Assembly (NCBI RefSeq): GCF_012275375.1
Contig: NZ_JAAZQJ010000006.1
Location: forward strand, 1 to 64,000
Origin: Dyella sp. SG609
Lineage (GTDB): Bacteria; Pseudomonadota; Gammaproteobacteria; Xanthomonadales; Rhodanobacteraceae
Direction of reading: 5' to 3'
Length of the DNA: 64,000 bases
Shown here: one piece after another, positions 1-64,000 of the stretch
How positions within the stretch are numbered: position 1 is the stretch's first letter
Layout of the letters: every line of letters begins with the position of its first letter
The notes under the pieces: generated by a model
Seen by the model: only the letters and a program-made list of their open reading frames with translations
Databases searched by the model: none
Told to the model about the DNA's origin: nothing
Made by a program: the position numbers and the translations under genes

Positions 1-358
1 CGCCATGGACATCTGGGAGGCCTTGCGCCAATGATGTTCGAGGCGGCTAACTCAAAATCCAGTAGCTAACCGTCTACGAAAGCGGGGGCGTACCAGCCGC
101 TTTCGCTGGCGCGTGCATAAGCCAGGGCATCCACCGTCGCGAGCGATCACACGGGACCTGTTGGCGTGCGTCAAAGCGCGTCGCTGCCGCCTCACTTTTC
201 ATGCCCGCCAGACCGCGTCAGACGGACCCTGGAGGGCTGTGAATAGCTGCGTCGAAATCGACCTCTAAAGGGTGCGCGGGTGAGGCGGGGGTAACTGCGC
301 AGCTCAGGGGGCAAGCGCATCCCCGATCAGGCATCTCTTGCATTTCAGTCGAGAAATA
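1..358. other. Left edge, no convincing gene
   Basis: A frame open from the window edge ends at TGA 32-34 (last residues AMDIWEALRQ) and could be the tail of a gene lying to the left, but ten codons cannot decide this. From 35 to 358 I see no ORF with a ribosome binding site and no RNA gene. A GGGGGCG stretch near 84 loosely resembles the sequence after the IS3 remnant at 22.3 kb, so an old insertion end is possible but unproven. Confidence 0.3.
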
Positions 359-376
359 ATATGATGACGATCATAT
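359..376. promoter_or_regulatory. Palindromic operator overlapping the TetR gene start
   Basis: Perfect inverted repeat ATATGAT-GACG-ATCATAT; the right arm overlaps the ATG of the TetR gene at 375. Nearly the same sequence (TATGAT-GAAC-ATCATA) lies at 992-1007 before the oxidoreductase genes. Two copies of one palindrome around one TetR gene fit autoregulation plus control of the neighbours. Binding is inferred. Confidence 0.7.
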
Positions 377-956
377 GAGACGAACTGCCACTCGATCCAA
401 GGCAGCGACGCACGAGCGCATCGTCGAAACTGCCGCGCGCGCCATCCGCCGCAGCGGGTATGACGGCACTAGCGTTGCCGACATCATGAAGGAAGCTGGC
501 CTGACGCACGGTGGGTTCTACGCTCATTTCACTTCACGTGAGGCGATGCTGGCTGAGGCGGCGGATCGCGCAGGCGCCGAGGCTGTCGCCGCCTCGGCAC
601 AGATCGCTGCCTCTGTGCCGCCGGAGCAGGCATTGCAGCGGTTGCTGAGCGCTTACCTGTCAAAAGAGCACGTTAAAAGTCCAGAAATGGGCTGTCCCGT
701 CGCGGCGCTTGGTTCGGAGATGCCGCGCCAGGCGGAGGAGGTGCGTCGAGCCGCCACGCGCCGGATCAAGGAGATGATCGATGTGATTGCTCGTCAATCG
801 CCCGATTGGGGGCAGCCGGGCGCGCATGAGCATGCCCTGGTCACCGCAGCCACGATGGTTGGCGCCCTGGTCATGGCTCGTGCTGTGGATGATTCCACGC
901 TCTCCGATGCGTTATTGAAGGCTGCGTTGAATCACCTCGTCCCGGCCACAGCCTGA
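375..956 (+). CDS. TetR/AcrR family transcriptional regulator
   Basis: A 193-residue protein, normal for the family. Residues about 10-60 form the TetR helix-turn-helix (IVETAARAIRRSGYDGTSVA, then GLTHGGFYAHFTSREAML, where the recognition helix carries the usual GxFYxHF pattern). The C-terminal half is helical and resembles TetR_C ligand-binding domains of the NemR/AcrR kind. An earlier ATG at 361 runs into TGA after five codons, so 375 is the start; it has no clear Shine-Dalgarno and sits inside the palindrome at 359-376. The gene is followed by an SDR and an MDR oxidoreductase on the same strand behind a second copy of the palindrome, so it probably represses itself and this pair until an inducer, perhaps an electrophile or quinone, binds. 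Family is certain; the inducer is unknown. Confidence 0.93.
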   Translation: MRRTATRSKAATHERIVETAARAIRRSGYDGTSVADIMKEAGLTHGGFYAHFTSREAMLAEAADRAGAEAVAASAQIAASVPPEQALQRLLSAYLSKEHVKSPEMGCPVAALGSEMPRQAEEVRRAATRRIKEMIDVIARQSPDWGQPGAHEHALVTAATMVGALVMARAVDDSTLSDALLKAALNHLVPATA

Positions 957-991
957 GCGGCGCCGCGGCTGAGCCTTTTTGTGAGCATGAA

Positions 992-1007
992 TATGATGAA
1001 CATCATA
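992..1007. promoter_or_regulatory. Second copy of the TetR-type operator
   Basis: TATGAT-GAAC-ATCATA, 6-bp arms and a 4-bp spacer, the same geometry and nearly the same sequence as 359-376. It lies 90 bp before the SDR gene at 1098, where a promoter would be expected. The two sites suggest one regulator controlling both transcripts; this is inference from sequence. Confidence 0.65.
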
Positions 1008-1097
1008 ATCAGAGCATTGGAAGGCAATACCGCGTCGACCTGATAACGCACCGCTTCACCTCATCGAGTTCACGGCTACACGTCAAAAGGCATTCCC

Positions 1098-1934
1098 ATG
1101 AAACCTAAGAAATCTATCGCGCTGGTCACGGGTGCCTCCTCGGGCATCGGCAAGGCGACGGCGGAGCGCCTAGCCTCCGCCGGCTATACGGTCTACGGCA
1201 CCAGTAGACGCGTAGCGCAGGTCGGTCAGCTGCCCTTTGCGATGCTGCCGCTGGACGTGACGCGGGACGAGTCGGCGGAAGCCGCAGTCGGAGAAGTGAT
1301 CCGGCGAGAAGGCCGCATCGATCTACTCGTCAACAATGCCGGCTTCAGCGTTGCTCCCGCCGGAGCGGAGGAAAGTTCGATCGAGCAGGCGCAGGCGATC
1401 TTTGATACCAACTTTTTCGGTCTCATCCGTATGACTCGCGCCGTCGTGCCTCACATGCGACGCCAAGGCGGCGGTCGCATCATCAATATTGGCTCCGTGC
1501 TTGGTTTCCTGCCGATGCCATACGGGGCGCTCTATGCGGCCACCAAGCACGCGGTCGAAGGCTACTCGGAATCACTCGACCACGAACTGCGCACGCGAGG
1601 CATCCGGGTCTCCGTCGTCGAGCCTGCGTACACGAAGACGCAATTCGAGGCCAACTTTCTGGAGCCCGATGCCAAGCTCGACGAGTACCGTGAGATTCGT
1701 GCGGCACTGGCCGAAAGAACGAAGAAACTCGTCGAGGCGGGAGATAAACCCGATGTTGTTGCCGATACTGTGTTGAAAGCTGCTCTGGCGCCCCATCCGA
1801 AGCTGCGGTACACCGCCGGCGGCCGAGCGCGCGGCCTGCAGCTCCTTCGCAAATACGCACCCGCCAGCGTGATGGACGCCGGGATTCGAAAAGATCTTCA
1901 GCTCGATGCTGTGCGGGCAAGGCGTACACCATGA
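1098..1934 (+). CDS. SDR family NAD(P)-dependent oxidoreductase
   Basis: A 278-residue classical short-chain dehydrogenase/reductase. The Rossmann glycine motif TGASSGIG is at residues 11-18, NNAG near 79 and the catalytic YAATK near 146, with the catalytic Ser in the preceding strand (NIGSVLGF). The basic pair after the second strand (TSRR) suggests NADP(H). The C-terminal extension is that of the ketoreductase-like, retinol-dehydrogenase-like group often called oxidoreductase in TetR-controlled operons. Its stop overlaps the start of the next gene (ATGA at 1931-1934), so the two are translationally coupled. The likely role is reduction of a reactive carbonyl or alcohol oxidation; the substrate cannot be read from sequence. 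Confidence 0.9.
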   Translation: MKPKKSIALVTGASSGIGKATAERLASAGYTVYGTSRRVAQVGQLPFAMLPLDVTRDESAEAAVGEVIRREGRIDLLVNNAGFSVAPAGAEESSIEQAQAIFDTNFFGLIRMTRAVVPHMRRQGGGRIINIGSVLGFLPMPYGALYAATKHAVEGYSESLDHELRTRGIRVSVVEPAYTKTQFEANFLEPDAKLDEYREIRAALAERTKKLVEAGDKPDVVADTVLKAALAPHPKLRYTAGGRARGLQLLRKYAPASVMDAGIRKDLQLDAVRARRTP

Positions 1935-2932
1935 AAGCGTTCATCGTAGACCGATACGGCAAAACCGAGACGATGCGGCTCGGCGACATGCCGAAGCCCT
2001 TGCTCGGGGATGACGATGTGTTGATCGAAGTCCACGCCGCGGGTGTGAACCTGCTGGATTTCAAGATCAAGAGCGGCGAGTTCAAGCTCATCCTGCCCTA
2101 TCGCATGCCACTGGTATTGGGCCATGACGTGGCCGGCATCGTGGTTCAAGTTGGATCGCGCGTTCGGCAATTCAACATAGGCGACGAAGTCTATGCACGG
2201 GCGCCCGATCACCGCATCGGCACATTCGCGGAATTCATCGCCGTGAACGAAAACGATGTCGCGCCCAAGCCCGGGAATCTCACCATGGAAGAGGCGGCGT
2301 CGATCCCATTGGTCGGCCTGACCGCTTGGCAAGCCCTGGTTGAAAAAGCTCACCTGAAAAAGGGCCAGAACGTATTCATCCAGGCTGGATCCGGTGGCGT
2401 AGGCAGCTTCGCCATTCAATTGGCCAAGCATATGGGAGCCACCGTGGCGACCACCACGAGCAGCGCGAATGCAAAGCTGGTGAAGAGCCTTGGGGCGGAT
2501 GTCGTCATCGACTACCGGAAAGACGATTTTGAGAACGTGTTGCAGGATTACGACCTGGTCATGCATAGCCAGAACGCGGAAGCGCTGGAGAAGTCCTTGC
2601 GTGTGCTGAAGCCCGGCGGAAATCTCATCTCGATCTCCGGCCCTCCCGATCCAGCATTCGCAAAAGGTATCGAGGCGCCATGGTTCGTCGTGCTCATTGC
2701 CCGCCTGTTGAGTTCTGGTGTCAGGAGGAAGGCAGCCCGCCGTGATCTGGGATACGCGTTCTTATTCATGCGGTCCAACGGGCCTCAGTTGCGAGAGATC
2801 ACCCGGCTTGTCGAGGCTGGGGTCATCCGCCCCGTCATGGATCGGGTGTTCCTATTCGAATCGGTCAGCGAGGCCTTGGCCTACGTCGAAGCGGGGCACG
2901 CCAGGGGCAAGGTCGTCGTCAAGGTCAAATGA
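1931..2932 (+). CDS. NADP-dependent MDR oxidoreductase (quinone oxidoreductase-like)
   Basis: A 333-residue medium-chain dehydrogenase/reductase. It has the GroES-like N-terminal fold (GHDVAGIVVQVG near residues 64-75) and a Rossmann domain with QAGSGGVGSFAIQLAKHMGA near 152-171. The zinc ligands of alcohol dehydrogenases are absent, which places it with quinone oxidoreductase/RTN4IP1-like zinc-free reductases. It begins inside the stop codon of the SDR gene (ATGA overlap) and is the last gene of the TetR-controlled operon. The pair probably detoxifies quinones or alpha,beta-unsaturated carbonyls using NADPH. Family is firm, substrate inferred. Confidence 0.9.
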   Translation: MKAFIVDRYGKTETMRLGDMPKPLLGDDDVLIEVHAAGVNLLDFKIKSGEFKLILPYRMPLVLGHDVAGIVVQVGSRVRQFNIGDEVYARAPDHRIGTFAEFIAVNENDVAPKPGNLTMEEAASIPLVGLTAWQALVEKAHLKKGQNVFIQAGSGGVGSFAIQLAKHMGATVATTTSSANAKLVKSLGADVVIDYRKDDFENVLQDYDLVMHSQNAEALEKSLRVLKPGGNLISISGPPDPAFAKGIEAPWFVVLIARLLSSGVRRKAARRDLGYAFLFMRSNGPQLREITRLVEAGVIRPVMDRVFLFESVSEALAYVEAGHARGKVVVKVK

Positions 2933-3410
2933 GCAAGAACGCTTCGACTCGTGCACGTGGCAACTGGACATGAGGCCAGAGTGTGCGCTGGGCGGTGGCC
3001 AGGGGGCGCCGGTATTTCTTCGCAGCCATTCGTGGCGCAAGCTCTACGTATTCCCTGCCTGTTTGAAAGAGTCAGCGCAAACCGCTTTGCAATAGGGCCG
3101 CCCATGACAAATCGACCGCGTTCCGCCAGGCGGCTTTCATAGATGCCGCAGTTCATGCGGCCGTTATTCAGGGCCACACACCAGGCTTCTTCATTCCGCT
3201 ACATGACGCGCAGCCCATTGGCGAGATCCATGGTGAGATGCGCGGGAACGGTGTCGTCTGGTCGAAGAACGACCGTGCGACGGCAGCAGGCCGCGTCACA
3301 TGACGAGCAATGCGCAGCGGCGATCATGCGAGGCCATGCCGGCGGACTAGCTGTTCGAGTTGGTATGTGAGGTCTTTGGCGCGGAATGAGATCGGCGCTG
3401 TCTCCCTGGT
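2933..3410. other. Gene-poor gap, possible gene remnant
   Basis: No complete gene with a usable start was found. A + strand frame is open from 3067 to TGA 3301-3303 (78 codons, including FIDAAVHAAVIQGH and GEMRGNGVVWSKND) with residue composition like a real protein, but it has no ATG/GTG start in its first two thirds and follows a stop. It may be the inside of a decayed gene. No family was recognised. Confidence 0.25.
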
Positions 3411-3650
3411 TTAGTGAAGCGTAGGGGTTTCATGGCGGCGATGGTATTCGTCGATGCTCGCGAAGACCCGTTGTCGGATCAGCTTCTCGCAATGGACCTT
3501 TCCGAGGCTGCAAATGAAGTGGCTGGTGATGAAAGTCACTGACCCCTCATCATCTTCTAGGCTCGCCGACCAGCTCACGTTGCCGCTTTCTTGCTGGTAA
3601 GCAACGATGTAGATCAAGTCTCGATACGAACCTCTGATTTCGTCGGACAC
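3411..3650 (-). CDS. Orphan small protein, family A copy 1
   Basis: A 79-residue protein of no recognised family, clearly paralogous to the gene at 22519-22755: after the shared GSYR about two thirds of residues match, including VSWSASLEDD, IRQR and the end EYHRRHETP/DYHRRHETP. The start chosen is GTG 3650, with CAGGAG eight bases upstream; this puts the first residue level with the ATG of copy 2. The conserved core has two short strands around V-W-A, an acidic turn, a Cys before LG, and a C-terminal helix. There is no signal peptide or membrane segment, so it is probably cytosolic. About 120 bp upstream are also conserved between the copies (3671-3785), so the gene was duplicated with its control region. 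Function unknown. Confidence 0.7.
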   Translation of the reverse strand: MSDEIRGSYRDLIYIVAYQQESGNVSWSASLEDDEGSVTFITSHFICSLGKVHCEKLIRQRVFASIDEYHRRHETPTLH

Positions 3651-3670
3651 AATGGCGATCTCCTGCGACT

Positions 3671-3785
3671 GGAGCGAAGACGAGTCAGGGACCCAGTCGC
3701 AGGTCATGCGCGTGACAGGTGGCCGATGTGCTTCATGGCTTCACGTGGTGTAGCCCTAGGAGCATATGAAGAATGTTAAGTCCAG
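3671..3785 (-). promoter_or_regulatory. Conserved upstream region of family A genes (copy 1)
   Basis: Aligns by eye with 22773-22888 before family A copy 2, including a 20-nt identical block on the + strand (CATGCGCGTGACAGGTGGCC), a preceding ACGAGTCAGG and a distal GTTAAGTCC. The spacing is the same within a few bases. It probably holds the promoter and a regulator site; no textbook -35/-10 pair stands out. Confidence 0.55.
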
Positions 3786-3830
3786 TAATGGCATCGACAT
3801 GGAAAGGGACAACTGCCCCTGATCGCTCGT

Positions 3831-4025
3831 CTACTTTCGGCGCGATCCAGGAACGAGATCCAGTTTGTTCGGTGCTCTTCCAGGGTGGTTCGGATCACGC
3901 TTGAAGTGCGGTGACCGGGTGTACTTCGACGCATCGTTTTCGCCGGAATTGTCTTTTTTCGCCGGCACAGTGGCGTAGACGGCATGAATATCTGCCGCCG
4001 TGAAGGGCTTCGGAGGGTGCGTCAT
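3831..4025 (-). CDS. Small hydrophilic hypothetical protein
   Basis: A 64-residue, Lys/Pro/Asp-rich ORF (MTHPPKPFTAADIHAVYATV at the start) with ATG at 4025 and a weak AGAGAA upstream. There is no membrane segment or recognised domain, and the composition suggests a largely disordered protein after a short helix. It lies between orphan genes of families A and B on the same strand. No paralogue in the window supports it, so it may be a chance ORF. Confidence 0.35.
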   Translation of the reverse strand: MTHPPKPFTAADIHAVYATVPAKKDNSGENDASKYTRSPHFKRDPNHPGRAPNKLDLVPGSRRK

Positions 4026-4091
4026 GGGATTCTCTGAGTAAGGAGGGTGCCGGCAACGAATGCCGGGGACAAATCGCCGAGCCAGGGATGG

Positions 4092-4304
4092 CTACTCGGA
4101 TACAGCAGGCGGAATCTGCTTTTCAGGTCGAGAATGACCTTCGTATACGCTTGGCGACGCGAGCACCTCTGACAGGCGGAATAGCGCTTTTGGGCCAGCA
4201 TAGCGTATCGGCTTCCCCACTGCTGTTACCCGTAAGGCCGGCGAGGCGACTTGCTCGCACCCATCGATGAGGGAGTTGCCGTTTTCAAGCCTGGCAATCA
4301 GCAC
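4092..4304 (-). pseudogene. Orphan small protein, family B copy 1 (start lost)
   Basis: The translation contains NGNSLIDGCEQV, then KPIRYAGPKALFRLSEVLAS, matching the family B gene at 22899-23129 (NGNPLIDWCEKV, LLRLSDILAS). Copy 2 starts with ATG directly before AACGGC. Here that codon is replaced by GAA, and the only nearby in-frame starts are GTG 4304 or ATG 4352, neither with a good ribosome binding site. The most economical reading is a decaying paralogue that lost its start; use of GTG 4304 cannot be excluded. Soluble and helical; function unknown. Confidence 0.5.
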
Positions 4305-4569
4305 CGCAGGCTTGCGCTTGCTTGAATGATGGCATCGACTCAGCTCCCTCATGCTGTGGTAACGGAAGACACTCAGTCTGAGCGGGGCGTATGCGCGCTT
4401 TGCTCTTTGGCGAATTACCCTGTAGTGTGAAGCGGCTGAGTTTCGAGGGTCACCATGAATTGTGGCCTGATGCTGTAGATAGCTTTTCACTACACCGTTG
4501 TTCCCCTTCCTCCTTGCGACCAGCTTTTCCGCCGCGATGCGGCCTTACTCGTTTCAAGGAGAAATAGAC

Positions 4570-4782
4570 ATGGCCCAGACTGAAACTGGTTCCGTCAAGT
4601 GGTTCAACGATGCCAAGGGTTTTGGCTTCATCAGCCGAGACGAGGGTGGTGACGATGTGTTCGTCCACTTCCGCTCGATCCAGTCTGCAGGCTTCAAGAG
4701 CCTGGCCGAGGGTCAGAAGGTGTCCTTCACCGTGACCAAAGGCCAGCGAGGCTTGCAGGCGGAACAGGTGCAGGCGATCTAA
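4570..4782 (+). CDS. Cold-shock protein (CspA family)
   Basis: A 70-residue single cold-shock domain. RNP1-like KGFGFIS and RNP2-like DVFVHF nucleic-acid-binding motifs are intact, preceded by GSVKWFND. The protein binds single-stranded RNA/DNA and acts as an RNA chaperone in the cytoplasm. The start at 4570 is set by AAGGAG eight bases upstream (CAAGGAGAAATAGACATG). A rho-independent terminator follows at 4804-4829, so it is monocistronic. The region before the gene may carry the long leader typical of csp genes, but I found no diagnostic cold-box. Whether it is cold-induced or constitutive cannot be told from the protein. Confidence 0.95.
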
Positions 4783-4803
4783 GGATCCTTGCCTGAAGGA
4801 AAA

Positions 4804-4829
4804 GAGCCCGGCCTTGTGCCGGGCTTTTT
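4804..4829 (+). terminator. Rho-independent terminator of the cold-shock gene
   Basis: Stem AGCCCGGC / GCCGGGCT with a 5-nt loop (CTTGT), then TTTTT at 4825-4829, 22 bp after the csp stop. Confidence 0.9.
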
Positions 4830-4879
4830 GCCTTAAGCGCACTTGCGGTGCTCAGCGCATTCCTGGAACGGCGGCAGGA

Positions 4880-5029
4880 TCAGATGCTCTTGGCATTTGC
4901 TGTTCCAGCCATGGGCTCCATCCTGGCGCCATCGCGGGATGCCACTTTCTTGGCCTGCTTGTCGCCTTGCTTTTTCTTCTTTGCAATTTCCCGCTGGCGT
5001 TTTTCGAAAGAGTAGTTGGTCTTTACCAA
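4880..5029 (-). CDS. Small highly basic protein (49 aa, TTG start)
   Basis: The reverse strand encodes a 49-residue Lys-rich protein starting V-K-T-N-Y-S-F-E-K-R-Q-R-E-I-A-K-K-K-K-Q. This NYSFEKRQ...KKKK pattern resembles a short conserved protein seen in many proteobacteria, often near cold-shock or ribosome-related genes; no function is known to me. No ATG is in frame. TTG 5029 fits the expected N-terminus but has only a weak GAGAAC upstream. It is convergent with the cold-shock gene and shares its terminator region. Probably a cytosolic nucleic-acid-associated helix. Confidence 0.55.
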   Translation of the reverse strand: MVKTNYSFEKRQREIAKKKKQGDKQAKKVASRDGARMEPMAGTANAKSI

Positions 5030-5169
5030 TGGAGCGTTCTCAGTTGTGGTGATGGGGCATCGGCTCCGTAGAGCGATCGTCGTACGTCGTGCGTCAAGGA
5101 CAAGCGGTTGATCCTAAGATCCATCATCGAGCTCAGATATATGAGCGTTGCTGCCAAAGGGCCATGCTT

Positions 5170-5391
5170 TTAGCCCGCTTGGGTCCATGTAAACTCGATA
5201 TCGTCCATGACGACCTGTTGAACCTCTCCGGGCGACACGCCTAGAAGTTCGTTGATGCCGCCATGACGCATCCCGAAGAAGATGCCATCGCGTCGGTAGG
5301 TTGCGCTCCATCTGACGCGATCCGCGTGGATAAGTTCGTACTCGCCTTCGTACGTAAAGCCATTCGTGGTTTTGCCGGATATATTGGTCAT
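5170..5391 (-). CDS. Orphan small protein, family C copy 1
   Basis: A 73-residue protein nearly identical to the gene at 25141-25362 (56 of 73 residues match by eye) and more distantly related to 27314-27535. Conserved landmarks are SGKTTNGFTY near the N-terminus, RWSATYRRDG, the glycine-rich GMRHGGINELLG and a final acidic helix DDIEFTW. The start ATG 5391 is fixed by AAGGAGG six bases upstream and by alignment. There is no signal peptide or membrane segment. It is divergent from the orphan gene at 5911, with the conserved leader at 5605-5910 between them; the second copy sits in the same head-to-head arrangement. Function unknown; the V/R-W-S-A-T core resembles family A. Confidence 0.75.
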   Translation of the reverse strand: MTNISGKTTNGFTYEGEYELIHADRVRWSATYRRDGIFFGMRHGGINELLGVSPGEVQQVVMDDIEFTWTQAG

Positions 5392-5604
5392 GGCGACCTC
5401 CTTGGTGAGAGCGCAGTGGTGCACTTCACGATCTCTCGAAGACTAAAGTGCATAGATGCCGAGCACGACTTGGCGTCACAGAGGCAAGGATGCGTGGCGC
5501 ATACGCATCATCAGCGATCTCTGTTAGAGAGCCGGGTCACAGGGTCTTGGAGGAGAGGTTGCGAATGGTCTGAGATGTCGGAACATTGCCGTCCGAGCAG
5601 AATG

Positions 5605-5910
5605 TTCCCTAAGCATGCGCTTTCCTCCGTTACGCTACCGTAGCATGTCGTAAAGCTATCGCGCTTGCAGCTGCGATGGGCATCCGAGGCGATCACTACA
5701 CAATACATGCCTCCGTCGTCCTCCGCGTTACCGCCACCTAACAACTATAGGCGCATGCTGCGTTGGGGCATGAAGACATTCCAGTCTTGGCAAGTGCCTC
5801 AGTCACGCGGCTTTGTTCCTGACGCTACCCGAGCACTTCCCCGATTCGTTTCGGAGTTACGGCATGGGCTGCTCAAGGTTCGCCCTTTGCACTGACCGGG
5901 AGACGACGTC
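5605..5910 (+). promoter_or_regulatory. Conserved ~300-nt leader, copy 1
   Basis: Non-coding stretch that aligns along its whole length with 24303-24610 on the opposite strand. Shared blocks in order include CCACCTAACAAC (5734-5745), GGCGCATGCTGCGTTGG (5750-5766), GCCTCAGTCACGCGG (5796-5810) and CGGAGTT (5852-5858). Two stems are kept with a G-U replacement: GTTACG/CGTAGC at 5629-5644 and CGGC/GCTG at 5860-5871. It ends directly at the GGGAGA ribosome binding site of the gene at 5911. Small indels break any common reading frame, which argues against coding. A promoter plus structured 5' UTR, or a small RNA gene, is the best reading. Confidence 0.65.
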
Positions 5911-6135
5911 ATGTTGAAATCGAGACAAGAGCTACGAAGCATGCTGAGCCGCATTGAAGCGGGGATAGTGCAACTGCATTCCAGCAACCCCAGCGAACCG
6001 GATTTCTTCCGGTGGACGGATGGCGTATTTCACGGTGTGCGAACGCAGTGCGCGCACGAAGACGATGATTGGCTTTTCAATTTGATCGACCAGATATGCA
6101 CGCGCCAGAGCGTCCCGTACCCGGCGGTCTTGTAG
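5911..6135 (+). CDS. Orphan small protein, family D copy 1
   Basis: A 74-residue acidic helical protein with ATG 5911 and GGGAGA eight bases upstream. It is paralogous to the gene at 28101-28367: both begin with R-x-E-L...L..(I/L)E, have a D-F-(F/W) motif near residue 32, and share an Asp-x-x-Trp...(I)D/A-x-I helix. No signal peptide, membrane segment or catalytic motif is visible. It is the gene immediately downstream of leader copy 1, while leader copy 2 serves an unrelated fasciclin gene. Function unknown; a small stress-induced binding protein is only a guess. Confidence 0.65.
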   Translation: MLKSRQELRSMLSRIEAGIVQLHSSNPSEPDFFRWTDGVFHGVRTQCAHEDDDWLFNLIDQICTRQSVPYPAVL

Positions 6136-6264
6136 TGCTCATCTTTGACCAGGATAAAAGAAGGCCGAGGAACTATGTCGATGCGGTGCGAAGCGAAGCT
6201 TTCATGGCAGTCTCGTTCATAGGCCGTAGCGTCGGTCACAATCCAGACTTATGAGGGTGGCGTC

Positions 6265-6483
6265 GTGAGCAGTATCGTTCGTCGTGAGATGATCGGGGGC
6301 TGGGAATTATCTCTTACAGAGATCAAACATCCCGCAAATGCGAGAGTGACTGCATATCGATTCGGTGCGCGAATGTCACTTGGTGGTGGTCGCTTCACGA
6401 AAGAGATTGGCGAGCATGCACGCCGCTTTCTGTCTAAGGCGGCGGCATGGACCGCTGGCAGGGAATTCATTGGTGAGGAATAG
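6265..6483 (+). CDS. Small hypothetical protein
   Basis: A 72-residue ORF with GTG start at 6265 and GAGGGTGG ten bases upstream. It contains GGWELSLTEIKHP and a glycine-rich turn (GARMSLGGGRF) followed by a helix. No paralogue was found in the window and no family recognised. It lies 130 bp after the family D gene on the same strand and could share its transcript. Moderate support only: plausible composition and ribosome binding site. Confidence 0.45.
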   Translation: MSSIVRREMIGGWELSLTEIKHPANARVTAYRFGARMSLGGGRFTKEIGEHARRFLSKAAAWTAGREFIGEE

Positions 6484-6576
6484 AGGCCGGTCGGATCATG
6501 TCGATGACTTCTTTATCGCGTCACCGGAAAGCGGTCACGTGACAAATGAGCCAGCGAGGCGGTAATCCAGTTCCAT

Positions 6577-7068
6577 ATGCCGAGCGTGGCCATCATTTCC
6601 GATTGCGGCCGATACCGCTACTGCCTCACTCAGAAGTTGGCGGCGAGCGGGCCGGTCTTCGCGTTCTTTGGGGTCTATCCTTCTGTCGCCGATGCGGAAG
6701 CTGGCGATGCCGGCATGCGTAAGAAAATTGGATTTACGAGGCGCTGGGGCGGATCGCAGTGCGTTGCCGGGAGCATCTTTGCGTTTCGTACTGCTAGTGT
6801 GTCAGTTCTTGGCAAGTGTGCTGACCCATTTGGGCCGCGCAATGCGGTCGAGCTGGAAAACATCATCCAGTGCGCCGATGTGCTCGTTCCGTGCTGGGGG
6901 ACGCGATCGAAGTTGCCGGAGCGCCTCCGTCCACGCGTGGCATGGCTGTCTGGGTTGCTGCTGGCTAGCGGCAAGCCCGTGAAATGCCTTGGCATCACCA
7001 AAGGTGGTGATCCTTGCCACCCGCTCATGGTTGAATATGACACGCCGCTTGTTGACTTTGTTGTTTGA
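6577..7068 (+). CDS. DUF1643 domain protein
   Basis: A 163-residue protein with the DUF1643 layout: an early R-Y-x-Y-x-L strand (DCGRYRYCLTQKL), the PSVADAEAGDAGMRKKIGFT segment that corresponds to the family's N-P-S-T-A-D...D-x-T-x-R motif, an F-A-F-R-T-A strand, and a late CWGT loop. The family has no established biochemical role; it turns up in phages, islands and near restriction genes. Here the N-P-S-T motif is changed to YPSV, so activity may differ. It is the last of three small + strand genes. The start at 6577 aligns with the family N-terminus but its ribosome binding site is weak. Confidence 0.7.
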   Translation: MPSVAIISDCGRYRYCLTQKLAASGPVFAFFGVYPSVADAEAGDAGMRKKIGFTRRWGGSQCVAGSIFAFRTASVSVLGKCADPFGPRNAVELENIIQCADVLVPCWGTRSKLPERLRPRVAWLSGLLLASGKPVKCLGITKGGDPCHPLMVEYDTPLVDFVV

Positions 7069-7146
7069 GAAAGTCAATCGGCAGACTGCGTTTCCTTCAA
7101 GGAGCGCTGTTATGACTGATGCGGAGTCGAAGGATGTGTGTCCCGA

Positions 7147-7368
7147 TCACCATCCATGATTTGGCTGACCCTCAGGGACGTTTCGCTGATCCGAGACACC
7201 ACACCTAATGGCGGCATCTACAGCATCAACCCGGGTAAGAAAGCGCTCTCCGGTGACACCAAAGCGCCCTTTGATCGCCAGGCCGTCGCGTAACAGCCGC
7301 CAGTGTCCACGCCATAGACCAAAGGCGTTGGGACCGTCTGCCCAGGCATCGATTGTGATCGTCGGCAC
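7147..7368 (-). CDS. Orphan small protein, family E copy 1
   Basis: A 73-residue protein beginning MPTITIDAWADGPNAFGLWR; GTG start at 7368 with AGGAAT eight bases upstream. The N-terminal T-I-D-A-W-A-D-G-P-x-x-F-G block recurs at 40074-40223 just after the glucan synthase gene, which argues that it is translated. The rest (GHWRLLRDGL, RFGVTGERFL) is unlike any family I know. No export signal. Convergent with the DUF1643 gene. Confidence 0.5.
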   Translation of the reverse strand: MPTITIDAWADGPNAFGLWRGHWRLLRDGLAIKGRFGVTGERFLTRVDAVDAAIRCGVSDQRNVPEGQPNHGW

Positions 7369-7547
7369 AGGGATTCCTAACAGCAGACCTATTCGACGTT
7401 AGTCCTATGGGTCAGAAGGCGCAAGTCCGGCTACCACATGCTGTAGGTTATCGAGCACGGGAGGCTCACGCGGAGGCTTATAACGTAGCGGGGCGTCGCT
7501 GCCAAGCGCGCATTTAAGTTCTCTCACGCCTCATCTTGTGGGAACGC

Positions 7548-7880
7548 ATGCGCGATTGGCGTTCGCTGCTGGAGCAGGACATGAACAAAATGCGCCACCC
7601 GGTTGGCATTCCTTGGTTCATAAAGGAGGATTACGAGGCATTTCGCCGGCTCGTTCCCCAGCGCAGTTGGCACACCACGTTCGGTCAGTGGGAGGCCGCC
7701 GCTACGAAGGTTCTGGATCAACAACGACGTGCTGGCGTCCTCGCATTTAAGGTGGAGGTGCAATCCGAATCTTTCGCGCTTTGGTGTCTTGACACCGGAC
7801 ACAGTGTCGACAGAGAGGCTCTTTCTGAGTACGCCAGCAAATTCGCGCGTAGGTTGCTTGCTTCGAATGACAGTGGCTGA
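7548..7880 (+). CDS. Hypothetical protein
   Basis: A 110-residue soluble protein from ATG 7548 (a TTG at 7536 is an alternative start). It has a Trp-rich N-terminal helix (MRDWRSLLEQDMNKMRHPVG), IPWFIKEDYEAFRRL and QRSWHTTFGQWEAAA. The C-terminal helix SEYASKFARRLL ends the chain. The composition and codon pattern look genuine and the length suits a compact alpha/beta domain, but no family was recognised. It is followed by the IS3 scar at 8036. Confidence 0.55.
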   Translation: MRDWRSLLEQDMNKMRHPVGIPWFIKEDYEAFRRLVPQRSWHTTFGQWEAAATKVLDQQRRAGVLAFKVEVQSESFALWCLDTGHSVDREALSEYASKFARRLLASNDSG

Positions 7881-8035
7881 AGGTCATTTCGACCCTCCTG
7901 CCCAGTCCAAATAGCCATGGACTTGGAATGGGGCATGAGTAGAGCTGTCACCAGGACGGTGGGAAGCAAATAACTAGGTATGTCTACTAGCTTGGCAGGC
8001 GTGGGCGCATGCTTGCCTTCATGTGGACGTGCATC

Positions 8036-8370
8036 CGTTGGCTGGTCAATGAAACCCAGTCTGGCACGTGAGCTGGCGATGGATGCGCTGTTGATGGTGA
8101 TCTGGAGGCGACATCCCCCATCAGGCGTAGTGATCCACTCTGACCAAGGCGTGCAATACGGTGGTGACGATTGGCGTCGATTCTGTCGCGAGCATGGTCT
8201 GGAGGTCCGCATGAGCCGGCGTGGCAATTGCTGGGATAACTCCGTGGCAGAGTCGTCCTTCAGCAGCTCGAAGAAGGAGAGGGTACGAGGTCGCGTCTAC
8301 GGCAGTCGCGAGGAAGCACGTAGCGACCTGTTCGATTACATCGAGGTTTTCTACAACTATCGCGAGAAAG
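8036..8370 (+). mobile_element. IS3-family transposase (OrfB) remnant 1
   Basis: The translation matches the DDE integrase core of IS3 OrfB: VGWSMKPSLARELAMDAL, VVIHSDQGVQYGGDDWRRF with the second catalytic Asp, MSRRGNCWDNSVAES, and the Glu of the triad in FSSSKKERV...EEARSDLFDYIE. The first third of OrfB, OrfA and the C-terminus (after FYNYREK) are missing, so it is dead. Downstream it joins an unrelated gene fragment (8422-8649). The upstream junction lies near 8036. Confidence 0.85.
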
Positions 8371-8421
8371 CCGCGGACACCAGCTTCTCGCGCAGTGAAG
8401 TGACCGGCTACTACTCCTATA

Positions 8422-8649
8422 AGTTCGCTAGCCATCCAGAACTACGGTGCCGACGCGCTCACGAAGGAGCATGTCCTCGCCGTGCTGGGGGAGGGGACCA
8501 CACAGGTTCCCGTACCCGATGGCGAGCCCGGCGAAACGATGTCGATGATGCGCTGGGACGCCAACTTCCTCGCTAATATCAGCATTCGGCAGTTGATCGC
8601 CGCGGTGGCGTGTGCTGGTGAGGTGACGACGCTAGCAGACCTGCTGTAA
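8422..8649 (+). pseudogene. 3' fragment of an unknown gene beside the IS3 scar
   Basis: A frame of about 75 codons ending at TAA 8647-8649 reads SSLAIQNYGADALTKEHVLA, later MSMMRWDANFLANISIRQLI and a final TLADLL. It looks like real protein but has no start: its 5' end runs into the IS3 remnant. I do not recognise the family. Probably the surviving C-terminus of a gene cut by the insertion. Confidence 0.45.
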
Positions 8650-8664
8650 CGCTTCGGGAGTCTT

Positions 8665-9099
8665 CTAGGCAACGACGTCGCTCGCTTGCTCGTCGGGGCG
8701 GTGACGTCGGTTTCCGACCACGGCGACTAGCTCTTCCAGGCCAAATGGCTTTCTCAAGATCGACAAGTCGGCTGGTAGCCTTCCAGCCGCCTCATCAATG
8801 CGTCCAGAGGCGACGACGATCATCATGTTTGGATCGATCTCCCGTGCTAGGAAGGCCAACTGCGCTCCGTCGAAAGAGCCGGGCATGTTGACGTCAGTAA
8901 GCAACAAGTCAAAGCGACCGCCAGCGGCAAGCAGAGCATGGGCGACATCGGCGTTGATCGCGCTCATGACCTCAAAGCCAAGCTCTTCCAGCATCGCGCA
9001 AAGTATGGCTCGAACGTCGTCTTGGTCTTCCACCACCAGCACCCGCGGCCTAGGAGGTTGCTGGTCACCGATATCGGCATTGGGTGATTCTGCGCTCAT
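8665..9099 (-). CDS. Stand-alone response regulator receiver protein
   Basis: A 144-residue CheY-like protein. The receiver domain spans about residues 18-132: acidic pocket VVEDQDD, phospho-acceptor Asp in LLLTDVNMPG, Thr/Ser position in VVASGR and the conserved Lys in ILRKPFG. There is no DNA-binding or enzymatic output domain, so it acts through protein contact, as in hybrid kinase relays; the sequence most resembles receiver domains cut from hybrid sensors. ATG 9099 has GTAGGT eight bases upstream. No cognate kinase is adjacent; the MASE1 protein at 18409 lacks an obvious phosphotransfer His. It is convergent with the IS3/fragment cluster. Confidence 0.88.
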   Translation of the reverse strand: MSAESPNADIGDQQPPRPRVLVVEDQDDVRAILCAMLEELGFEVMSAINADVAHALLAAGGRFDLLLTDVNMPGSFDGAQLAFLAREIDPNMMIVVASGRIDEAAGRLPADLSILRKPFGLEELVAVVGNRRHRPDEQASDVVA

Positions 9100-9339
9100 T
9101 ATACCTACTCTGTGACGGCGCCTTCCATGGTCGCCTCGGAGGGCAGTGTCACTGTACGCCGTTGGCTGGTTTTTGGATGTAAGTCATCCAGCCGGACCAA
9201 TAGTCGTTTATAGCCGGTCTAGTAAGTGCGCAGGTCTTAATGCCTCAGGGCGGACGGGTGCCATCCCGAAGGTACAGTTCCGCGCTTGGAGGAGAAGCCT
9301 GCTGGATCACTCCTCTTCGCAGCCGCCCGGGTTCTTGTG

Positions 9340-9627
9340 ACTCTGACGACCAGGGGTAGCTATCCGGGCATCAATCCGAAGGCGGTTCGCTTCATGGCGG
9401 AGCTTGGCTACGACCTATGCACGCACGCCTCCAAATCGCTAGATCAGGTCGGCGGCGAGTTCGACGCCGTGGTAACCATGGATTGCGGCGACAACTGTCC
9501 GTGGGTTCCTGCCAAGCGACGTGAGGATTGGAACCTGCCCGATCCTAAGCATATGGACGATGCCGGCTATCGCGCTGTGCGAGACGATATTGGAACTCGC
9601 GTGAGGCGCCTGCTAGAGAACGTATGA
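9340..9627 (+). pseudogene. Arsenate reductase (ArsC, LMW phosphatase type) fragment
   Basis: From about 9361 the frame reads YPGINPKAVRFMAELGYDL, then THASKSLDQ, VVTMDCGDNCPWVPAKRRED and DPKHMDD, which is the C-terminal three quarters of thioredoxin-coupled ArsC. The N-terminal P-loop with the nucleophilic Cys (C-x5-R) is missing: upstream sequence in all frames lacks it. The usual MGCGD is MDCGD here. Without the nucleophile it cannot reduce arsenate, so it is a headless remnant, perhaps of an ars operon lost from the island. Confidence 0.8.
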
Positions 9628-9695
9628 CGGCACTGCCGGACCTTATCGACTTGACCTGCGCCAAGTTCCGAGTCATTGGATTTGGGGAAGCCGCG

Positions 9696-10331
9696 TCAGA
9701 GAGAGATTGCGCCAAAAGCAGCATGTATTGCCGCAGCAATTTCGTCTTCGCTGCGCCCTCCATTGATGGCAATGCCTCCTCCAAAGACAAAGTGAGGAAC
9801 CGAACGGACACCGGCATCGGCCGACTTGGCCGCTTCCTGCTCGACGCGGCGGTGCTGTTCGGGATCAAGTGCAATGGCACGCGCCTGATCGCGGTCGAAG
9901 CCGTAGTCGGCTGCGATGTCGGCCAGCACATTCGCATCGGAGATATTCTTCGCTGCGATGAAGTAAGCATCGGTGATTGCAACCGCAAGCCTATGCTGCG
10001 TGTTACGCCCAGTGGCTGCCAGAATCAAGGCATGAGCTGCCTGGGTCGGATAGGCCCAGAGCTGACGACTAAGATCCAAGTCGAAGCCCGAAGCGCGAGC
10101 CTCTCCCTCGGGGCGAGCAAAGGCGGCCTTCGGATCGGTTATGCCGTAGCGCGAACGCAGCAAGTCGGGAATATAAAGGCCACCTGCCGGCGCATCAGGC
10201 AGCAGCAGGACGGGGTGCTGCCTGATATCAACAACCAAGTCGGGAAAACGCTCCGCCAGCACTTTGTCGAGACGGTGATGTCCGACGATGCACCACGGAC
10301 ATGAGATTTCAGTATAGAGATCTATTTGCAT
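9696..10331 (-). CDS. DsbA family oxidoreductase (FrnE-like)
   Basis: A 211-residue thioredoxin-fold protein with the helical insert of the DsbA/FrnE/2-hydroxychromene-2-carboxylate isomerase group. The active-site CPWC lies near residues 11-14 (MQIDLYTEISCPWC), and the cis-Pro loop is SVPHFVFG near 180. There is no signal peptide, so it is a cytoplasmic FrnE-type protein rather than periplasmic DsbA; such proteins are linked to oxidative-stress resistance. The start at 10331 (MQIDLY) matches the family; longer versions lie in fragment sequence. It sits after an azoreductase and an NAD(P)H-binding fragment on the same strand, a redox-stress set next to an HxlR regulator. Confidence 0.88.
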   Translation of the reverse strand: MQIDLYTEISCPWCIVGHHRLDKVLAERFPDLVVDIRQHPVLLLPDAPAGGLYIPDLLRSRYGITDPKAAFARPEGEARASGFDLDLSRQLWAYPTQAAHALILAATGRNTQHRLAVAITDAYFIAAKNISDANVLADIAADYGFDRDQARAIALDPEQHRRVEQEAAKSADAGVRSVPHFVFGGGIAINGGRSEDEIAAAIHAAFGAISL

Positions 10332-10344
10332 AACCATCTCGTGA

Positions 10345-10520
10345 TCTGATCTTCGCGCTACCGACAACGATTTCGACCCTTCTTGCGAACGGCGCGAGTT
10401 TCTTGGCGTCGCGCGTATAGACCGACAGGTTGTAGCCCTGCTTCAAGGCTTCCTCGATGATGTGCCTCCCGGTCGGCCCGGTCGCGCTGCACAGTGCGAT
10501 GGTTTTTCCCCGGCCATGAG
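10345..10520 (-). pseudogene. NAD(P)H-binding (NmrA-like/atypical SDR) gene fragment
   Basis: Between the azoreductase stop and the DsbA-like gene, one reverse frame reads KTIALCSATGPTGRHIIEEA, then LKQGYNLSVYTRDAKKLAPF and RVEIVVG, the first about 55 residues of the NAD(P)H-binding PF13460-type proteins, with the ATGPTG dinucleotide-binding loop. The reading continues into the DsbA-like gene in the wrong frame, and no start codon is in frame. It is a truncated remnant left by a deletion that fused it to the next gene. Confidence 0.7.
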
Positions 10521-10521
10521 G

Positions 10522-11139
10522 TCAGGCAGCCTTCGTCATCAAAGCTTTGATGGCTGTTTCCGTGTTGGCGATGGCGGCCTTCGCCACATCGGGGGCCAGA
10601 ACTGTGCCTTCGACACGCACCACTTCAACGTCGGTTAGGCCGATGAAACCGAGGAGGTGCAGCAAATAGCTGGTCTGAAAGTCGAACGGTGCCCAAGCAC
10701 CTTCCGAGAACACGCCGCCGGCAGCGGTAACGAGATAGACCTTCTTGCCGGTCAGAAGCCCCTTCGGCCCAGTATCGCCGTAGCCGAAAGTGACACCCGG
10801 CCAGGTGACGTGATCGAACCAAGCCTTTAGCTGCGAGGGCAGGCCGAAGTTGATCATGCCCGAACCGAGCACAATCACATCGGCGGCCTTCAACTCATCG
10901 ACCAACGCTTGCGCGACCTTCACTGCCTCTGCCTGTTCCGGCGTGCGCTCTCCGGGCGAGGTGGTCCTGCCTTGGATATAGGCCGGTGCGATATGGGGCG
11001 GAGGATTCGCGGCAAGGTCGCGCACGGTCAGCGGGCCGCCCGAGCGGGCCTGGATGCCCTCTGCGATTTCGGTGGCGAAGCGAGTGGACAGGCTGTCAGC
11101 CCCGCGCGGGCTGGAGGTGACAAGCAGGGTATGGCTCAT
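10522..11139 (-). CDS. azoR: FMN-dependent NADH-azoreductase
   Basis: A 205-residue flavodoxin-like fold protein of the AzoR/NQO family. The FMN phosphate loop is [10 protein letters not shown] at residues 9-18; [20 protein letters not shown] near 92-111 is the flavin/active-site segment, and TAAGGVF follows near 138. AzoR uses NADH to reduce azo dyes and quinones by two electrons in the cytoplasm. It is divergent from the HxlR regulator at 11247, with a palindrome at 11167-11191 between them, the usual setting for HxlR control of quinone/aldehyde detoxification. The start at 11139 is supported by family alignment. Confidence 0.9.
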
Positions 11140-11166
11140 GATGGCTCCTAAGTATAAAATAAGAAC

Positions 11167-11191
11167 TAAGTCAGCTAATTGTCCTGACTTA
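11167..11191. promoter_or_regulatory. Palindrome in the azoR-hxlR divergent promoter
   Basis: TAAGTCAG-N9-CTGACTTA, perfect 8-bp arms and dyad symmetry, centred between the two divergent starts (11139 and 11247). Likely operator for the HxlR-type regulator; arm spacing is right for a winged-helix dimer. Binding is inferred. Confidence 0.65.
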
Positions 11192-11246
11192 CTAATTCAT
11201 ACCTAGGATGGTGCCTTCTGCCCTGTCCTCACAAGAAGGCACACGC

Positions 11247-11681
11247 ATGTCACCTGGTCACATCGAGCTGCCCACCGATATGCCTGCACCGAATGCCGGC
11301 GGCTGTGTGGCAACCCGCCAAATATTGGATCGCATCGGCGACAAGTGGAGCCTCTACATCGTCGTCATGCTGGCTAATGGCCCACGGCGCTTCAACGAAT
11401 TGAAGCGCGGCATCGACGGCATTTCCCAGCGGATGCTGACGCTGACGTTGCGCGGGTTGGAGCGCGATGGACTGGTGACGCGAACGATGTTCCCAACCAT
11501 TCCTCCGCGCGTTGATTACGAACTCACTGACATGGGAAGAACGCTGCTGGAGCCGGTCATGGCTTTGGTTAACTGGGCAAACAAGAACCAACTCGCCATT
11601 GCCGAAGCGCATAAACGTTTTGACGAGGAACCGGAGCCGGATCAGGTCTTGATTCAAGGCGTCGTCTATCAACGCCGATAA
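11247..11681 (+). CDS. HxlR family transcriptional regulator
   Basis: A 144-residue winged-helix regulator of the HxlR/YodB/HypR type. The early Cys (GGCVATRQILDRIGDKWSLY) is the position used as a redox or electrophile sensor in this family. The DNA-binding core follows (RFNELKRGIDGISQRMLTLT, LRGLERDGLVTR) and the wing is YELTDMGRTLLEPV. The start ATG 11247 has AAGAAGG upstream; ATG 11208 would add a non-homologous leader. It is divergent from azoR, which it probably represses until quinones or aldehydes modify the Cys. That scenario is known for family members and inferred here. Confidence 0.92.
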   Translation: MSPGHIELPTDMPAPNAGGCVATRQILDRIGDKWSLYIVVMLANGPRRFNELKRGIDGISQRMLTLTLRGLERDGLVTRTMFPTIPPRVDYELTDMGRTLLEPVMALVNWANKNQLAIAEAHKRFDEEPEPDQVLIQGVVYQRR

Positions 11682-11822
11682 ACGGGTCTCGCCTTCTGCA
11701 GCGCGGAGGCCTACACCTGTTCGTAGGCATGGTCCCGCTGGACCCCAAATGACGACGGGCCACGTCGTTTTGTGGCGATCGACCTATCACCATTGACGCT
11801 CGGCTGGCGTATGCTCGCCGGC

Positions 11823-12005
11823 ATGTGGATCTGCATCCGCTGCCATACCGAATTCCCGGAGTTCACGGGAGGTGCCGAGGCCAACCTCGACAGCTTCGGC
11901 CTGCACTTTATGTGCCCGGTCTGTGGGCGACGCAATCGCCTGCGCAGTCTTGGCGAGGATAGGGAAGGGTTTCTGCGTCTGGAGCAGATTGACGAGCCCG
12001 AATAA
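11823..12005 (+). CDS. Small zinc-ribbon protein
   Basis: A 60-residue ORF with two knuckles, C-I-R-C near residue 4 and C-P-V-C near residue 32, spaced as in a rubredoxin-like zinc ribbon. After them come RRNRLRSLG and an acidic tail. ATG 11823 places the first knuckle at the N-terminus; ATG 11772 would add 17 non-conserved residues. The ribosome binding site is weak. It may be a whole small protein or a zinc-ribbon head of something larger; no family was identified. Confidence 0.5.
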   Translation: MWICIRCHTEFPEFTGGAEANLDSFGLHFMCPVCGRRNRLRSLGEDREGFLRLEQIDEPE

Positions 12006-12044
12006 GACAGCAGCCATTCTTGAGAACCATGAAGACCCGCACGC

Positions 12045-12215
12045 AGCTCCGTGCTTGCGACACAGCTCCTTGACCGGCATGCCCGCGTCAACTTCATGCA
12101 GGAACCCGATGATCTGCTCTTCGGTAAAACGCTTCTTCACGTCCAATCTCCTTCGGCTGAGGGATTGGACTCCAAATCGAAGCGCTACTCAAAACCGGTG
12201 GCGTTGGGTCATTAG
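12045..12215 (-). mobile_element. IS3-family left-end remnant (start of OrfA)
   Basis: The reverse strand reads KKRFTEEQIIGFLHEVDAGM, then PVKELCRKHG, the first 33 or so residues of IS3 OrfA, preceded by about 70 bp that should hold the IS end (the TGGGTCATTAGTC region near 12205). OrfA stops matching at about 12045 and nothing of OrfB follows. Same element type as remnant 3 (21911). Confidence 0.75.
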
Positions 12216-12282
12216 TCGCGAGAAATCCTGAACGGCATATCACTCTGTTTAGAGAAAGCACCTGGATGCAGGAGGACGCTGC

Positions 12283-12636
12283 TTACTTTGCTTTTCGACG
12301 AAGGGAGCAGAGCATCAAGCTTTCGAGTGCATAGTCGAATTCAAAGACGGAAGGACTATCTTCGGGGAAGCTTTCGAGCCGCATGCTATTGGGGTCAGGG
12401 TTCTCGTCGGTGATTCGCAAGCCATCGAAGTAGGAATCGACGTCCTGAAAGTAGAGCCTGTTTACTTCGTTATTGCCCAAATTCCTTCCGATGTATACCA
12501 GTGAGCTGACTGTGGGGATCAACATGTCTTGATCGACGTAGGTGACATGGAAGTAGGTTTCGCCAATGACCAGCTTGTCATTGCTGACGAACTGGCCATA
12601 CGGAGGTATCTCGCGTTTATCAAAAGTGATCGTCAT
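12283..12636 (-). CDS. Putative Rhs-associated immunity protein, paralogue 2
   Basis: A 117-residue acidic soluble protein, clearly paralogous to the gene just upstream (12748-13101): shared blocks are ITFDKRE, LVYIGRN/VTYIGRN, LYFQDV-SY and a final C-S-(L/I)-R-R-K. It is the second of two tandem copies on the strand of the Rhs gene. Tandem paralogues behind an Rhs gene are typical of immunity genes of polymorphic toxins, one for the present toxin tip and others for lost tips. The family itself is not recognised, and since the Rhs tail is not a known toxin this role is inference from position. Confidence 0.6.
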   Translation of the reverse strand: MTITFDKREIPPYGQFVSNDKLVIGETYFHVTYVDQDMLIPTVSSLVYIGRNLGNNEVNRLYFQDVDSYFDGLRITDENPDPNSMRLESFPEDSPSVFEFDYALESLMLCSLRRKAK

Positions 12637-12747
12637 TAGCTTTGGTGGTGTTTGTCAGCCTGCGTGTGTGAGCTGCTTAAGTCATTGACGGGTTCATGCA
12701 ATAGAGAAGGCGGCCACTAACCGCCTTCTCTTCGAGATGTGTCGCGC

Positions 12748-13101
12748 TCACCTATTCTTTCGGCGAATAGAGCATCTCATTAGTTCCTCGAGCGCACCCT
12801 CAAAGTCGAACATCGATCGAAGCTCTTCGGCAGGGTTAGCGTAAAACATGGCCGAACCCGGTTCCACATCGGTATCGGAGAAACGAACTCCTTCGCGATA
12901 GGATTCCACGTCTTGGAAGTAGAGGGTGTCTTCATCATCATCAACCAAATTTCGACCGATATAAGTCACGGAATCCATCAAAGGAATGGTCATGCCTTCA
13001 TCGGCATACGAAACCTTGAAATAGGTGTCTCCGATAGTCAGTTTTTCGGGATTGACTGAGTCTGCGCCTTCCGGCAATTCGCGCTTATCAAAGGTGATCA
13101 C
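12748..13101 (-). CDS. Putative Rhs-associated immunity protein, paralogue 1
   Basis: About 117 residues, acidic, no export signal, paralogous to 12283-12636. Two starts are possible: GTG 13125, which overlaps the Rhs gene by 14 bp, or GTG 13101, chosen here because AGGAAG lies six bases before it and because it aligns with the ATG of the paralogue (ITFDKREL against ITFDKREI). The Rhs stop codon TAG (13114-13112) is built into this ribosome binding site (TAGGAAG), so the genes are tightly coupled. Position and coupling suggest an immunity or partner protein for the Rhs C-terminus; no enzyme motif is visible. Confidence 0.65.
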   Translation of the reverse strand: MITFDKRELPEGADSVNPEKLTIGDTYFKVSYADEGMTIPLMDSVTYIGRNLVDDDEDTLYFQDVESYREGVRFSDTDVEPGSAMFYANPAEELRSMFDFEGALEELMRCSIRRKNR

Positions 13102-13111
13102 GGGATGCTTC

Positions 13112-16100
13112 CTAGTGAGTTGCACATTCTATCGGGTCGGTGCAGTCGCATTTCGGTGAGACGGCGGCGGGAGAGCGAGTTGGCTCGGGCTCGGGCACGA
13201 TCCAAGGTCTCCGCGGCGGTTCTTTGCAGGAGCAACTTAGCTTGCTTGGTACCCATCCATAGAGGGATTTGTCATCCACTATTCTCGTCACCTTAAATAG
13301 TTCATTCATTCTGCAACTTTGGACGGTAGTGCCATTCTGAGCACACATTTCTTGGCACTGTTCCAATTCCGCTGTTTTGCATGGCACGGTTCGCTGACGT
13401 TGCTTAGGTAGGGGTGTCGGGAGCAAGCCAAGCTGGTCAGTGAAAGTCAGGGGGCTGAGATTGGCATAACCATACGTGCTCGGGCCGGCGTCCAGTCCGG
13501 TCGGATCACTTTGGAGGTAGCGACCTGTCGCCGCCTCATAGTGACGATTGATGTTGTAGGCGATGCGGGATTCGGCGTCGTAGTATTGCCCTGCGAAGCG
13601 CACATTAAGCGTATAGCCGCTGGTGGAGCTGGGTTGAGCCTCGCCGAATGGATTGGACTGATACGCCCATTGCCATACCGTTGCGCCAGTGCTGTCGGCG
13701 ACCGCCCGCGGCGTGTTGAGGCCGTCGGCATGCACGTAATTGGTGGTGCTCACCGTGCCTTGCGTATCGATGACGGCCAACGGGAGATCTTCCAGCCAGA
13801 TGTAATCGCGGGTGGTCCCACCGTACTCGCCGATGAGTTGACTGCTCTCGTCATAAGCGAAGCGCTGGCTCAGCGACGCCGGCAGCGTGGCCACCTTAGC
13901 GACGCGCTCGCCCAGGGCGTTATAGGTATAGGTGCCGACGGTGCTGCCATTGCGCTGCGCGATGGTCATCCGATTCCGGCCGTTGTAGCCGAAGCCGAAC
14001 GATTCGCCACCCACCGAACTAGCGGTCGTGTTGCCGTTGTTGTCGTAGGTGCGGGCGGCACTGCCAATGTAGCTCAGCCAGTTGTGGGGATACTGGTAGT
14101 AGCTATATGTGCCTGTGGCGAGGCCGCTACCGGTTTTGCCCGTGCGATTGCCGATGGCGTCGTACGTATAGGACTCCACGCTCGTGCCAGCCGCGTTGTT
14201 CACGCCGGTGAGTCGCGACAACCAATCGTAGCCGTAGGTCTCCGTGGCGGGGTTGGCGCCAGGCACATTGCCCAGGGCCGTGATGCGCCCCATGGCATCA
14301 CGGGCGAAGTGCAGGTTGAGCGCCGGGCTGGTGGCGTCCGTCACCTGGTAGTTCAGGTCGTAGGTGCGCGTGACGGTTTGGCCGTTCCCCAGGGTGTAGC
14401 TCGCAACGGGGCCGAAGGGCAGATAGGTGATGCTGGTCGCGATGTTGCCGGTGCCGGCGCCCGTCGTGCCGGGCGGGAGCGCCGTGATGGCGCTGATGCG
14501 ACCCACGGTGTCGTGCTGGTACTGGACGGACGTGCCACTCGGCGTGACGACGCTGGCGAGCCGGTCCGCCGAGGTATACGAGTAGCCCGTCACGTCGGTC
14601 ACCGAACCCTGGGTCTGGCTCTTCTGCGTGACATTGCCGCGGGCGTCGTAGCAGTACACCGTGGTGACGCTGGCTTCGACCATGCGGGTCAAGCGCCCCA
14701 CCGGATACGAGCCCACGCAGCCGGTAACACTGTCGGCCTCATCGTAGTGGTAAGCGACATTGAGGCTGGTATCGACGTACGTGGTCGCCGTCACGCGGTT
14801 GAGCGCGTCGTAGCTGGACGTGGCGACAACGTTCTTGGCGTCCGTTCGGGTCAGCACGTTGCCAGCGACATCGAACGTGGAGGAGGTTGTGCCCGTGTCG
14901 GGGCTGGTCAACGTCTTCCGGTTGCTCAGGCCGTCGTACGCGCTGGTCGTGTACTTGTAGTCCGGCGTGAGGGTCTGGGTCAGGTTGTCCAGCACGTCGT
15001 AGGTGTAGCTGGTGGACGACACCACCGTCGAACCGTTGACTGTGGCGCTGCTTTGGAGGCCCGAATAGCGATTCAGGCCATCGTAGCTCCGGGTCTGGGT
15101 TACGCCGAGCGCATCGACCGACGTCACCAGGTTGCCGTTCGCATCGTAGCCGCCACTGGCACTGGCGTCGAAGATGGTGTGGTTCAAGCCGTCAATGATC
15201 TTGGTGAGCTGGCCCAGGTTATTGAACGTGCGGGACAGGTGGCGGCTCGGGGTGGAGCTGCCCACGGCATAGGTCGCTTCGTCCGTACGGTTGCCCGCGG
15301 CATCCAGCGTGTAGTGAATGTGGTTGCCTTGGGCATCGGTGATGTCGGTCAGCCGATGCGCGTTGTCGTAGCCGTAGGTGATCGTCACGCCATCGGCATC
15401 GGTAATGGATTCGACGGCGCCATAAGGCTTGTAGGTATACGTTGTCGTCGCTCCGGCAACCGTGCGCGTCTTGAGCCAGCCGCGGGGTGTGTAGGTCAGA
15501 TCGGTGATCACCCCATTGGCATCAATCAGACGGGTCGGCCGCCCCGCTTGGTCGTAGGCGGTGTTCGTGGTCACGTGGCCCAGCGCGTCGGCGACCTGAT
15601 AGAGGTCGCCCGCCCGATGGCACGCGCCGCCCGGAGTGGCGCAACCAGACGTATCCGTCGTCAGGTAATAGCTGTAATGCGTGATATCGGAGACATCGGT
15701 GCGCGGGCCGTCTTCCGTCAGCTTTAGGCCGACGACGGGGCATTGGGTGCCGTCCACGCTGGTGCAGTAGGTGTAAGTCCACTGACGCACGCCTCCGGGC
15801 GCCTGCGCGTTACTCCCACAGGTATAGCTAGATGCGCCGCTGACAGCCGGATCAACCTCGCAACGCGCAGTGACTTGGCCGGTGCTGTTGTACACCCAGG
15901 CGCTTTGCGTGATGGGATTGTTGTTGCTGTCGAGCGTGATTCGCGTCAAGGGGTTGCGAAGCGTGGTGTCCCAGGTGGTATTGATCGTGCGTTGTTGCCC
16001 GAGCGACGCCAGGTTGTAGCCTTCGATCCGCTGCGTTTCCAGGCCCGCCGTGTTGTAGGTGAGCTTGGTGACGTTGAAGGTGAAGTCCGTGTACTGGCTG

Positions 16101-17512
16101 GGATAGCCGTTCGTGTCGTACTGAATCGTCTGATACTTCTGCTTGCACCAGTCGGTGTTGCAGGCCGCAAACGTACCCGTCAGCTTGATGGCGCCATAGC
16201 CATCGTCTTTCATGGAGACGTTGCCCGACGCGCCCAGCGGAAACGTCATGGTGGCGAACGAGCTGCTGCCGCCTGTCACGCTTCCCGCATTGGCGCCACC
16301 GGCATGCGACGACGACACCGCGCGACCATTGGTGGCGCTGTAGCCCGTGGTGTCGTAGCGAACGCCCGCTTCATCAATGACGCCGGTCAGGGCGTAGGGT
16401 AAGTTGGCTCCGCCGGTGTAGGTCGGTTCGTTGTAGACGTATTGCTTGGTCTTGCTATCCGGATACTGGACGGAGGTCAGCGTTCCGTTGGTGTAACCGT
16501 ACGTCAGCACGCCGCCGTCCGGGAGTGTCACCGTATGCAGCAAGCCGGCGCCGTCGTAGGCGAACTGCAGGGTGCGACCGAACGGGTCGGTCACCGTCTG
16601 CAACTTGCCGCCGCTGTAGGTGAGCGTCGTCGTTTGGCCGGTGGCGTCGGCGATGTATTGCAACTGGCCCGAGGTCGAGTAGCGCTCGAACTGATTCGGG
16701 CCGGCCACGTAGACGGTGAAGCCCGTGCTGTCGGCCGTCAACGTGTCCGGGATATTGGGGTCGGCTGCCCAACCGCCATTGGCCGTAGGCATGAAACGCT
16801 CGCTGCGGCCGTCAGCCCGGAGTAGTTGGATATACGACGTGCCGCCGCCGCCCACGAGCGTGTTCTGGAACAGCAGGGAGCGGTCAAAGGAGTGGCGCCA
16901 TTGTGGCCCCATGCTCGCCGGTCGCACGCTGGCCTGGCTGTTGTAGAAGCGCCGAAAGGTCAGCCAGGGCAGGGCATCGAAATCGGATTCTTGGTCGTAC
17001 TTATTACCCGTCGCCAGATTGATCGGGTCCAAGACCAAGGGGGTGCCAGGGCAGGTGACGATGCCGTCGCCGCCTTGCACGCCGTCGCCGCCGTTGCAGT
17101 TGCCCGCATCACCGGTGTTCTTTTCGGGATTGTTGTCGTAGGCCGACAACTGAATCTCGATGACATGGCTTGGGCAGACGAAGCTGCTCGGGTCGGTCGA
17201 TACGTAGTAGACCTTCGCGACGTTGCCCTGGGCCTGCTGTGTCGCGTTCTCATAGGCTGAGGCGACTTGGCAATTCGTGCCGGCGGGGTAGCGGGCAGCG
17301 AGGAACTGTTTCGTCCCATCGAGCGCTAGGCTGATTTCCCCCCACGAATACTGTACGGGGTTGTTGTTCGTATCGAAGTCTTTTATGTAGAACGGGATGG
17401 CGTAGTAGGTCGTGGCGCTAGTCGCGCCCACCCATCCCAAACACAGGGCTAGCGCCCACGCTGAAAACCACACGCGGCGCGTGCGGCTATGACACCTTTG
17501 TCTAGCGGCCAT
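13112..17512 (-). CDS. Rhs/YD-repeat protein with Sec signal and Cys-rich tail
   Basis: A 1466-residue Rhs family protein. Residues 1-34 are a signal peptide (Arg-rich start, hydrophobic SAWALALCLGWVG, cut near ATSA). A DUF6531-like entry domain follows near 165-235 (LVLDPINLATGNKY, LTFRRFYNS). About a thousand residues of YD repeats (for example LTYSGGKLQTVTDPFGRTLQ) should form the cocoon-like shell. The core ends with RYLQSDPTGLDAGPSTYGYA...DQLGL at about 1330-1362. The remaining 104 residues carry nine Cys (CKTAELEQCQEMCAQNG, SCSCKEP, KCDCTDPIEC) and match no toxin family I know. ATG 17512 has AGGGAACAAGG upstream. Two tandem small paralogues follow directly. The signal peptide points to export to the periplasm or surface rather than type VI delivery; contact-dependent antagonism is a hypothesis. 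Confidence 0.9.
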   Translation of the reverse strand: MAARQRCHSRTRRVWFSAWALALCLGWVGATSATTYYAIPFYIKDFDTNNNPVQYSWGEISLALDGTKQFLAARYPAGTNCQVASAYENATQQAQGNVAKVYYVSTDPSSFVCPSHVIEIQLSAYDNNPEKNTGDAGNCNGGDGVQGGDGIVTCPGTPLVLDPINLATGNKYDQESDFDALPWLTFRRFYNSQASVRPASMGPQWRHSFDRSLLFQNTLVGGGGTSYIQLLRADGRSERFMPTANGGWAADPNIPDTLTADSTGFTVYVAGPNQFERYSTSGQLQYIADATGQTTTLTYSGGKLQTVTDPFGRTLQFAYDGAGLLHTVTLPDGGVLTYGYTNGTLTSVQYPDSKTKQYVYNEPTYTGGANLPYALTGVIDEAGVRYDTTGYSATNGRAVSSSHAGGANAGSVTGGSSSFATMTFPLGASGNVSMKDDGYGAIKLTGTFAACNTDWCKQKYQTIQYDTNGYPSQYTDFTFNVTKLTYNTAGLETQRIEGYNLASLGQQRTINTTWDTTLRNPLTRITLDSNNNPITQSAWVYNSTGQVTARCEVDPAVSGASSYTCGSNAQAPGGVRQWTYTYCTSVDGTQCPVVGLKLTEDGPRTDVSDITHYSYYLTTDTSGCATPGGACHRAGDLYQVADALGHVTTNTAYDQAGRPTRLIDANGVITDLTYTPRGWLKTRTVAGATTTYTYKPYGAVESITDADGVTITYGYDNAHRLTDITDAQGNHIHYTLDAAGNRTDEATYAVGSSTPSRHLSRTFNNLGQLTKIIDGLNHTIFDASASGGYDANGNLVTSVDALGVTQTRSYDGLNRYSGLQSSATVNGSTVVSSTSYTYDVLDNLTQTLTPDYKYTTSAYDGLSNRKTLTSPDTGTTSSTFDVAGNVLTRTDAKNVVATSSYDALNRVTATTYVDTSLNVAYHYDEADSVTGCVGSYPVGRLTRMVEASVTTVYCYDARGNVTQKSQTQGSVTDVTGYSYTSADRLASVVTPSGTSVQYQHDTVGRISAITALPPGTTGAGTGNIATSITYLPFGPVASYTLGNGQTVTRTYDLNYQVTDATSPALNLHFARDAMGRITALGNVPGANPATETYGYDWLSRLTGVNNAAGTSVESYTYDAIGNRTGKTGSGLATGTYSYYQYPHNWLSYIGSAARTYDNNGNTTASSVGGESFGFGYNGRNRMTIAQRNGSTVGTYTYNALGERVAKVATLPASLSQRFAYDESSQLIGEYGGTTRDYIWLEDLPLAVIDTQGTVSTTNYVHADGLNTPRAVADSTGATVWQWAYQSNPFGEAQPSSTSGYTLNVRFAGQYYDAESRIAYNINRHYEAATGRYLQSDPTGLDAGPSTYGYANLSPLTFTDQLGLLPTPLPKQRQRTVPCKTAELEQCQEMCAQNGTTVQSCRMNELFKVTRIVDDKSLYGWVPSKLSCSCKEPPRRPWIVPEPEPTRSPAAVSPKCDCTDPIECATH

Positions 17513-17693
17513 CCTTGTTCCCTCGCCGTTGTTGTCTCGATCCTAAGTTCGCGCTGCGGTCCATCAGCGGCGCGGCGTCATCCGTAAAGCCGTGTGCATG
17601 CTTCCGGTCGGGCAAGCCGCGGACCAGCACAGCAGCATCTCAGGAGATCATGTCAAGGAAATGTGAAGACTTGGCAGGGGCGCTTTGGCCTGG

Positions 17694-17709
17694 ATTTAGA
17701 CGTCTAAAT
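17694..17709. promoter_or_regulatory. Perfect 16-bp palindrome upstream of the Rhs gene
   Basis: ATTTAGACGTCTAAAT, fully symmetric with no spacer, about 180 bp before the Rhs start and inside the gap between it and the coiled-coil gene (17733). It is A/T-rich compared with its surroundings. Possible operator for a dimeric regulator; none of the regulators in the window has a matching site at its own promoter. Confidence 0.45.
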
Positions 17710-17732
17710 GAGACGACCAATGTGGAAGAAGG

Positions 17733-18210
17733 TTAGGGCGCGCATACCAGCTTTAAACGCATGGCTGAAAGGTCTGAGCGTTCTCTGGTCAGTCGTTCCT
17801 TCAATACATAGGCGCTTGACGACTCGTTATCTTTACTCGGTTGACCGTCCGTCCAGTTATAAATAACAAAGCCCGGTAGACGACGCTCATCCTGAGTTAC
17901 GGCTTCTTCAAGTCGTCGTATTTCTTGGATCACTGCCGTGTTCTGGACGCGTCGCATATCTTCCAGCTGCGCGCGGCACGTAACTAGATCGCTGGCGGCT
18001 TGGCTCGATGCTTTGGAGTCCCCGGCTTCTTTGCGAAGCTCATCATTCTTATTTTCGAGATCGTGGACACGGCCGCTCAGATAGGTAATTTCGTCCGTAT
18101 CGCCTTTATGCCTTTCCGTGAAATTAGGTACTTGATCCCAAGGCTGTTGCGCCGGCACCTACGATCGTCCACACCACGCCAAAGCCGACCTTCTCCCATA
18201 TGCCGCTCAT
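17733..18210 (-). pseudogene. Membrane-anchored coiled-coil protein split by a frameshift
   Basis: ATG 18210 has a good AGGGAA site and opens a 28-codon frame with a membrane helix (VGFGVVWTIVGAGATALG) that stops at TAA 18126-18124. A second frame, open from GTG 18158, continues with VPNFTERHKGDTDEITYLSG and a coiled coil (VHDLENKNDELRKE), then LEDMRRVQ and a C-terminal domain ending at 17733. Together they make the expected layout: short cytosolic start, one membrane helix, coiled coil and soluble end. The frames overlap by 11 codons, so a single-base indel near 18130-18158 is the simplest cause. Programmed frameshifting or coupled translation of two products is possible but has less support. 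No homologue recognised. Confidence 0.6.
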
Positions 18211-18408
18211 AGATTCCCTGTGTGAGTTCCATTTTCCTGTGCTGAAAGCATATCGAATAGGCTGACCGGCATCGATACCAAGTGTGTGGCGAAGCCGCCT
18301 ACGCGTCTTCCGGACCTTCGAGTAGGATTCACAGGCGTTTCACGCTGGGCTCGGTGTGATCCCGGCTTTCGAGCGGTACACCACAAGGATTGGGCAAGGG
18401 GAAGAACG

Positions 18409-20004
18409 ATGCGGGTTGGGCCAAGGGCGGACGCCCTGATTCGACACTTTGCACTCGGCGCGTTGTATTGCGCTGCGCTGTTTCTCATTAGCAAAGTGAC
18501 TTTTACCCACTGGATCATCGTTACCGGTTTTCATCTGAGTGCGCTGCTTCTGGCGCGGTATCGCTACTGGCCGGCGCTGGCACTCGGCGGTTTGGCGCGC
18601 ATGGTCTACGTGAGTATCGACTGCTATCCGCAATATGGCGCTGTATGGGCAACGATAAACTTGGTGCCGGCGATTGCGTATTACATGCCCGTCGTTTGGG
18701 CCTTCCGTCAGCGCGGGCTGCTTTTTCCAAAGCAGGGGACGTTTCAGGTCGTTGGCCTTGTCCTGTGCTCCTTCGTGGTGGCGACGATGGCCACGGGCAT
18801 CACGCTTGGCCAGTTGCTCTTTACTCCGCTGCCACCAAACTATGTCCTTGACTACAGCCAGGTGGTGCCGCGGCTGGTGCTGGGTAATCTGCTAGGCGTG
18901 CTGACGATTGCACCTACGGCGATGGTCCTCGCCCAGCTAGCGAGTGAGGCCCGCGGCCAATGGCATGCCTGGCTTCACGAGGTGGCGGATAGTCGGCTCC
19001 TGTTCGAGACCGTGTTCGTGGCTATTCCCGTGATGCTGCTCGTCGGGTGGGCGGGTCTCCAGGATGCACAAAGTCGTCCGGTCGCTCAGATGGCGATGTT
19101 CCTGCCGGTCGTGTTTTTGGCGCTCCGCCATGGTTGGAGGGGCGCGGCATTGGCCGGGACGCTCGCCAGCGTGGGGATCATGTTGTTGATGCCGACGCAG
19201 GATGATCCGAACACGCTTCAAGCGGAGGTTCTGGTGGCACTGGCTATCGCCACCATGCTGCTCGTCGGCGAGCATGTGGCGGGACTTCATCGGCGGGCCG
19301 AGCAGGAGCGCGTGGACTCACGCACGGCGATGGCGCTCGCGCAGCGGAACGTGGAGCTGGGTGAATCGCAGCTGCGCAGTGCGGCGGTCTCGCTTGAGCG
19401 TACGCGCGAAGCGTTTGATGTGATGTTGAGCCACCTTTTTTCCCGAGTGAGTTTCTACCTGCCGGCGGCGGAGGATCGTCGTTATCGTCGGCTTGCCGAG
19501 GCGGCGAAAGGCGAACTCCACCTCCTGAGCGACGCCATGCATCCGCTGATGTACCGCGATAGAGGACTGCCGGGGATGGTAGCGCAGGGTGTCTTAGCGA
19601 GACACCTTGAGGCGGCCGGGATCGCCTTCTGGTGTGATGTCCGGGGACCGGCCAGCGTGTTTCCCCCAGCGATGCACCTCGCTGCTTATCGCCTCATCTG
19701 CGATGCCGTCACGGACGCCTGCATGGAACAGAACGTCAGCGAAGTGTTGGTCAAGGTCCGCTGCGGGACGCATCGCCCACTACGCATGACGTTGCTGGTG
19801 CAAACGGTCGGTGACGTGGAGCGCCTGGCGCACATTGGTTGGGAGAAGCTGCTGCCGTCCCTGCGGCTGCTGTCCAGCGGCCTGGGCCGCCGTGCTATCG
19901 AGGACCGCGCAGCGACCTATCAAGGTTCAACGCGTGAGCGCCCATTGCCTCACGGTCGGCGGCTCATGATCTCGCTACAGCATCCCGGCCAACCCCACGC
20001 CTAG
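18409..20004 (+). CDS. MASE1-domain sensor with degenerate histidine-kinase end
   Basis: A 531-residue inner-membrane protein. ATG 18409 (AAGGGGAAG upstream) is preferred over 18286, which would add 41 unrelated residues. Residues about 10-290 form the eight or so membrane helices of the MASE1 sensory domain (LARYRYWPALALGG, PRLVLGNLLGVLTIAPTAMV). A coiled linker (LAQRNVELGESQLRSAAVSL) leads to a C-terminal domain that looks like a HisKA_3/HATPase of the NarX/LytS kind (LLSDAMHPLMYRDRGLPGMV, then AAYRLICDAVTDACMEQNVS). The N-box lacks the Asn of E-x-x-x-N, and no G1/G2 glycine boxes are visible apart from a late GLGRRAIEDRA. It may be a pseudokinase or a weak kinase. Ligand unknown. Confidence 0.75.
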   Translation: MRVGPRADALIRHFALGALYCAALFLISKVTFTHWIIVTGFHLSALLLARYRYWPALALGGLARMVYVSIDCYPQYGAVWATINLVPAIAYYMPVVWAFRQRGLLFPKQGTFQVVGLVLCSFVVATMATGITLGQLLFTPLPPNYVLDYSQVVPRLVLGNLLGVLTIAPTAMVLAQLASEARGQWHAWLHEVADSRLLFETVFVAIPVMLLVGWAGLQDAQSRPVAQMAMFLPVVFLALRHGWRGAALAGTLASVGIMLLMPTQDDPNTLQAEVLVALAIATMLLVGEHVAGLHRRAEQERVDSRTAMALAQRNVELGESQLRSAAVSLERTREAFDVMLSHLFSRVSFYLPAAEDRRYRRLAEAAKGELHLLSDAMHPLMYRDRGLPGMVAQGVLARHLEAAGIAFWCDVRGPASVFPPAMHLAAYRLICDAVTDACMEQNVSEVLVKVRCGTHRPLRMTLLVQTVGDVERLAHIGWEKLLPSLRLLSSGLGRRAIEDRAATYQGSTRERPLPHGRRLMISLQHPGQPHA

Positions 20005-20023
20005 GTGGAGTTAGCCCGTCCTT

Positions 20024-20476
20024 TTACTGCACCTTGATATTGCAGGTGACCGGGTCGCCACAGGCATCGGCGGCGCGCAACTGCATGGCGCCGTTGGACA
20101 GTGGCGTCGCCGTGATGGCCGTGGTGCCATCGTTGTAGACCGGCTTGGGTGCGGCAGCTGGTTGCGTTGCTGCCGGAAGGGCGGTCGGTTGGGATGGCGT
20201 GTCGACGAGATTCGCGTACCGGCCAATGGGAAGTGTAAGGAAGATGCCTCCAGCGCTACCGACGCTGCCGAGTACGTTTCCGTTGGCGTCATTGACCTGG
20301 ATGTACCGAACCCCGCCAAAGTCGAAGACGTAGACATGGAAGTTGGGGTTCGTGCTCACGTCGGGTGCATTGGGCCAAGCCTGGCCAAGCCCGTTGCTGG
20401 GTGACGCGGCCATGGCCGTGCCGGAAAGGCCGGCGACGAGGCCGACGCCGAGGATTGCACGTGAGAGCAGGTGCAT
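20024..20476 (-). CDS. Secreted or periplasmic hypothetical protein
   Basis: A 150-residue protein from ATG 20476 (AAAGGG upstream). Residues 1-24 are a clear Sec signal (LLSRAILGVGLVAGLSGTAMA, then ASPS). The mature part has an early Y-V-F-D-F-G-G-V strand, a Pro/Ala-rich linker (TQPAAAPKP) and a pair of Cys near the end (ADACGDPVTCNIKVQ) that could form a disulfide. No family recognised. It is convergent with the MASE1 gene with 19 bp between stops. The longer upstream ORF is not used because the signal peptide would be internal. Confidence 0.75.
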   Translation of the reverse strand: MHLLSRAILGVGLVAGLSGTAMAASPSNGLGQAWPNAPDVSTNPNFHVYVFDFGGVRYIQVNDANGNVLGSVGSAGGIFLTLPIGRYANLVDTPSQPTALPAATQPAAAPKPVYNDGTTAITATPLSNGAMQLRAADACGDPVTCNIKVQ

Positions 20477-20964
20477 ATAACGCGACCCTTTATTGGGTGG
20501 ATGAAATCGACCGATCAACGGATACCGAAATCTAGCACTGAGGTGTGAAAGTGGCATGAGCAGGCCTCGCCGGTCGCTCGGGGCGTTCTCCGGCGGTTGA
20601 AATGGGATCCGAGCAGGGGCTCGGCGTGCGGCGCCCAGACGGGCGCTTGTCGCGGCCACGGCCCTGGTCAGTGCATGAGCAAAGAGGGTTTGCCCTCAGC
20701 GCGCGCGGTCGTCCCCCCTCCTCGCCAGGGCACTTCTCTCCGCACTTTTGATGCAATAGATGCAAGGGCGTCGAGCCGCGCCCTGCTTGGTCCGAGGAAG
20801 GATTTCTGTGGAGTGGCAAGTGATGCGGATTGATGCGCGCCAGAAGTGAGTCCCTGGGGCTGGACCGAGCGCCGCCAAATCCGCTCAAATGCCAGGCAGA
20901 TCATCTGGCGCTCGCCGCAGGTCGTGCTCATCTGCGAGGGAGAGTAAGCCCAAAGCACCATGCC
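20477..20964. other. Intergenic, nothing supported
   Basis: Short overlapping ORFs occur on both strands here, but none combines a ribosome binding site, a paralogue or protein-like composition. No hairpin with a T-run and no repeat shared with the rest of the window was noticed. Confidence 0.4.
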
Positions 20965-21210
20965 TTAGTTCATAAGACTCTGCAGGAACGAAACCACTTC
21001 CTCTTCAGGAAAGAAGGTCAGCACGTCATCGAGGTGAAGTCGGTGCTTTCGCTGCAGATCGCGGAACTCGGTTTTGGCCAGTGCGAGCCGTTGCGCCGGC
21101 GTCAGCATGGCCAATTCCTCAGAGTTCAATGGCTCGGCCGGCTTTCTGTCTAAGGCGGCCAGCTCTTGTTGGAATTGCTGCCAGATATCGTCGGATACGT
21201 GCTTGCGCAT
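20965..21210 (-). CDS. Small helical hypothetical protein
   Basis: An 81-residue, charged, all-helical ORF (DDIWQQFQQELAALDRKP, LTPAQRLALAKTEFRDLQRK, ending DVLTFFPEEEVVSFLQSLMN). The amphipathic spacing and absence of low-complexity stretches favour a real cytosolic protein. ATG 21210 lacks a strong ribosome binding site. No paralogue in the window and no family assigned. Confidence 0.5.
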   Translation of the reverse strand: MRKHVSDDIWQQFQQELAALDRKPAEPLNSEELAMLTPAQRLALAKTEFRDLQRKHRLHLDDVLTFFPEEEVVSFLQSLMN

Positions 21211-21610
21211 GCTGTGTCGGGTACCGGTGACGGCGGGAAGGTCGGCGCCGTGCTGCCGGTTCCGGCGAAGGGGGGCGTGTCTGGGGATCTAGGGAGCACG
21301 CCAGTGAGCCACCTTAAAGGAAAGGCCATCGGCAAGTGTAACGGTTGCCCGATAAGCCCCCTGGCGACCTATTTAAGTGTCGGCGGGCATGGCATGACAC
21401 ACGACCTCTTCCGGAGCCATGGCAGAAGGTCAGAACTCGGCGTGGTGACCATTTTTCCTGGCTAGTCCAGATGTTCAGTAAAGTCCGCTTTCGACCCGAA
21501 GCAGACATGCCGGACTAAGTCGCTAGGTACGCCGTGTCTCGCGAAGTTGAGCTAGTCGATGGATAGACAGGGCGGCTGATGGCCGCTCCCTGACCAAGGA
21601 GCAGGGGCTT

Positions 21611-21910
21611 ATGGCAAGGACACTCTACTGCTGGAGATGCAAGCGGAACGCGCCAATGCTCGATGAGCAAGAATGGGCCGAGATTGCGTCCCTACTCTCT
21701 GCGATGGTGTCCAGGATCCAGGAGTTTCGGCGAGTAGAAGGCGCCTCGGTGGCCCAGGCGCTCGATCAGCGGTTCGGTGCTGACGCTCTGTCGCGCTATC
21801 AAGAATTAACTGGTGAAGAAGAGTCAGATCCCGAAGCGTTGCTGCATCACCGGGCCAGCTTGTTCGGCCCGCCATGCGAGGCTTGCGGGAAACCACTGCG
21901 CACGCCTAGA
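21611..21910 (+). pseudogene. Zinc-binding hypothetical protein, 3' end replaced by IS3
   Basis: ATG 21611 (AGGAG upstream) opens about 100 residues with two zinc knuckles: CWRC near residue 7 (ARTLYCWRCKRNAPMLDEQE) and CEAC near 95 (LFGPPCEACGKPLRTPRA), with a helical middle. Similar proteins usually continue with a second C-x-x-C pair after RTPRA. Here the frame crosses into the IS3 OrfB remnant, giving a chimeric 179-residue ORF. The gene was probably intact before the insertion; whether the fused product is made is unknown. Confidence 0.65.
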
Positions 21911-22291
21911 GCAGAGCTTGTGCGCTACATGGTGGGCAACGAACTTAGCGAGCGTCGAGCACTGGTCATCGTCGGCATGAGCGCAAGCGTCTATCACTAT
22001 AAAGGTCGTCCCGATCGCAATGTGGTGCTCCGCGATCGCATCGTCGGCCTGGCGCAGCGCCATGAGCGCTGCGTGCAACTGAGGTTGATCGAGCCAGGAA
22101 AACTCAATCAGAACGCCTACATCGAATCGTTCAACGGACGCACTGCGTGATGAGTGCCTCAACGAACACTGGCTTCCGAACTTGCGGCACGCACTGAGAT
22201 CGAAACCTGGCGTCGGGACTACAACGAAGAGCGGCCAAAGAAGGCCTTGGGCGGGCTCACGCCCGCTGACTATGCGAAGCAGCTAAAGTGA
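21911..22291 (+). mobile_element. IS3-family OrfB remnant 3 (internal deletion)
   Basis: It reads LVRYMVGNELSERRALVIVG and then RPDRNVVLRDRIVGLAQRHE from the OrfB N-terminus. It jumps directly to KLNQNAYIESFNGR near the C-terminal active site and, after a frameshift at about 22150, ends with ETWRRDYNEERPKKALGGLT...YAKQLK at TGA 22289-22291. The catalytic middle is missing. Same element type as the OrfA end at 12045-12215. The right IS end is likely between 22292 and about 22370. Confidence 0.85.
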
Positions 22292-22384
22292 CCATGGATC
22301 CTAATTCGTCCCGCTACTGAAGGCGGGAGTGTCGCCCCGACGACGAAACCGGGGGCGCACCAACCTATTCCACCGGTCTGGAAC

Positions 22385-22519
22385 TCAGCATTGGCCACCA
22401 AGTAAATAATACATTGCGGTTTCGCTCAGGGTGACCTCGTGGTCAACCATGCCGTCCACGAGAATGATGCTGGTGATGTCACCGCCGCGCGAAGCATTGC
22501 CGACCTTCGGCTCTGGCAC
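22385..22519 (-). CDS. Tiny ORF overlapping the family A copy 2 stop
   Basis: GTG 22519 shares a base with the TAG of the preceding family A gene (TAGTG) and opens 44 codons reading PEPKVGNASRGGDITSIILV, then DGMVDHEVTLSETAMYYLLG, ending at TGA 22387-22385. The composition is protein-like (alternating strand pattern) and the stop/start overlap suggests coupling. No second copy was found after family A copy 1, so support is limited. Confidence 0.4.
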   Translation of the reverse strand: MPEPKVGNASRGGDITSIILVDGMVDHEVTLSETAMYYLLGGQC

Positions 22520-22755
22520 TAGTGAAGGATCGGCGTCTCGTGGCGGCGATGGTAATCGTCGATGCTTGTCAGAATTCGTTGTCGAATGGCACTCTCGCAG
22601 TCGACTGTCCCAAGGCTACAGGGGAAATGGTTTGCGACAAACGTCACTTCCCCGTCATCGTCTTCAAGACTCGCCGACCAGCTCACGGTGTCCCTTTCAC
22701 GGCGGTAGATGGCGATGTAGATCAATCCTCGGTAAGAGCCTTGAATGCCTGTCAT
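22519..22755 (-). CDS. Orphan small protein, family A copy 2
   Basis: A 78-residue protein starting MTGIQGSYRGLIYIAIYRRE; ATG 22755 has GGAGGT seven bases upstream, the best ribosome binding site of the family and the anchor for choosing starts in the others. The core VSWSASLEDDDGEVTF, the Cys before SLG and the end DDYHRRHETP match copy 1 at 3411-3650. A broken third copy (first ten codons only) lies at 29269-29301. Cytosolic, no known fold; the strand-turn-strand core resembles family C (RWSATYRRDG). The upstream 120 bp are shared with copy 1. Confidence 0.75.
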   Translation of the reverse strand: MTGIQGSYRGLIYIAIYRRERDTVSWSASLEDDDGEVTFVANHFPCSLGTVDCESAIRQRILTSIDDYHRRHETPILH

Positions 22756-22772
22756 GATCGATACCTCCAGTG

Positions 22773-22888
22773 ACTGAAGCAAAGACGAGTCAGGCATCCC
22801 AGTTATTGATCATGCGCGTGACAGGTGGCCCGTAGGCGTCAAGCCCTTTCTTGGTGTAGTCCTATCGACATGTGTCGCGTGTTAAGTC
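22773..22888 (-). promoter_or_regulatory. Conserved upstream region of family A genes (copy 2)
   Basis: Counterpart of 3671-3785; identical 20-nt block CATGCGCGTGACAGGTGGCC on the + strand, plus ACGAGTCAGG and GTTAAGTCC. A shorter relative (GCGCATGACAGGT) occurs before the family B gene near 23196-23208, so this may be a common regulator site. Confidence 0.55.
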
Positions 22889-22898
22889 CGCAGGCCAC

Positions 22899-23129
22899 TC
22901 AGCTTTTGCAGGTGCCAGATACCCGCTCTAGAGCACTAAGCTGATCAATCGGGTGTTGATCGTTTGCGGCGGATGATTCGCCTTCGTTTATACCTGGCGA
23001 TGCCAGTATGTCCGATAGGCGAAGAAGTGCTTGCTTCGCTGCAAAGTTAATCGGCTGCCCGGCCGCCGCCGCCTCCAGGACCGGTGCGGCCACCTTTTCA
23101 CACCAATCAATCAGTGGATTGCCGTTCAT
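22899..23129 (-). CDS. Orphan small protein, family B copy 2
   Basis: A 76-residue acidic helical protein starting MNGNPLIDWCEKVAAPVLEA; ATG 23129 with GGAGG seven bases upstream. The block QALLRLSDILASPG is shared with the degraded copy at 4092-4304. No membrane segment or catalytic motif. It lies 100 bp upstream of family A copy 2 on the same strand; the same B-then-A order occurs at 3.4-4.3 kb. A promoter is visible at 23183-23214. Function unknown. Confidence 0.7.
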   Translation of the reverse strand: MNGNPLIDWCEKVAAPVLEAAAAGQPINFAAKQALLRLSDILASPGINEGESSAANDQHPIDQLSALERVSGTCKS

Positions 23130-23182
23130 AGAGGCCTCCATCCGCCGTGGGGACGAACCAGCTAACGATCTGGACACCTGGC

Positions 23183-23214
23183 ATTATAAAGATGGCGCAT
23201 GACAGGTCGGTCAA
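23183..23214 (-). promoter_or_regulatory. Sigma70-like promoter of the family B gene
   Basis: On the reverse strand TTGACC (23214-23209), 18 bp, then TTTATA overlapping TATAAT (23188-23183), about 55 bp before the gene at 23129. The GACAGGT-type motif shared with family A upstream regions falls inside the spacer, so a regulator bound there would block RNA polymerase. Confidence 0.55.
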
Positions 23215-23335
23215 GTGCAGATATCAGCCGGAAGAACTATGACGATTCATCTGGATGGCATCGAGTAGAAATGACTTAGCATGGCGACGTCTTTCCCTTA
23301 AAGCACCTTCGACTGAACTAAGCCTTCCTTTGTTC

Positions 23336-23542
23336 TCATTCGCGATTCGATTTCACGAAGCGCACGGAATCTAAAGGTGGCCGGCGCCATAGTGATTGAT
23401 ACATGCGAATCGCCCGACGCATCCATCCCGTGTGCTCTTGATGCATCAGAGCTAACTCTTCGATGGATGGCGCGTGGCGGTATGCGCCCCGCCGGAAAGG
23501 GCGGAAGAAGTAGATGAATCTCGCAAACGTGCCAAGAATCAT
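23336..23542 (-). CDS. Small hypothetical protein, second gene of a coupled pair
   Basis: A 68-residue basic protein (ILGTFARFIYFFRPFRRGAY, then SIEELALMHQEHTGWMRRAI). Its N-terminus is an aromatic, possibly membrane-associating segment. ATG 23542 overlaps the stop of the preceding gene (ATGA), which favours real, coupled translation. No family recognised. Confidence 0.5.
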   Translation of the reverse strand: MILGTFARFIYFFRPFRRGAYRHAPSIEELALMHQEHTGWMRRAIRMYQSLWRRPPLDSVRFVKSNRE

Positions 23543-23733
23543 CGACGCATGCCTCGTTTTATATGCTTCGCGGCGTCTACTGCTGCAGCGAGCTTTTGCC
23601 TTCGAGACATCACTTGCAAGGGCTTCAAAGGAGGTGTCTTGATAAGATGATCGAACAGATCACTTAGGTGTGTTATCCATTTGCCAAGCAGTGACACAGG
23701 ACGATGGGCGATGTGTGAAAGAAGGGTGATCAT
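23539..23733 (-). CDS. Small hypothetical protein, first gene of a coupled pair
   Basis: A 64-residue protein (ITLLSHIAHRPVSLLGKWIT, DLFDHLIKTPPLKPLQ, basic C-terminus RRQKLAAAVDAAKHIKRGMR). ATG 23733 has GAGGCGAC seven bases upstream. The amphipathic N-terminal helix could touch membrane. Its TGA overlaps the next start by ATGA. Two short basic proteins in an operon might act as a complex or as a toxic small protein with a partner; nothing in the sequence decides this. Confidence 0.5.
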   Translation of the reverse strand: MITLLSHIAHRPVSLLGKWITHLSDLFDHLIKTPPLKPLQVMSRRQKLAAAVDAAKHIKRGMRR

Positions 23734-23849
23734 AGCGGTCGCCTCAAATAATGAGCCTCTACAAGTCGAAACAGCAGTCGAAGTCAAACGGTAGGCCGGT
23801 GTGTGATGAAACCGGTGGCGGGGATGGCCCCACCACAAGTTCCTGGTAG

Positions 23850-24302
23850 TTACTTCTTGGCGGGCACGTTCACCGCATCGATGGCATGGATGATGCCGTT
23901 GCTCGAGGTGATGTCTCGCCCAGTGATGATTGCGCTGCCGATGCGGAGCTTGTCGCCGTCTTTCGTGACCGCTGCCGTCTGGCCCTGCATCATCTTGGGT
24001 GTGGTCAGCTTCTCGACGTCAACCGCCGGTACTCGACCGGGCATCACGTGGTACTTCAGTACGGAGATAAGCTCCGCCTTGTTCTCTGGCTTCAGCCAGT
24101 TCTCCAGGGTGCCTTCCGGCAGCTTCTTGAACGCCGCATCCGTCGGCGCAAAGAAGGTATAGGGGCCTGATTCCTTCAGGGTTTGGGTGAGGTCCGCTGC
24201 TTCGAGGGCCTTGCCTAGCGTATGGAAGGATCCATTCGCAGCCGCTGTCTCGATGATGTTCTTGCCAGGGGCGTGGGTAGTATTGGCGTCATGGTTGGAC
24301 AT
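23850..24302 (-). CDS. Fasciclin (FAS1) domain protein
   Basis: A 150-residue single FAS1 domain. The H1 box GPYTFFAPTDAAFKKLPEGT lies near residues 47-66, a Y-H conserved pair in LKYHVMPG near 90, and the H2-like end DITSSNGIIHAIDAVNVP closes the fold. Most bacterial FAS1 proteins are exported adhesion or matrix proteins, but this one has no signal peptide: the start ATG 24302 gives a hydrophilic SNHDANTTHAPGKN leader, so it may be cytosolic or leave by another route. ATG 24452 is not used because it would read through the conserved leader. Leader copy 2 (24303-24610) precedes it directly and is the same element found before orphan gene D1. Confidence 0.88.
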   Translation of the reverse strand: MSNHDANTTHAPGKNIIETAAANGSFHTLGKALEAADLTQTLKESGPYTFFAPTDAAFKKLPEGTLENWLKPENKAELISVLKYHVMPGRVPAVDVEKLTTPKMMQGQTAAVTKDGDKLRIGSAIITGRDITSSNGIIHAIDAVNVPAKK

Positions 24303-24610
24303 ATATGTGCCTTGAGTGGTGATCCGAGTGGCGGATCTGGGGCGGCCGAAGCCGCAACTCCGATAAGAGTCGGAGAAGTACTCAGGTGGCGTTAGGGATA
24401 GGACCGCGTGACTGAGGCGCCTGCCAAGAGAAGGCTTTATTCCTGGCGCCAACGCAGCATGCGCCTGCGGTTGTTAGGTGGGGGTAACGCGAGAAGACGA
24501 GGCGGACACAATATCTAACCCGGTCGTATTCGGATGCCTGTCGGGGGCTTCGGACGCAAGGGTTTGACGACACGTTACGGCGGCGTAACGAAAGAAGGCG
24601 CATGTTGGGG
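24303..24610 (-). promoter_or_regulatory. Conserved ~300-nt leader, copy 2
   Basis: Reverse-strand counterpart of 5605-5910. Matching blocks (given on the + strand) are GTTGTTAGGTGG 24470-24481, CCAACGCAGCATGCGCC 24449-24465 and CCGCGTGACTGAGGC 24404-24418, and two stems: CGTTACG/CGTAACG at 24573-24590 and GCGGC-TTCG-GCCGC at 24342-24355, the latter with a UUCG loop on the transcript. It ends at the start of the fasciclin gene. Identity falls in loops and between blocks while block order and spacing are kept, as in a structured leader or a complex promoter. Confidence 0.65.
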
Positions 24611-24651
24611 AGGCGCCGCGGCTCAAGTGATCATGCCTCCGGCGCCTCAGA

Positions 24652-24876
24652 CTATCCGTGACTTTTCTTCCAAGCTCTCTGAGCCTCCTCCGCACTGATC
24701 GGAGTTGTGGGTGATGCACGCGCACGCCCTGCAGGATGCAGGTTCGCACTCGAGGCCTTTCCATGTACATCCTCAATCAGCTCAACTTGCTCTATTTTTA
24801 CCCTCACAAGATGCGCTTCTCGCCGGCCGCCGATGTTGCTCACAGTGATCGCTGTACTCAGCGATTTTCGGGCCAT
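24652..24876 (-). CDS. Small hypothetical protein
   Basis: A 74-residue ORF from ATG 24876 (ARKSLSTAITVSNIGGRREA, HLVRVKIEQVELIEDVHGKA, then AEEAQRAWKKSHG). A strand-rich N-terminal half and a charged tail look protein-like. The ribosome binding site is weak and a + strand ORF overlaps it. It occupies the gap between leader copy 2 and the family C gene at 25141. No family recognised. Confidence 0.35.
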   Translation of the reverse strand: MARKSLSTAITVSNIGGRREAHLVRVKIEQVELIEDVHGKASSANLHPAGRARASPTTPISAEEAQRAWKKSHG

Positions 24877-25140
24877 TCGGTGTGGGCGGCACATTCTCCA
24901 GAAAAGCCTCTGCCGCTGCCTCGACAAGATGACGGCGCACTCAAGCTCGACCTGTCGGAATCGTTCAGTGATCGAGATTGTATCGATTCGGATCGCACGG
25001 ACAATGATGGAGCGACCAACACAACCCGTGGCTCATCGTGATCGATGAGCGCTCGCATCCCCATACGATGGTTGATCATTGCGCCCGCACCTGTCGAGAG
25101 AATCTGAGGGCATTGGTGATCACCGTCGAAGGAAGTCATC

Positions 25141-25362
25141 ATGACCAATATATCTGGCAAAACTACGAATGGCTTTACGTACGACGGCGATTACGAACTC
25201 ACTCGCTCGGATCGTGTCAGGTGGAGCGCCACCTATCGGCGTGATGGAATATTCTTTGGCATGCGACATGGCGGCATCAATGAACTTCTCGGCGTATCGC
25301 TGAATGAGGTTCGAGAAGCCGTCATGGAGGACATCGAGCTTGTCTGGGTCCGTACCAATTAG
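25141..25362 (+). CDS. Orphan small protein, family C copy 2
   Basis: A 73-residue near-twin of 5170-5391; the first 14 residues are identical and RWSATYRRDGIFFGMRHGG is unchanged, while the C-terminal helix differs more. ATG 25141 has AAGGAAG seven bases upstream. It reads away from leader copy 2 and the fasciclin gene, as copy 1 does from leader copy 1 and gene D1. This repeated arrangement suggests shared control. Soluble; function unknown. Confidence 0.75.
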   Translation: MTNISGKTTNGFTYDGDYELTRSDRVRWSATYRRDGIFFGMRHGGINELLGVSLNEVREAVMEDIELVWVRTN

Positions 25363-25760
25363 ACGAAGTGCAGTACCTTGCTGAGCATCGATTGCAGGCT
25401 CTACCGATCGAGCGCTGTTGACTCTCCTCAGTGGCCAATGTGGACGTTCACGTCCTCAGTTCCATGGGCGAGGTGAATGCGTTTGGTTTATAGCGAGTCC
25501 CTTGTAGTCATTGAAGGACCACCATCCGTCAAGGGTGGTGAGGATGATTTCTCACTCGGATGGCCGATGCAGTCACCGGGCTTGATGCATCGGATAAGTG
25601 CAACGGCGAGGAGGGGGGCAATAACCCGAGGCCGTGACACGATCTATTTGAATCGATGCAAGAGAAATCGCGTGCGTGCGCCAACGCACCGACACGGAAC
25701 CGCTTCGACCCCAATGTGAGTCATCGCCATTCATTCGCCACTGGCAAGCGGGGTGACGTC

Positions 25761-26819
25761 GTGAACACTATTACCCTATTCATCGTCGCCACCTTGACTG
25801 CCGTGGGCGGCCTGTTTATGTATCGCGGCAATATAGGCGTGGCGATTGGTTTTTGGGGCGCCGCCGCAATCGTTTCGCAATCGCTTAAAATGGCCAACAC
25901 GTGGCAGAAGTTTGTTGTTCTGCGCGCAGGAAAACTACTGGGGGTGCGTGGGCCTGGCTTATTTCTCATCATTCCGGTGATCGATCGAGTGGTCGCGGTC
26001 GTTGATGAGCGTATTCAGACCACCGCCTTCAACGCTGAGCAGGCGCTCACGCGCGACACGGTGCCTGTCAACGTGGATGCCATTATCTTCTGGCACGTGC
26101 ACGATGCCAGGAAGGCTGCACTGGCCATTACCGACTACCAGCAGGCCATCGCCCGTGTAGCTCAAACCTCACTGCGCGAAATGATTGGCTCATCGATGCT
26201 CGCGTCCCTGCTATCGGACCGCCAATCCGCCGACCTAGCGCTATGCACTGAAATCGGAAATAAGACCACCGAATGGGGGTTGACGGTGCGATCAGTGGAA
26301 ATACGCGATGTGGCTATTCCCGTGGCGCTGCAGGACGCTATGTCGAGGCAGGCTCAAGCCGAACGAGAGAAGCAGGCTCGCATTATCCTTGGGTCAGCCG
26401 AGGCCGAGATTGCGAGCAAGTTCGTCAGCGCGGCGAAGGTCTATTCCGATCAGCCGACTGCACTCCAGTTGCGCGCTATGAATATCATCTATGAGACGAC
26501 GAAGGAGCGCGGAACCACCATCCTCATTCCTAGTTCAATGGTCGATAGCATGAACCCTGTATCAGCGCTCGCATGGGCGCTAGGCGCGCATCGCGCGACC
26601 GTGCATGCGGATGAAAGCCATGGCGACGCCGATGAATCGACTTCAATCCATGCCCCAGTTGACACCAAGGCCGAAGACAATCCTAGAGCTATTAAGACGG
26701 CGGAGTGGAGCCTGGCCAGCGCGTTGAATGACCTTGTGTCAGAGGGCGGTCATGCACTTGCTTCTGACGATGAGGTGGTGCCGCCTAGACTAAGCCAGAT
26801 ATCCGCGAAGCCCGGATAA
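25761..26819 (+). CDS. Slipin / SPFH (Band 7) domain membrane protein
   Basis: A 352-residue stomatin-like protein. The N-terminus holds one or two membrane helices (ITLFIVATLTAVGGLFMY, then GNIGVAIGFWGAAAIV). The SPFH domain starts with VVLRAGKLLGVRGPGLFLII and continues through DERIQTTAFNAEQALTRDTV and VNVDAIIFWHV. A helical coiled-coil segment (ALQDAMSRQAQAEREKQARI) drives oligomerisation. An Ala/Asp-rich tail of about 100 residues follows. Slipins form ring scaffolds at the inner membrane, often paired with NfeD proteases; no NfeD gene is nearby. GTG 25761 (GGGGTGA upstream) is chosen because it puts the membrane helix at the N-terminus; ATG 25656 adds a non-homologous stretch. Confidence 0.9.
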   Translation: MNTITLFIVATLTAVGGLFMYRGNIGVAIGFWGAAAIVSQSLKMANTWQKFVVLRAGKLLGVRGPGLFLIIPVIDRVVAVVDERIQTTAFNAEQALTRDTVPVNVDAIIFWHVHDARKAALAITDYQQAIARVAQTSLREMIGSSMLASLLSDRQSADLALCTEIGNKTTEWGLTVRSVEIRDVAIPVALQDAMSRQAQAEREKQARIILGSAEAEIASKFVSAAKVYSDQPTALQLRAMNIIYETTKERGTTILIPSSMVDSMNPVSALAWALGAHRATVHADESHGDADESTSIHAPVDTKAEDNPRAIKTAEWSLASALNDLVSEGGHALASDDEVVPPRLSQISAKPG

Positions 26820-27313
26820 GCGGTCTCGGTCAAGGAGCTCTGATATGCACGGTACGTATAGCTGGCAAGCAGCCTGCTTTGGCGACTAGCTTGTCATAGC
26901 GACAATGACTGGAAGACGCTCTGTCGTTCGCCGGCCAACGTTATATCGAACCAGCACACCGCATCTAACTGAAGCATAGCTTTCGGGGGGGCGCGACGCT
27001 GCTGGTCAGCGAAGTTAAGCTCGGCATATTAGCCACTTCGAGCTGACGAACATGTCCATGCCGAACATTGATCGAATAATGCGCGCGGCCTTGTCAAGCC
27101 GACATTTGAGCCGCTCGACACACTTGATGATCACCAAGGTGATCGGCATGAAGAGTCTTGGTGTGGGCATTACACGAAAGGGAATCGGCGACCTAGCTGC
27201 TACGCACGCTGAGGTTTGGGAGTCGATGCTTTGAGTCAGTGCCGCAGTCCGTGAGCCAAACCTCTAAGACCGCGAGGCTATCTATCCGCATCTCACCCGA
27301 AGAGGTTGCAACC
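26820..27313. other. Gap between slipin and family C copy 3
   Basis: No supported gene. A 60-codon ORF at 27052-27234 has no ribosome binding site and no relatives in the window. No terminator with a clear T-run was seen after the slipin gene. Confidence 0.4.
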
Positions 27314-27535
27314 ATGTCTGACATTGCAGGGACGACGAGCGACGGTTTCGACTACACCGCCATGTATGTCGCAGCTGTCCTGAACAGTGTTGTCTGGGCG
27401 GCGACGTTTCGCCTTGATGGCGACTATCGGGGAGCACGGCATGGGAGAGTCTTCGAGGTCTCGGAACTGTCGATAACCGATCTTCAGCAGGTCATTAAGG
27501 ACGATATTGAATGTGCCTGGGTCAGCAAAGCTTGA
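27314..27535 (+). CDS. Orphan small protein, family C copy 3 (divergent)
   Basis: A 73-residue protein, the same length as copies 1 and 2, with aligned landmarks: G-T-T-S-D-G-F-D-Y for GKTTNGFTY, VVWAATFRLDGDYRGARHG for VRWSATYRRDGIFFGMRHG, and a final DDIECAW for DDIEFTW. Overall identity is much lower, so it is an older duplicate. ATG 27314 (GAGG nine bases upstream) is chosen over 27239 by this alignment. The conserved residues (Trp, Ala, Asp-Gly, Arg-His-Gly, C-terminal acidic helix) probably define the functional core. Confidence 0.7.
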   Translation: MSDIAGTTSDGFDYTAMYVAAVLNSVVWAATFRLDGDYRGARHGRVFEVSELSITDLQQVIKDDIECAWVSKA

Positions 27536-27752
27536 TGCATTAGCTATCGACACGCGTCTCAGGCTTGCGCGGCATGTCCAGCCTACCTAGTTGCGTATTT
27601 CCAAGCGCTAGGGCCAAGCGGCTTATGGGGGCATTGCCGCCCTTGTTCGGTGATCGCATCATTGCCTGGCGTCGTGCCATTCATGGGGTGAGACTCATTG
27701 GTCAGCCCCATAAGTGCTATCCGCGAGAAGTAGATGGGGTGTCCATGAGGGG

Positions 27753-27842
27753 CTATGACTTGTCGTCAATGTTATGCACGCTAGCCGCAACGGAGCGCCC
27801 GTGCCTACTGAAAATGAATAAAGTGACGCCCAAAGCCAGTTG
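27753..27842 (-). pseudogene. DUF1328 C-terminal fragment cut by IS3
   Basis: The reverse frame ends with LALGVTLFIFSRHGRSVAAS, then VHNIDDKS, matching the end of the intact DUF1328 gene at 28459-28656 (LALCITLLTFNRHG...PVDGKS). Its N-terminal two thirds are replaced by the IS3 remnant starting near 27841. Confidence 0.65.
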
Positions 27843-28150
27843 GAACGGAAAGTTGGCCAGCTGACCATGGAAGCGGATCTGCTCAAAAAAACGCAAAAAC
27901 GCGATCACTCGAGCAGCGACGACGACTTCTTCGTCGTCAGCGGCCCGCGGCCTGTTCCATTCGAAGGGCTTGCCAAGTGATCGGCCTCGCCCGCAGTACG
28001 TTCTACCGTCGCCCAACCGCCAAAGCCGTGGGGCTGGGCGACGCCCGATTGGTGGCACTTATCCATGACATACATGATGAATTCCCTGGCTATGGCTATG
28101 TCACTGCTCGCTACCAGGTAGCGTTGGCCAACTATGGCTTGGTCGGCTCC
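27841..28150 (+). mobile_element. IS3-family remnant 4 (OrfA end and OrfB start)
   Basis: LERKVGQLTMEADLLKK is the leucine-zipper end of OrfA; after about 70 bp IGLARSTFYRRP and LIHDIHDEFPGYGYVTARYQ is the N-terminus of OrfB, overlapping OrfA's frame as expected for IS3 programmed frameshifting. Both outer parts are missing. It lies between a headless DUF1328 gene and family D copy 2, whose 3' end it replaces. The OrfB type fits remnant 1 (8036-8370) rather than remnant 3. Confidence 0.8.
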
Positions 28151-28367
28151 AGTTGGGGTTAATGATGCCACTGATGCCTTCGATGTCGGCAATGCGATCG
28201 CGCATCCATTGATTGTCAGAAGCGCTGGCGCATGCAAGGGCTTGACGAGCTAGAGGCGCATACCTGCACCAAAAGTCGAGATCGTCCAGGCTCTCGCTAC
28301 GCAATCTGGAAACAGAGCGTTCCAACTGTTCTAGAGTCCGCTGAAGCTCTGCTCGATGGCCATTCAT
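28101..28367 (-). CDS. Orphan small protein, family D copy 2 (3' end altered)
   Basis: ATG 28367 with CAGGAG six bases upstream opens an 88-codon frame: NGHRAELQRTLEQLERSVSR, then DDLDFWCRYAPLARQAL and DNQWMRDRIADIEGI. The first 68 residues or so match family D copy 1 (5911-6135). The last 20 are read antisense through the IS3 remnant, so the natural C-terminus is gone. The conserved helical core is intact, so it may still work. Unlike copy 1 it is not preceded by the shared leader. Confidence 0.6.
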   Translation of the reverse strand: MNGHRAELQRTLEQLERSVSRLRSESLDDLDFWCRYAPLARQALACASASDNQWMRDRIADIEGISGIINPNWSRPSHSWPTLPGSEQ

Positions 28368-28458
28368 ATTCGTCTCCTGATATGCGGTGACTCTTCAGTG
28401 GGACGCACTGGCACATGAGCTGTACCTTACACGTCACGCAAACGTGTGCCAGAAAGGA

Positions 28459-28656
28459 TTATGACTTGCCGTCAACAGGGTGCGTGGTCGTGACTTCGTT
28501 CCCGTGCCTGTTGAAGGTGAGCAACGTAATGCACAAGGCCAAGGACGCGAAGAAAATGAATTCGGCGACACCAGTGGCGACTCCGGCGATACCCGTAAAG
28601 CCAAGGGTGCCGAATATCGACGCAATGACAAGAAAAATGAGTGCGTAATAAAGCAT
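28459..28656 (-). CDS. DUF1328 (YtjA-like) small membrane protein
   Basis: A 65-residue protein with two membrane helices (LYYALIFLVIASIFGTLGF and GVAEFIFFASLALCITLLTF) and the family's GFTGIAGVATGVAEF loop, then a hydrophilic tail NRHGNEVTTTHPVDGKS longer than usual. DUF1328 proteins are envelope-stress-associated inner-membrane proteins without known activity. ATG 28656. A truncated paralogue lies at 27753-27842. Confidence 0.88.
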   Translation of the reverse strand: MLYYALIFLVIASIFGTLGFTGIAGVATGVAEFIFFASLALCITLLTFNRHGNEVTTTHPVDGKS

Positions 28657-28959
28657 GATGAACCCTGTGGCAGCCGAGGGTGTCCGCCACGCTATAAGCG
28701 TAGTGCTGGTCTGTACAGGCGCTGACAGCGTGATATGCCATCTTCGGAAAGCGTCTGGGTAACTTCAGTGATTACCGGCCGGAAGGAACGTCTGCTTTCC
28801 TTCCGGCGTGGCTTTCAATGGAAATCGTACGCATGCCGAGGTTTGTCGTCGGTGCGCCACCGTACTGACGCGGTCGTCAGAGCGACGTAAGATGCTAACG
28901 TGAAAGGCAATATGCGATGACACCAAGTCGGTTTACTGATTACATCCATCGGAATACTT
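28657..28959. other. Intergenic, nothing supported
   Basis: No gene, repeat or terminator could be supported. A CCGGCCGGAAGG...CCTTCCGGCG dyad near 28774-28806 might be a weak hairpin. Confidence 0.35.
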
Positions 28960-29199
28960 ATGACGATATCCGGCGATACCCACGTCACCGGTCTGGAAGG
29001 GCGTTTTGACACCCTTCTCGATCAGAATCAGCGCATCATGAAAGAGAACGCGCTGTTGAGGCAGGCGTTGTTACGGCATCCGTCCGGCGCTCTGCAGATT
29101 CGATCCGTGGAACGCTCTTTGGGCCGGGCATACCGGCAGACCGGTTCCACCGAATCCGATGGATTGTCAGCCAATAGTGAGCCTCTCGGAAAAGATTGA
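28960..29199 (+). CDS. Small coiled-coil hypothetical protein
   Basis: A 79-residue hydrophilic ORF (TISGDTHVTGLEGRFDTLLD, QNQRIMKENALLRQALLRHP) with a short leucine-zipper-like stretch at about residues 20-42 and a disordered tail. ATG 28960 has GGAATA upstream. Codon use and heptads are plausible; no paralogue or family. Confidence 0.4.
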   Translation: MTISGDTHVTGLEGRFDTLLDQNQRIMKENALLRQALLRHPSGALQIRSVERSLGRAYRQTGSTESDGLSANSEPLGKD

Positions 29200-29268
29200 C
29201 GTGGGTAGATAGCGTTTCCCAGGCGTATCTCATGCATCAATCCATGCTTGCCGCTAGAGGTCCCGACA

Positions 29269-29301
29269 ATGAAGGGCATTCAAGGCTCTTACCGTGGCTG
29301 A
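29269..29301 (+). pseudogene. Family A copy 3, first ten codons only
   Basis: ATG 29269 (AGAGGT upstream) reads MKGIQGSYRG and stops at TGA 29299-29301; family A copy 2 begins MTGIQGSYRG. Homology ends at the stop. From 29292 another frame (TVAEALHKTTGFQAGGRAGL, VRRIANPGIDYK, TAG at 29386-29388) looks like the tail of a different gene. The locus is a deletion scar joining two fragments. Confidence 0.5.
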
Positions 29302-29407
29302 AGCGCTGCATAAAACGACTGGCTTCCAGGCAGGAGGTCGAGCCGGCTTGGTGCGGCGGATCGCCAACCCGGGCATCGACTACAAATAGGCGATGCTGGC
29401 GCATCCC

Positions 29408-30124
29408 TTAAATCGCCATCGGGGGAAGGAGGCGGTCGTATTCCTTCTTGACCACGGCATAGCATTCACAAGTTCGACGCTCCAGTTTTTCGCGATCGAG
29501 CACCGTGATATGGCCGCGCTGATACCGGATCAGCCCGGCTTGCTGCAGGTTGCCAGCGGCCTCCGTGACACCTTCACGACGAACGCCTAGCATGTTGGCA
29601 ATCAGCTCCTGCGTCATCACCAGTTCTTTGGAGTGCAGTCGATCCAGACTCAGAAGGAGCCATCGGCACAGTTGTTGATCTAGGGAGTGATGGCGATTGC
29701 ATACTGCCGTCTGCGCCATCTGCGTTATAAGGGCCTGGGTGTAACGAAGCAGGAGGTGCATGACGGCACCGGCGCGACTGAATTCCTGCAGCATGAGGTC
29801 GGCCTTAAGCCGATATCCCTGGCCCGCGCTTTGCACTAAGGCACGACTCGGCGTCGACTCCCCTCCCATGAAGAGCGAAATGCCGACAATCCCCTCGTTG
29901 CCGACGACGGCAATCTCCGCCGAGGCCCCGTCTTCCATCACGTATAGCAATGACACAATCGAGGTGGTTGGAAAGTACACATGAGCCAATCGGCTACCAG
30001 GTTCATAAAGCACTTTGCCGAGTGGCATGTCCACCGCCTCAAGATGCGGTAGCCAATGCGCCAACTCCGCTTCAGGTAATGCGGCGAGCAGGCGATTCTG
30101 TCGCGGACCATATGCCTGGGGCAT
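29408..30124 (-). CDS. Crp/Fnr family transcriptional regulator
   Basis: A 238-residue protein: cNMP-binding-like beta barrel at about 30-130 (VLYEPGSRLAHVYFPTTSIV, EIAVVGNEGIVGISLFMGG), dimer helix, and a C-terminal winged helix with VMTQELIANMLGVRREGVTE. The cAMP-contact Arg/Ser pattern of Crp is absent (NEGIVGIS), so the effector is not cAMP; no Cys cluster for an Fe-S centre is present. This subgroup is common in Xanthomonads and rhizobia in stress clusters. ATG 30124 (GGAGAAG upstream) is preferred to ATG 30187. It is downstream of the decayed 6PGDH gene on the same strand and may control genes of this region. Confidence 0.9.
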   Translation of the reverse strand: MPQAYGPRQNRLLAALPEAELAHWLPHLEAVDMPLGKVLYEPGSRLAHVYFPTTSIVSLLYVMEDGASAEIAVVGNEGIVGISLFMGGESTPSRALVQSAGQGYRLKADLMLQEFSRAGAVMHLLLRYTQALITQMAQTAVCNRHHSLDQQLCRWLLLSLDRLHSKELVMTQELIANMLGVRREGVTEAAGNLQQAGLIRYQRGHITVLDREKLERRTCECYAVVKKEYDRLLPPMAI

Positions 30125-30283
30125 AGGCTTCTCCTCTACGGCTCGATACATCTTAGGTCCCGGATCGGGTTCCAGAAAACTGCACAAACGGGTTAACCCA
30201 TCTACAGCGATCCTGCTGTGAATATTTTGTTTAACTCAGTGGAGCGCGGGTCGCGACTTGACAAGCTGGCGCGCCTGCACGGA

Positions 30284-31128
30284 TCAGGGGGAGGTCTCGC
30301 GCAGAAGACTGAGCAACGACCCCGCAAGCAGGGGTATGGCCACCCTCAGCTCAGATGCTTCCTCAAGGACCCATCTGGCGTCGGGAGCTTCATCGAGCGC
30401 CGCATCCTGCGCACCCATTCGACCACGCTTCGTCACGCGGTCAGGGGCCGCCAGATTCAAAAAGCAACTACGCGCCTTATCGCCATGGTCCCAGAGCGTC
30501 GCCAATTACCGAAGATCGACGGCAGGTTCAGCCTTAAGGCCAAGGATCGTGAAACCTTCGTCGGCCACCTGCACCATGGCCCACTTCATGGCTTGATGGA
30601 GCATCCTTGCGAAATGGCCCGCTCCCTCCCGGCCGATCCTGCCCCAGCTTTGTGCGCCCGAAGCTCCGAGCGCATCGAAGATACCGCTAAGCCGCTAAGC
30701 CGCTCAACCATCGACCGGTCTCCGCCAATGGCCAGGCAGCAGCCGTCTGTCAGCGGCCATGCTCCGCATATGCCTACATCGATGAGCCAGTACTGAAATC
30801 GGGAGAACACAAGCGCCCGACGAAGCGTGTCCTTGTAATAGGAGCGACCTGCATCGATAACCGTGTCGCCCCTGTCGAGAAGAGGCAGCAAAGTATTGTA
30901 GACGCACTCGGTCTCCGCGCGGCTCTGCATCGCCATCCACAGAGTGCGAGGCGGTGAAAGAACGATAGCCAGATCGTCGAAACGATCGACCGGCGTCGCG
31001 CCCGTAGGCCAGGCCACTTTGCCCGGTTCGTGATGTGGATCGAAGCCGACGACCTGGTATCCGGCCTGTAGCCATCGTTTGGCGACGAGGGCACTGGCCG
31101 GCTTGCGCCCGATGATACCTATCTGCAT
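30284..31128 (-). pseudogene. 6-phosphogluconate dehydrogenase-like gene, frameshifted
   Basis: Three reverse frames together cover a Gnd-type protein. Frame one from ATG 31128 gives MQIGIIGRKPASALVAKRWL, LSPPRTLWMA, GDTVIDAGRSYYKDTLRRAL and IDVGICGAWPL (the NAD(P) domain; the G-x-G-x-x-G loop is already altered). Near 30640 homology moves to a second frame with AGHFARMLHQAMKWAMVQVA, the substrate-domain start, ending at TAA 30507. A third frame resumes with ATLWDHGDKARSCFLNLAAP and ARWVLEEASELRVAIPLLAG, ending at about 30284. At least two frameshifts and a damaged nucleotide loop show a dead gene. It is divergent from the glucan synthase. Confidence 0.8.
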
Positions 31129-31428
31129 GGCATACCCCCATTTCTGCGCGACCGGATAAAGACCAACAGCTTCCGGCATGGAATGCCTGCCGAGGCGAGA
31201 TCAGTCGGGCATCTGGCGGTAGGCGGCGTCGCGCCGCCTCTCATCCACCTTCACGTCACTGCCTCACGGATTGGCGTAAAACCATATGGCGAAAAGCCCA
31301 GCGTGATCGGCTCTGGGTCTGGCAGACACAGCCTACACTACAACCGGAAGGCCACGCTTTTGACCATACAAAGACGCTTGGCTTTGCGGAGCTTACATCT
31401 CCTGAAGGCGGCCTTTCGCAAGCGGATC

Positions 31429-34400
31429 ATGCCGCGCCGCGCCAGCCACGTGCTTGAGCCGACGTTGCGTTCGGAGCTGTATGGCGCGGAGCAGATGGAA
31501 CTGTACGGGGCGGATCTGGCAAGTCGACATCACGCGAGCCAGCACGTCAAAGCCAATACCTTGCTGGCGCGTCTGGCCGACAACGAAGCCATCCTTTCGC
31601 GAGCCTATGAAATGCTCACGCGCTCCCTGAAAGACGGACTGCGCATCACGCCGGCGGGCGAATGGCTCCTCGATAATTTCTATCTGGTCGAAGAGCAGAT
31701 CCGCATTGCACAGAAGCACTTCCCGAAGGGCTACAGCCACGAACTTACGCATCTTCGCGGCGGGCCGTCCGCAGGACTTCCGCGGGTCTACGACATTGCC
31801 CTGGAAACGATCTGTCATTCCGACGGCAGGGTGGATAGCGAAGGCCTGCGACGCTTCGTGGCCTCTTATCAAACGGTGTCCCCCCTCACGCTTGGCGAGC
31901 TATGGGCCATCCCAATCATGCTCCGGCTCGCCCTCATCGACAATCTTCGTCGCATAGCGATGCGCGTCATGACTCACTGGCGTGATCGCAAGTTGGCAGA
32001 CGAGTGGGCCAACATAATGGCGGATATCGCCGAGCGCGACCCCAAGAATGTGGTGCTCGCGGTAGCAGACATGGCGCGATCCGATCCGCCGATGGCCTGC
32101 TCCTTCGTCGCAGAACTGACGCGGCGACTGCAAGGGCAGGGCGCAGCCTTGGCGCTGCCACTGACATGGATCGAGCAACGGCTTTCGGAGTCCGGGCTGA
32201 GCGTCGAACATCTGGTGCAACTGGAGGCGCAGCAGCAAGCAGCGGACCAAGTATCCATCGGCAACAGTATCGGCAGTCTTCGCACGCTGTCAGCCATGAA
32301 TTGGCGCGATTTCGTCGAGAGCACCAGTTCGGTCGAGAACACCCTTCGCGAGGACCCGGCTGGTGTCCACTCCACCATGGATTTCGATACGCGCGACCGC
32401 TATCGCCATGTGGTCGAAGCCTTTTCCAAGTACAGTGGCCACTCTGAAACGGAGGTCGCCCGAGCGGCCGTCGAGTTAGCCCGTGGCGGAGTTAAGCAAG
32501 GAGGTGCGCAGTCGCACGTCGGCTTCTATCTAGTGGGCAAAGGGGCGGTGACCCTGGAGCGCAACATGCTCGTCCGAGCACCCTTTGCGCAAAGGCTTCG
32601 GCGGCTCATCTTAGCGGCCCCGCTGGAGATCTATCTCGGCCTGATCGCGCTGCTAACTCTCCTGCTTGCTCGTCCGTTGGTGCTGGATATCGGGCGCAAT
32701 GGCCTGCACGGCTGGCTGGCCGCACTGATCGCCGTGCCCATAGTGTTGATGACCAGCCAGCTGGCAACCAGCCTGGTGAACTGGCTGGCGACCATCGCTC
32801 TACCTCCCGAGATGTTGCCGCGCATGGATTTCAGCAAGGGCGTGCCTGCAGAAGCTCGCACGTTGGTGGTCGTTCCTTCATTGTTCTCAAGCTTTCAAGA
32901 CATTGACGAACTAGTTGAAAGTATCGAAGTGCGTTTTCTCGCCAATCGCGACGAACATATTCACTTCTGCCTGCTGACGGATTTCACGGATGCGCCAATC
33001 GAGACGCTGGAACAGGACGCCGCCTTGCTGCTGTTTGCCAAGCAACGTATCAATAGCCTCAATGCCGCCTATCCCAATGCAACCGCGGACCGGTTTTTTC
33101 TGCTTCACCGGCCACGCTGCTGGAATGCGGCCGATAAGATATGGATGGGTTTCGAACGAAAGCGAGGCAAGCTGACCGAGCTCAACGCATTGCTGCGTGG
33201 CATCGGTCGAGAGCGATTCATGCTTGTGGTGGGGCGCACGGAAATCCTGCGGGAGGTCAAATACGTCATCACGCTGGACGCCGATACGCAGCTTCCGAGA
33301 GATTCCGCCCGGCTATTCATCGGGGCGATGGCGCACCCGCTCAATCGCGCTGTCTATGATCCACGCAAGCGTCGCATCGTATCCGGCTACGCCATTTTGC
33401 AGCCGCGCGTCGGTATCAGTCTGACCAGCGCGACGCGGTCGTCTTATGCGCGAATCTTTGGTAGCGAAGCCGGTGTCGATCCTTACACTCGAACAGTATC
33501 GGACGTCTATCAGGATCTCTTTCACGAAGGTTCATTCATCGGTAAAGGTATTTACGATGTCGACGCCTTCGAGCAGGCGATCGCCGGGCGTTTTCCTGAC
33601 AACAGTATCCTGAGCCACGACCTGATCGAAGGTTGCTATGCCCGTTCCGGGCTTATCAGCGATATCCAGCTCTATGAGGAATATCCATCTCGCTACGACG
33701 CTGATGTAAAGCGTCGTCGTCGCTGGATACGCGGCGACTGGCAGTTGCTGCCGTGGCTTCTGCCGTGGGTTCCTTTGCGGGGCAAGCGCCGCGAACGCAA
33801 CCCACTCTCTGCACTGTCGCACTGGAAGATCATCGACAACCTCCGTCGAAGCCTGGTTCCACCGTCACTGATTGCGCTTCTTCTGATCGGCTGGATGAAC
33901 GTGTCGCGAGTGACATCGTGGACGTTCGCAGTCTTGGCTGTCGTGCTCGTACCGCCGATTCTCGCGTCACTGCTGGACCTGCTCCGGAAGCCATCCGAGA
34001 TCATGCTTGGCCGGCATCTGCACGGTACCATGTACTCCATAGGCCAACACTTCGTTCGTGCTATGTTGGCTTTGATATGGCTGCCGCACGAGGCGCTCTA
34101 TAGCCTGGACGCGATACTGCGCACGCTTTGGCGCGTCATCATCAGTAGGCGGCGGCTCTTGCAATGGAACCCATCAAGAGAAGCGGGCCGCGCCGTCGCC
34201 AATGGCGTATTGGCGCTGCTGAGATCGATGTGGATCGGACCGCTCGTCGCCATCACGACCCTGGTAATTCTCGGATGGCGGCGACCGGATGCATTGGCGA
34301 TTGCTGGTCCGCTCTTGCTGCTTTGGCTCGCCTCGCCCGTCGTCGCATGGTGGATAAGCAAGCCGCCTCTTTTCAACGTGTTCACCCCTTCGCCGGACGA

Positions 34401-37400
34401 GCAGCGCTTGCTCCGCCGCCTGTCGCGCAGAACCTGGGCATTTTTTGAAGTGCATGTCGGGCCACAGGAGAACTGGCTTCCCCCTGACAACATGCAAGAG
34501 CAGCCAGAGATCGCGATTGCGCACCGCACATCGCCGACCAATATGGGGCTGGCACTCCTGGGAAACCTTGCGGCGTATGATCTTGGCTACTTGACCGCCG
34601 CACGACTGGTGGATCGCACCGCTGCGGCGCTGCAAACCATGCAAGGGATGGAAAGGTATCGGGGGCACTTCTATAACTGGTACGACACGCGATCGCTGGA
34701 ACCTTTGCGGCCTCGATACGTGTCCGCGGTAGATAGCGGCAATCTTGCAGGGCATTTGCTGACCCTTCGTTCCGGCCTGATCGCACTGCCGGATGATCCG
34801 GTATATGACAAGCGCATGTTCGACGGCCTGCATGACACGCTGGAGCTTCTGCGCGAAGCGGTGACCACGGAGCAGCCCGAGAACACAGATATGCTGTTGA
34901 CCATCGTGGCCGAACTCGATGCTGCCATCACCACGCCACCGGTAACGCTGCCAGCTGCAGCCGATAGCGTGAAAAAAATGCTGGACAGAGTCGAGAAAGT
35001 GGCGATCGGGCTGGGTGGCGTTGTGGGCGATGACGTCGGTTTCTGGTTGCAACTGCTGCTGTTGCAATGTCGTGACGCCTCGGACTACCTAGCCGTGTTT
35101 GCCGGATTGTCCGACGCGAGAGAAGGGGGCGGAAAGAAAGGCATTCCAACGCTTCGACAGGCGGCGAATATGCCAATCGACGCAGAGCAAGCCGTCCGTG
35201 CACAGGCGACGGCCGTCGTAGCGAAGCGACGGGCCATAGAGCTGGTCCTTGCGCTCACCCGGCTGGCTCAGCAGGCCGCCGAGCGGGCCGAGATGGATTA
35301 CGGGCTTCTCTATGACTCCCATCGCCACCTGCTTTCCATCGGTTACAACGTGGACGAGCGTCGGCTCGATACGGGCTTCTACGACTTGCTGGCATCAGAG
35401 GCGAGACTCACGAATTTTGTGGCGATATCCCAGCAGAAGCTGCCTCAGGAAAGCTGGTTCACGCTCGGGCGCTTGCTGACGAGCGTCGGAGGCGAGCCGG
35501 CGCTGCTGTCATGGACAGGCTCGATGTTCGAGTACCTGATGCCACTGCTGGTGATGCCAAGCTATGAAGGCACGTTGCTGCACCAGACTTGCCGCACTGC
35601 CGTCAATCGGCAGATTGAGTACGGTAGTCAGCTGAATATCCCTTGGGGCGTTTCCGAGTGCGGGTATAACGCGCGCGATATCCATTACAACTATCAGTAC
35701 CGGGCCTTTGGCGTCCCGGGCCTTGGCCTCAAGCGCGGCCTGGGCGAGGAGCTGATCGTTGCGCCCTATGCATCGGCCCTGGCACTAATGGTCGCACCCG
35801 AAGCGGCTTGCGAAAATCTGCAACGCCTCGCGGACGAGGGCATGGAGGGACGCTTCGGTCTCTATGAGGCGGTCGACTACACCCCCTCGCGCCTGCCACG
35901 CGGACAGAGTTCAGCCGTTATCTATTCTTTCATGGCGCATCACCAGGGCATGAATCTCCTGGCTTTCAACTACGTATTGCGACGACGCCCGATGCAGAAG
36001 CGCTTCGAGGCGGACCCAGGTTTTCAGGCCACGCTGCTATTGCTGCAGGAGCGAGTGCCACGAATAGCGACGGAATATCAGCACGCCACAGGACTTGCTT
36101 CACTGGAAGCGTCGTCACTGGTGCCCGAGCCTCGGTTGCGTGTTTTTACCGAACCAAATCGTACGGATCCCGCTGTACAGCTGCTTTCCAATGGACGCTA
36201 CCACGTCATGGTGAGCAGTGCCGGTGGCGGATACAGCCGTTACCGCGATATGGCGGTGACTCGATGGCGCGAGGACATTAGTTCTGACAACTGGGGCACG
36301 TTCTGCTATCTGCGCGATGTCGCCAGCGGTGACTTCTGGTCTTGCGCTTACCAGCCGACCCTGAAGAAGCCCGAGTTCTACGAAGCGATCTTCTCCGAGG
36401 CGCGCGCTGAGTTTCGCGTGCGCGAACGTGATTTCGTCGCTCATACCGAAATCGTGGTGTCGCCCGAAGACGACATCGAACTTCGTCGTCTCCGCATCAC
36501 CAATCGCGGACGCACGGAGAGGGTCATCGAAATCACCAGCTATGCTGAGGTGGTGCTGGCGCCACCGACGGCCGATGCGGTACATCCGGCTTTCAGCAAT
36601 TTGTTCGTGCAAACCGAATTGGTGCGCTCATTGCAGGCCATCGTATGCACCCGGCGCGCTCGCTCCAGTCAGGAGACGTCGCCATGGTTGTGCCATCTGC
36701 TGGCCGTGCATGATGCCCATATCGACGAAATCTCTTACGACACCGATCGCGCCCGATTTATTGGCCGAGGCCGCAGCGCCGCGTCACCTCAAGTCATGGA
36801 TAGCGCCGATGCCTATCGCCGCCTTTCGAATAGCGAAGGTTCGGTGCTCGACCCGATCGTTGCCATCCGCTGCCGGATCACGCTGCAAGCCGAGCAGTCG
36901 GCCGTGGTCGATCTGGTGACCGGTATCGATGATAGCCGCGATGCGTGCATGCATCTCTTGGCGAAGTATCGCGATCGCCACCTGGCCGATCGCGTGTTCG
37001 ACCTGGCGTGGACACACAGCCAGGTACTGCTGAGCCAATTGAATGCACGCTTGACGGACGCGCAACTGTACGAACGCATGGCTGCGTCCATTATTTACGC
37101 AAATGCGTCGATGCGCGCCGACGCCAGGATTCTTATGGCGAATCGGCGCGGCCAATCGGGGCTATGGGCACAAGCTATTTCTGGCGACTTGCCCATTGTG
37201 CTGTTGCACATCGCGGAGCTGGCCAATATCGATCTGGTACGTCAGCTGGTGCAGGCTCACGCCTACTGGCGATTGAAGGGGCTGGCAGTTGACCTGGTGA
37301 TATGGAATGAGGATCGTGCCGGCTATCGACAGCAACTGCAGGACATGATCATGGGCCTGATCGCGTCCGGCGTTGAGGCGAGCCTGCTGGATCGACCCGG

Positions 37401-40065
37401 CGGCATCTTCGTACGACCCGCGCAGCAGATTTCCCAAGAGGACCGTATTCTGGTGCAGGCCGTCGCGCGCCTGATCATCGACGACAACCGCGGCTCACTG
37501 GTCGAGCAAGTCAATCGACGGCGGGTGAGGTCCTCACCGATGCCGTTCACTCCAACGGCGGGCCGACTTGCATTCGCCGAGAACTTCGACAGCGTCGTAA
37601 CAGAACAGTCGGCCGCCCCGCTTTTGCTGAGCAATCGCTATGGCGGCTTCAGCGCGGATGGCACCGAGTACGTCATCGCGCTCGAGGCAGGAGAGACGAC
37701 GCCCGCGCCCTGGGTCAACGTGCTGGCAAACGCACAGTTCGGTACCGTGGTCTCCGAAAGCGGAAGCGCCTATACCTGGGCCGAGAATGCGCATGAGTTC
37801 CGACTTACCCCATGGCTGAACGACCCGGTGACCGACAGCTGTGGTGAGGCGATATACCTGCGCGATGAGGAAACCGGACACTACTGGTCGCCTACACCGC
37901 TGCCATGTCGCGGCAAAGGGCTCTATGTGACACGCCACGGCTTCGGCTACTCGGTATTTGAACACACGGAGGAAGGCCTTCGCACCGAACTTTGGGTTTA
38001 CGTTTCGCCGGATTCGGCGGTGAAACTATCGGTGCTCAAGGTGCACAACGTATCCGGACGCACGCGCCGCCTTTCCGCCACGGGCTATGTCGAGTGGGTG
38101 CTGGGTGAGCTGCGCAGCAAAACGGCCATGCATGTAGTGACCGAGTCGGATCCGGCGACCGGAGCATTGTTTGCCCGCAATGCCTACAGCTCGGACTTCC
38201 CGGGAAGGGTGGCCTTCTTCGATGTCGACAACCCCGCCCGCACGGTCAGTTGCGACCGCAGCGAGTTCCTTGGGCGCAATAACAGCTTGCGGGCTCCAGC
38301 GGCCATGTCGCAGGCGCGTTTGTCGGGGAGGGTGGGAGCAGGACTGGACCCTTGTGGCGCCATCCAGCTCGGCTTCGACCTGGACGATGGCGATGAACAC
38401 GAAATCATTTTCCGCCTTGGCGTGGCCAGTGACGCCAAGGCGGCAAGCACTATGGTGCAAAGGTTCCGTGGCCGTGGCACCGCCGCCAATACCCTGGAGG
38501 CCATACGCATGCACTGGCGCTGGACGCTTGGGAAGGTGCAAGTGCAGACGCCGGACCCGGCGATCAATGTTCTTGCCAATGGGTGGCTGATGTATCAAGT
38601 CATTGCCTGCCGCTTCCTGGCGCGCAGCGGCTACTACCAGTCGGGCGGAGCCTACGGATTCCGCGATCAGCTGCAGGACTCCATGGCGATGACTCATGCC
38701 TCGCCGTATAGCTCGCGCCAACATCTTCTGCTGTGTGCCTCGCATCAGTTCGTCGAAGGCGACGTCCAGCATTGGTGGCACCCGCCACTGGATCATGGCG
38801 TACGCACGCGCTGCTCGGACGATTATCTATGGCTCCCGCTGGCGACCTGCCGCCATGTGGTCGCCACGGGCGACTACGGTGTGCTCGATGAAATGGTGGG
38901 TTACCTGGAGGGGCGCCAGGTCGGACTCGACGAAGAGTCCTATTACGATCTGCCGGCGCGTTCGGGCCTGCAAGAGACGCTCTATCAGCATTGCGTGCGC
39001 GCCATCGAACGCAGCATGCCTCGTGGTAGTCACGGACTTCCACTCATGGGTAGCGGAGACTGGAACGATGGAATGAATCGTGTTGGTGAGCATGGCGATG
39101 GCGAGAGTGTCTGGCTGGGCTTCTTCCTCTACGACGTGCTCATGCAGTTCGCGCCTGTGGCGCGCCTGCACGCCGACGAGGCATTCGCGGAGCGCTGCGA
39201 GGCCGAGGCGGCCACGCTGCGCGACAACATCGAGCGGGATGGTTGGGATGGCGCCTGGTACCTGCGCGCGTACTTCGACGATGGCACCCCTTTGGGGGCG
39301 GCCACCAATGAGGAGTGCCAGATCGATTCCATTGCGCAAAGCTGGTCGGTGCTGTCAGGGGCGGGCAACGCGGAACGTCAGCACCAAGCGATGGATTCAC
39401 TGGATCGGCACCTGGTGCGGCGGGATATTGGACTGGTGCAGCTGCTGGAGCCTCCATTCGATAAGTCCGCGCTTGATCCGGGCTATATCAAGGGCTATGT
39501 GCCCGGCGTTCGGGAAAACGGAGGTCAGTACACCCACGCAGCGATCTGGGCAACGATGGCATTTGCCAAGCTGGGTGACAGCGAGCGTGCATGGGAGCTG
39601 CTGCGGATGATCAATCCGGTCAACCACTGCCTGACGGCCGAGGCCGTAGATATCTATAAGATCGAGCCCTACGTGGTAGCCGCCGACGTCTATGGCGTAG
39701 CTCCGCACACCGGACGCGGAGGCTGGAGCTGGTACACCGGATCGGCTGGCTGGATGTACCGGCTCATCGTGGAGTCGCTGCTTGGCTTGCAACTGGAGGG
39801 TGAGCGCCTGCACATCAGGCCCGTTCTGCCTGCGGTGTGGCGCTCATTCACGATGGACTACCGGTTTCGCGAAACGGACTATCACATTGCCATCCTGCAA
39901 GAAGAGAGCCTTGAGCCGGGCGATCAAGTCAGTCTCGACGGCAAGGCGCAAGCTGGGCAGGGAATCACGCTGGTGGATGACGGCAAGGAGCATAGGATTG
40001 AGTTTCGGCGCCGATTCACGCCGAAGCCCCCCCATAGGACTAGCGTTGCCGCGGTATTTCGCTAA
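31429..40065 (+). CDS. ndvB: Cyclic beta-glucan synthase (NdvB/ChvB type)
   Basis: About 2878 residues, full length for the family. After a helical N-terminal region come membrane helices near 400-480, then the GT84 glycosyltransferase with LDADTQLPRDSARLF (~617), GYAILQPRV, FHEGSFIGKGIYDVDAFEQA (~705), LSHDLIEGCYARSG (~727) and the acceptor motif RRRRWIRGDWQ (~762). More membrane helices follow near 800-990. A glycoamylase-like domain has SECGYNARDIHYNYQY (~1408); two GH94 N-terminal-like domains lie near 1560-1850 and 2045-2350; the C-terminal GH94 phosphorylase has GFRDQLQDSMA and GSGDWNDGMN (~2542) with the catalytic Asp, and ENGGQYTHAAIW. It polymerises UDP-glucose at the inner membrane and cyclises periplasmic beta-glucan used in osmotic adaptation. 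ATG 31429 is chosen near the family start (SELYGAEQME); the in-frame ATG 31183 adds 82 unrelated residues. Confidence 0.93.
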   Translation: MPRRASHVLEPTLRSELYGAEQMELYGADLASRHHASQHVKANTLLARLADNEAILSRAYEMLTRSLKDGLRITPAGEWLLDNFYLVEEQIRIAQKHFPKGYSHELTHLRGGPSAGLPRVYDIALETICHSDGRVDSEGLRRFVASYQTVSPLTLGELWAIPIMLRLALIDNLRRIAMRVMTHWRDRKLADEWANIMADIAERDPKNVVLAVADMARSDPPMACSFVAELTRRLQGQGAALALPLTWIEQRLSESGLSVEHLVQLEAQQQAADQVSIGNSIGSLRTLSAMNWRDFVESTSSVENTLREDPAGVHSTMDFDTRDRYRHVVEAFSKYSGHSETEVARAAVELARGGVKQGGAQSHVGFYLVGKGAVTLERNMLVRAPFAQRLRRLILAAPLEIYLGLIALLTLLLARPLVLDIGRNGLHGWLAALIAVPIVLMTSQLATSLVNWLATIALPPEMLPRMDFSKGVPAEARTLVVVPSLFSSFQDIDELVESIEVRFLANRDEHIHFCLLTDFTDAPIETLEQDAALLLFAKQRINSLNAAYPNATADRFFLLHRPRCWNAADKIWMGFERKRGKLTELNALLRGIGRERFMLVVGRTEILREVKYVITLDADTQLPRDSARLFIGAMAHPLNRAVYDPRKRRIVSGYAILQPRVGISLTSATRSSYARIFGSEAGVDPYTRTVSDVYQDLFHEGSFIGKGIYDVDAFEQAIAGRFPDNSILSHDLIEGCYARSGLISDIQLYEEYPSRYDADVKRRRRWIRGDWQLLPWLLPWVPLRGKRRERNPLSALSHWKIIDNLRRSLVPPSLIALLLIGWMNVSRVTSWTFAVLAVVLVPPILASLLDLLRKPSEIMLGRHLHGTMYSIGQHFVRAMLALIWLPHEALYSLDAILRTLWRVIISRRRLLQWNPSREAGRAVANGVLALLRSMWIGPLVAITTLVILGWRRPDALAIAGPLLLLWLASPVVAWWISKPPLFNVFTPSPDEQRLLRRLSRRTWAFFEVHVGPQENWLPPDNMQEQPEIAIAHRTSPTNMGLALLGNLAAYDLGYLTAARLVDRTAAALQTMQGMERYRGHFYNWYDTRSLEPLRPRYVSAVDSGNLAGHLLTLRSGLIALPDDPVYDKRMFDGLHDTLELLREAVTTEQPENTDMLLTIVAELDAAITTPPVTLPAAADSVKKMLDRVEKVAIGLGGVVGDDVGFWLQLLLLQCRDASDYLAVFAGLSDAREGGGKKGIPTLRQAANMPIDAEQAVRAQATAVVAKRRAIELVLALTRLAQQAAERAEMDYGLLYDSHRHLLSIGYNVDERRLDTGFYDLLASEARLTNFVAISQQKLPQESWFTLGRLLTSVGGEPALLSWTGSMFEYLMPLLVMPSYEGTLLHQTCRTAVNRQIEYGSQLNIPWGVSECGYNARDIHYNYQYRAFGVPGLGLKRGLGEELIVAPYASALALMVAPEAACENLQRLADEGMEGRFGLYEAVDYTPSRLPRGQSSAVIYSFMAHHQGMNLLAFNYVLRRRPMQKRFEADPGFQATLLLLQERVPRIATEYQHATGLASLEASSLVPEPRLRVFTEPNRTDPAVQLLSNGRYHVMVSSAGGGYSRYRDMAVTRWREDISSDNWGTFCYLRDVASGDFWSCAYQPTLKKPEFYEAIFSEARAEFRVRERDFVAHTEIVVSPEDDIELRRLRITNRGRTERVIEITSYAEVVLAPPTADAVHPAFSNLFVQTELVRSLQAIVCTRRARSSQETSPWLCHLLAVHDAHIDEISYDTDRARFIGRGRSAASPQVMDSADAYRRLSNSEGSVLDPIVAIRCRITLQAEQSAVVDLVTGIDDSRDACMHLLAKYRDRHLADRVFDLAWTHSQVLLSQLNARLTDAQLYERMAASIIYANASMRADARILMANRRGQSGLWAQAISGDLPIVLLHIAELANIDLVRQLVQAHAYWRLKGLAVDLVIWNEDRAGYRQQLQDMIMGLIASGVEASLLDRPGGIFVRPAQQISQEDRILVQAVARLIIDDNRGSLVEQVNRRRVRSSPMPFTPTAGRLAFAENFDSVVTEQSAAPLLLSNRYGGFSADGTEYVIALEAGETTPAPWVNVLANAQFGTVVSESGSAYTWAENAHEFRLTPWLNDPVTDSCGEAIYLRDEETGHYWSPTPLPCRGKGLYVTRHGFGYSVFEHTEEGLRTELWVYVSPDSAVKLSVLKVHNVSGRTRRLSATGYVEWVLGELRSKTAMHVVTESDPATGALFARNAYSSDFPGRVAFFDVDNPARTVSCDRSEFLGRNNSLRAPAAMSQARLSGRVGAGLDPCGAIQLGFDLDDGDEHEIIFRLGVASDAKAASTMVQRFRGRGTAANTLEAIRMHWRWTLGKVQVQTPDPAINVLANGWLMYQVIACRFLARSGYYQSGGAYGFRDQLQDSMAMTHASPYSSRQHLLLCASHQFVEGDVQHWWHPPLDHGVRTRCSDDYLWLPLATCRHVVATGDYGVLDEMVGYLEGRQVGLDEESYYDLPARSGLQETLYQHCVRAIERSMPRGSHGLPLMGSGDWNDGMNRVGEHGDGESVWLGFFLYDVLMQFAPVARLHADEAFAERCEAEAATLRDNIERDGWDGAWYLRAYFDDGTPLGAATNEECQIDSIAQSWSVLSGAGNAERQHQAMDSLDRHLVRRDIGLVQLLEPPFDKSALDPGYIKGYVPGVRENGGQYTHAAIWATMAFAKLGDSERAWELLRMINPVNHCLTAEAVDIYKIEPYVVAADVYGVAPHTGRGGWSWYTGSAGWMYRLIVESLLGLQLEGERLHIRPVLPAVWRSFTMDYRFRETDYHIAILQEESLEPGDQVSLDGKAQAGQGITLVDDGKEHRIEFRRRFTPKPPHRTSVAAVFR

Positions 40066-40073
40066 AAACCGTC

Positions 40074-40223
40074 ATGTCGATCGTCTCCATAGATGCCTGG
40101 GCAGATGGGCCGGACGTATTCGGCTTTCCGCCTGCGTGCACTGATGAAGTTGATCGCGAGGGCCGGGTTTCTGTGATCAGCGGACCGAAAGCAGCTGCTG
40201 AAGATGGCATGGCTTATTATTGA
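40074..40223 (+). CDS. Orphan small protein, family E copy 2
   Basis: A 49-residue ORF eight bases after the glucan synthase stop: MSIVSIDAWADGPDVFGFPP, then a short acidic tail ending AAAEDGMAYY at TGA 40221-40223. The SIDAWADGP-x-x-FG block equals the N-terminus of the 73-residue family E protein at 7147-7368. The remainder does not align, so it may be a shortened or chimeric copy. The ribosome binding site is poor; translation may follow from the large gene upstream. Confidence 0.45.
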   Translation: MSIVSIDAWADGPDVFGFPPACTDEVDREGRVSVISGPKAAAEDGMAYY

Positions 40224-40362
40224 TGTTCACTGGCACGGCAAGGCGACCGCTGATCATGACAATGGCCGCCTTACTGATGAGGATCATGATACCCACGGTG
40301 ACCATCTACACGTGCACCTGACTTCGAGTCGACTGCGTTTCGTGACGTAGCGACTATGCAGA

Positions 40363-42003
40363 TCAGTAGCCTAACGCTTGGGTACTTACCTCTTCCGCGC
40401 CCAGCCATTGCCCTGTCTTGCGGTGAATGCTTAGCGCACGAGGGTGACCGCCATGCGGTATGAGGACCAGGTCTAGCGCAGAGTTGGCAGCCTCGCCGGG
40501 CTCGACACCCACGCGATACACCACGATGCGAGCAAAGGTATCGGCCACGAGTTGCCGTGCTTTCAGCCGTGCATCGTAATCCTGGCTCTTCACGCCGATC
40601 ACCAGTTCACGCCAAGCATCGGCGGTCGTCGGTGCCTTTCGAGACACAGCCGCCCATTCCGCGTCGGCCTCGGCCATCTCCTGCCGCAGGCGCTCCCCTT
40701 CATCCTCCAGTTCGCGGACCTTGCGAAGGATGATCGCCGGCGCTGCACCGTCATCCTGCATCAAAGCATCGGTCAAGCGCTTGAGTTGCGTCTCCATGTC
40801 GGCGACGCGTGCTTTGGCGGCGGTGAGCTTCTGACGAGCTGGCGGATCGACGGAGCCGCGATCCAATAGGGCATCCAGGTTGATCTGGTCCGAACAGAAC
40901 TCCAGCAGCGCCCGTTCGATCGGTGCGATGCTCGTGCTGCCACCCACCGAACAACGACGATAAGCCTGCCCGGAGCCGCAAGACAGGCGGCGATAGGTGT
41001 CATGGACCCGGCCGTCGTCGTCCTTTTTCCGGCTCATGAGGTTCTGGGCCACCATGGCCGACCCGCAATACCCGCACTGGGTGAGGCGTAGCCCAGTAAT
41101 GATGCCCGGCAGTTCGCCTTTACCCTTGCGCCGACCAGGCTGCCGGATCTGGCCTTGCAGTTCGTCGAAGGCTTCCGGACTCAGGATGGCTGGGTAGTAG
41201 TCGGACAGCGCGTACTCGACGCCATCGACCGACAGGGTCTTCGTACCTCGCAGGGCGGGTAGGCGAAACACCTTATACAGGTGCGTCGCCCGGGTCCCTT
41301 TGTCCGAGACGGAGAGTCCCGCAGCATTGAGACGATCGACAATGGCCACCGCCCCATGCCCGGCCCGGAACAAGTCGATGGCCATCCGGACAGCGTCGAC
41401 CCGTTCCGGGATGAGCTGCCAGCTACCCGACTGCCAGGTGAGCCATTGGGGATCCTGGCCATTGCGGATGCGACCGCGATAGGCGCCGGCCACCCACTGC
41501 TCGCACTGACGACGAATGGCCGCCTTGACCCGCTTGCTCTTGGTATCGCTTTCCTCATACGCCCGGATCATCACCAGCAGGCTGTAGACCAGCTCCATGG
41601 GGTTGGCTTTGAGTCCCTCCCGGTTGTATTCCCGGTCATCGCTGGCGGTCACCACCGTGATACCGGCATTGATGATCTGGGCGAGCTGTGCCTGGGCCTG
41701 GAGCGGTTCGGCACGGCTCAAGCGATCCAGGCCCTCCACGACCAGCACGGACCCGGCGCCAATGCGGCCCTCGTCCACGGCACGGAGGAAGGTGCCCAAG
41801 GCGCCTTGCTTTACATGACGCTGGTGGTAGGCGCTCAATCCTTCGTCGCGGAGGGAGAGCGAATCATCGAGCTGTAGCTGCTGGCGCTTGGCCCAGTTGG
41901 CCGCATACTCGGTCTGGCGATCGGCACTACCGCCGGTGGACTGTCGAGCGTCACTGAAGCGTAAATAGCTATAAACCTTGATGTTTGCGTCCACGTGAAG
42001 CAT
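40363..42003 (-). CDS. Large serine recombinase
   Basis: A 546-residue site-specific recombinase. Resolvase domain at about 9-160: the nucleophile region YSYLRFSDARQSTGGSADRQ with Ser, then VLVVEGLDRLSRAEPLQAQA. A recombinase domain follows (GAYRGRIRNGQDP...VDAVRMAIDLFRAGHG, near 170-280), then a zinc ribbon (QCGYCGSAM near 312, with a second Cys pair around SCGSGQAYRRC) and a coiled-coil segment (KLTAAKARVADMETQLKRLT). Enzymes of this type integrate and excise islands and phages at att sites. It is the last gene of the accessory region; core genes start 400 bp beyond, so it probably catalysed or could mobilise the insertion. ATG 42003, AAGGATCG upstream. Confidence 0.92.
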   Translation of the reverse strand: MLHVDANIKVYSYLRFSDARQSTGGSADRQTEYAANWAKRQQLQLDDSLSLRDEGLSAYHQRHVKQGALGTFLRAVDEGRIGAGSVLVVEGLDRLSRAEPLQAQAQLAQIINAGITVVTASDDREYNREGLKANPMELVYSLLVMIRAYEESDTKSKRVKAAIRRQCEQWVAGAYRGRIRNGQDPQWLTWQSGSWQLIPERVDAVRMAIDLFRAGHGAVAIVDRLNAAGLSVSDKGTRATHLYKVFRLPALRGTKTLSVDGVEYALSDYYPAILSPEAFDELQGQIRQPGRRKGKGELPGIITGLRLTQCGYCGSAMVAQNLMSRKKDDDGRVHDTYRRLSCGSGQAYRRCSVGGSTSIAPIERALLEFCSDQINLDALLDRGSVDPPARQKLTAAKARVADMETQLKRLTDALMQDDGAAPAIILRKVRELEDEGERLRQEMAEADAEWAAVSRKAPTTADAWRELVIGVKSQDYDARLKARQLVADTFARIVVYRVGVEPGEAANSALDLVLIPHGGHPRALSIHRKTGQWLGAEEVSTQALGY

Positions 42004-42043
42004 CGATCCTTGAGCAAGTTATGAAGTCTATATTGGATATCAT

Positions 42044-42400
42044 TTGGTTGCCCAAAGAAGAAGTAACCAAGAAGAAAGGGCACCCTGCTTGGCGCCCTCA
42101 GCAGCTGCGCTGCTGAGGGTCCGTGAGGGCTGGCCGGGCTTTTTGACAGGGCATCCATGCCCTGATCAAAAAGGCGAGGACTCCTGTCCTCGCCCCCCTG
42201 CGGGGGCCTTTTCGTCCAGCCCTCACCGCCGGCGCCAAGGGGACCCGGTAGATCAAGAGCAAAAGCGCGCAAGCGGAACGCCGCGGCTGCGCCGCGTGCT
42301 CTTCGCTGGATTTTCGCCTCGCCCGACATCCCCCTCTCCCCGCCGGGGAGAGGGTTGGGGTGAGGGGCGGGGCTTGCGGGAACGGTCGGGCAAGCCGCGT
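42044..42400. repeat. Composite intergenic repeat at the island/core junction
   Basis: It starts with a GCCCAAAGAAGAAGTAACCAA block, cousin of the GCCCAAAGAGAAAGTAACCAA blocks at about 54,453 and 55,130. Next are nested dyads between GTGAGGGCTGG (about 42122) and CCAGCCCTCAC (about 42218), including GGGCATCCATGCCC, GCGAGGACTCCTGTCCTCGC and CCCCCTGCGGGGG. It ends with the CCCTCTCCCC-GCCGGGGAGAGGG-TTGGGGTGAGGGG unit at about 42,331-42,367. Such units are dispersed between genes in this lineage. No gene lies here. Confidence 0.75.
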
Positions 42401-42402
42401 CC

Positions 42403-45400
42403 ATGCTGACCCCCACCATCATCGCCACCGCCGCCCTGATCTGGCTCGGCCTGCTCTTCGGCGTCGCGCTGCTCGGCGAACGCCGCCCCGCACTCTTCGA
42501 AAAACGCTGGTCCATCGTCTACGCCCTGTCGCTGGCGATCCACTGCACCTCATGGACCTTCTACGGCACCGTCACCCAGGCCAGCCGCTCCGGCTGGTGG
42601 CTGCCGCCGACCTTCGTCGGCGCCATCCTGATGTACCTGTTCGGCATCGCCGTGCTGCGGCGGCTGGTGCAGCTGGCGCGCGATTACAACGCCGGTTCGC
42701 TGGCCGACCTGATCGCGGTGCGCCTCGGCCGCCATTCCGGCCTTGCCGCGCTGGTGACCGTGGTAGTGCTGATCGGCATCGTTCCGTATATCGCCTTGCA
42801 GCTGAAAGCGGTGGCGATGAGTTTCGCCATGCTCGGCCGCGGCCAGGTGGCCGAGTCGCCGCCGTGGCAGGACAGCGCGCTCTACGTCGCGCTGCTGATG
42901 GCCTTGTTCGCCATGCTGTTCGGCACCCGCCGCGCCTCCACCATGGCGCACAACCGCGGACTGGTGCTGGCGATGGCGTTCGAATCGCTGTTCAAGCTGG
43001 CGGCGATGCTGGCGCTGGGCAGCTTGCTGTTCGCGCTGCCGCCGGCGGGTGTGGCGGCAGCCGCGCCGCCGCCGCACGACAGCGCGGGTTTTCCGGCCAT
43101 GATCCTGCTCGGCGCGCTGGCCATGTTCACCTTGCCGCATCAGTTCCATGCCGGCGTGGTGGAATGCCGTGACGGCGCGCACCTGCGCACCGCGCGCTGG
43201 CTGTTCCCGCTGTACATGCTGCTGATCGCGCTGCCGATCCTGCCGCTGGCGCGGCTGGGCGATGCCTGGCTGGCGCCCAGCGGCGTGCCGTCCGATCTCT
43301 ATGTGCTGGCCTTGCCGATGGCGCGCGGCCAGCACGGCCTTGCGCTGCTGGCTTTTCTCGGCGGCCTCAGCGCGGCGACCAGTATGGTGGTGGTGGCGAC
43401 GCTGGCGCTGAGCCTGATGGTGGTCAATCACCTGATCGCGCCGTTGCGCGTGCAGGCAGGCTGGGGGCGCGGCGAGCATGGCGATCTGCGCGGGCAGGTG
43501 ATCAACCAGCGCCGCGTGGCGATCCTGGCGGTGATCCTGCTGGCCTGGGCCTACAGCCGCGTGCTGGCGCGCAACGACGTGCTGGCGGATATCGGCGCGA
43601 TTTCGTTTTCGGCGCTGGCGGGATTGGCGCCGGCGCTGCTCGCCGCGGTGTACCGGCCGCAGCTGGGGCCGCGCGCGGTGGCGGCGGGCCTGGCCGCGGG
43701 CACGCTGGTGTGGTTCTACGTGCTGTTGCCGGCGATGTTTCCCGCGGCGGCGACGTGGTGGAGCGGCTGGCCGTACGGTCTGCATTGGCTGGCGCCGGAC
43801 GGCTTGCTGGGATTGGGCGAATGGAGCCGCCTCGGGCGTGCCGTGGCGGCGGGTCTGGCCGCCAACGTGGCGGTGATATTCGCGGTAGCCGGCTCGCGCT
43901 TCGGCCGCGCACGCAAGCCCGCGGCGGTGGGCAGCATCGGCGTCGCCGAACTGCACGCGCTGGCTTCGCGCTTCCTGCCGGCCGAGCGTGTGGCGCATCT
44001 GTTCGAAGACGCACCGTCGCACGGCAGCGCCAGCGCGGCGCGCGTGGCCGAGGTGGAGCACGAGCTGGCCGCGGTGATCGGCGCCGCCTCCGCGCGCCTG
44101 CTGCTGGAAGTGGTGCGGCAGCAGCGGCGCGACGAGCTGGACACCGTCGCCGCCATCGTCGGCGAGGCCGCGCAGGATCTGCGCTTCAACCAGCGCGTGC
44201 TGGAAGCGGCGCTGGAAAACATGAGCCAGGGCATCTGCGTGGTCGACGCGGAACTGCGCCTGGTGGCGTGGAACCGCCGCTATGCCAGCCTGTTCGGCTA
44301 TCCCGACGGACTGCTGCAGGTGGGGCGGCCGGTGGCGGACCTGACGCGCTACAACGTGGCGCGGGGCATGATCGGCGCGGGCGACGTCGAAGCGCGCGTG
44401 CAGCGGCGCCTGACCCATATGCGCGCCGGCACGCGGCATCTGTCCGAACGCAGTTTTCCCGATGGCACGGTGGTGGAGATCCGCGGCAATCCGATGCCGG
44501 GCGGCGGCTTCGTCGCCACCTTTACCGACGTCACCGCGTTCCGCCATGCCGAGGATGCGCTGCGCGGCGCGAACGAGACACTGGAGCTGCGCGTGGAAGA
44601 ACGCACGCGTGCATTGGCCGATGCCACCGCCGAGGCGCAGCGCGCGAACGCCGCGAAAAGCCGCTTCCTCGCCGCCGTCAGCCACGACCTGATGCAACCG
44701 CTGCATGCCGCGCAACTGTTCGCGCATGCGCTGGCCGAGCGCGGCGGCGAAGCGGCCACGGTGCGCCATCTGCAAGGTGCGCTCGCGGCGACGGAAGGCT
44801 TGCTGGCGGGCCTGCTGGACATCGCGCGCCTCGAAGGCGGCCGTCTGCGCGCGCAGCCGCGCGAGTTCGCGCTGAGCGAAGTGCTCGGGCCGCTGGCGGC
44901 GGAATTCCAGGCCATGGCGCTCGATCGCGGCATGCGGCTGGGCGTGGTGGACAGCGCGGCCTGGGTGCGCTCGGATCCGTTGCTGCTGCGCCGGGTGCTG
45001 CAGAATTTCCTGTCGAACGCGCTGCGCTATTCGGAACGCGGACGCGTGCTGCTCGGCCTGCGCCGGCACGGCGAATACCTGCGGCTGGAAGTGTGGGATA
45101 CGGGGCCGGGCATTGCGCCGGAAGAGCGCGAGCGCATTTTCCAGGCGTTTCACCGCTTGAACCACGCGGGCGGGCAGGGGCTGGGCCTGGGTTTGTCGAT
45201 CGCGCAGCGCATGGCCGCATTGCTCGAACATCCGCTGGGCCTGCGCTCGTGGCCGGGGCGCGGCAGCGTGTTCCATCTCGACGTGCCGCGTGCGCAGCCG
45301 GTGTCCGCGCCGGCGGCTGCGGCGGACATCGCGCAAGGCGTGGCGGCCGGCCGCGCCGTGGTGCTGGACAACGAACCCGCCGCGCGCACCGCGCTGGCCA

Positions 45401-45705
45401 CGCTGCTGCAGGGCTGGGGCTGGCAGGTGCACGTCGCCGCGCAGCCGCGCCAGGCGATGGATGCGCCATGGCCGCCGGATCTGTTCGTGCTCGACTATCA
45501 CCTCGACCACGGCGTCACCGGGCTGGACGTGCTGCGCGCATTGCGCCGCGAACGTCCCGCCGTGCCGGCTGTGATCCTCACCGCCGATCGCGACGGCGAA
45601 CTGCGCCAGCGCATTCTCGACGCCGGCGCGATGGTGCTCTACAAGCCGCTCAAGCCGCTGGCCATGCAGCAGGTGCTGCAGCGGCTCGCCACGGCGATGG
45701 TCTGA
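42403..45705 (+). CDS. Hybrid sensor histidine kinase with SSS-transporter-like domain
   Basis: A 1100-residue inner-membrane protein. Residues 1-500 form 12-13 helices resembling sodium/solute symporters (CTSWTFYGTVTQASRSGWWL is a signature of this CbrA-like group). A PAS domain lies near 595-715 (NMSQGICVVDAELRLVAWNR), HisKA near 760 (FLAAVSHDLMQPLHAAQLFA, His present), HATPase near 855-965 (NFLSNALRYSERG with the N-box Asn; WDTGPGIAPEERERIF; GLGLGLSIAQRMA), and a receiver near 985-1100 (DLFVLDYHLDHGVTGLDVL, phospho-Asp; LYKPLKP Lys). All catalytic positions are intact. CbrA-type sensors coordinate carbon/nitrogen use. The convergent LuxR-type regulator at 45706 ends at the next base and is the probable output partner. 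Paralogous logic at 53.7-57.9 kb. Confidence 0.93.
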   Translation: MLTPTIIATAALIWLGLLFGVALLGERRPALFEKRWSIVYALSLAIHCTSWTFYGTVTQASRSGWWLPPTFVGAILMYLFGIAVLRRLVQLARDYNAGSLADLIAVRLGRHSGLAALVTVVVLIGIVPYIALQLKAVAMSFAMLGRGQVAESPPWQDSALYVALLMALFAMLFGTRRASTMAHNRGLVLAMAFESLFKLAAMLALGSLLFALPPAGVAAAAPPPHDSAGFPAMILLGALAMFTLPHQFHAGVVECRDGAHLRTARWLFPLYMLLIALPILPLARLGDAWLAPSGVPSDLYVLALPMARGQHGLALLAFLGGLSAATSMVVVATLALSLMVVNHLIAPLRVQAGWGRGEHGDLRGQVINQRRVAILAVILLAWAYSRVLARNDVLADIGAISFSALAGLAPALLAAVYRPQLGPRAVAAGLAAGTLVWFYVLLPAMFPAAATWWSGWPYGLHWLAPDGLLGLGEWSRLGRAVAAGLAANVAVIFAVAGSRFGRARKPAAVGSIGVAELHALASRFLPAERVAHLFEDAPSHGSASAARVAEVEHELAAVIGAASARLLLEVVRQQRRDELDTVAAIVGEAAQDLRFNQRVLEAALENMSQGICVVDAELRLVAWNRRYASLFGYPDGLLQVGRPVADLTRYNVARGMIGAGDVEARVQRRLTHMRAGTRHLSERSFPDGTVVEIRGNPMPGGGFVATFTDVTAFRHAEDALRGANETLELRVEERTRALADATAEAQRANAAKSRFLAAVSHDLMQPLHAAQLFAHALAERGGEAATVRHLQGALAATEGLLAGLLDIARLEGGRLRAQPREFALSEVLGPLAAEFQAMALDRGMRLGVVDSAAWVRSDPLLLRRVLQNFLSNALRYSERGRVLLGLRRHGEYLRLEVWDTGPGIAPEERERIFQAFHRLNHAGGQGLGLGLSIAQRMAALLEHPLGLRSWPGRGSVFHLDVPRAQPVSAPAAAADIAQGVAAGRAVVLDNEPAARTALATLLQGWGWQVHVAAQPRQAMDAPWPPDLFVLDYHLDHGVTGLDVLRALRRERPAVPAVILTADRDGELRQRILDAGAMVLYKPLKPLAMQQVLQRLATAMV

Positions 45706-46359
45706 TCACAGCGCCGGTTCGCTCAGCGCCAAGGAATTCAGCAGCACGCTGGCCTGGGTGCGGTTGCGCACGCCGAGCTTTTCGAAGATGGCGGTGACGT
45801 GCGCCTTCACCGTGCGCTCCTGGATCGACAGGCGGTCGGCGATCTGCTTGTTGAGCAGGCCTTCGCCGAGCAGGGTGAGCACGCGGTATTGCTGTTCGGT
45901 GAGCCGCGCCAGGCGCGCGGCCAGATCCGCATCGGCCGGATCGGCCGGCAGCGCCGCCACCGCCTGCGCCAGCGCCGGCGGCAGCCAGGTGCCGCAGGCG
46001 AGCACGGTGCGCACGGCGTCGCCGATATCGGCGGGCGAGGCGCTCTTGGCGATGAAACCCGCGGCGCCGTGGTCGAGCACGCGGCGCACGGTGCGCGCCT
46101 CGTCGTGCGCGGACACCACCAGCACGGCCACGCCCGGATGCTGCCCGCGCAGCGCGGCCAGGCCCGAGAGTCCCTGGCTGCCGGGCATGTTGAGATCGAG
46201 CAGCACCAGGTCGGTGTCCGGTTCGGCCGCCAGCGCGGCGAGCGCGCCGGGCAGGTCGGTGGCTTCGTGGATGCGGCAGTCGGCGACGCTTTCGGTGACG
46301 GCCTGGCGCAGGGCCGTGCGGAACAGCGGGTGGTCGTCGGCGATCAGGAGGGTGGGCAT
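45706..46359 (-). CDS. LuxR/FixJ-type response regulator
   Basis: A 217-residue protein: receiver at 1-125 (LLIADDHPLFRTALRQAV; phospho-Asp in LVLLDLNMPGSQG; FIAKSASPADIGDAV with the Lys) and a LuxR helix-turn-helix at about 150-210 (TEQQYRVLTLLGEGLLNKQI, ERTVKAHVTAIFEKLGVRNR). The start ATG 46359 puts MPTLLIADDHP at the N-terminus. The longer frame from 46461 reads through a dispersed repeat. It ends one base after the hybrid kinase on the opposite strand. The closest relative in the window is the regulator at 53712. Confidence 0.93.
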   Translation of the reverse strand: MPTLLIADDHPLFRTALRQAVTESVADCRIHEATDLPGALAALAAEPDTDLVLLDLNMPGSQGLSGLAALRGQHPGVAVLVVSAHDEARTVRRVLDHGAAGFIAKSASPADIGDAVRTVLACGTWLPPALAQAVAALPADPADADLAARLARLTEQQYRVLTLLGEGLLNKQIADRLSIQERTVKAHVTAIFEKLGVRNRTQASVLLNSLALSEPAL

Positions 46360-46384
46360 GACTTGTGACGTTAGCTTGCGCAGG

Positions 46385-46545
46385 GCGCGGCGCAAAGCCC
46401 CTCTCCCCTTGGGAGAGGGGTTGGGGTGAGGGTACGGGCGGAGCGCAAGAGTGAGGTGCATCGCTCCGGCCGGACCCTCATCCGGCTGCCGCCACCTTCT
46501 CTCCCACGGGGACTACCTTCGGGTCGCCGGAGGGAGAAGGATTCC
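46385..46545. repeat. Dispersed GAGAGGG intergenic repeat pair
   Basis: AAGCCCCTCTCCCCTTGGGAGAGGGGTTGGGGTGAGGG at about 46,396-46,434 and, after about 50 bp, the companion CCCTCATCCGGCTGCCGCCACCTTCTCTCCC. The same pair of half-units occurs at 54.67-54.92 kb and 61.89-62.05 kb. Each half folds into a hairpin; the pair forms a larger stem. Likely a REP-like element; in part it can act as a terminator. Confidence 0.75.
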
Positions 46546-46619
46546 AACTTTGGAACTGAGGAAACCCCGCTGTACCTTCGTACGATAGCGCGCCAACCGC
46601 CGGTTGCTATGGTGGCGCG

Positions 46620-48455
46620 ATGACCATCCTCCATCGTTCCTGGCTGTTGCTGGTGCCGCTGCTCGCCGCTTGCGCGGCGCAGCCGCCTTCCTCTCATCGA
46701 TCGGGACAGGGTTTCATGCAGTCACCGCAGTTCATCGAAGGCGAGGTCCGCGTCACCGAGCACCGCAACGGCGACGACCTGCTGAGCGCGGGGCTGGCCC
46801 TGGCCGGCCTGGCGGGCCTGCCCGCGCCGTATGCCGATGCCTTGCATCCCACGCCGCAGGAACTGCGCCGGCGGGCGATCCAGAACAGCTGGAAGGGCAT
46901 CGCCGATCTCGGCCCGCTCGGCGGCTATGGGCGTGTCTACGGCGCCGTACCCGGAGTGCCGGGCCGCGAGTACCAGGCCTTCGCGCGCATTCCCGGCGCG
47001 CATGCGCCGCATCGCGTGCTGCTGCAGGTACCGGATGCTTTCGATACGCACAAGCGCTGCCTGGTGGTCACGGCCTCGTCCGGCTCGCGCGGCATCTATG
47101 GCGCGATCGCGCTGGCGGGGGCGTGGGGTCTGCCGCGTGGCTGCGCGGTGGCTTACACCGACAAGGGCACGGGCGCGGGCTATTTCGATTACGCCGACGA
47201 CACCGGCGTGCAGCTCGACGGCACGCGCGCGCAGCGCGGTGCGGCGCCGCTGGAATTCGAGCCGGCGAAGGCGTCCGCCGATGCTGGCGTCGCCATCAAG
47301 CATCTGCACTCCGGCGACAACCCGGAAGCCGATTGGGGCCGCCACGTGCTGCAGGCCGCGCGCTTCGGCCTGGCCATGCTCGATCGCGCCTATCCGGACC
47401 AGGCGCCGTTCACGCCGCAGAACACGCGCATCATCGCCACCGGCCTTTCCAACGGCGGCGGCGCGGTATTGCAGGCCGCCGGTCTCGACAGGGAAGGCGT
47501 GCTGGCCGGCGTGGTGGCGCTGGAACCGAACGTGCACGTCGAAGGCTATGGCCGCGCGCTCTACGACTACGCCACCGACGCCGCGCTGTGGCTGCCCTGC
47601 GCGCTGAGCGACGCACGCTTCGGCAACACGCCGCTGGCGCGCGGCAAGGACGGCAAGCCGCCGGCCGCCTGGCTCGCCCGCTGCGCCAGCCTGCGCGAGC
47701 AGGGCCTGGTGAGCGGCGCCACGGCGCAGGCGCAGGCCGCGCAGGCTTATGAGCATCTGCGCGCGGGCGGCTGGACGGATGCCGCGCTGAACGTCGCGGC
47801 GAGCACGCAGGCGTTCGATCTGTGGCGCGCGATCGCGGCGGGTTATGCGTCGTCGTATCTGCGCCGCGGCGCGGCGGACGTGCCCTGCGGTTTCCATTAC
47901 GCCACCACGGCGGAAGCGACGCCGGCCGTGCGTGCCTCGTGGTGGGCCGATGGCGCCGGCATTCCGCCGGGCAATGGCATCGCACTGCTCGGCGGCACCG
48001 ATGCGTCCGCGGATCCCGCATTGCCCGGCATCCGCTGCCTGCGCGCGCTGTGGGACGGCAACGGCGCCGATGTTGCCGCTCTGCACGCCAGCGTCGCCGC
48101 CGCCTCGGCGCGGCTGCCGCGTCCCGGGCTGCCGCTGTGGGTGCTGCACGGCGCCGAGGACGGCCTGCTGCCCACTGCCTTTACCTCCGAGCCCTATGTG
48201 GACTGGCTGCGCGTGCACGGCCTGCATCCGCTGTACTGGAAGGTGCCGTACGCGCAGCACTTCGACGCCTTCCTGCCGCTGCCGGGCTTCGGCGACCGCC
48301 ACGTGCCGCTGCTGCCGTATGGCTACCTGGCGCTGGACCGGCTGTGGAGCCACCTGTACGAGGACGCGCCGTGGCCGCTGCAGGCGCCGGCCCCGCCGGC
48401 GGCCCGGCCGCGCGGCGCCGCGGCGCTGGAGCGGGCGGCGCTGGGCCTGCCCTGA
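46620..48455 (+). CDS. D-(-)-3-hydroxybutyrate oligomer hydrolase
   Basis: A 611-residue exported hydrolase. N-terminal LLLVPLLAACAAQPP is a lipoprotein signal with the lipobox Cys near residue 19. The enzyme body carries KCLVVTASSGSRGIYGAIALA, SADAGVAIKHLHSGDNPEADWG, the nucleophile-like GLSNGGGAVLQAAG and C-terminal LPLWVLHGAEDGLLPTAF with acid/His residues. Family members cleave 3-hydroxybutyrate oligomers released from polyhydroxybutyrate. A sensor for carbon sources stands next door, but no PHB synthase is in the window. Start 46620 is supported by the signal peptide; no strong ribosome binding site. Confidence 0.88.
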   Translation: MTILHRSWLLLVPLLAACAAQPPSSHRSGQGFMQSPQFIEGEVRVTEHRNGDDLLSAGLALAGLAGLPAPYADALHPTPQELRRRAIQNSWKGIADLGPLGGYGRVYGAVPGVPGREYQAFARIPGAHAPHRVLLQVPDAFDTHKRCLVVTASSGSRGIYGAIALAGAWGLPRGCAVAYTDKGTGAGYFDYADDTGVQLDGTRAQRGAAPLEFEPAKASADAGVAIKHLHSGDNPEADWGRHVLQAARFGLAMLDRAYPDQAPFTPQNTRIIATGLSNGGGAVLQAAGLDREGVLAGVVALEPNVHVEGYGRALYDYATDAALWLPCALSDARFGNTPLARGKDGKPPAAWLARCASLREQGLVSGATAQAQAAQAYEHLRAGGWTDAALNVAASTQAFDLWRAIAAGYASSYLRRGAADVPCGFHYATTAEATPAVRASWWADGAGIPPGNGIALLGGTDASADPALPGIRCLRALWDGNGADVAALHASVAAASARLPRPGLPLWVLHGAEDGLLPTAFTSEPYVDWLRVHGLHPLYWKVPYAQHFDAFLPLPGFGDRHVPLLPYGYLALDRLWSHLYEDAPWPLQAPAPPAARPRGAAALERAALGLP

Positions 48456-48527
48456 GCCGGCCCTCGCCGAGCCAGCGGCGGCCGGCTGGGGTATCCTTGC
48501 CGACCTCCGCCAGTCCAAGGAATACCG

Positions 48528-49037
48528 ATGACCATCAACGTGACCCTCACCACCAATCGCGGCCCCATCCACCTGCGCCTGCACGACGACAAGACGCCGG
48601 TGACCGTGGCCAGCTTCGTCAACCTGGTGCGCCGCGGTTACTACGATGGCCTGAGTTTCCACCGCGTCATCAACGACTTCATGATCCAGGGCGGCTGCCC
48701 CGAGGGCAGCGGCCGCGGCGGCCCGGGCTACAAGTTCGAGGACGAGTTCAATCCGGCCCTGCGCCATGACAAGCCGGGCGTGCTGTCGATGGCCAATGCC
48801 GGTCCGCGCACCAATGGCAGCCAGTTCTTCATCACCCATGGCGCCACGCCGTGGCTGGACGGCAAGCACAGCGTGTTCGGCGAAATCGTCAGCGCCGAAG
48901 ACCAGAAGGTGGTCGACGCCATCCGCCAGGACGACGTGATCGAGAAGGCCACCGTCGAAGGCGACGTGGACGCGCTGCTGGCCGCCCAGGCCGACCGCGT
49001 CAAGGAATGGAACGCGATCCTCGACCAGCGCGGCTGA
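48528..49037 (+). CDS. ppiB: Peptidyl-prolyl cis-trans isomerase (cyclophilin, PpiB type)
   Basis: A 169-residue cytoplasmic cyclophilin. Conserved active-site stretches are [20 protein letters not shown] (Arg and Gln present), [33 protein letters not shown] and [12 protein letters not shown] (the usual Trp position is His, as in many bacterial forms). It speeds prolyl isomerisation during folding. There is no signal peptide. AAGGAAT lies eight bases before ATG 48528. A strong hairpin follows at 49059-49094. Confidence 0.95.
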
Positions 49038-49058
49038 GCCTCGCTTTCCTGCGAACAC

Positions 49059-49094
49059 ACGAAGGCCGCAGTCGGCGACGACTGCGGCCTTCGT
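49059..49094. terminator. Hairpin terminator after ppiB
   Basis: Sixteen-bp perfect stem ACGAAGGCCGCAGTCG with a GCGA loop, 22 bp after the stop. There is no T-run, so termination may be partly Rho-aided or bidirectional. Confidence 0.65.
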
Positions 49095-49201
49095 CCGTTA
49101 ACGGTGCCGTCACATGCGGCTAGCCGATGCCTACGTAGAATCGGCGGACGCGCCAGACGTGCGCTACCGGGGTAGGTCCTTCAATCTTAGGGAGAGCAAA
49201 C

Positions 49202-49651
49202 ATGGCATCACTCAATGATCTGCTTGGCGGCCTGGGTAGTCTGCTGGGGCAGGGCGGCCAGGAGGGGCAGGGCGGCTCGCTGATTTCGGTGGCCGGCCAG
49301 CTGATCGACAAGGCCGGCGGCCTGCAGGGGCTGCTGAACATCCTGCAGCAGCATGGCCTGGGCGAAGCGGCGCAGTCGTGGGTCGGCACCGGCGCCAACC
49401 AGCCGGTATCGGGCGACCAGCTCGGCCAGGCGCTGCAGAACGGCGGCCTGGGCTCGATCGTGCAGGAGGCGGCCGGCAAGCTCGGCGTCAATCCGGGCGA
49501 CCTGCTGGGCCAGCTGTCGCAGGTGCTGCCGCATGCGGTGGATCACCTCACCCCCGACGGCCAGGTGCCGCAGGGCGGCAGCGGCATCGACCTGGGTTCG
49601 CTGGCCTCGCTGGCCGGCTCGCTGTTCGGCGGCAACAAGGCCCAGGCTTAA
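49202..49651 (+). CDS. YidB-like (DUF937) protein
   Basis: A 149-residue Gly/Leu/Gln-rich protein: SLNDLLGGLGSLLGQGGQEG, a helix LQGLLNILQQHGLGEAAQSW and GDLLGQLSQVLPHAVDHLTP are the DUF937/YidB landmarks. The family is cytosolic or surface-associated and poorly characterised. No signal peptide. TAGGGAGAGC lies eight bases before ATG 49202. A bidirectional terminator separates it from the next gene. Confidence 0.9.
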   Translation: MASLNDLLGGLGSLLGQGGQEGQGGSLISVAGQLIDKAGGLQGLLNILQQHGLGEAAQSWVGTGANQPVSGDQLGQALQNGGLGSIVQEAAGKLGVNPGDLLGQLSQVLPHAVDHLTPDGQVPQGGSGIDLGSLASLAGSLFGGNKAQA

Positions 49652-49666
49652 ATCAAGGCCGGATAC

Positions 49667-49706
49667 GAAAAAGCCGCCGGCGGGGCGACCCGCCGGCGGC
49701 TTTTTT
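49667..49706. terminator. Bidirectional rho-independent terminator
   Basis: Stem AGCCGCCGGCGGG / CCCGCCGGCGGCT (13 bp) with a GCGA loop, AAAAA before and TTTTTTT after. It serves the YidB-like gene (+) and the GlsB-like gene (-). Confidence 0.93.
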
Positions 49707-49712
49707 TCATGC

Positions 49713-49970
49713 TCAGGCCGTGCGGTTGCGGTTGAACACGAAGTGGTAGATCGCCAGCAGCACCACGGCGCCGATGATCGAACCGATGAAGTGCATGAAG
49801 CCCGATGCCGGCCACCAGCCGAGCTGCTCGCCCGCCCAGGTGGAAATGAAAGAGCCGGCGATGCCCAGCAGGGCCGTGATGATGAAGCCGCCCGGGTCCT
49901 TGCCCGGCATGATGGCCTTGGCGAGCAGGCCGACGACCAGACCGACGATGATTACCCAAAGCCAATGCAT
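49713..49970 (-). CDS. GlsB/YeaQ/YmgE family stress-response membrane protein
   Basis: An 85-residue protein with three membrane segments: LWVIIVGLVVGLLAKAIMPG, GFIITALLGIAGSFISTWAG, and GFMHFIGSIIGAVVLLAIYH. The family motif G-K-D-P-G-G-F and GSFIST are present. Known as transglycosylase-associated (Tag) small membrane proteins induced by stress; activity unproven. ATG 49970 with AGGAACGG upstream. Confidence 0.92.
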   Translation of the reverse strand: MHWLWVIIVGLVVGLLAKAIMPGKDPGGFIITALLGIAGSFISTWAGEQLGWWPASGFMHFIGSIIGAVVLLAIYHFVFNRNRTA

Positions 49971-50217
49971 ACCCGTTCCTCCGTCATGGTTGGCAACGTC
50001 CCCTGAGTACCGCTGGCGGGCGCTTCCTGTTGGCCCGCTGCCCCGGTCCCGGCGGCGCCGTAGCGGCCGGTAGCGTGCGCATCATGCCCCGCCCCGTGGA
50101 CGAATGCACCGGGTAGTTCCTGCGCCGGCAAGGACTTGCGGCAACACCGGATGCGGCAGCGCCGCATGCTAAAATCCGCGAGTTTGCTGCCTCCGTCCCC
50201 CCGAACCAGAGGAAGTC

Positions 50218-51417
50218 ATGCCTCAGCTAGCCCAGCGTGTCGGCCGCGCCAAGCCCAGCGCGATCATGGTCATCGCCGAGAAGGCCAGGCAGCTCAAGGC
50301 TGCCGGCCGCGACATCATCAGCTTCTCCATCGGCGTGCCGAATTTCCTGCCGGGCGAGCACGTGTACGAGGCGGCGCGCGAGGCGCTCAAGCACGACTCC
50401 GGCCAGTACGGCAGCAACCGCGGCGCCGACGCGCTGCTGGATGCCTTCCTGCAGCACATCGAGGCCCTGGGCTTCAGCGGCTACGGCCGCAGCAACCTCT
50501 CCATCGGCATCGGCGCCAAGCAGGTGCTGTACAACCTGGCCGAGGCGATGTTGAACGAGGGCGAGGAGATCTGCTTCGCCGCGCCGTACTGGACCACCTA
50601 CCACGACATCGCCGACATCGTCGGCGCCAAGGCCAACGTCCTGCACTGCGGCGCGGAACAGAACTACAAGCTGGTGCCGGCGCAGCTCGAGGCCGCGCTG
50701 CAGCGCAAGCCGAAGGTGTTCCTGTTCAACAACCCGTCCAACCCCACCGGCATGGTCTACACGCGCGAGGAAATCGCCGCGCTGGCCGACGTGCTGGCGA
50801 AGTATCCGGACACCTGGATCATCACCGATGACATCTACAACTCGATGGTGTTCGATGGGTTGGGCTACAACAACTTCGTGTTCGCGCGCCCGGAGCTGCG
50901 CGACCGCCTGGTGTTCGTCGACTCGGTGTCCAAGACCTACGGCATGCCGGGCTGGCGCGTCGGCCTGATCGCCGGCCCCGAGTCGGTGGCCAAGGCGGTG
51001 ACCACGCTCAACTCCAACCACATCACCAGCGTGCCGGAAGTGATCACCGCCGCGGCCGTGGCGGCCTTCGCCGGCCCGCAGGACGTGCCGCGCGCCAAGT
51101 GCGAGGAATTCGCCGGCAAGCGCGACGTGGTGGTCGAGGCGCTGAGCGCCATCCCCGGCGTGGTGTGCCCGCGTCCGCAGGGTGCGTTCTATGCGTTCCC
51201 GGATATCTCGGTGGCTTTCGGCAAGAGCTACCAGGGCACGAAGATCACCAACGACGTGGAGTTCTGCGCCGTGCTGCTGGAAGCCACCGGCGTGGCCTGC
51301 GTGCCGGGTTCGGCCTTCGGCGAGCCGCGCGCGATGCGCATCTCCTACACCTGTCCCACGGCGCAGCTGAAGCCGGGCCTCGAACGCATCCAGGCCTTCT
51401 TCGCGCAGCTGAGCTGA
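50218..51417 (+). CDS. PLP-dependent aminotransferase (class I, AspC-like)
   Basis: A 399-residue fold-type I aminotransferase. [20 protein letters not shown] is the N-terminal substrate loop; [20 protein letters not shown] carries the conserved Asn, [10 protein letters not shown] the Asp/Tyr that hold PLP, and [15 protein letters not shown] the PLP-binding Lys (about 238) with Arg after it; the C-terminal substrate Arg is in [12 protein letters not shown]. Probably aspartate/aromatic aminotransferase in the cytoplasm. GAGGAAG before ATG 50218. Followed 80 bp later by malate dehydrogenase, its metabolic partner via oxaloacetate. Confidence 0.93.
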
Positions 51418-51499
51418 TCCATCCGTATCGGTGGGTCGTAAGGGCCCGCCAACACCATTCGGTGGGCAAGGCCCACCCGACCATGAAGGAGTGCAAGTG

Positions 51500-52486
51500 A
51501 TGAAAGCCCCCGTTCGCGTTGCCGTTACCGGCGCTGCCGGCCAGATCGGCTATGCCCTGCTGTTCCGCATCGCCGCCGGCGACATGCTCGGCAAGGACCA
51601 GCCGGTGATCCTGCATCTGCTGGAAATCACCCCGGCGCTGCCGTCGCTGCAGGGCGTGGTGATGGAACTGAACGACTGCGCCTTCCCGACCCTGGCCGGC
51701 ATCGTCGCCACCGACGACGTCAACGTGGCCTTCAAGGACGTGGACTACGCCCTGCTGGTCGGCGCGCGCCCGCGCGGCCCGGGCATGGAGCGCAAGGACT
51801 TGCTGGAAGCCAACGGCGCCATCTTCGGCCCGCAGGGCAAGGCCCTGAACGACCACGCCAAGCGCGACGTGCGCGTGCTGGTGGTCGGCAACCCGGCCAA
51901 CACCAATGCGCTGATCGCCCAGCAGAACGCCCCGGACCTCGATCCGAAGTGCTTCACCGCGATGGTGCGCCTGGACCACAACCGCGCCCTGTCGCAGCTG
52001 GCCGAGAAGACCGGCGCGCACACCACCGACATCAAGAAGGTCACCATCTGGGGCAACCACAGCTCCACCCAGTACCCGGACCTGCACCAGGCTTCGGTGA
52101 AGGGCAAGGCCGCGCTCGAGCAGGTCGACCAGAACTGGTACGAGACCGACTTCATCCCGACCGTGCAGCAGCGCGGCGCGGCGATCATCAAGGCGCGCGG
52201 CGCTTCGTCCGCCGCCTCGGCCGCCTCGGCCGCGATCGACCACATGCGCGACTGGGCGCTGGGCACCGTGGACGGCGACTGGGTCTCGATGGGCATCCCG
52301 TCGGACGGCTCGTACGGCATCGCCCCGGGCGTGATCTACGGCTACCCGGTGACGGTGAAGAACGGCAAGTACGAGATCGTGCAGGGCCTGGCGATCAACG
52401 ACTTCTCGCGCGCCCGCATGGAAGCGACCGACAAGGAACTGCGCGAAGAGCGCGCCGCGGTCGAGCATCTGTTCGCCAAGAAGTAA
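51500..52486 (+). CDS. mdh: Malate dehydrogenase
   Basis: A 328-residue NAD-dependent malate dehydrogenase of the cytosolic-type group. NAD loop [18 protein letters not shown] at 11-28; [19 protein letters not shown] carries substrate Arg residues (about 92 and 98); [27 protein letters not shown] with Asp/Arg, and [13 protein letters not shown] with the catalytic His. Interconverts malate and oxaloacetate in the TCA cycle. ATG 51500 (AAGGAG twelve bases upstream) is preferred over 51431, which adds sequence reading through the intergenic gap. The C4-dicarboxylate uptake operon lies 5 kb downstream. Confidence 0.96.
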
Positions 52487-52507
52487 GCCGCTTCGGCAGC
52501 GAAGCAG

Positions 52508-52536
52508 AAAAGGGCGGCCTCGGCCGCCCTTTTTTA
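52508..52536. terminator. Bidirectional terminator between mdh and the MerR gene
   Basis: AGGGCGGCC-TC-GGCCGCCCT stem, AAAA before and TTTTTT after, between convergent genes; the T-run overlaps the stop region of the MerR gene. Confidence 0.9.
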
Positions 52537-53568
52537 TTGCTGGTGGCTGGCCTGCTGCGCGCATTGCCAGGCGCTGCGCACGTATGCCAGCAGCGCTTCG
52601 TCCACCGAGCTGCCGCTGCGCAGGTCCGGCTCCTGCGCATAGGCCTCGCGGATGCGCGCATGCGTGGCGGGGTCGTCGCCGGCATAGGCGCGGAACAGCT
52701 CCATCCACCGCCGCGCCTTGGCCTGCACGTGCGGATGCTCCGGCGGCAGGGCGTCTTCCAGCGCGCTGCGCAGTTCGGCGATCAGCACCGGCCAGGCGTG
52801 CATCTGCCGGCCGTAGTTTTCCTGCATGCGCTCCATCTCGCGCGCATCCAGGTAGCGCGCGAAGATGGCCAGCCGCGCGGCGACCAGCGCCTGTTCCACG
52901 AAGCGCTCCAGCGCCGGCGTGATGCCGCTGCGCTCGCGGATGCCCGGTTCCTGTTCGTTGATGGCCAGCAGGCGCAGCAGGAAGGACGGGTTGTTGCCGG
53001 TGCCGCGCCCGATCATGTTCATCCAGCGCAATGCCAGCAGCTGCGCGTCGGCGTCGTGCACGCTGGCGCCGCGGTCCATCGCCGCCTGTATCGCCATCAC
53101 CAAGGCTTTCCATTCGGGCAGCACGTCGGGGTCGGTATGCAGCGGCAGGGTCTTCAGTTCGTCGGCGGAAAAGTATTTTTCGTACATGGTCATGGTCTCG
53201 AGCGTGTCCAGCCAGTCGGCCAGGTCGGGGGGCTGTCCGGCGTCCAGCTGCGTGCGCAGCCGCAACAGCCGCCCGCGCAGCAGCGCGGCCTTGGCCAGCT
53301 CGCGGTCGAGGGCGGCGATCTGGCGATCGATCACCTCCGGCAGCGGCGCCTGCGGCCCGGACAGGGCGTCTCCGATGGCGGTCAGCGACAGGCCCAGCTG
53401 GTGCAGGGCGCGGATACGGTGCAGGCGTTCGATATTGGCCCGATCGTAGAGTCGATAACCGGCAGCGGAACGCACCGAAGGCTTGAGCAGGCCGATGGCG
53501 TCGTAGTGGTGCAGGGTGCGGACGGTAAGCCCGCAACGCCGCGCAAGTTCGCCAACGGTCAGCAGCAT
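52534..53568 (-). CDS. MerR family regulator with TipAS effector domain
   Basis: A 344-residue regulator. N-terminal MerR winged helix (LLTVGELARRCGLTVRTLHH, YDAIGLLKPSVRSAAGYRLY) and dimer helix to about residue 110, then a TipAS-type drug-binding domain (MTMYEKYFSADELKTLPLHT). A second helical half follows (LLAINEQEPGIRERSG, LRSALEDALPPEHPHVQAKA). TipA-like proteins bind cyclic peptide or other drugs and activate their own promoter. The promoter at 53603-53635 has the stretched-spacer geometry of MerR control. ATG 53568 with AAGGAG six bases upstream; the longer frame adds promoter sequence. Confidence 0.92.
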   Translation of the reverse strand: MLLTVGELARRCGLTVRTLHHYDAIGLLKPSVRSAAGYRLYDRANIERLHRIRALHQLGLSLTAIGDALSGPQAPLPEVIDRQIAALDRELAKAALLRGRLLRLRTQLDAGQPPDLADWLDTLETMTMYEKYFSADELKTLPLHTDPDVLPEWKALVMAIQAAMDRGASVHDADAQLLALRWMNMIGRGTGNNPSFLLRLLAINEQEPGIRERSGITPALERFVEQALVAARLAIFARYLDAREMERMQENYGRQMHAWPVLIAELRSALEDALPPEHPHVQAKARRWMELFRAYAGDDPATHARIREAYAQEPDLRSGSSVDEALLAYVRSAWQCAQQASHQQ

Positions 53569-53596
53569 GGAGTTCTCCTTCGGTGCGGGCCGCACA

Positions 53597-53627
53597 CTGG
53601 GGCCTTACGTTACGTAAGGGTCAAGCG
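53597..53627 (-). promoter_or_regulatory. MerR-type promoter and operator
   Basis: On the reverse strand TTGACC (-35), a 19-bp spacer, then CAGTGT (-10). The spacer contains the dyad CCTTACGT-A-ACGTAAGG (53603-53619). An over-long spacer with a central dyad is the hallmark of MerR-activated promoters. It lies about 30 bp before the regulator's start, so autoactivation is likely. Confidence 0.75.
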
Positions 53628-53711
53628 TTCCGATAGCCGTGGCGGCGGGCCTCTGCTAAAACACTTCCCGGTTGCGCCCGGCCGGGCGCGGCCGATCCGA
53701 CGGGGCCCACC

Positions 53712-54344
53712 GTGCAAACCATTCTTGTCGCCGACGATCACCCGATGTTCCGCGCCGCGGTGCTGCACGCGCTGCGCGAGGCGCTGCCCGACGGCCGGAT
53801 GCTGGAGGTGGCGAGCCAGAGCGCCGTCGAGGCGGCGCTGGCCGAGGAGCCGGTGATCGACCTGGTGCTGCTGGATCTGGCGATGCCCGGTGCGATGGGC
53901 TTTTCCTCACTGGTGCTGTTGCGCGGCGAGCGGCCCGAAGTGCCGGTGATCGTGATTTCGTCCAACGACCATCCGCGGACGGTGCGGCGGGCGCAGCAGT
54001 TCGGCGCGGCCGGCTTCGTGTCGAAGTCCGCGCCGGTCGGGGCGCTGGGCAGCGCGGTGCATGAGGTGCTGGCGGGCGGGAGCTGGTTTCCCGCCGGAAA
54101 GGCGGAGCGCAGCGAGGACGATGCGGCGCTGGCGGCGCGGTTGGCGCAGTTGACGCCGCAACAGTTGCGGGTGTTGATGTTGTTGGCCGAGGGCCTGCTT
54201 AACAAGCAGATTGCGGATCAGCTTGGGTTGGCTGAGAACACGGTGAAGATTCACGTGACTGCGGTGTTGAAGAAATTGGATTGTCGGTCGCGGACGCAGG
54301 CTGCTGTTTTGGCGAAGTCGTTGGACCTCGACGAGTCGCCGTAG
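53712..54344 (+). CDS. LuxR/FixJ-type response regulator
   Basis: A 210-residue protein: receiver (ILVADDHPMFRAAVLHALRE; phospho-Asp in LVLLDLAMPGAMG; FVSKSAPVGALGSAV with the Lys) and LuxR helix-turn-helix (TPQQLRVLMLLAEGLLNKQI, ENTVKIHVTAVLKKLDCRSR). Start GTG 53712; no nearer ATG. Paralogous to the regulator at 45706. It converges on the hybrid sensor kinase at 55260 across the inverted repeat; the pair is probably one two-component system for the dicarboxylate transport operon. Confidence 0.92.
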   Translation: MQTILVADDHPMFRAAVLHALREALPDGRMLEVASQSAVEAALAEEPVIDLVLLDLAMPGAMGFSSLVLLRGERPEVPVIVISSNDHPRTVRRAQQFGAAGFVSKSAPVGALGSAVHEVLAGGSWFPAGKAERSEDDAALAARLAQLTPQQLRVLMLLAEGLLNKQIADQLGLAENTVKIHVTAVLKKLDCRSRTQAAVLAKSLDLDESP

Positions 54345-55260
54345 CTCGTCATCCCGGTGTGGGCCGGGATCTAGGTTCTTTGTCGCGTTATCGCGATTTG
54401 GCCGCTTATGCAGCGGGCATTTCGGACGCCTGCCGGCGCCCGAGTCACTTTCTCTTTGCTGGCCCAAAGAGAAAGTAACCAAAGAGAGAATGGCCTAAGA
54501 GCCACTGCTCGCGACGCGACTAGAAGGAGCGGTGGGCGGCTGCGGTAACTTGATTAACCTGGGTCTACACGAAACGACAGTGCGTTTTCGTAACGGCTTC
54601 TTCAACGTGCCGTTGCCGAGAGGATGTTCAAGGAACGAGGCCAGCTTTGGGTCTTCGTTCCTGCCTACCTCACGCCATCACCCCTCTCCCCTCCGGGGAG
54701 AGGGCAGGGTGAGGGGCCGGGCGGAGCGCAAGGCCAAATCTTGCCGGCGTAGGTTGGGGTGAGCCGCAGGCGAACCCCAACACCCGCACCTTCACGCGCC
54801 TTGCCACGTTGGGGTTCGCTACGCTCACCCCAACCTACGCCGGCGTCGCGGGGTGTAACGCCGCGCTCCGCCCGAACCCTCATCCGGCTGCCGCCACCTT
54901 CTCCCGGGGGAGAAGGGGTTCAACCTGAGAAGCTGAGGTAGAACGCACCCCTCAAGCGGGCCTCAGTTCTTGAACGTCCTCTCGGCAGCGGCACGTTGAA
55001 GTACGCGTTACGTAAACGCACTGCCGTTTCGTGTAGACCCAGGTTAATCAGGTTACCGCAGCCGCCCACTGCTCCTTCTAGTCGCGTCGCGAGCCTTGGC
55101 TCTCAGGCCATTCTCTCTTTGGTTACTTTCTCTTTGGGCCAGCAAAGAGAAAGTGACCCGGGCGCCGGCAGGCGCACGGAATGCCCGCTGCATAAGCGGC
55201 CAAGTCGCGACAACCCCACCTAGTCGCTACTGGATCCCGGCCCACGCCGAGATGACAAGC
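54345..55260. repeat. Nested ~0.9-kb inverted repeat
   Basis: Outer arms of about 300 bp (54,345-54,643 and 54,957-55,260) are reverse complements with few mismatches; both include CGTGGGCCGGGAT-like ends, TGGCCGCTTATGCAGCGGGC, CCCAAAGAGAAAGTAACCAA, CGACGCGACTAGAAGGAGC and TAACCTGGGTCTACACGAAA. The 310-bp centre has a second dyad (GTAGGTTGGGGTGAG near 54,749 against CTCACCCCAACCTAC near 54,824), the GAGAGGG-type unit and its companion. The whole gap could fold into one long hairpin. It separates convergent genes, so it may stop transcription from both sides. No coding capacity. Confidence 0.85.
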
Positions 55261-57911
55261 TAAAACGCGCCACCAGCAAGCAACACTTGCGACATCAACG
55301 CCCGCAGCGCCGCCGGCGCCGCCGGCTTAGGCAGGAACCGTAAGCCCGCCTCCTGCACGCGCATGCGCGTCTGAGCATCCTTCTGCGCGGAAAGCACAAT
55401 AGTCGGCGGCCGCGCCCCCCAGCACTCAACCAGCCGCGGCAGCAAATCCAACCCAGTGACATCGTCACCCAGCTGATAGTCGAGCAACAGCAAATCCGGC
55501 GCCCCGCCAGCACGCGCCAGCGCCACCGCGCCCTCCGCGCTATCGATCAGCGTCGCCTCGCACCCCCAGTGCCGCAACAGCGCGCCGGTAGCCTCGCGCA
55601 CGCGTGGCGCGTCATCCACGCACCACACCCGGCAACCGCGCAGCGGCGAATCCTCATCGCCAGCGACCGCCATCGCGGCAGGAGCCGCCGCCACCCCCGC
55701 CGGATCGCCAAACGGCACCGTCACCGAAAACACGCTGCCGCGCTCCGGCCACGAGCGCAACCCGATGCGGTGATCGAGCAATCGCGCAATGCGATCCACG
55801 ATCGACAAACCCAATCCCGCGCTGCGCCCATCGCGATCGATACCGGTATCGAGCCGGCGGAACTCCTCGAAGATCGCCTGCCGCTTCGCCTCGGGAATAC
55901 CCACGCCGGTATCCCACACCTCGATGCGCAAGCCGTCATGCGCGCGGCGGCAACCGAGCAGCACGCGACCGCGCGGCGTGTAATGGATCGCGTTCGACAG
56001 GAAGTTCTGCAGCACGCGCCGCAGCAGCAGCGGATCGCTGTGCACCGTGGCATGGCAGGGCACGTAGTGCAGCACCAGGCCGCGCGACTGCGCCAGGATG
56101 CCGAACTGGCGCGCCAGGCCCGTAAGCAGTGGCTCCAGCGGTACGTCCACCGGCTTCGCGGTCAGCGCACCGGCTTCCAGGCGCGCGATATCGAGCAGGC
56201 TCGCCAGCAGCTGGTCCTGCGCTTCCAGCGCGCTCTCCACGCGGTCGGCCAGGCCGCGATCGTCGCCGCCGGGCAGGCGGCCGCGCAGCACGCCCACGTA
56301 CATGCGCGCCGCATTCAGCGGCTGCAGCAGATCGTGCACGGCCGCGGCCACGAAGCGCGTCTTGCTGCGGTTGGCGCGCTCGGCTTCGGCCTTGGCCGCC
56401 TCGAGGTCGTGCGTGCGCTCCTCGATGCGCTGCTCCAGCGTGGTGGCGAGGTTGCGCAGGTCGCGCGCCGCCGCCTTGTACGCGGTGATGTCGGCGAAGC
56501 TGGTGACGAAGCCGCCGCCGGGCAGGGGATTGCCGCGGATTTCCAGCACGCTGCCGTCCGGGCGTTCGCGCTCGAACATGTGCGCCGAGCCGCTGCGCAT
56601 GTGATCCAGGCGGCGCTGGATCGCTTCTTCCACCGAACCCGGCCCGAGCCGGCCCAGCCGCGCGTTGTGGCGCAGTACCTCTTCGATCGGCATGCCGGCG
56701 CGCAGCAGGCCGGGCGGGAACTTGAAGATTTCCTGGTAGCGGGTGTTCCACGCCACCAGGCGCAGATCCTTGTCCACCACGCTCACGCCCTGCGGCAGGT
56801 GTTCCAGGCTGGCGTTGCGGCTGGCCGCGGCTTCCGCCGCATGCACCACGCTGTCCTGCGCCGAGCGCAGCTCGCCGGTGTAGTGGGTGACCAGGCGTTC
56901 CAGTTCGGCGCGGCTCTGCAGGCGGTGCTGGATCAGACGGCGGCGCTGCTGCAGGAACAGGCCCAGCAGGATCAGCGGCGCCCAGGCGCCCGCGGCCACC
57001 GCAGCGGCCAGGCGCGCGGTGGCGAGGCTGCCGGCGGCGCTGCGCAGCAGGTGCAGGGTCCAGCCTTCCAGCGGCAGGTTCAGCGAGGTCCACAGCCGCG
57101 TGCCGCGATCTTCCGGCTCGACGATGCGTACCAGGCGGCTGCCGTCGCCCAGTTCGTCCAGCACGCGATAGACGGCCGGACGCAGCGGCTGGTTTTCGTA
57201 TTGGCGGGTCGCTTCCATGCGCGCGGCTTCATCGGGCTTGAGCGCGGCCAGTTCGCGGAATTCCCATTCGCGCTGGTTGGTGAGGAACACCACGCCGGCC
57301 TTGTCGCTCAGCAGCAAGGTGCCTTCGCCGTGCAGCCATTCGCGTTCCAGCTCGCCCAGCGGCACCTTCACCGAGATCACGCCGATCACTTCGCCGCGGT
57401 TGCCTTTCACCGCTTCGGCGATGAAGTAGCCGGGCACGTGGGTCGAGATGCCCACCGCATAGAAGGTGCCGACGCCGTGGGCTACCGCACCCTGGAAATA
57501 CGGCCGGAAATCGTAGCGGTGGCCGACATTGCTGCTGGGCTCGCGCCAGTTGTTGGCAGCCAGCGCCAAGCCGTCGCGATCGAGCAGGGTGAGCGTGGAC
57601 GCATGCGTCACGCCGTTGGCGTGTTCCAGCTTCAGGTTGAGGTAGTGCTGCATGGTGGCGTCGGGCGGCGCCAGCAGGGCGGCGCGCAGTTCCGGGTCCA
57701 GCGCCAGGGTGCCGGGCAGTACGCGGTAGCGGTCGATCAGGCGCTGCAGGGCCAGCGATTGCAGCTGCAGCTGCTGCGCGCTGTCCTCGGCCATGCGGCC
57801 CAGGCTCTGGCGCAGCGCGATGCGATAGGTGAGCAGGGCGGACAGCGCCATGCCGGCGGCCAGCAGCGCGGCGATGGCGAGGGTCTTGCCGTGGCGGAAA
57901 CGGATGGCCAT
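55260..57911 (-). CDS. Hybrid sensor histidine kinase with periplasmic Cache domain (DctB-like)
   Basis: An 883-residue inner-membrane protein. First helix LAIAALLAAGMALSALLTYR; a double-Cache-like periplasmic domain to about 290 (NVGHRYDFRPYFQGAVAHGV, STHVPGYFIAEAVKGN), second helix near 310; PAS (LEHLPQGVSVVDKDLRLVAW); HisKA with VAAAVHDLLQPLNAARMYVG; HATPase NFLSNAIHYTPRG, WDTGVGIPEAKRQAIF, SAGLGLSIVDRIA; receiver with LLLLDYQLGDDVTGLDLLPR. All catalytic residues present. The Cache part resembles C4-dicarboxylate sensors, fitting its place as last gene of the dctA operon, 52 bp after the MFS gene. ATG 57911 is used; TTG 57977 would overlap that gene. Confidence 0.92.
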   Translation of the reverse strand: MAIRFRHGKTLAIAALLAAGMALSALLTYRIALRQSLGRMAEDSAQQLQLQSLALQRLIDRYRVLPGTLALDPELRAALLAPPDATMQHYLNLKLEHANGVTHASTLTLLDRDGLALAANNWREPSSNVGHRYDFRPYFQGAVAHGVGTFYAVGISTHVPGYFIAEAVKGNRGEVIGVISVKVPLGELEREWLHGEGTLLLSDKAGVVFLTNQREWEFRELAALKPDEAARMEATRQYENQPLRPAVYRVLDELGDGSRLVRIVEPEDRGTRLWTSLNLPLEGWTLHLLRSAAGSLATARLAAAVAAGAWAPLILLGLFLQQRRRLIQHRLQSRAELERLVTHYTGELRSAQDSVVHAAEAAASRNASLEHLPQGVSVVDKDLRLVAWNTRYQEIFKFPPGLLRAGMPIEEVLRHNARLGRLGPGSVEEAIQRRLDHMRSGSAHMFERERPDGSVLEIRGNPLPGGGFVTSFADITAYKAAARDLRNLATTLEQRIEERTHDLEAAKAEAERANRSKTRFVAAAVHDLLQPLNAARMYVGVLRGRLPGGDDRGLADRVESALEAQDQLLASLLDIARLEAGALTAKPVDVPLEPLLTGLARQFGILAQSRGLVLHYVPCHATVHSDPLLLRRVLQNFLSNAIHYTPRGRVLLGCRRAHDGLRIEVWDTGVGIPEAKRQAIFEEFRRLDTGIDRDGRSAGLGLSIVDRIARLLDHRIGLRSWPERGSVFSVTVPFGDPAGVAAAPAAMAVAGDEDSPLRGCRVWCVDDAPRVREATGALLRHWGCEATLIDSAEGAVALARAGGAPDLLLLDYQLGDDVTGLDLLPRLVECWGARPPTIVLSAQKDAQTRMRVQEAGLRFLPKPAAPAALRALMSQVLLAGGAF

Positions 57912-57963
57912 GGAAGGTAAAGGAGCGCCTTGGTCGCGGCGGCCTTCCTGGCTGCGCTGAGGG

Positions 57964-59271
57964 TCAGTCCTCGACAATGCGCGAATGCCGCCGGGTGTCG
58001 CGCATGCCTATGTATACCAGCAGGGAACAGGCGATGCAGGCGGTGACGTACCAGTAGAAATAATCCTCGTGGCCGATCTTCTTGAACCACAGCGCCACGT
58101 ATTCCGCGGTGCCGCCGAACACCGACAGCGCCAGCGCATAAGGCAGGCCCACGCCGATGGCGCGGATCTCGGTGGGAAACAGTTCCGCCTTCACCACCGC
58201 GTTGATCGAGGTATAGCCGCTGACGATGATCAGCGCGGCCATGATCAGGCCGAACGCCTGCCACCAGTCGTGCGCTTCCTTGAGCGTGGACAGGATGGGG
58301 TAGGTGAGCAGCGCGCCCAGCACGCCGAAGCCGATCAGCAGCGGGCGCCGGCCGATGCGGTCCGACAGCGCGCCGAAGGCCGGCTGCAGCAGCGCGTAGA
58401 CGAACAGCGCCGCGGTGGAGATCGAGGTGGCGTCGGCCTTGCTCATCCCGGCCGAGTTCACCAGGAATTTCTGCATGTAGGTGGTGTAGGTATAGAAGGC
58501 CAGCGTGCCGCCCATGGTCAGGCCGATCACCGTCAGCACTTCGCGCGGATGGCGCATCAGGGTGCGCAGCGGGCTTTCCGCGTGCTTCGCCCGCTTGAAC
58601 GAGGACGTCTCGTCCATGTTGCGGCGGATGATCACGGCGATCACCGCCAGCAGCGCGCCGATCAGGAAGGGAATGCGCCAGCCCCAGTCGTGCAGTTGCT
58701 GGGTGGACAGCACGAATTGCTGCAGCACCACCAGCAGCGCCAGCGCGATCAGCTGTCCCGCCACCAGGGTCACATACTGGATGCTCGACCAGAAACCGCG
58801 GCTTTCGCGCGGCGCCATTTCGCTCAGGTAGGTGGCCGAGGTGCCGTATTCGCCGCCGATCGACAAGCCCTGCAGCAGGCGCGCCAGCACCAGCAGGATC
58901 GGCGCGGCCACGCCGATCTGCGCATAGCCGGGCGACAGGCCGATGATCAGCGAGCCCAGGCTCATCATGAACACCGACAGCAGCAGCGCCGCCTTGCGCC
59001 CGCGACGGTCGGCGAACGTGCCGAGCAGCCAGCCGCCGAGCGGACGCATCAGGAAACCGACGGCGAAGATGCCGGACGTATTGAGCAGCTGCGTGGTCTG
59101 GTCGCTGGCCGGAAAGAACACCTGGGCGAAGTACAGCGAGAAGGCCGAATACACATACCAGTCGTACCACTCGACCAGGTTGCCGATCGAGCCGCTGAAG
59201 ATCGAACGCAGGCGCTTCCCGGCCGTCATGGCGGGCGCGCGTGCGATCAGTCCGGCGGTGGTGCTGCTCAT
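57964..59271 (-). CDS. MFS transporter, alpha-ketoglutarate permease-like
   Basis: A 435-residue major-facilitator protein of the metabolite:H+ symporter group with 12 helices. SGSIGNLVEWYDWYVYSAFS is the N-terminal signature of KgtP/ProP-type carriers; RPLGGWLLGTFADRRGRKAA is the MFS loop 2-3 motif; GLSIGGEYGTSATYLSEMAP and FGALSDRIGRRPLLI follow. Likely imports 2-oxoglutarate or another dicarboxylate with protons at the inner membrane. ATG 59271 with GGGAG upstream, 17 bp after the porin stop; third gene of the operon. Confidence 0.92.
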   Translation of the reverse strand: MSSTTAGLIARAPAMTAGKRLRSIFSGSIGNLVEWYDWYVYSAFSLYFAQVFFPASDQTTQLLNTSGIFAVGFLMRPLGGWLLGTFADRRGRKAALLLSVFMMSLGSLIIGLSPGYAQIGVAAPILLVLARLLQGLSIGGEYGTSATYLSEMAPRESRGFWSSIQYVTLVAGQLIALALLVVLQQFVLSTQQLHDWGWRIPFLIGALLAVIAVIIRRNMDETSSFKRAKHAESPLRTLMRHPREVLTVIGLTMGGTLAFYTYTTYMQKFLVNSAGMSKADATSISTAALFVYALLQPAFGALSDRIGRRPLLIGFGVLGALLTYPILSTLKEAHDWWQAFGLIMAALIIVSGYTSINAVVKAELFPTEIRAIGVGLPYALALSVFGGTAEYVALWFKKIGHEDYFYWYVTACIACSLLVYIGMRDTRRHSRIVED

Positions 59272-59288
59272 GCTGCGGCTCCCGTTGC

Positions 59289-60470
59289 TCAGAAATACAC
59301 CTGGGCGCGCAGCTCGAGCACGTCCGGATCCTGGCGTTTGCCCAGGTGGGTGGAGTGCGCCTTGACGTAGTTCGCCTGGAACTTGAAATGCTGGGTCAGA
59401 TACCAGTTGGCGCCGAAGGTGAGGTCGTGTTCGCGGCCGCCGCGCACCTTGCCGTCGTCCAGGTCCAGCGCGCTGTAGCGCAGCAGCAGTTCCACCGCGC
59501 CCCAGGGGCCGCGCGGCTTGATGTTGGCGACGTTGCCGGCGGTGTAGGGGCGCGACTCGCCGGTGAGCACGTAGCTGCCGAACACGTAGTAGCCGTCCGC
59601 CGTGTAGTCGGCCAGGCCGTCGGTGCGCTTGGTCTGCGCCTGCAGGTATTCGCCCTGGAACGACAGCGGGCCGTGGATCCACAGGCCTTCGAAGCCGAGG
59701 CGGCGATTGCTGTCGACGTGGGTGAGCGAGCCGGAGTCGATCAGGCGCACGGTGGTGAGGCCTACTTCGGGGCGCGAACGCCAGCGTGCCGAGGGCGAGT
59801 GATAGACGCCGCGCCCGTCGGTGGTGCCGTCGGGATTTTCGATCGATGCGGACAGGCCGAGATGCACCACGTCGCCTTCCTGCTTGAGCGGCGTCCACGC
59901 GGCGCGCGCGGCGACGGTGGTGCCGTCGTTGTCGCCTTGCAGGTCTTCGCCGAAGTAGTAGCCGACATTGACCAGGTAAGTGGGGCGCTCATAGGCCCAG
60001 TCGACGCCGGTGCGGCGTGTCTCGTAGAAGGCCTGCAGCGGCAGCGCGATCTCCACGAAGCTGTCATTGCGCGCGCTGGTGACGCCTTCGAAGCCCACCG
60101 GCAGCTTGCTGTAGCCGAAGCGCAACTTGCCGTAGTCCTGGCCGAACAGCCATTTGGTTTCCATGCGCCAGTACACGTCCAGCCATTGCTTGGACTGGAA
60201 ATCGAAATAGACCAGCGCGTCCCACTCGCCCTTTTTCTTGGCGGTGAAGCCGAGTTCCTTGCGGCGGTTGGTGTGCGAGTCCTCGATGGTGTCGCTGTGG
60301 CGCACGTCCATCCAGTCGTACTGGTAGTTGCCGTACAGCGCCCACTCGGTGCCGTCGCCGGTGGTGTACTTGATCGGCCAGTTGTTGATGTCAGCCGCCC
60401 GCGCCGCCGGCACCAGGCCCAGCGCGCACAGCATGACGGCACTCAGGGACTTGATCGGGAAGGTGTTCAT
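59289..60470 (-). CDS. OprP/OprO-type outer-membrane porin
   Basis: A 393-residue protein with a Sec signal (KSLSAVMLCALGLVPAARA, then ADINN). The rest alternates aromatic/hydrophobic strands typical of a 16-strand barrel (LYGNYQYDWMDV, ALVYFDFQSKQWLDVYWRME, HDLTFGANWYLTQHFKFQAN) and ends in aromatic Phe (QVYF), the outer-membrane assembly signal. OprP-type porins pass anions; in this operon the cargo is probably dicarboxylate rather than phosphate (inference). ATG 60470 with GAGG upstream, 31 bp after dctA. Confidence 0.9.
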   Translation of the reverse strand: MNTFPIKSLSAVMLCALGLVPAARAADINNWPIKYTTGDGTEWALYGNYQYDWMDVRHSDTIEDSHTNRRKELGFTAKKKGEWDALVYFDFQSKQWLDVYWRMETKWLFGQDYGKLRFGYSKLPVGFEGVTSARNDSFVEIALPLQAFYETRRTGVDWAYERPTYLVNVGYYFGEDLQGDNDGTTVAARAAWTPLKQEGDVVHLGLSASIENPDGTTDGRGVYHSPSARWRSRPEVGLTTVRLIDSGSLTHVDSNRRLGFEGLWIHGPLSFQGEYLQAQTKRTDGLADYTADGYYVFGSYVLTGESRPYTAGNVANIKPRGPWGAVELLLRYSALDLDDGKVRGGREHDLTFGANWYLTQHFKFQANYVKAHSTHLGKRQDPDVLELRAQVYF

Positions 60471-60501
60471 CGCAGCCTCGTGGATGGCGGGTAGGGCCGG
60501 C

Positions 60502-61803
60502 TCAGCCGGCATCGGTAAGCAGGGGAGCCTCGTCCGCGGCGGGCGAGGGCGGGCGGCCGTCGAGCGCGGCCTGCAGGCTGGCGTGGTCGAGTTCCTTCTC
60601 CCAGTGCGAGACCACCACGGTGGCCACGCCGTTGCCGATGATGTTGGTGATCGCGCGCGCTTCGCTCATGAAGCGGTCGATGCCGAGGATCAGCGAGAGG
60701 CCCGCGACCGGCACCGATGGCACCACGGCCAGGGTGGCGGCCAGCGTGATGAAGCCCGCGCCGGTGACGCCGGAGGCGCCCTTGGAGGTGAGCATGGCAA
60801 CCGCGAGCAGGGTCAGCTCCTGCGTCAGCGTGAGTTCCACGCCCAGCGCCTGCGCCACGAAGATCGCGGCCATGGTCAGGTAGATATTGGTGCCGTCCAG
60901 GTTGAACGAATAACCGCTCGGCACCACCAGGCCGACCACCGACTTGGAACAGCCCAGGCGCTCGAGCTTCTGCATCAGCGGCACCAGCGCCGACTCCGAC
61001 GAGGAGGTGCCCAGTACCAGCAGCAGCTCGTCGCGGATATAGCGCAGGAATTTGAAGATGCTGAAGCCGGTGGCGCGCGCGATGGCGCCCAGCACCACCA
61101 CCACGAACAGGATGCAGGCCAGGTAGAAGCTGCCCATCAGCTTCAGCAGCGGCCCCAGGCTGTGCACGCCGTACTTGCCGATGGTGAAGGCCATGGCGCC
61201 CATCGCACCCAGCGGCGCCAGGCGCATGATCATGCCCATGATGCGGAAGAACACCTTCGACAGCGCTTCCAGCAGGTTCATCACCGGCTTGGCGCGTTCG
61301 CCCAGGTGGATCATGGCGAAGCCGAACAGCAGCGCGAGCAGCAGCACCTGCAGCAGGTCGCCGTCGCCGCTGAAGGCGTCGGTGAAGGTCTTGGGGATCA
61401 GGTGCAGCAGGAAGGCGACGGTGCCTTGCTCGTGCGCGGCATTGGCGTACTTGGCCACCGCGGCGGCATCGAGCGAAGCGGGCGTGGCGTTGAAGCCGGC
61501 GCCGGGCTTGAGCGTATTGACCACCACCAGGCCGATCACCAGCGCGAAGCTCGACACCACTTCGAAATACAGGATGGCCTTGGCGCCGACGCGGCCGACT
61601 TTCTTCACGTCGGAGACGCCGGCGATGCCCAGCACCACGGTGAGGAAGATGATCGGCCCGATCAGCATCTTCACCAGCGAGATAAAGCCGTCGCCGAGCG
61701 GTTTCATCGCCACGCCGGTCTCCGGCGCGTAATGGCCGATCAGCCCGCCCGCGACGATCGCGGCCAGCACCCAGAAGTAGAAGCGGCGGAAAAACGCAGG
61801 CAT
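60502..61803 (-). CDS. dctA: C4-dicarboxylate transporter (DctA, DAACS family)
   Basis: A 433-residue cation:dicarboxylate symporter. Family signatures: [40 protein letters not shown] (serine-rich re-entrant loop), [20 protein letters not shown] and [19 protein letters not shown]-like [15 protein letters not shown], all intact. Imports succinate, fumarate and malate. ATG 61803 (GGGATG upstream); the longer frame is upstream repeat. First gene of dctA-porin-kgtP-kinase, all on one strand with gaps of 31, 17 and 52 bp. The malate dehydrogenase gene nearby fits C4 use. Confidence 0.96.
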
Positions 61804-61874
61804 GACGGCATCCCGGTGGAGGGTGTCCGGGAGCTTGTCAGGCGGGGGGCGGGGGGCAAATAACACATACCTAC

Positions 61875-62055
61875 TAGGCTCGGCTCTTTGCCCCCTCTCC
61901 CCTCCGGGGAGAGGGTTGGGGTGAGGGGGCGGGCGGAGCGGTGAGCGGAAGGCCGAGAAAGCTCAAAAGCTTTTCTTCTCTTCGTACCAGCGCCACCGCG
62001 AGCACCCACCCCTCATCTGCCTGCCGGCATCTTCTCCCCGGAGGGGAGAAGCGTG
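61875..62055. repeat. Dispersed GAGAGGG intergenic repeat pair
   Basis: CCCCTCTCCCCTCCGGGGAGAGGG, TTGGGGTGAGGGGGCGGGCGGAGCG at about 61,891-61,940 and the companion CTGCCGGCATCTTCTCCCCGGAGGGGAGAAG at about 62,021-62,050. The 80 bp between include AAAGCTCAAAAGCTTTTCTTCTC with no gene. It lies between divergent dctA upstream and convergent tpsB downstream ends. Confidence 0.75.
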
Positions 62056-62067
62056 CATCGGCATGCG

Positions 62068-63747
62068 TTACGGGAACAATTGATACGAGAACGTCAGGTC
62101 ATACCGCGTATGCCGCGCCAGGTTGTCCTGCGTCTTGTCGCCCACCGGCTGCGCGGCGGAGACGTCCACCGTGTAGTGCTTGCCGTCGGTCAGGCGCAGG
62201 CCCAGCGCGGCTGTCTGCAGCTTGTCGGCGGCCGGGCGCGCGCCATTGAGATACACGCGCGCCATCTGGCCCAGCACGTACGGAGTGAGCACCTTCACCC
62301 ATTTGGCGTTCACCTTGAACGGCCGGTTGAGTTCCAGCGAGGCGCCCCAGCCGCTGTCGCCCGATACCGAGCCCGGGTCGTAGCCCAGCGCGAAGCGCGG
62401 TCCGCCGAAGCTGATCTGCTCGGTCGACGGCAGGCGATAGTGGCTGTACTGGCCCACCACGCTGGCCACTGTCACCAGGTGAGCCGGCCAGGTATCGCTC
62501 TGCATTGCGTTGAGGTTGTAGCGGGTGAAGCGCACGTCGGTGGGATTGGCCACCAGCGCGCCGGGGATATTGGTAAGGCCACGGCTGCCGGCGCCGAGCA
62601 TGTCGAAGCCCTGGGCGATGCCGATGCCGAGCTTGCGCGTGCGTTTTTCGCCGGTCTGGGTGAAGTCCAGTTCGCTGTGCAGCACGCGCACGTCGTTCTT
62701 CAGTTCCAGTTGCGCGCCGTTGATCAGGTTGCGGTACTTGTCGTTCTGGTTGGAACCGTACAGGCCGGCGCCCAGCATCAGGCTGCGCGTATTGCTCAGC
62801 AGCAGCGGGTAGCTGAGGCTGAAGTCGAGGCGGTTCTGTGAAAGGCGATGGCGCAGATACGACGGCAGCTGGTTGTCGATGTCCGGGTTGCCGTAGTAGC
62901 TCGAGGCGTTGAGCCGGCCCATCAGGCCGCTGGAGCCGAGCATCTGCGCATAGCCGGCGCTGTAGAACTGCTGCTTGCCGCGGCCGGGCGGGTAGAGCAC
63001 CGAGCCGGTGAGCTGTTCGGCCAGGGGCGTCATGCCGTTGAGCGTGCCGGCGAAGATGCCCTGCACGCCGGGGTGGTTGGTGTCGATGCCGGTGCTCATG
63101 TCGTAGCGCTGGCGCTTCACCTTCAGCTTCAGGCGCGTGGCGCCGTCGGTGGTGGTGGGCGCGGGGATGTCGGCGTCGATCTTGGCGCCGGGCAGCATGC
63201 CCAGCGTCTGGATATAGCGCTCGAAGGTGCTGCGGCGCAGGGGGCGGTCGGCGGTGATGTGGCTGGCGATGGCGCGGATCTTCCGCTCCATGTTGCCGGG
63301 GGCGCCGCCGACGTCCACTTCGGCCACATAGCCTTCCACCACGCTGACCTTGACCACGCCGTCCTGGAAGTTCTGCGCGGGAATGAAGCAGAACGACAGC
63401 GCGTAGTCGCGATCCTGATAGAGCTTGGTGCAGGCATTGGCCGCGGCGACCAGGTCGGCGATGCGCACGGTCTTGCCGGTGAGCGGCTTGAACAGCGCGG
63501 CCACCTGGTCGAACGGCACGGAGTGCACGCCGTCGATGTCGATGCGCGTCGGCGCGAGGGTGAGCGCCATCAGCGCGGCGAGCTGGTCGTTGCGCTGCTG
63601 CTCCACGTTGAGCGTGACGCTCGGTTGCCGCGTGGGCGCTTCCACGCGCGGCAGGGTCTGCAGGGGATTGGGAACCGGAGGACGACTCTGCGCCCAGCCC
63701 GTGGTCGAGGCTGCGGCGGCGGTGGCGAACACCAACCATCTCCTCAT
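62068..63747 (-). CDS. Two-partner secretion transporter (TpsB, ShlB/FhaC family)
   Basis: A 559-residue outer-membrane protein. Signal peptide 1-19 (RRWLVFATAAAASTTGWA); a Pro-rich linker and first helix; POTRA_2-type domain with VKVSVVEGYVAEVDVGGA near 145; second POTRA with LKLKVKRQRYDMSTGID; then a 16-strand barrel (SGWGASLELNRPFKVNAK, SFGGPRFALGYDPGSVSGD which resembles the lid-lock VRGY-type loop) ending YDLTFSYQLFP. TpsB proteins export large beta-helical TpsA partners. No TpsA is visible; the next gene (63856) is a Gly/Ser-rich protein and could be a cargo. ATG 63747 with AAGGAG upstream. Confidence 0.9.
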   Translation of the reverse strand: MRRWLVFATAAAASTTGWAQSRPPVPNPLQTLPRVEAPTRQPSVTLNVEQQRNDQLAALMALTLAPTRIDIDGVHSVPFDQVAALFKPLTGKTVRIADLVAAANACTKLYQDRDYALSFCFIPAQNFQDGVVKVSVVEGYVAEVDVGGAPGNMERKIRAIASHITADRPLRRSTFERYIQTLGMLPGAKIDADIPAPTTTDGATRLKLKVKRQRYDMSTGIDTNHPGVQGIFAGTLNGMTPLAEQLTGSVLYPPGRGKQQFYSAGYAQMLGSSGLMGRLNASSYYGNPDIDNQLPSYLRHRLSQNRLDFSLSYPLLLSNTRSLMLGAGLYGSNQNDKYRNLINGAQLELKNDVRVLHSELDFTQTGEKRTRKLGIGIAQGFDMLGAGSRGLTNIPGALVANPTDVRFTRYNLNAMQSDTWPAHLVTVASVVGQYSHYRLPSTEQISFGGPRFALGYDPGSVSGDSGWGASLELNRPFKVNAKWVKVLTPYVLGQMARVYLNGARPAADKLQTAALGLRLTDGKHYTVDVSAAQPVGDKTQDNLARHTRYDLTFSYQLFP

Positions 63748-63822
63748 GCGATGACGCTCCTTCGTGTCGCTGGATCTTCACTGCACACGGCCAGTGTGCA
63801 GCGAAGCGATGCCTCATGCGAA

Positions 63823-63844
63823 GAGGCGGCCCTGCGGCCGCCTC
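63823..63844. terminator. Hairpin between the partial gene and tpsB
   Basis: GAGGCGGCC-CTGC-GGCCGCCTC, a 9-bp perfect stem just after the stop of the partial gene (63856). No T-run; attenuation between the two genes is possible. Confidence 0.5.
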
Positions 63845-63855
63845 TCCGTTGCCGC

Positions 63856-64000
63856 TTACTTCTTCAGCAATCCGCCCAGCAGGCCCCCGTTGTTGTTCGA
63901 GGTGCTGCCGCCGGTGCTGCCGACGCCGGAGGTCACGCTGCCCACCGTGCTGGTGAGCGAGCCGACCAGGCCGCTGACCGGGTTGCTGCCGGTGCCCGAC
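63856..64000 (-). CDS. Gly/Ser-rich surface-type protein, C-terminal part only
   Basis: The last 47 codons of a gene that runs off the window: SGTGSNPVSGLVGSLTSTVG, SVTSGVGSTGGSTSNNNGG, ending LLGGLLKK at TAA 63858-63856. Low-complexity Gly/Ser/Thr/Asn repeats and the GGLLGGLLKK end occur in surface or collagen-like proteins of this lineage. It lies 108 bp upstream of tpsB on the same strand and could be secreted, perhaps by it; the missing N-terminus would show whether it has a TPS domain. Confidence 0.7.
   Translation of the reverse strand, partial: SGTGSNPVSGLVGSLTSTVGSVTSGVGSTGGSTSNNNGGLLGGLLKK

Follow-up and report, generated by a model that had tools for sequence, protein, structure and literature searches.

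Why do two genes with nothing else in common share the non-coding sequence in front of them? Within the window (the whole 64,000 nt stretch of DNA that was analysed), the original prediction aligned positions 5605-5910 (+) with 24610-24303 (-) and read the block as one leader of about 300 nt, acting as a structured cis-regulator, a thermosensor-like leader, or a small RNA (sRNA) gene. The alignment held from end to end. When 24283-24660 (-) was used as a blastn query against its own genome, 5606-5884 was matched with 72% identity (E 7.1e-31), and the two quoted blocks, GGCGCATGCTGCGTTGG and GCCTCAGTCACGCGG, proved exact. The genes 3' of the two copies are indeed unrelated. One (23850-24302, -) encodes a short fasciclin-domain protein of 150 aa (Pfam PF02469, E 7e-32), and the other (5911-6135, +) encodes D1, a 74 aa orphan protein that has relatives and no Pfam or NCBIfam match at E up to 1.

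Divergent leader units in the window

The block is a divergent pair of elements rather than a single leader of about 300 nt. Its right part of approximately 190 nt (5724-5913, +; 24300-24491, -) serves the named gene as its leader and extends up to the start codon, whereas its left part is all or part of an opposite-facing leader of a divergent gene, intact at 24571-24765 (+) and degenerate at 5579-5647 (-). In a covariance-model search, the fasciclin unit (24300-24491, -, from box to start codon) matched model positions 1-194 with 192.9 bits (E 7.9e-58), a match that exists by construction because this unit is a training sequence. The D1 unit (5724-5913, +; 120.6 bits, E 9.4e-36) and the divergent unit at 24571-24765 (98.1 bits, E 7.3e-29) were also training sequences. 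The latter precedes the orphan gene MY (24763-25041, +; 92 aa), which recurs 3' of the leader in relatives and has no Pfam or NCBIfam match at E up to 1. The degenerate unit, consisting of the 5' box and fragments, was recognized by pairwise alignment with the MY-facing side and by a score of 17.9 bits (E 0.00023 in the window, 0.0185 in the genome). It faces an ORF for an orphan MA-type protein (5170-5391, -; MTNISGKTTNGF.., 73 aa from the ATG), and an MA-type gene also lies directly 3' of a 48.6-bit leader match in L107. A further copy, 98.7% identical to the fasciclin leader, lies on another contig, whose end cuts it off (G000:C17:66702-66857), and the stretch 24352-24710 aligns with itself in inverted orientation (E 8.4e-10).

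Two stems had been described as preserved between the copies. The pair 5860-5871/24342-24355 stood as hairpin P4 of the structure described below; the pair 5629-5644/24573-24590 turned out to be a GTTAC..GTAAC box of the opposite leader, which is more probably a DNA element than an RNA stem. A common reading frame was excluded, as had been argued from the indels: no frame was free of stops throughout the 34 leaders, ruling out a conserved ORF spanning the leader.

The five-hairpin RNA and a proposed masking switch

The covariance model was built from 34 copies and contains five hairpins, P1-P5. Its alignment (A4) comprised 34 of 42 blastn rows; the rows omitted were L002, which is truncated, L012, which diverges beyond P2, the short L035 row, the two L033 rows with an internal deletion, and three identical rows of L018. 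Paired cells amounted to 94.9%, compared with 34.6-42.2% once the partners were slid by one to three columns. Two-sided compensatory changes were detected in 18 of 33 pairs, against a mean of 9.7 after shuffling, and none of 500 shuffles reached this number. In the fasciclin leader (all on the minus strand), such changes affect five of seven pairs in P3 (24358-24375) and six of seven in P5 (24321-24337). P2, whose 5' strand CUCAG lies at 24412-24416, has 98.2% of its cells paired in the 34 sequences and one of five pairs with a two-sided change; the corresponding values for P4, closed by a UUCG loop (24342-24355), are 97.1% and one of four. The D1 leader carries one mismatch in P2. The P2 loop is rich in pyrimidines (fraction 0.68, versus 0.55 for the whole leader, in 58 leaders), and its sequence varies among gene types and families.

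The consensus fold is better on the sense strand than on the antisense strand (-31.0 versus -20.4), whereas single-sequence energies are lower on the antisense strand (-69.7 versus -62.4). G-U cells outnumber A-C cells (82 versus 25), although predicting the structure from the sense strand favours such an excess. Folding of single sequences is only moderately stable (z -2.69 and -1.16).

Within this structure, the strand GCCACCUGAGU (24380-24390, -) is proposed to switch between two partners, namely CUCAG of P2 and the ribosome-binding-site region ACUCAAGGC (24309-24317, -). The energy of its duplex with its own partners was better than with shuffled ones, and it formed the most negative window of a scan. 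Shuffled partners paired as well with the ribosome-binding site in 7 of 5000 trials with 19 distant representatives (P 0.0014) and in 40 of 5000 with 25 (P 0.008); the helix was chosen after the predicted fold had been viewed, and P rises to near 0.06 after multiplication by the 43 windows scanned. Some windows deviated equally far in the opposite direction (z up to +3.27), implying that the shuffle spread understates the noise. A two-state energy test covered 58 of 63 leaders and favoured the masked state in 33 of the 58, with the best duplex of each individual leader used for this state. The pairing test and the scan are at most suggestive of a masking helix between CUGAG and the ribosome-binding site. 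A pairing of P1 (CCUUGG) with the ribosome-binding site, which looked convincing by eye, was rejected, as 1195 of 2000 shuffles were as good as the own partners.

These data fit a family of structured 5' leader RNAs that act in cis and set translation by a two-state fold, a model to which we assign a probability of roughly 0.55. Each unit of about 190 nt begins with the box, continues with P1, P2, and three hairpins in tandem (P3-P5), and closes with the ribosome-binding site followed by the start codon; it would be cotranscribed with its gene. In the open state, CUGAG would pair with the upstream CUCAG (P2) and leave the binding site free; in the masked state, it would pair with ACUCAAGG and hide the site.

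Genes and genomes carrying the leader

Among 70 leader matches of at least 40 bits, 41 lay before fasciclin genes, 25 before six other small gene types, and four before genes that were not assigned. The gene-type labels, used here and in the leader tree, are our own and are based on sequence motifs. Several gene types thus follow the leader, and it is not the case that related genomes keep the region with one gene only. The distance from unit start to start codon was nearly constant, at 181-198 nt in 40 of 44 fasciclin units, 188-195 nt in 13 of 16 MY units, and 188-194 nt in all seven MN units; the match at L202 1109-1200 (12.8 bits) was left out of the gene-type and distance counts. The leader combines conserved structure and compensatory changes with a fixed position directly 5' of coding sequences, as expected of a cis-acting structured leader.

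The original prediction had called for a covariance-model search of related genomes. This search found the element in 36 of 194 genomes of the family, 15 of which had contributed no training sequence, and also in a second family; strong matches were mostly training sequences or their close relatives. In the second family, the leader also precedes fasciclin genes, and a fasciclin gene follows eight of the ten matches taken from outside the first family. The structured model outscored a sequence-only model at eight of nine plausible loci outside the first family. Pairing in the second family reached 90.6%, versus 77.9% after shuffling (11 rows, two of them doubtful, in an alignment fitted to the model), which is weaker support than in the first family, and G-U and A-C cells were about equal in this model-fitted alignment (10 and 9). 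A match in a third family (L209, 27.5 bits) is probably false because no fitting small ORF lies behind it. The leader family belongs to Lysobacterales, and its carriers are a group of soil bacteria.

The suggestion that the leader is duplicated or re-paired independently of its gene gained support from three sides. In a leader tree, for which no support values were read, the D1 leader falls inside the fasciclin leaders, while the MY leaders and the MN leaders each form one clade. In G001, the leader is present and no fasciclin match was found. In three relatives, D1 sits 3' of another gene, and there are D1 relatives without this leader immediately 5' of them. The tree (n = 64) and the pairing tests (n = 63) used matches of at least 40 bits chosen by us plus L206 (38.9 bits), with identical ones removed and L115, L204, and all weaker matches left out. 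In part, this re-pairing may mean that the first gene of an operon was lost or replaced while the leader stayed in place. Comparison of the sequences establishes how the RNA is structured and positioned, that it precedes several small genes unrelated to one another, and that leaders and genes have been re-paired, and offers a case of such re-pairing within one genus.

The upstream box and alternative explanations

A box, TYAC-N7-TAACA-N7-GCGCA, heads most units and also the shorter leaders of other orphan genes. A search for it gave 67 matches, spread over 34 of the 194 genomes, compared with one match for the backward control. It lies at 5728-5759 (+) in the D1 leader and, as TYAC-N7-TAACA-N7-GCGCA-N3-T, at 24456-24487 (-) in the fasciclin leader, where it was also defined by an information profile of 76 units. 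No sigma-70 promoter was found in 24200-24900, and to our knowledge the box matches no described promoter type; it may be promoter- or operator-like. The conserved region might act chiefly at the DNA level, as a common promoter-operator region that was duplicated along with genes or from one gene to another, with hairpins that are generic mRNA stabilizers and no switch. Although the leader types differ greatly in length, the 7/7 spacing of the box is fixed and sets its three blocks roughly one helical turn from each other; this speaks for a DNA element, as do the short box-headed leaders without a visible five-hairpin array. DNA sites alone, however, would not be expected to produce two-sided compensatory changes in hairpins or a fold that recurs in a second family, and we regard this explanation as rather improbable.

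Direct sensing of a metabolite or temperature by the leader would account for a fold of five hairpins, for a ribosome-binding site that is predicted to be masked, and for one leader serving several genes. Like translational riboswitches, a class that masks the ribosome-binding site, the leader is predicted to form helices that exclude each other, with the binding site paired in one of them; unlike them, it shows no recognised aptamer-like core, no pathway known to be common to its genes, and no ligand, and the P2 loop differs in sequence between gene types and families. With the RNA thermometers ROSE, FourU, and cspA it shares hairpins directly 5' of the ribosome-binding site, but its masking helix would compete with another helix instead of melting, and the predicted mean unpaired probability of the ribosome-binding site is almost flat, moving from 0.31 to 0.33 between 15 and 42°C (58 leaders). 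Rfam cis-regulatory leaders are also structured RNAs 5' of coding sequences with covarying stems and one leader for several genes, but no family matches this one. Rfam (release 15) gave no match in the whole window at gathering score; at five other loci, matches with E up to 1 fell only outside the leaders; and a permissive scan of 24200-24800 returned only Bacillaceae-1 (15.7 bits, versus a gathering score of 35). A thermosensor-like leader is thus not supported, and direct sensing of either kind appears unlikely.

An independent trans-acting sRNA gene lying upstream of these genes by chance is less plausible still. It would fit an RNA whose structure is conserved and for which no downstream pathway is known, as well as the pyrimidine-rich loop, a feature that some sRNAs carry. 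However, the start-codon distance is near-constant, conservation runs through the ribosome-binding site to the start codon, several diverged copies per genome are each bound to a gene, and no terminator-like site was found in 24200-24900, the stretch scanned, which holds the fasciclin and MY leaders. The inverted self-match at 24352-24710 and the 98.7% identical copy, which lies close to an ORF judged by eye to be an IS3-like transposase, could point to a mobile MITE-like repeat landing upstream of genes. We consider this highly improbable, as leaders cluster by gene type (MY and MN in one clade each), the element runs up to the start codon instead of having free ends, and many units are single and not inverted. 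A resemblance of CCTAAC..GTTGG to integron attC core sites at first sight was dismissed: GTTGG is not conserved across the aligned units, the spacing is too short for the attC rule, and the leader lies 5' of genes in both orientations. The structured cis-regulator, supported by covariation, start-codon distance, and recurrence in a second family, remains the preferred explanation.

The shared box would unite these small-protein genes in one regulon. More tentatively, the bistable masking leader and its dedicated promoter box might form a new class of riboregulator controlling a regulon of orphan small proteins, swapped between genes as a regulatory cassette and responding to a protein, sRNA, or metabolite yet to be described. 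A search of the plasmid collection gave no match, and no report of such a leader turned up in the literature searches made here. The structured RNA family delineated by this analysis is missed by the Rfam searches performed here, and the covariance model and proposed pairing switch open the regulon to direct experiment. In total, a single control element, or the box belonging to it, is linked to fasciclin and to nine further types of small gene; Pfam scans of eight of these nine gave no match.

Back-to-back leader units and their RNA structure

The original prediction described a single leader of about 300 nt placed before two unrelated genes. The two stretches were alignable over their full length. 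A blastn search of the window genome (5.13 Mb, 27 contigs) recovered 5606-5884 using the other copy as query (E 7.1e-31) and also found a third copy on another contig, C17, at 66587-66857 (E 7.6e-81). The two stretches were thus truly alike; however, because 24352-24710 matched its own reverse complement (E 8.4e-10), the supposed single leader was resolved into two units placed back to back. One half of this pair is the fasciclin leader unit at 24300-24491 (-), and the other half is the leader unit of a divergent orphan MY gene at 24571-24765 (+) (MY and the other gene-type labels used here were assigned from sequence motifs). The D1 locus likewise has a forward unit, the D1 leader, at 5724-5913 (+); its reverse unit, matched by R1, a covariance model built from 34 copies, is a remnant at 5579-5647 (-) that faces an MA-type gene (E 0.0185 in a whole-genome search).

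The C17 copy at 66702-66857 was 98.7% identical to the fasciclin leader and ended at the contig end, approximately 150 bp past an ORF that by eye was IS3-like transposase. Two paralogous GSY-type orphan proteins (GSYRxLIYI..SWSASLEDD) at 3411-3707 (-) and 22519-22797 (-) and two MA-type orphan proteins at 5170-5424 (-) and 27239-27535 (+) were also recognized by eye; at another locus, L024, an MA gene lay downstream of MY on the same strand. Near the orphan genes, a transposase-like ORF at 7980-8576 (+) and an ORF resembling a rearranged remnant at 21611-22150 (+) were named by eye, as was a cold-shock-like protein gene at 4498-4782 (+), near the D1 locus.

The consensus fold was derived from A4, an alignment of 34 of 42 blastn rows with units from relatives, and comprised 33 pairs forming P1, P2, and three hairpins (P3-P5), the array stopping just 5' of the ribosome-binding site. 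On A4, the same alignment that gave the consensus, 94.9% of cells were paired and 18 pairs carried two-sided changes, compared with 9.7 in shuffles. None of 500 shuffles, which preserved column composition and ignored the relatedness of the sequences, equaled A4 on any of five measures, and shifting the partner by one to three columns reduced pairing to 34.6-42.2%. G-U cells outnumbered A-C cells (82 versus 25 overall; 41 versus 16 among 15 representatives), and the consensus energy was -31.0 in sense versus -20.4 in antisense. In contrast, single-sequence folding was stronger in antisense (mean -69.7 versus -62.4 in sense), and single-sequence z-scores were modest, with the fasciclin leader at -2.69 and the D1 leader at -1.16.

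Distribution and downstream genes

The covariance-model search suggested with the original prediction, performed with R1, detected the element in 36 of 194 family genomes, including that of the window, and in 11 of 26 genera; 15 of the 36 genomes had contributed no training sequence. In an order-level sample, 24 of 299 genomes had a match (15 from the same family, eight from a second, and one from a third). Ten matches outside the family were retrieved for inspection, and fasciclin was directly downstream in eight; L210 preceded another small ORF. The third-family match, L209, was probably false. The R1 score exceeded that of a sequence-only model at eight of nine plausible out-of-family loci, including L207, which the sequence-only model missed; L208 was the sole exception. 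In the out-of-family alignment, which was model-fitted and included two doubtful rows, 90.6% of cells were paired, compared with 77.9% when shuffled.

Downstream genes were inspected for 92 matches (82 in addition to the ten out-of-family), with each of the near-identical loci of related strains entering the counts and many matches being training sequences. The 70 matches of at least 40 bits preceded 41 fasciclin, 14 MY, and 7 MN genes, and D1, GSY, MA, and MNV once each; the remaining four, left unassigned, were a contig end, two copies that by eye appeared to be broken fasciclin, and one other. The 22 matches below 40 bits, several of which covered only the 5' box and a short stretch, preceded 3 fasciclin, 2 MY, 5 RSSAAF, 3 IHS, 1 HARS, 1 MNV, and 1 MA genes, with six left unassigned. 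Measured from the unit start, the start codon lay at 181-198 nt for fasciclin (40 of 44 units), 188-195 nt for MY (13 of 16), and 188-194 nt for MN (7 of 7). At twelve loci, a fasciclin unit and a divergent MY or MN unit lay no more than 700 bp apart.

Ten proteins were scanned, representing fasciclin, D1 (two entries), and seven further types, with GSY outside the scan. Fasciclin alone matched Pfam (E up to 1), and NCBIfam gave a single sub-threshold match, to HARS (E 0.12). Fasciclin matches numbered 82 in 66 of 194 genomes, and 35 had a leader match just upstream: 35 of 45 in the 354-369 nt class and 0 of 33 in the 402-408 nt class. Of the 36 genomes in which R1 matched, seven lacked a fasciclin match. 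At L096 (2337-2748), a divergent pair of weak leader-like matches, 25 bp apart, lay upstream of IHS and MNV orphan genes.

The 5' box and re-pairing of leaders with genes

Across 76 units, the 5' box (TYAC-N7-TAACA-N7-GCGCA-N3-T) began abruptly, with little conservation upstream; MN leaders deviated from it. As an exact pattern, the box gave 67 matches in 34 of 194 family genomes, whereas the backward control gave one. Among 369 genomes sampled across the class, its only matches were in the window's own genome (three places) and at one stray site, and the backward control had three matches. The box with the letters that follow it, searched as an exact pattern in one genome per species (84,980 species, from which records near the window genome were possibly left out), yielded 21 stretches, all from Dyella, Luteibacter, Frateuria, or a Lysobacterales MAG. 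Boxes inspected individually also lay 82-144 nt upstream of further orphan genes with shorter leaders. The box is common to leader types and its spacing is fixed, which suggests a DNA-level promoter or operator. At L176, L177, L179, L180, and L183, the box headed a leader of approximately 90 nt before an orphan family of 75-80 aa (SPWxLSTW..RRQELLAAQDKKRQE).

In a FastTree tree of 64 leaders, judged by topology alone, the MY leaders formed one group and the MN leaders another. The window D1 leader clustered with the fasciclin leader of the same genome (70.2% identity) and the C17 copy (76.5%). Genome G001, in which a leader lay upstream of a GSY-type gene, had none of the fasciclin matches. 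D1 relatives occurred in 11 of 193 other family genomes, and neighborhoods were inspected for the nine closer relatives of 13 matches. D1 was downstream of a GSY gene in three (G020, G001, and G153), with no R1 match directly upstream of D1, the GSY gene of G001 itself being leader-bearing; in G003 it followed a leader-bearing fasciclin gene. Four relatives had a box 124-129 nt upstream of D1 with only weak R1 matches (14-22 bits), and G004 had a diverged long D1 leader (40.5 bits). From these leaders and neighbors, we therefore conclude that the window D1 came to stand behind its fasciclin-type leader by one of two routes, capture or the loss of a gene between them.

No Rfam family matched the leader, and no report of such a leader was found in the literature listings and abstract beginnings searched. 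We class it as an uncatalogued cis-regulatory leader RNA, a known kind, whose unusual traits are its placement before many unrelated small genes and leader-gene re-pairing inside one genus.

A proposed translational switch

The pairing tests and forced-state energies described here led us to propose a bistable translational leader, in which CUGAG would pair either with CUCAG of P2 or with the ribosome-binding-site region; the step from this modeled pairing to regulation is inferential. In the predicted fold of the window fasciclin leader, CUGAG was paired with the ribosome-binding-site region and not with CUCAG. For this proposed masking helix, own-partner duplex energies were better than those after partner shuffling, whatever the redundancy cut: with 63 sequences or with 45, none of 5000 shuffles was as good, and P was 0.008 with 25 and 0.0014 with 19. 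In a 43-window scan of the leader, run at two cuts, the proposed switching stretch had the lowest z each time (-2.45 and -3.06). These nominal P values are too small, because the stretch was chosen after a fold had been seen, correction for the scan gives a value near 0.06, and deviations just as large occurred in the opposite direction in other windows (z up to +3.27). Pairing of P1 with the ribosome-binding site was rejected by the same kind of partner-shuffle test.

When the masked state was taken as each leader's own best duplex, it was preferred in 33 of 58 leaders (five more were outside the test), and temperature between 15 and 42°C had a near-zero effect on the forced-state energies. 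For the window leaders, the masked-state advantage was 5.2 (fasciclin), 8.0 (D1), and 3.3 (MY) kcal/mol.
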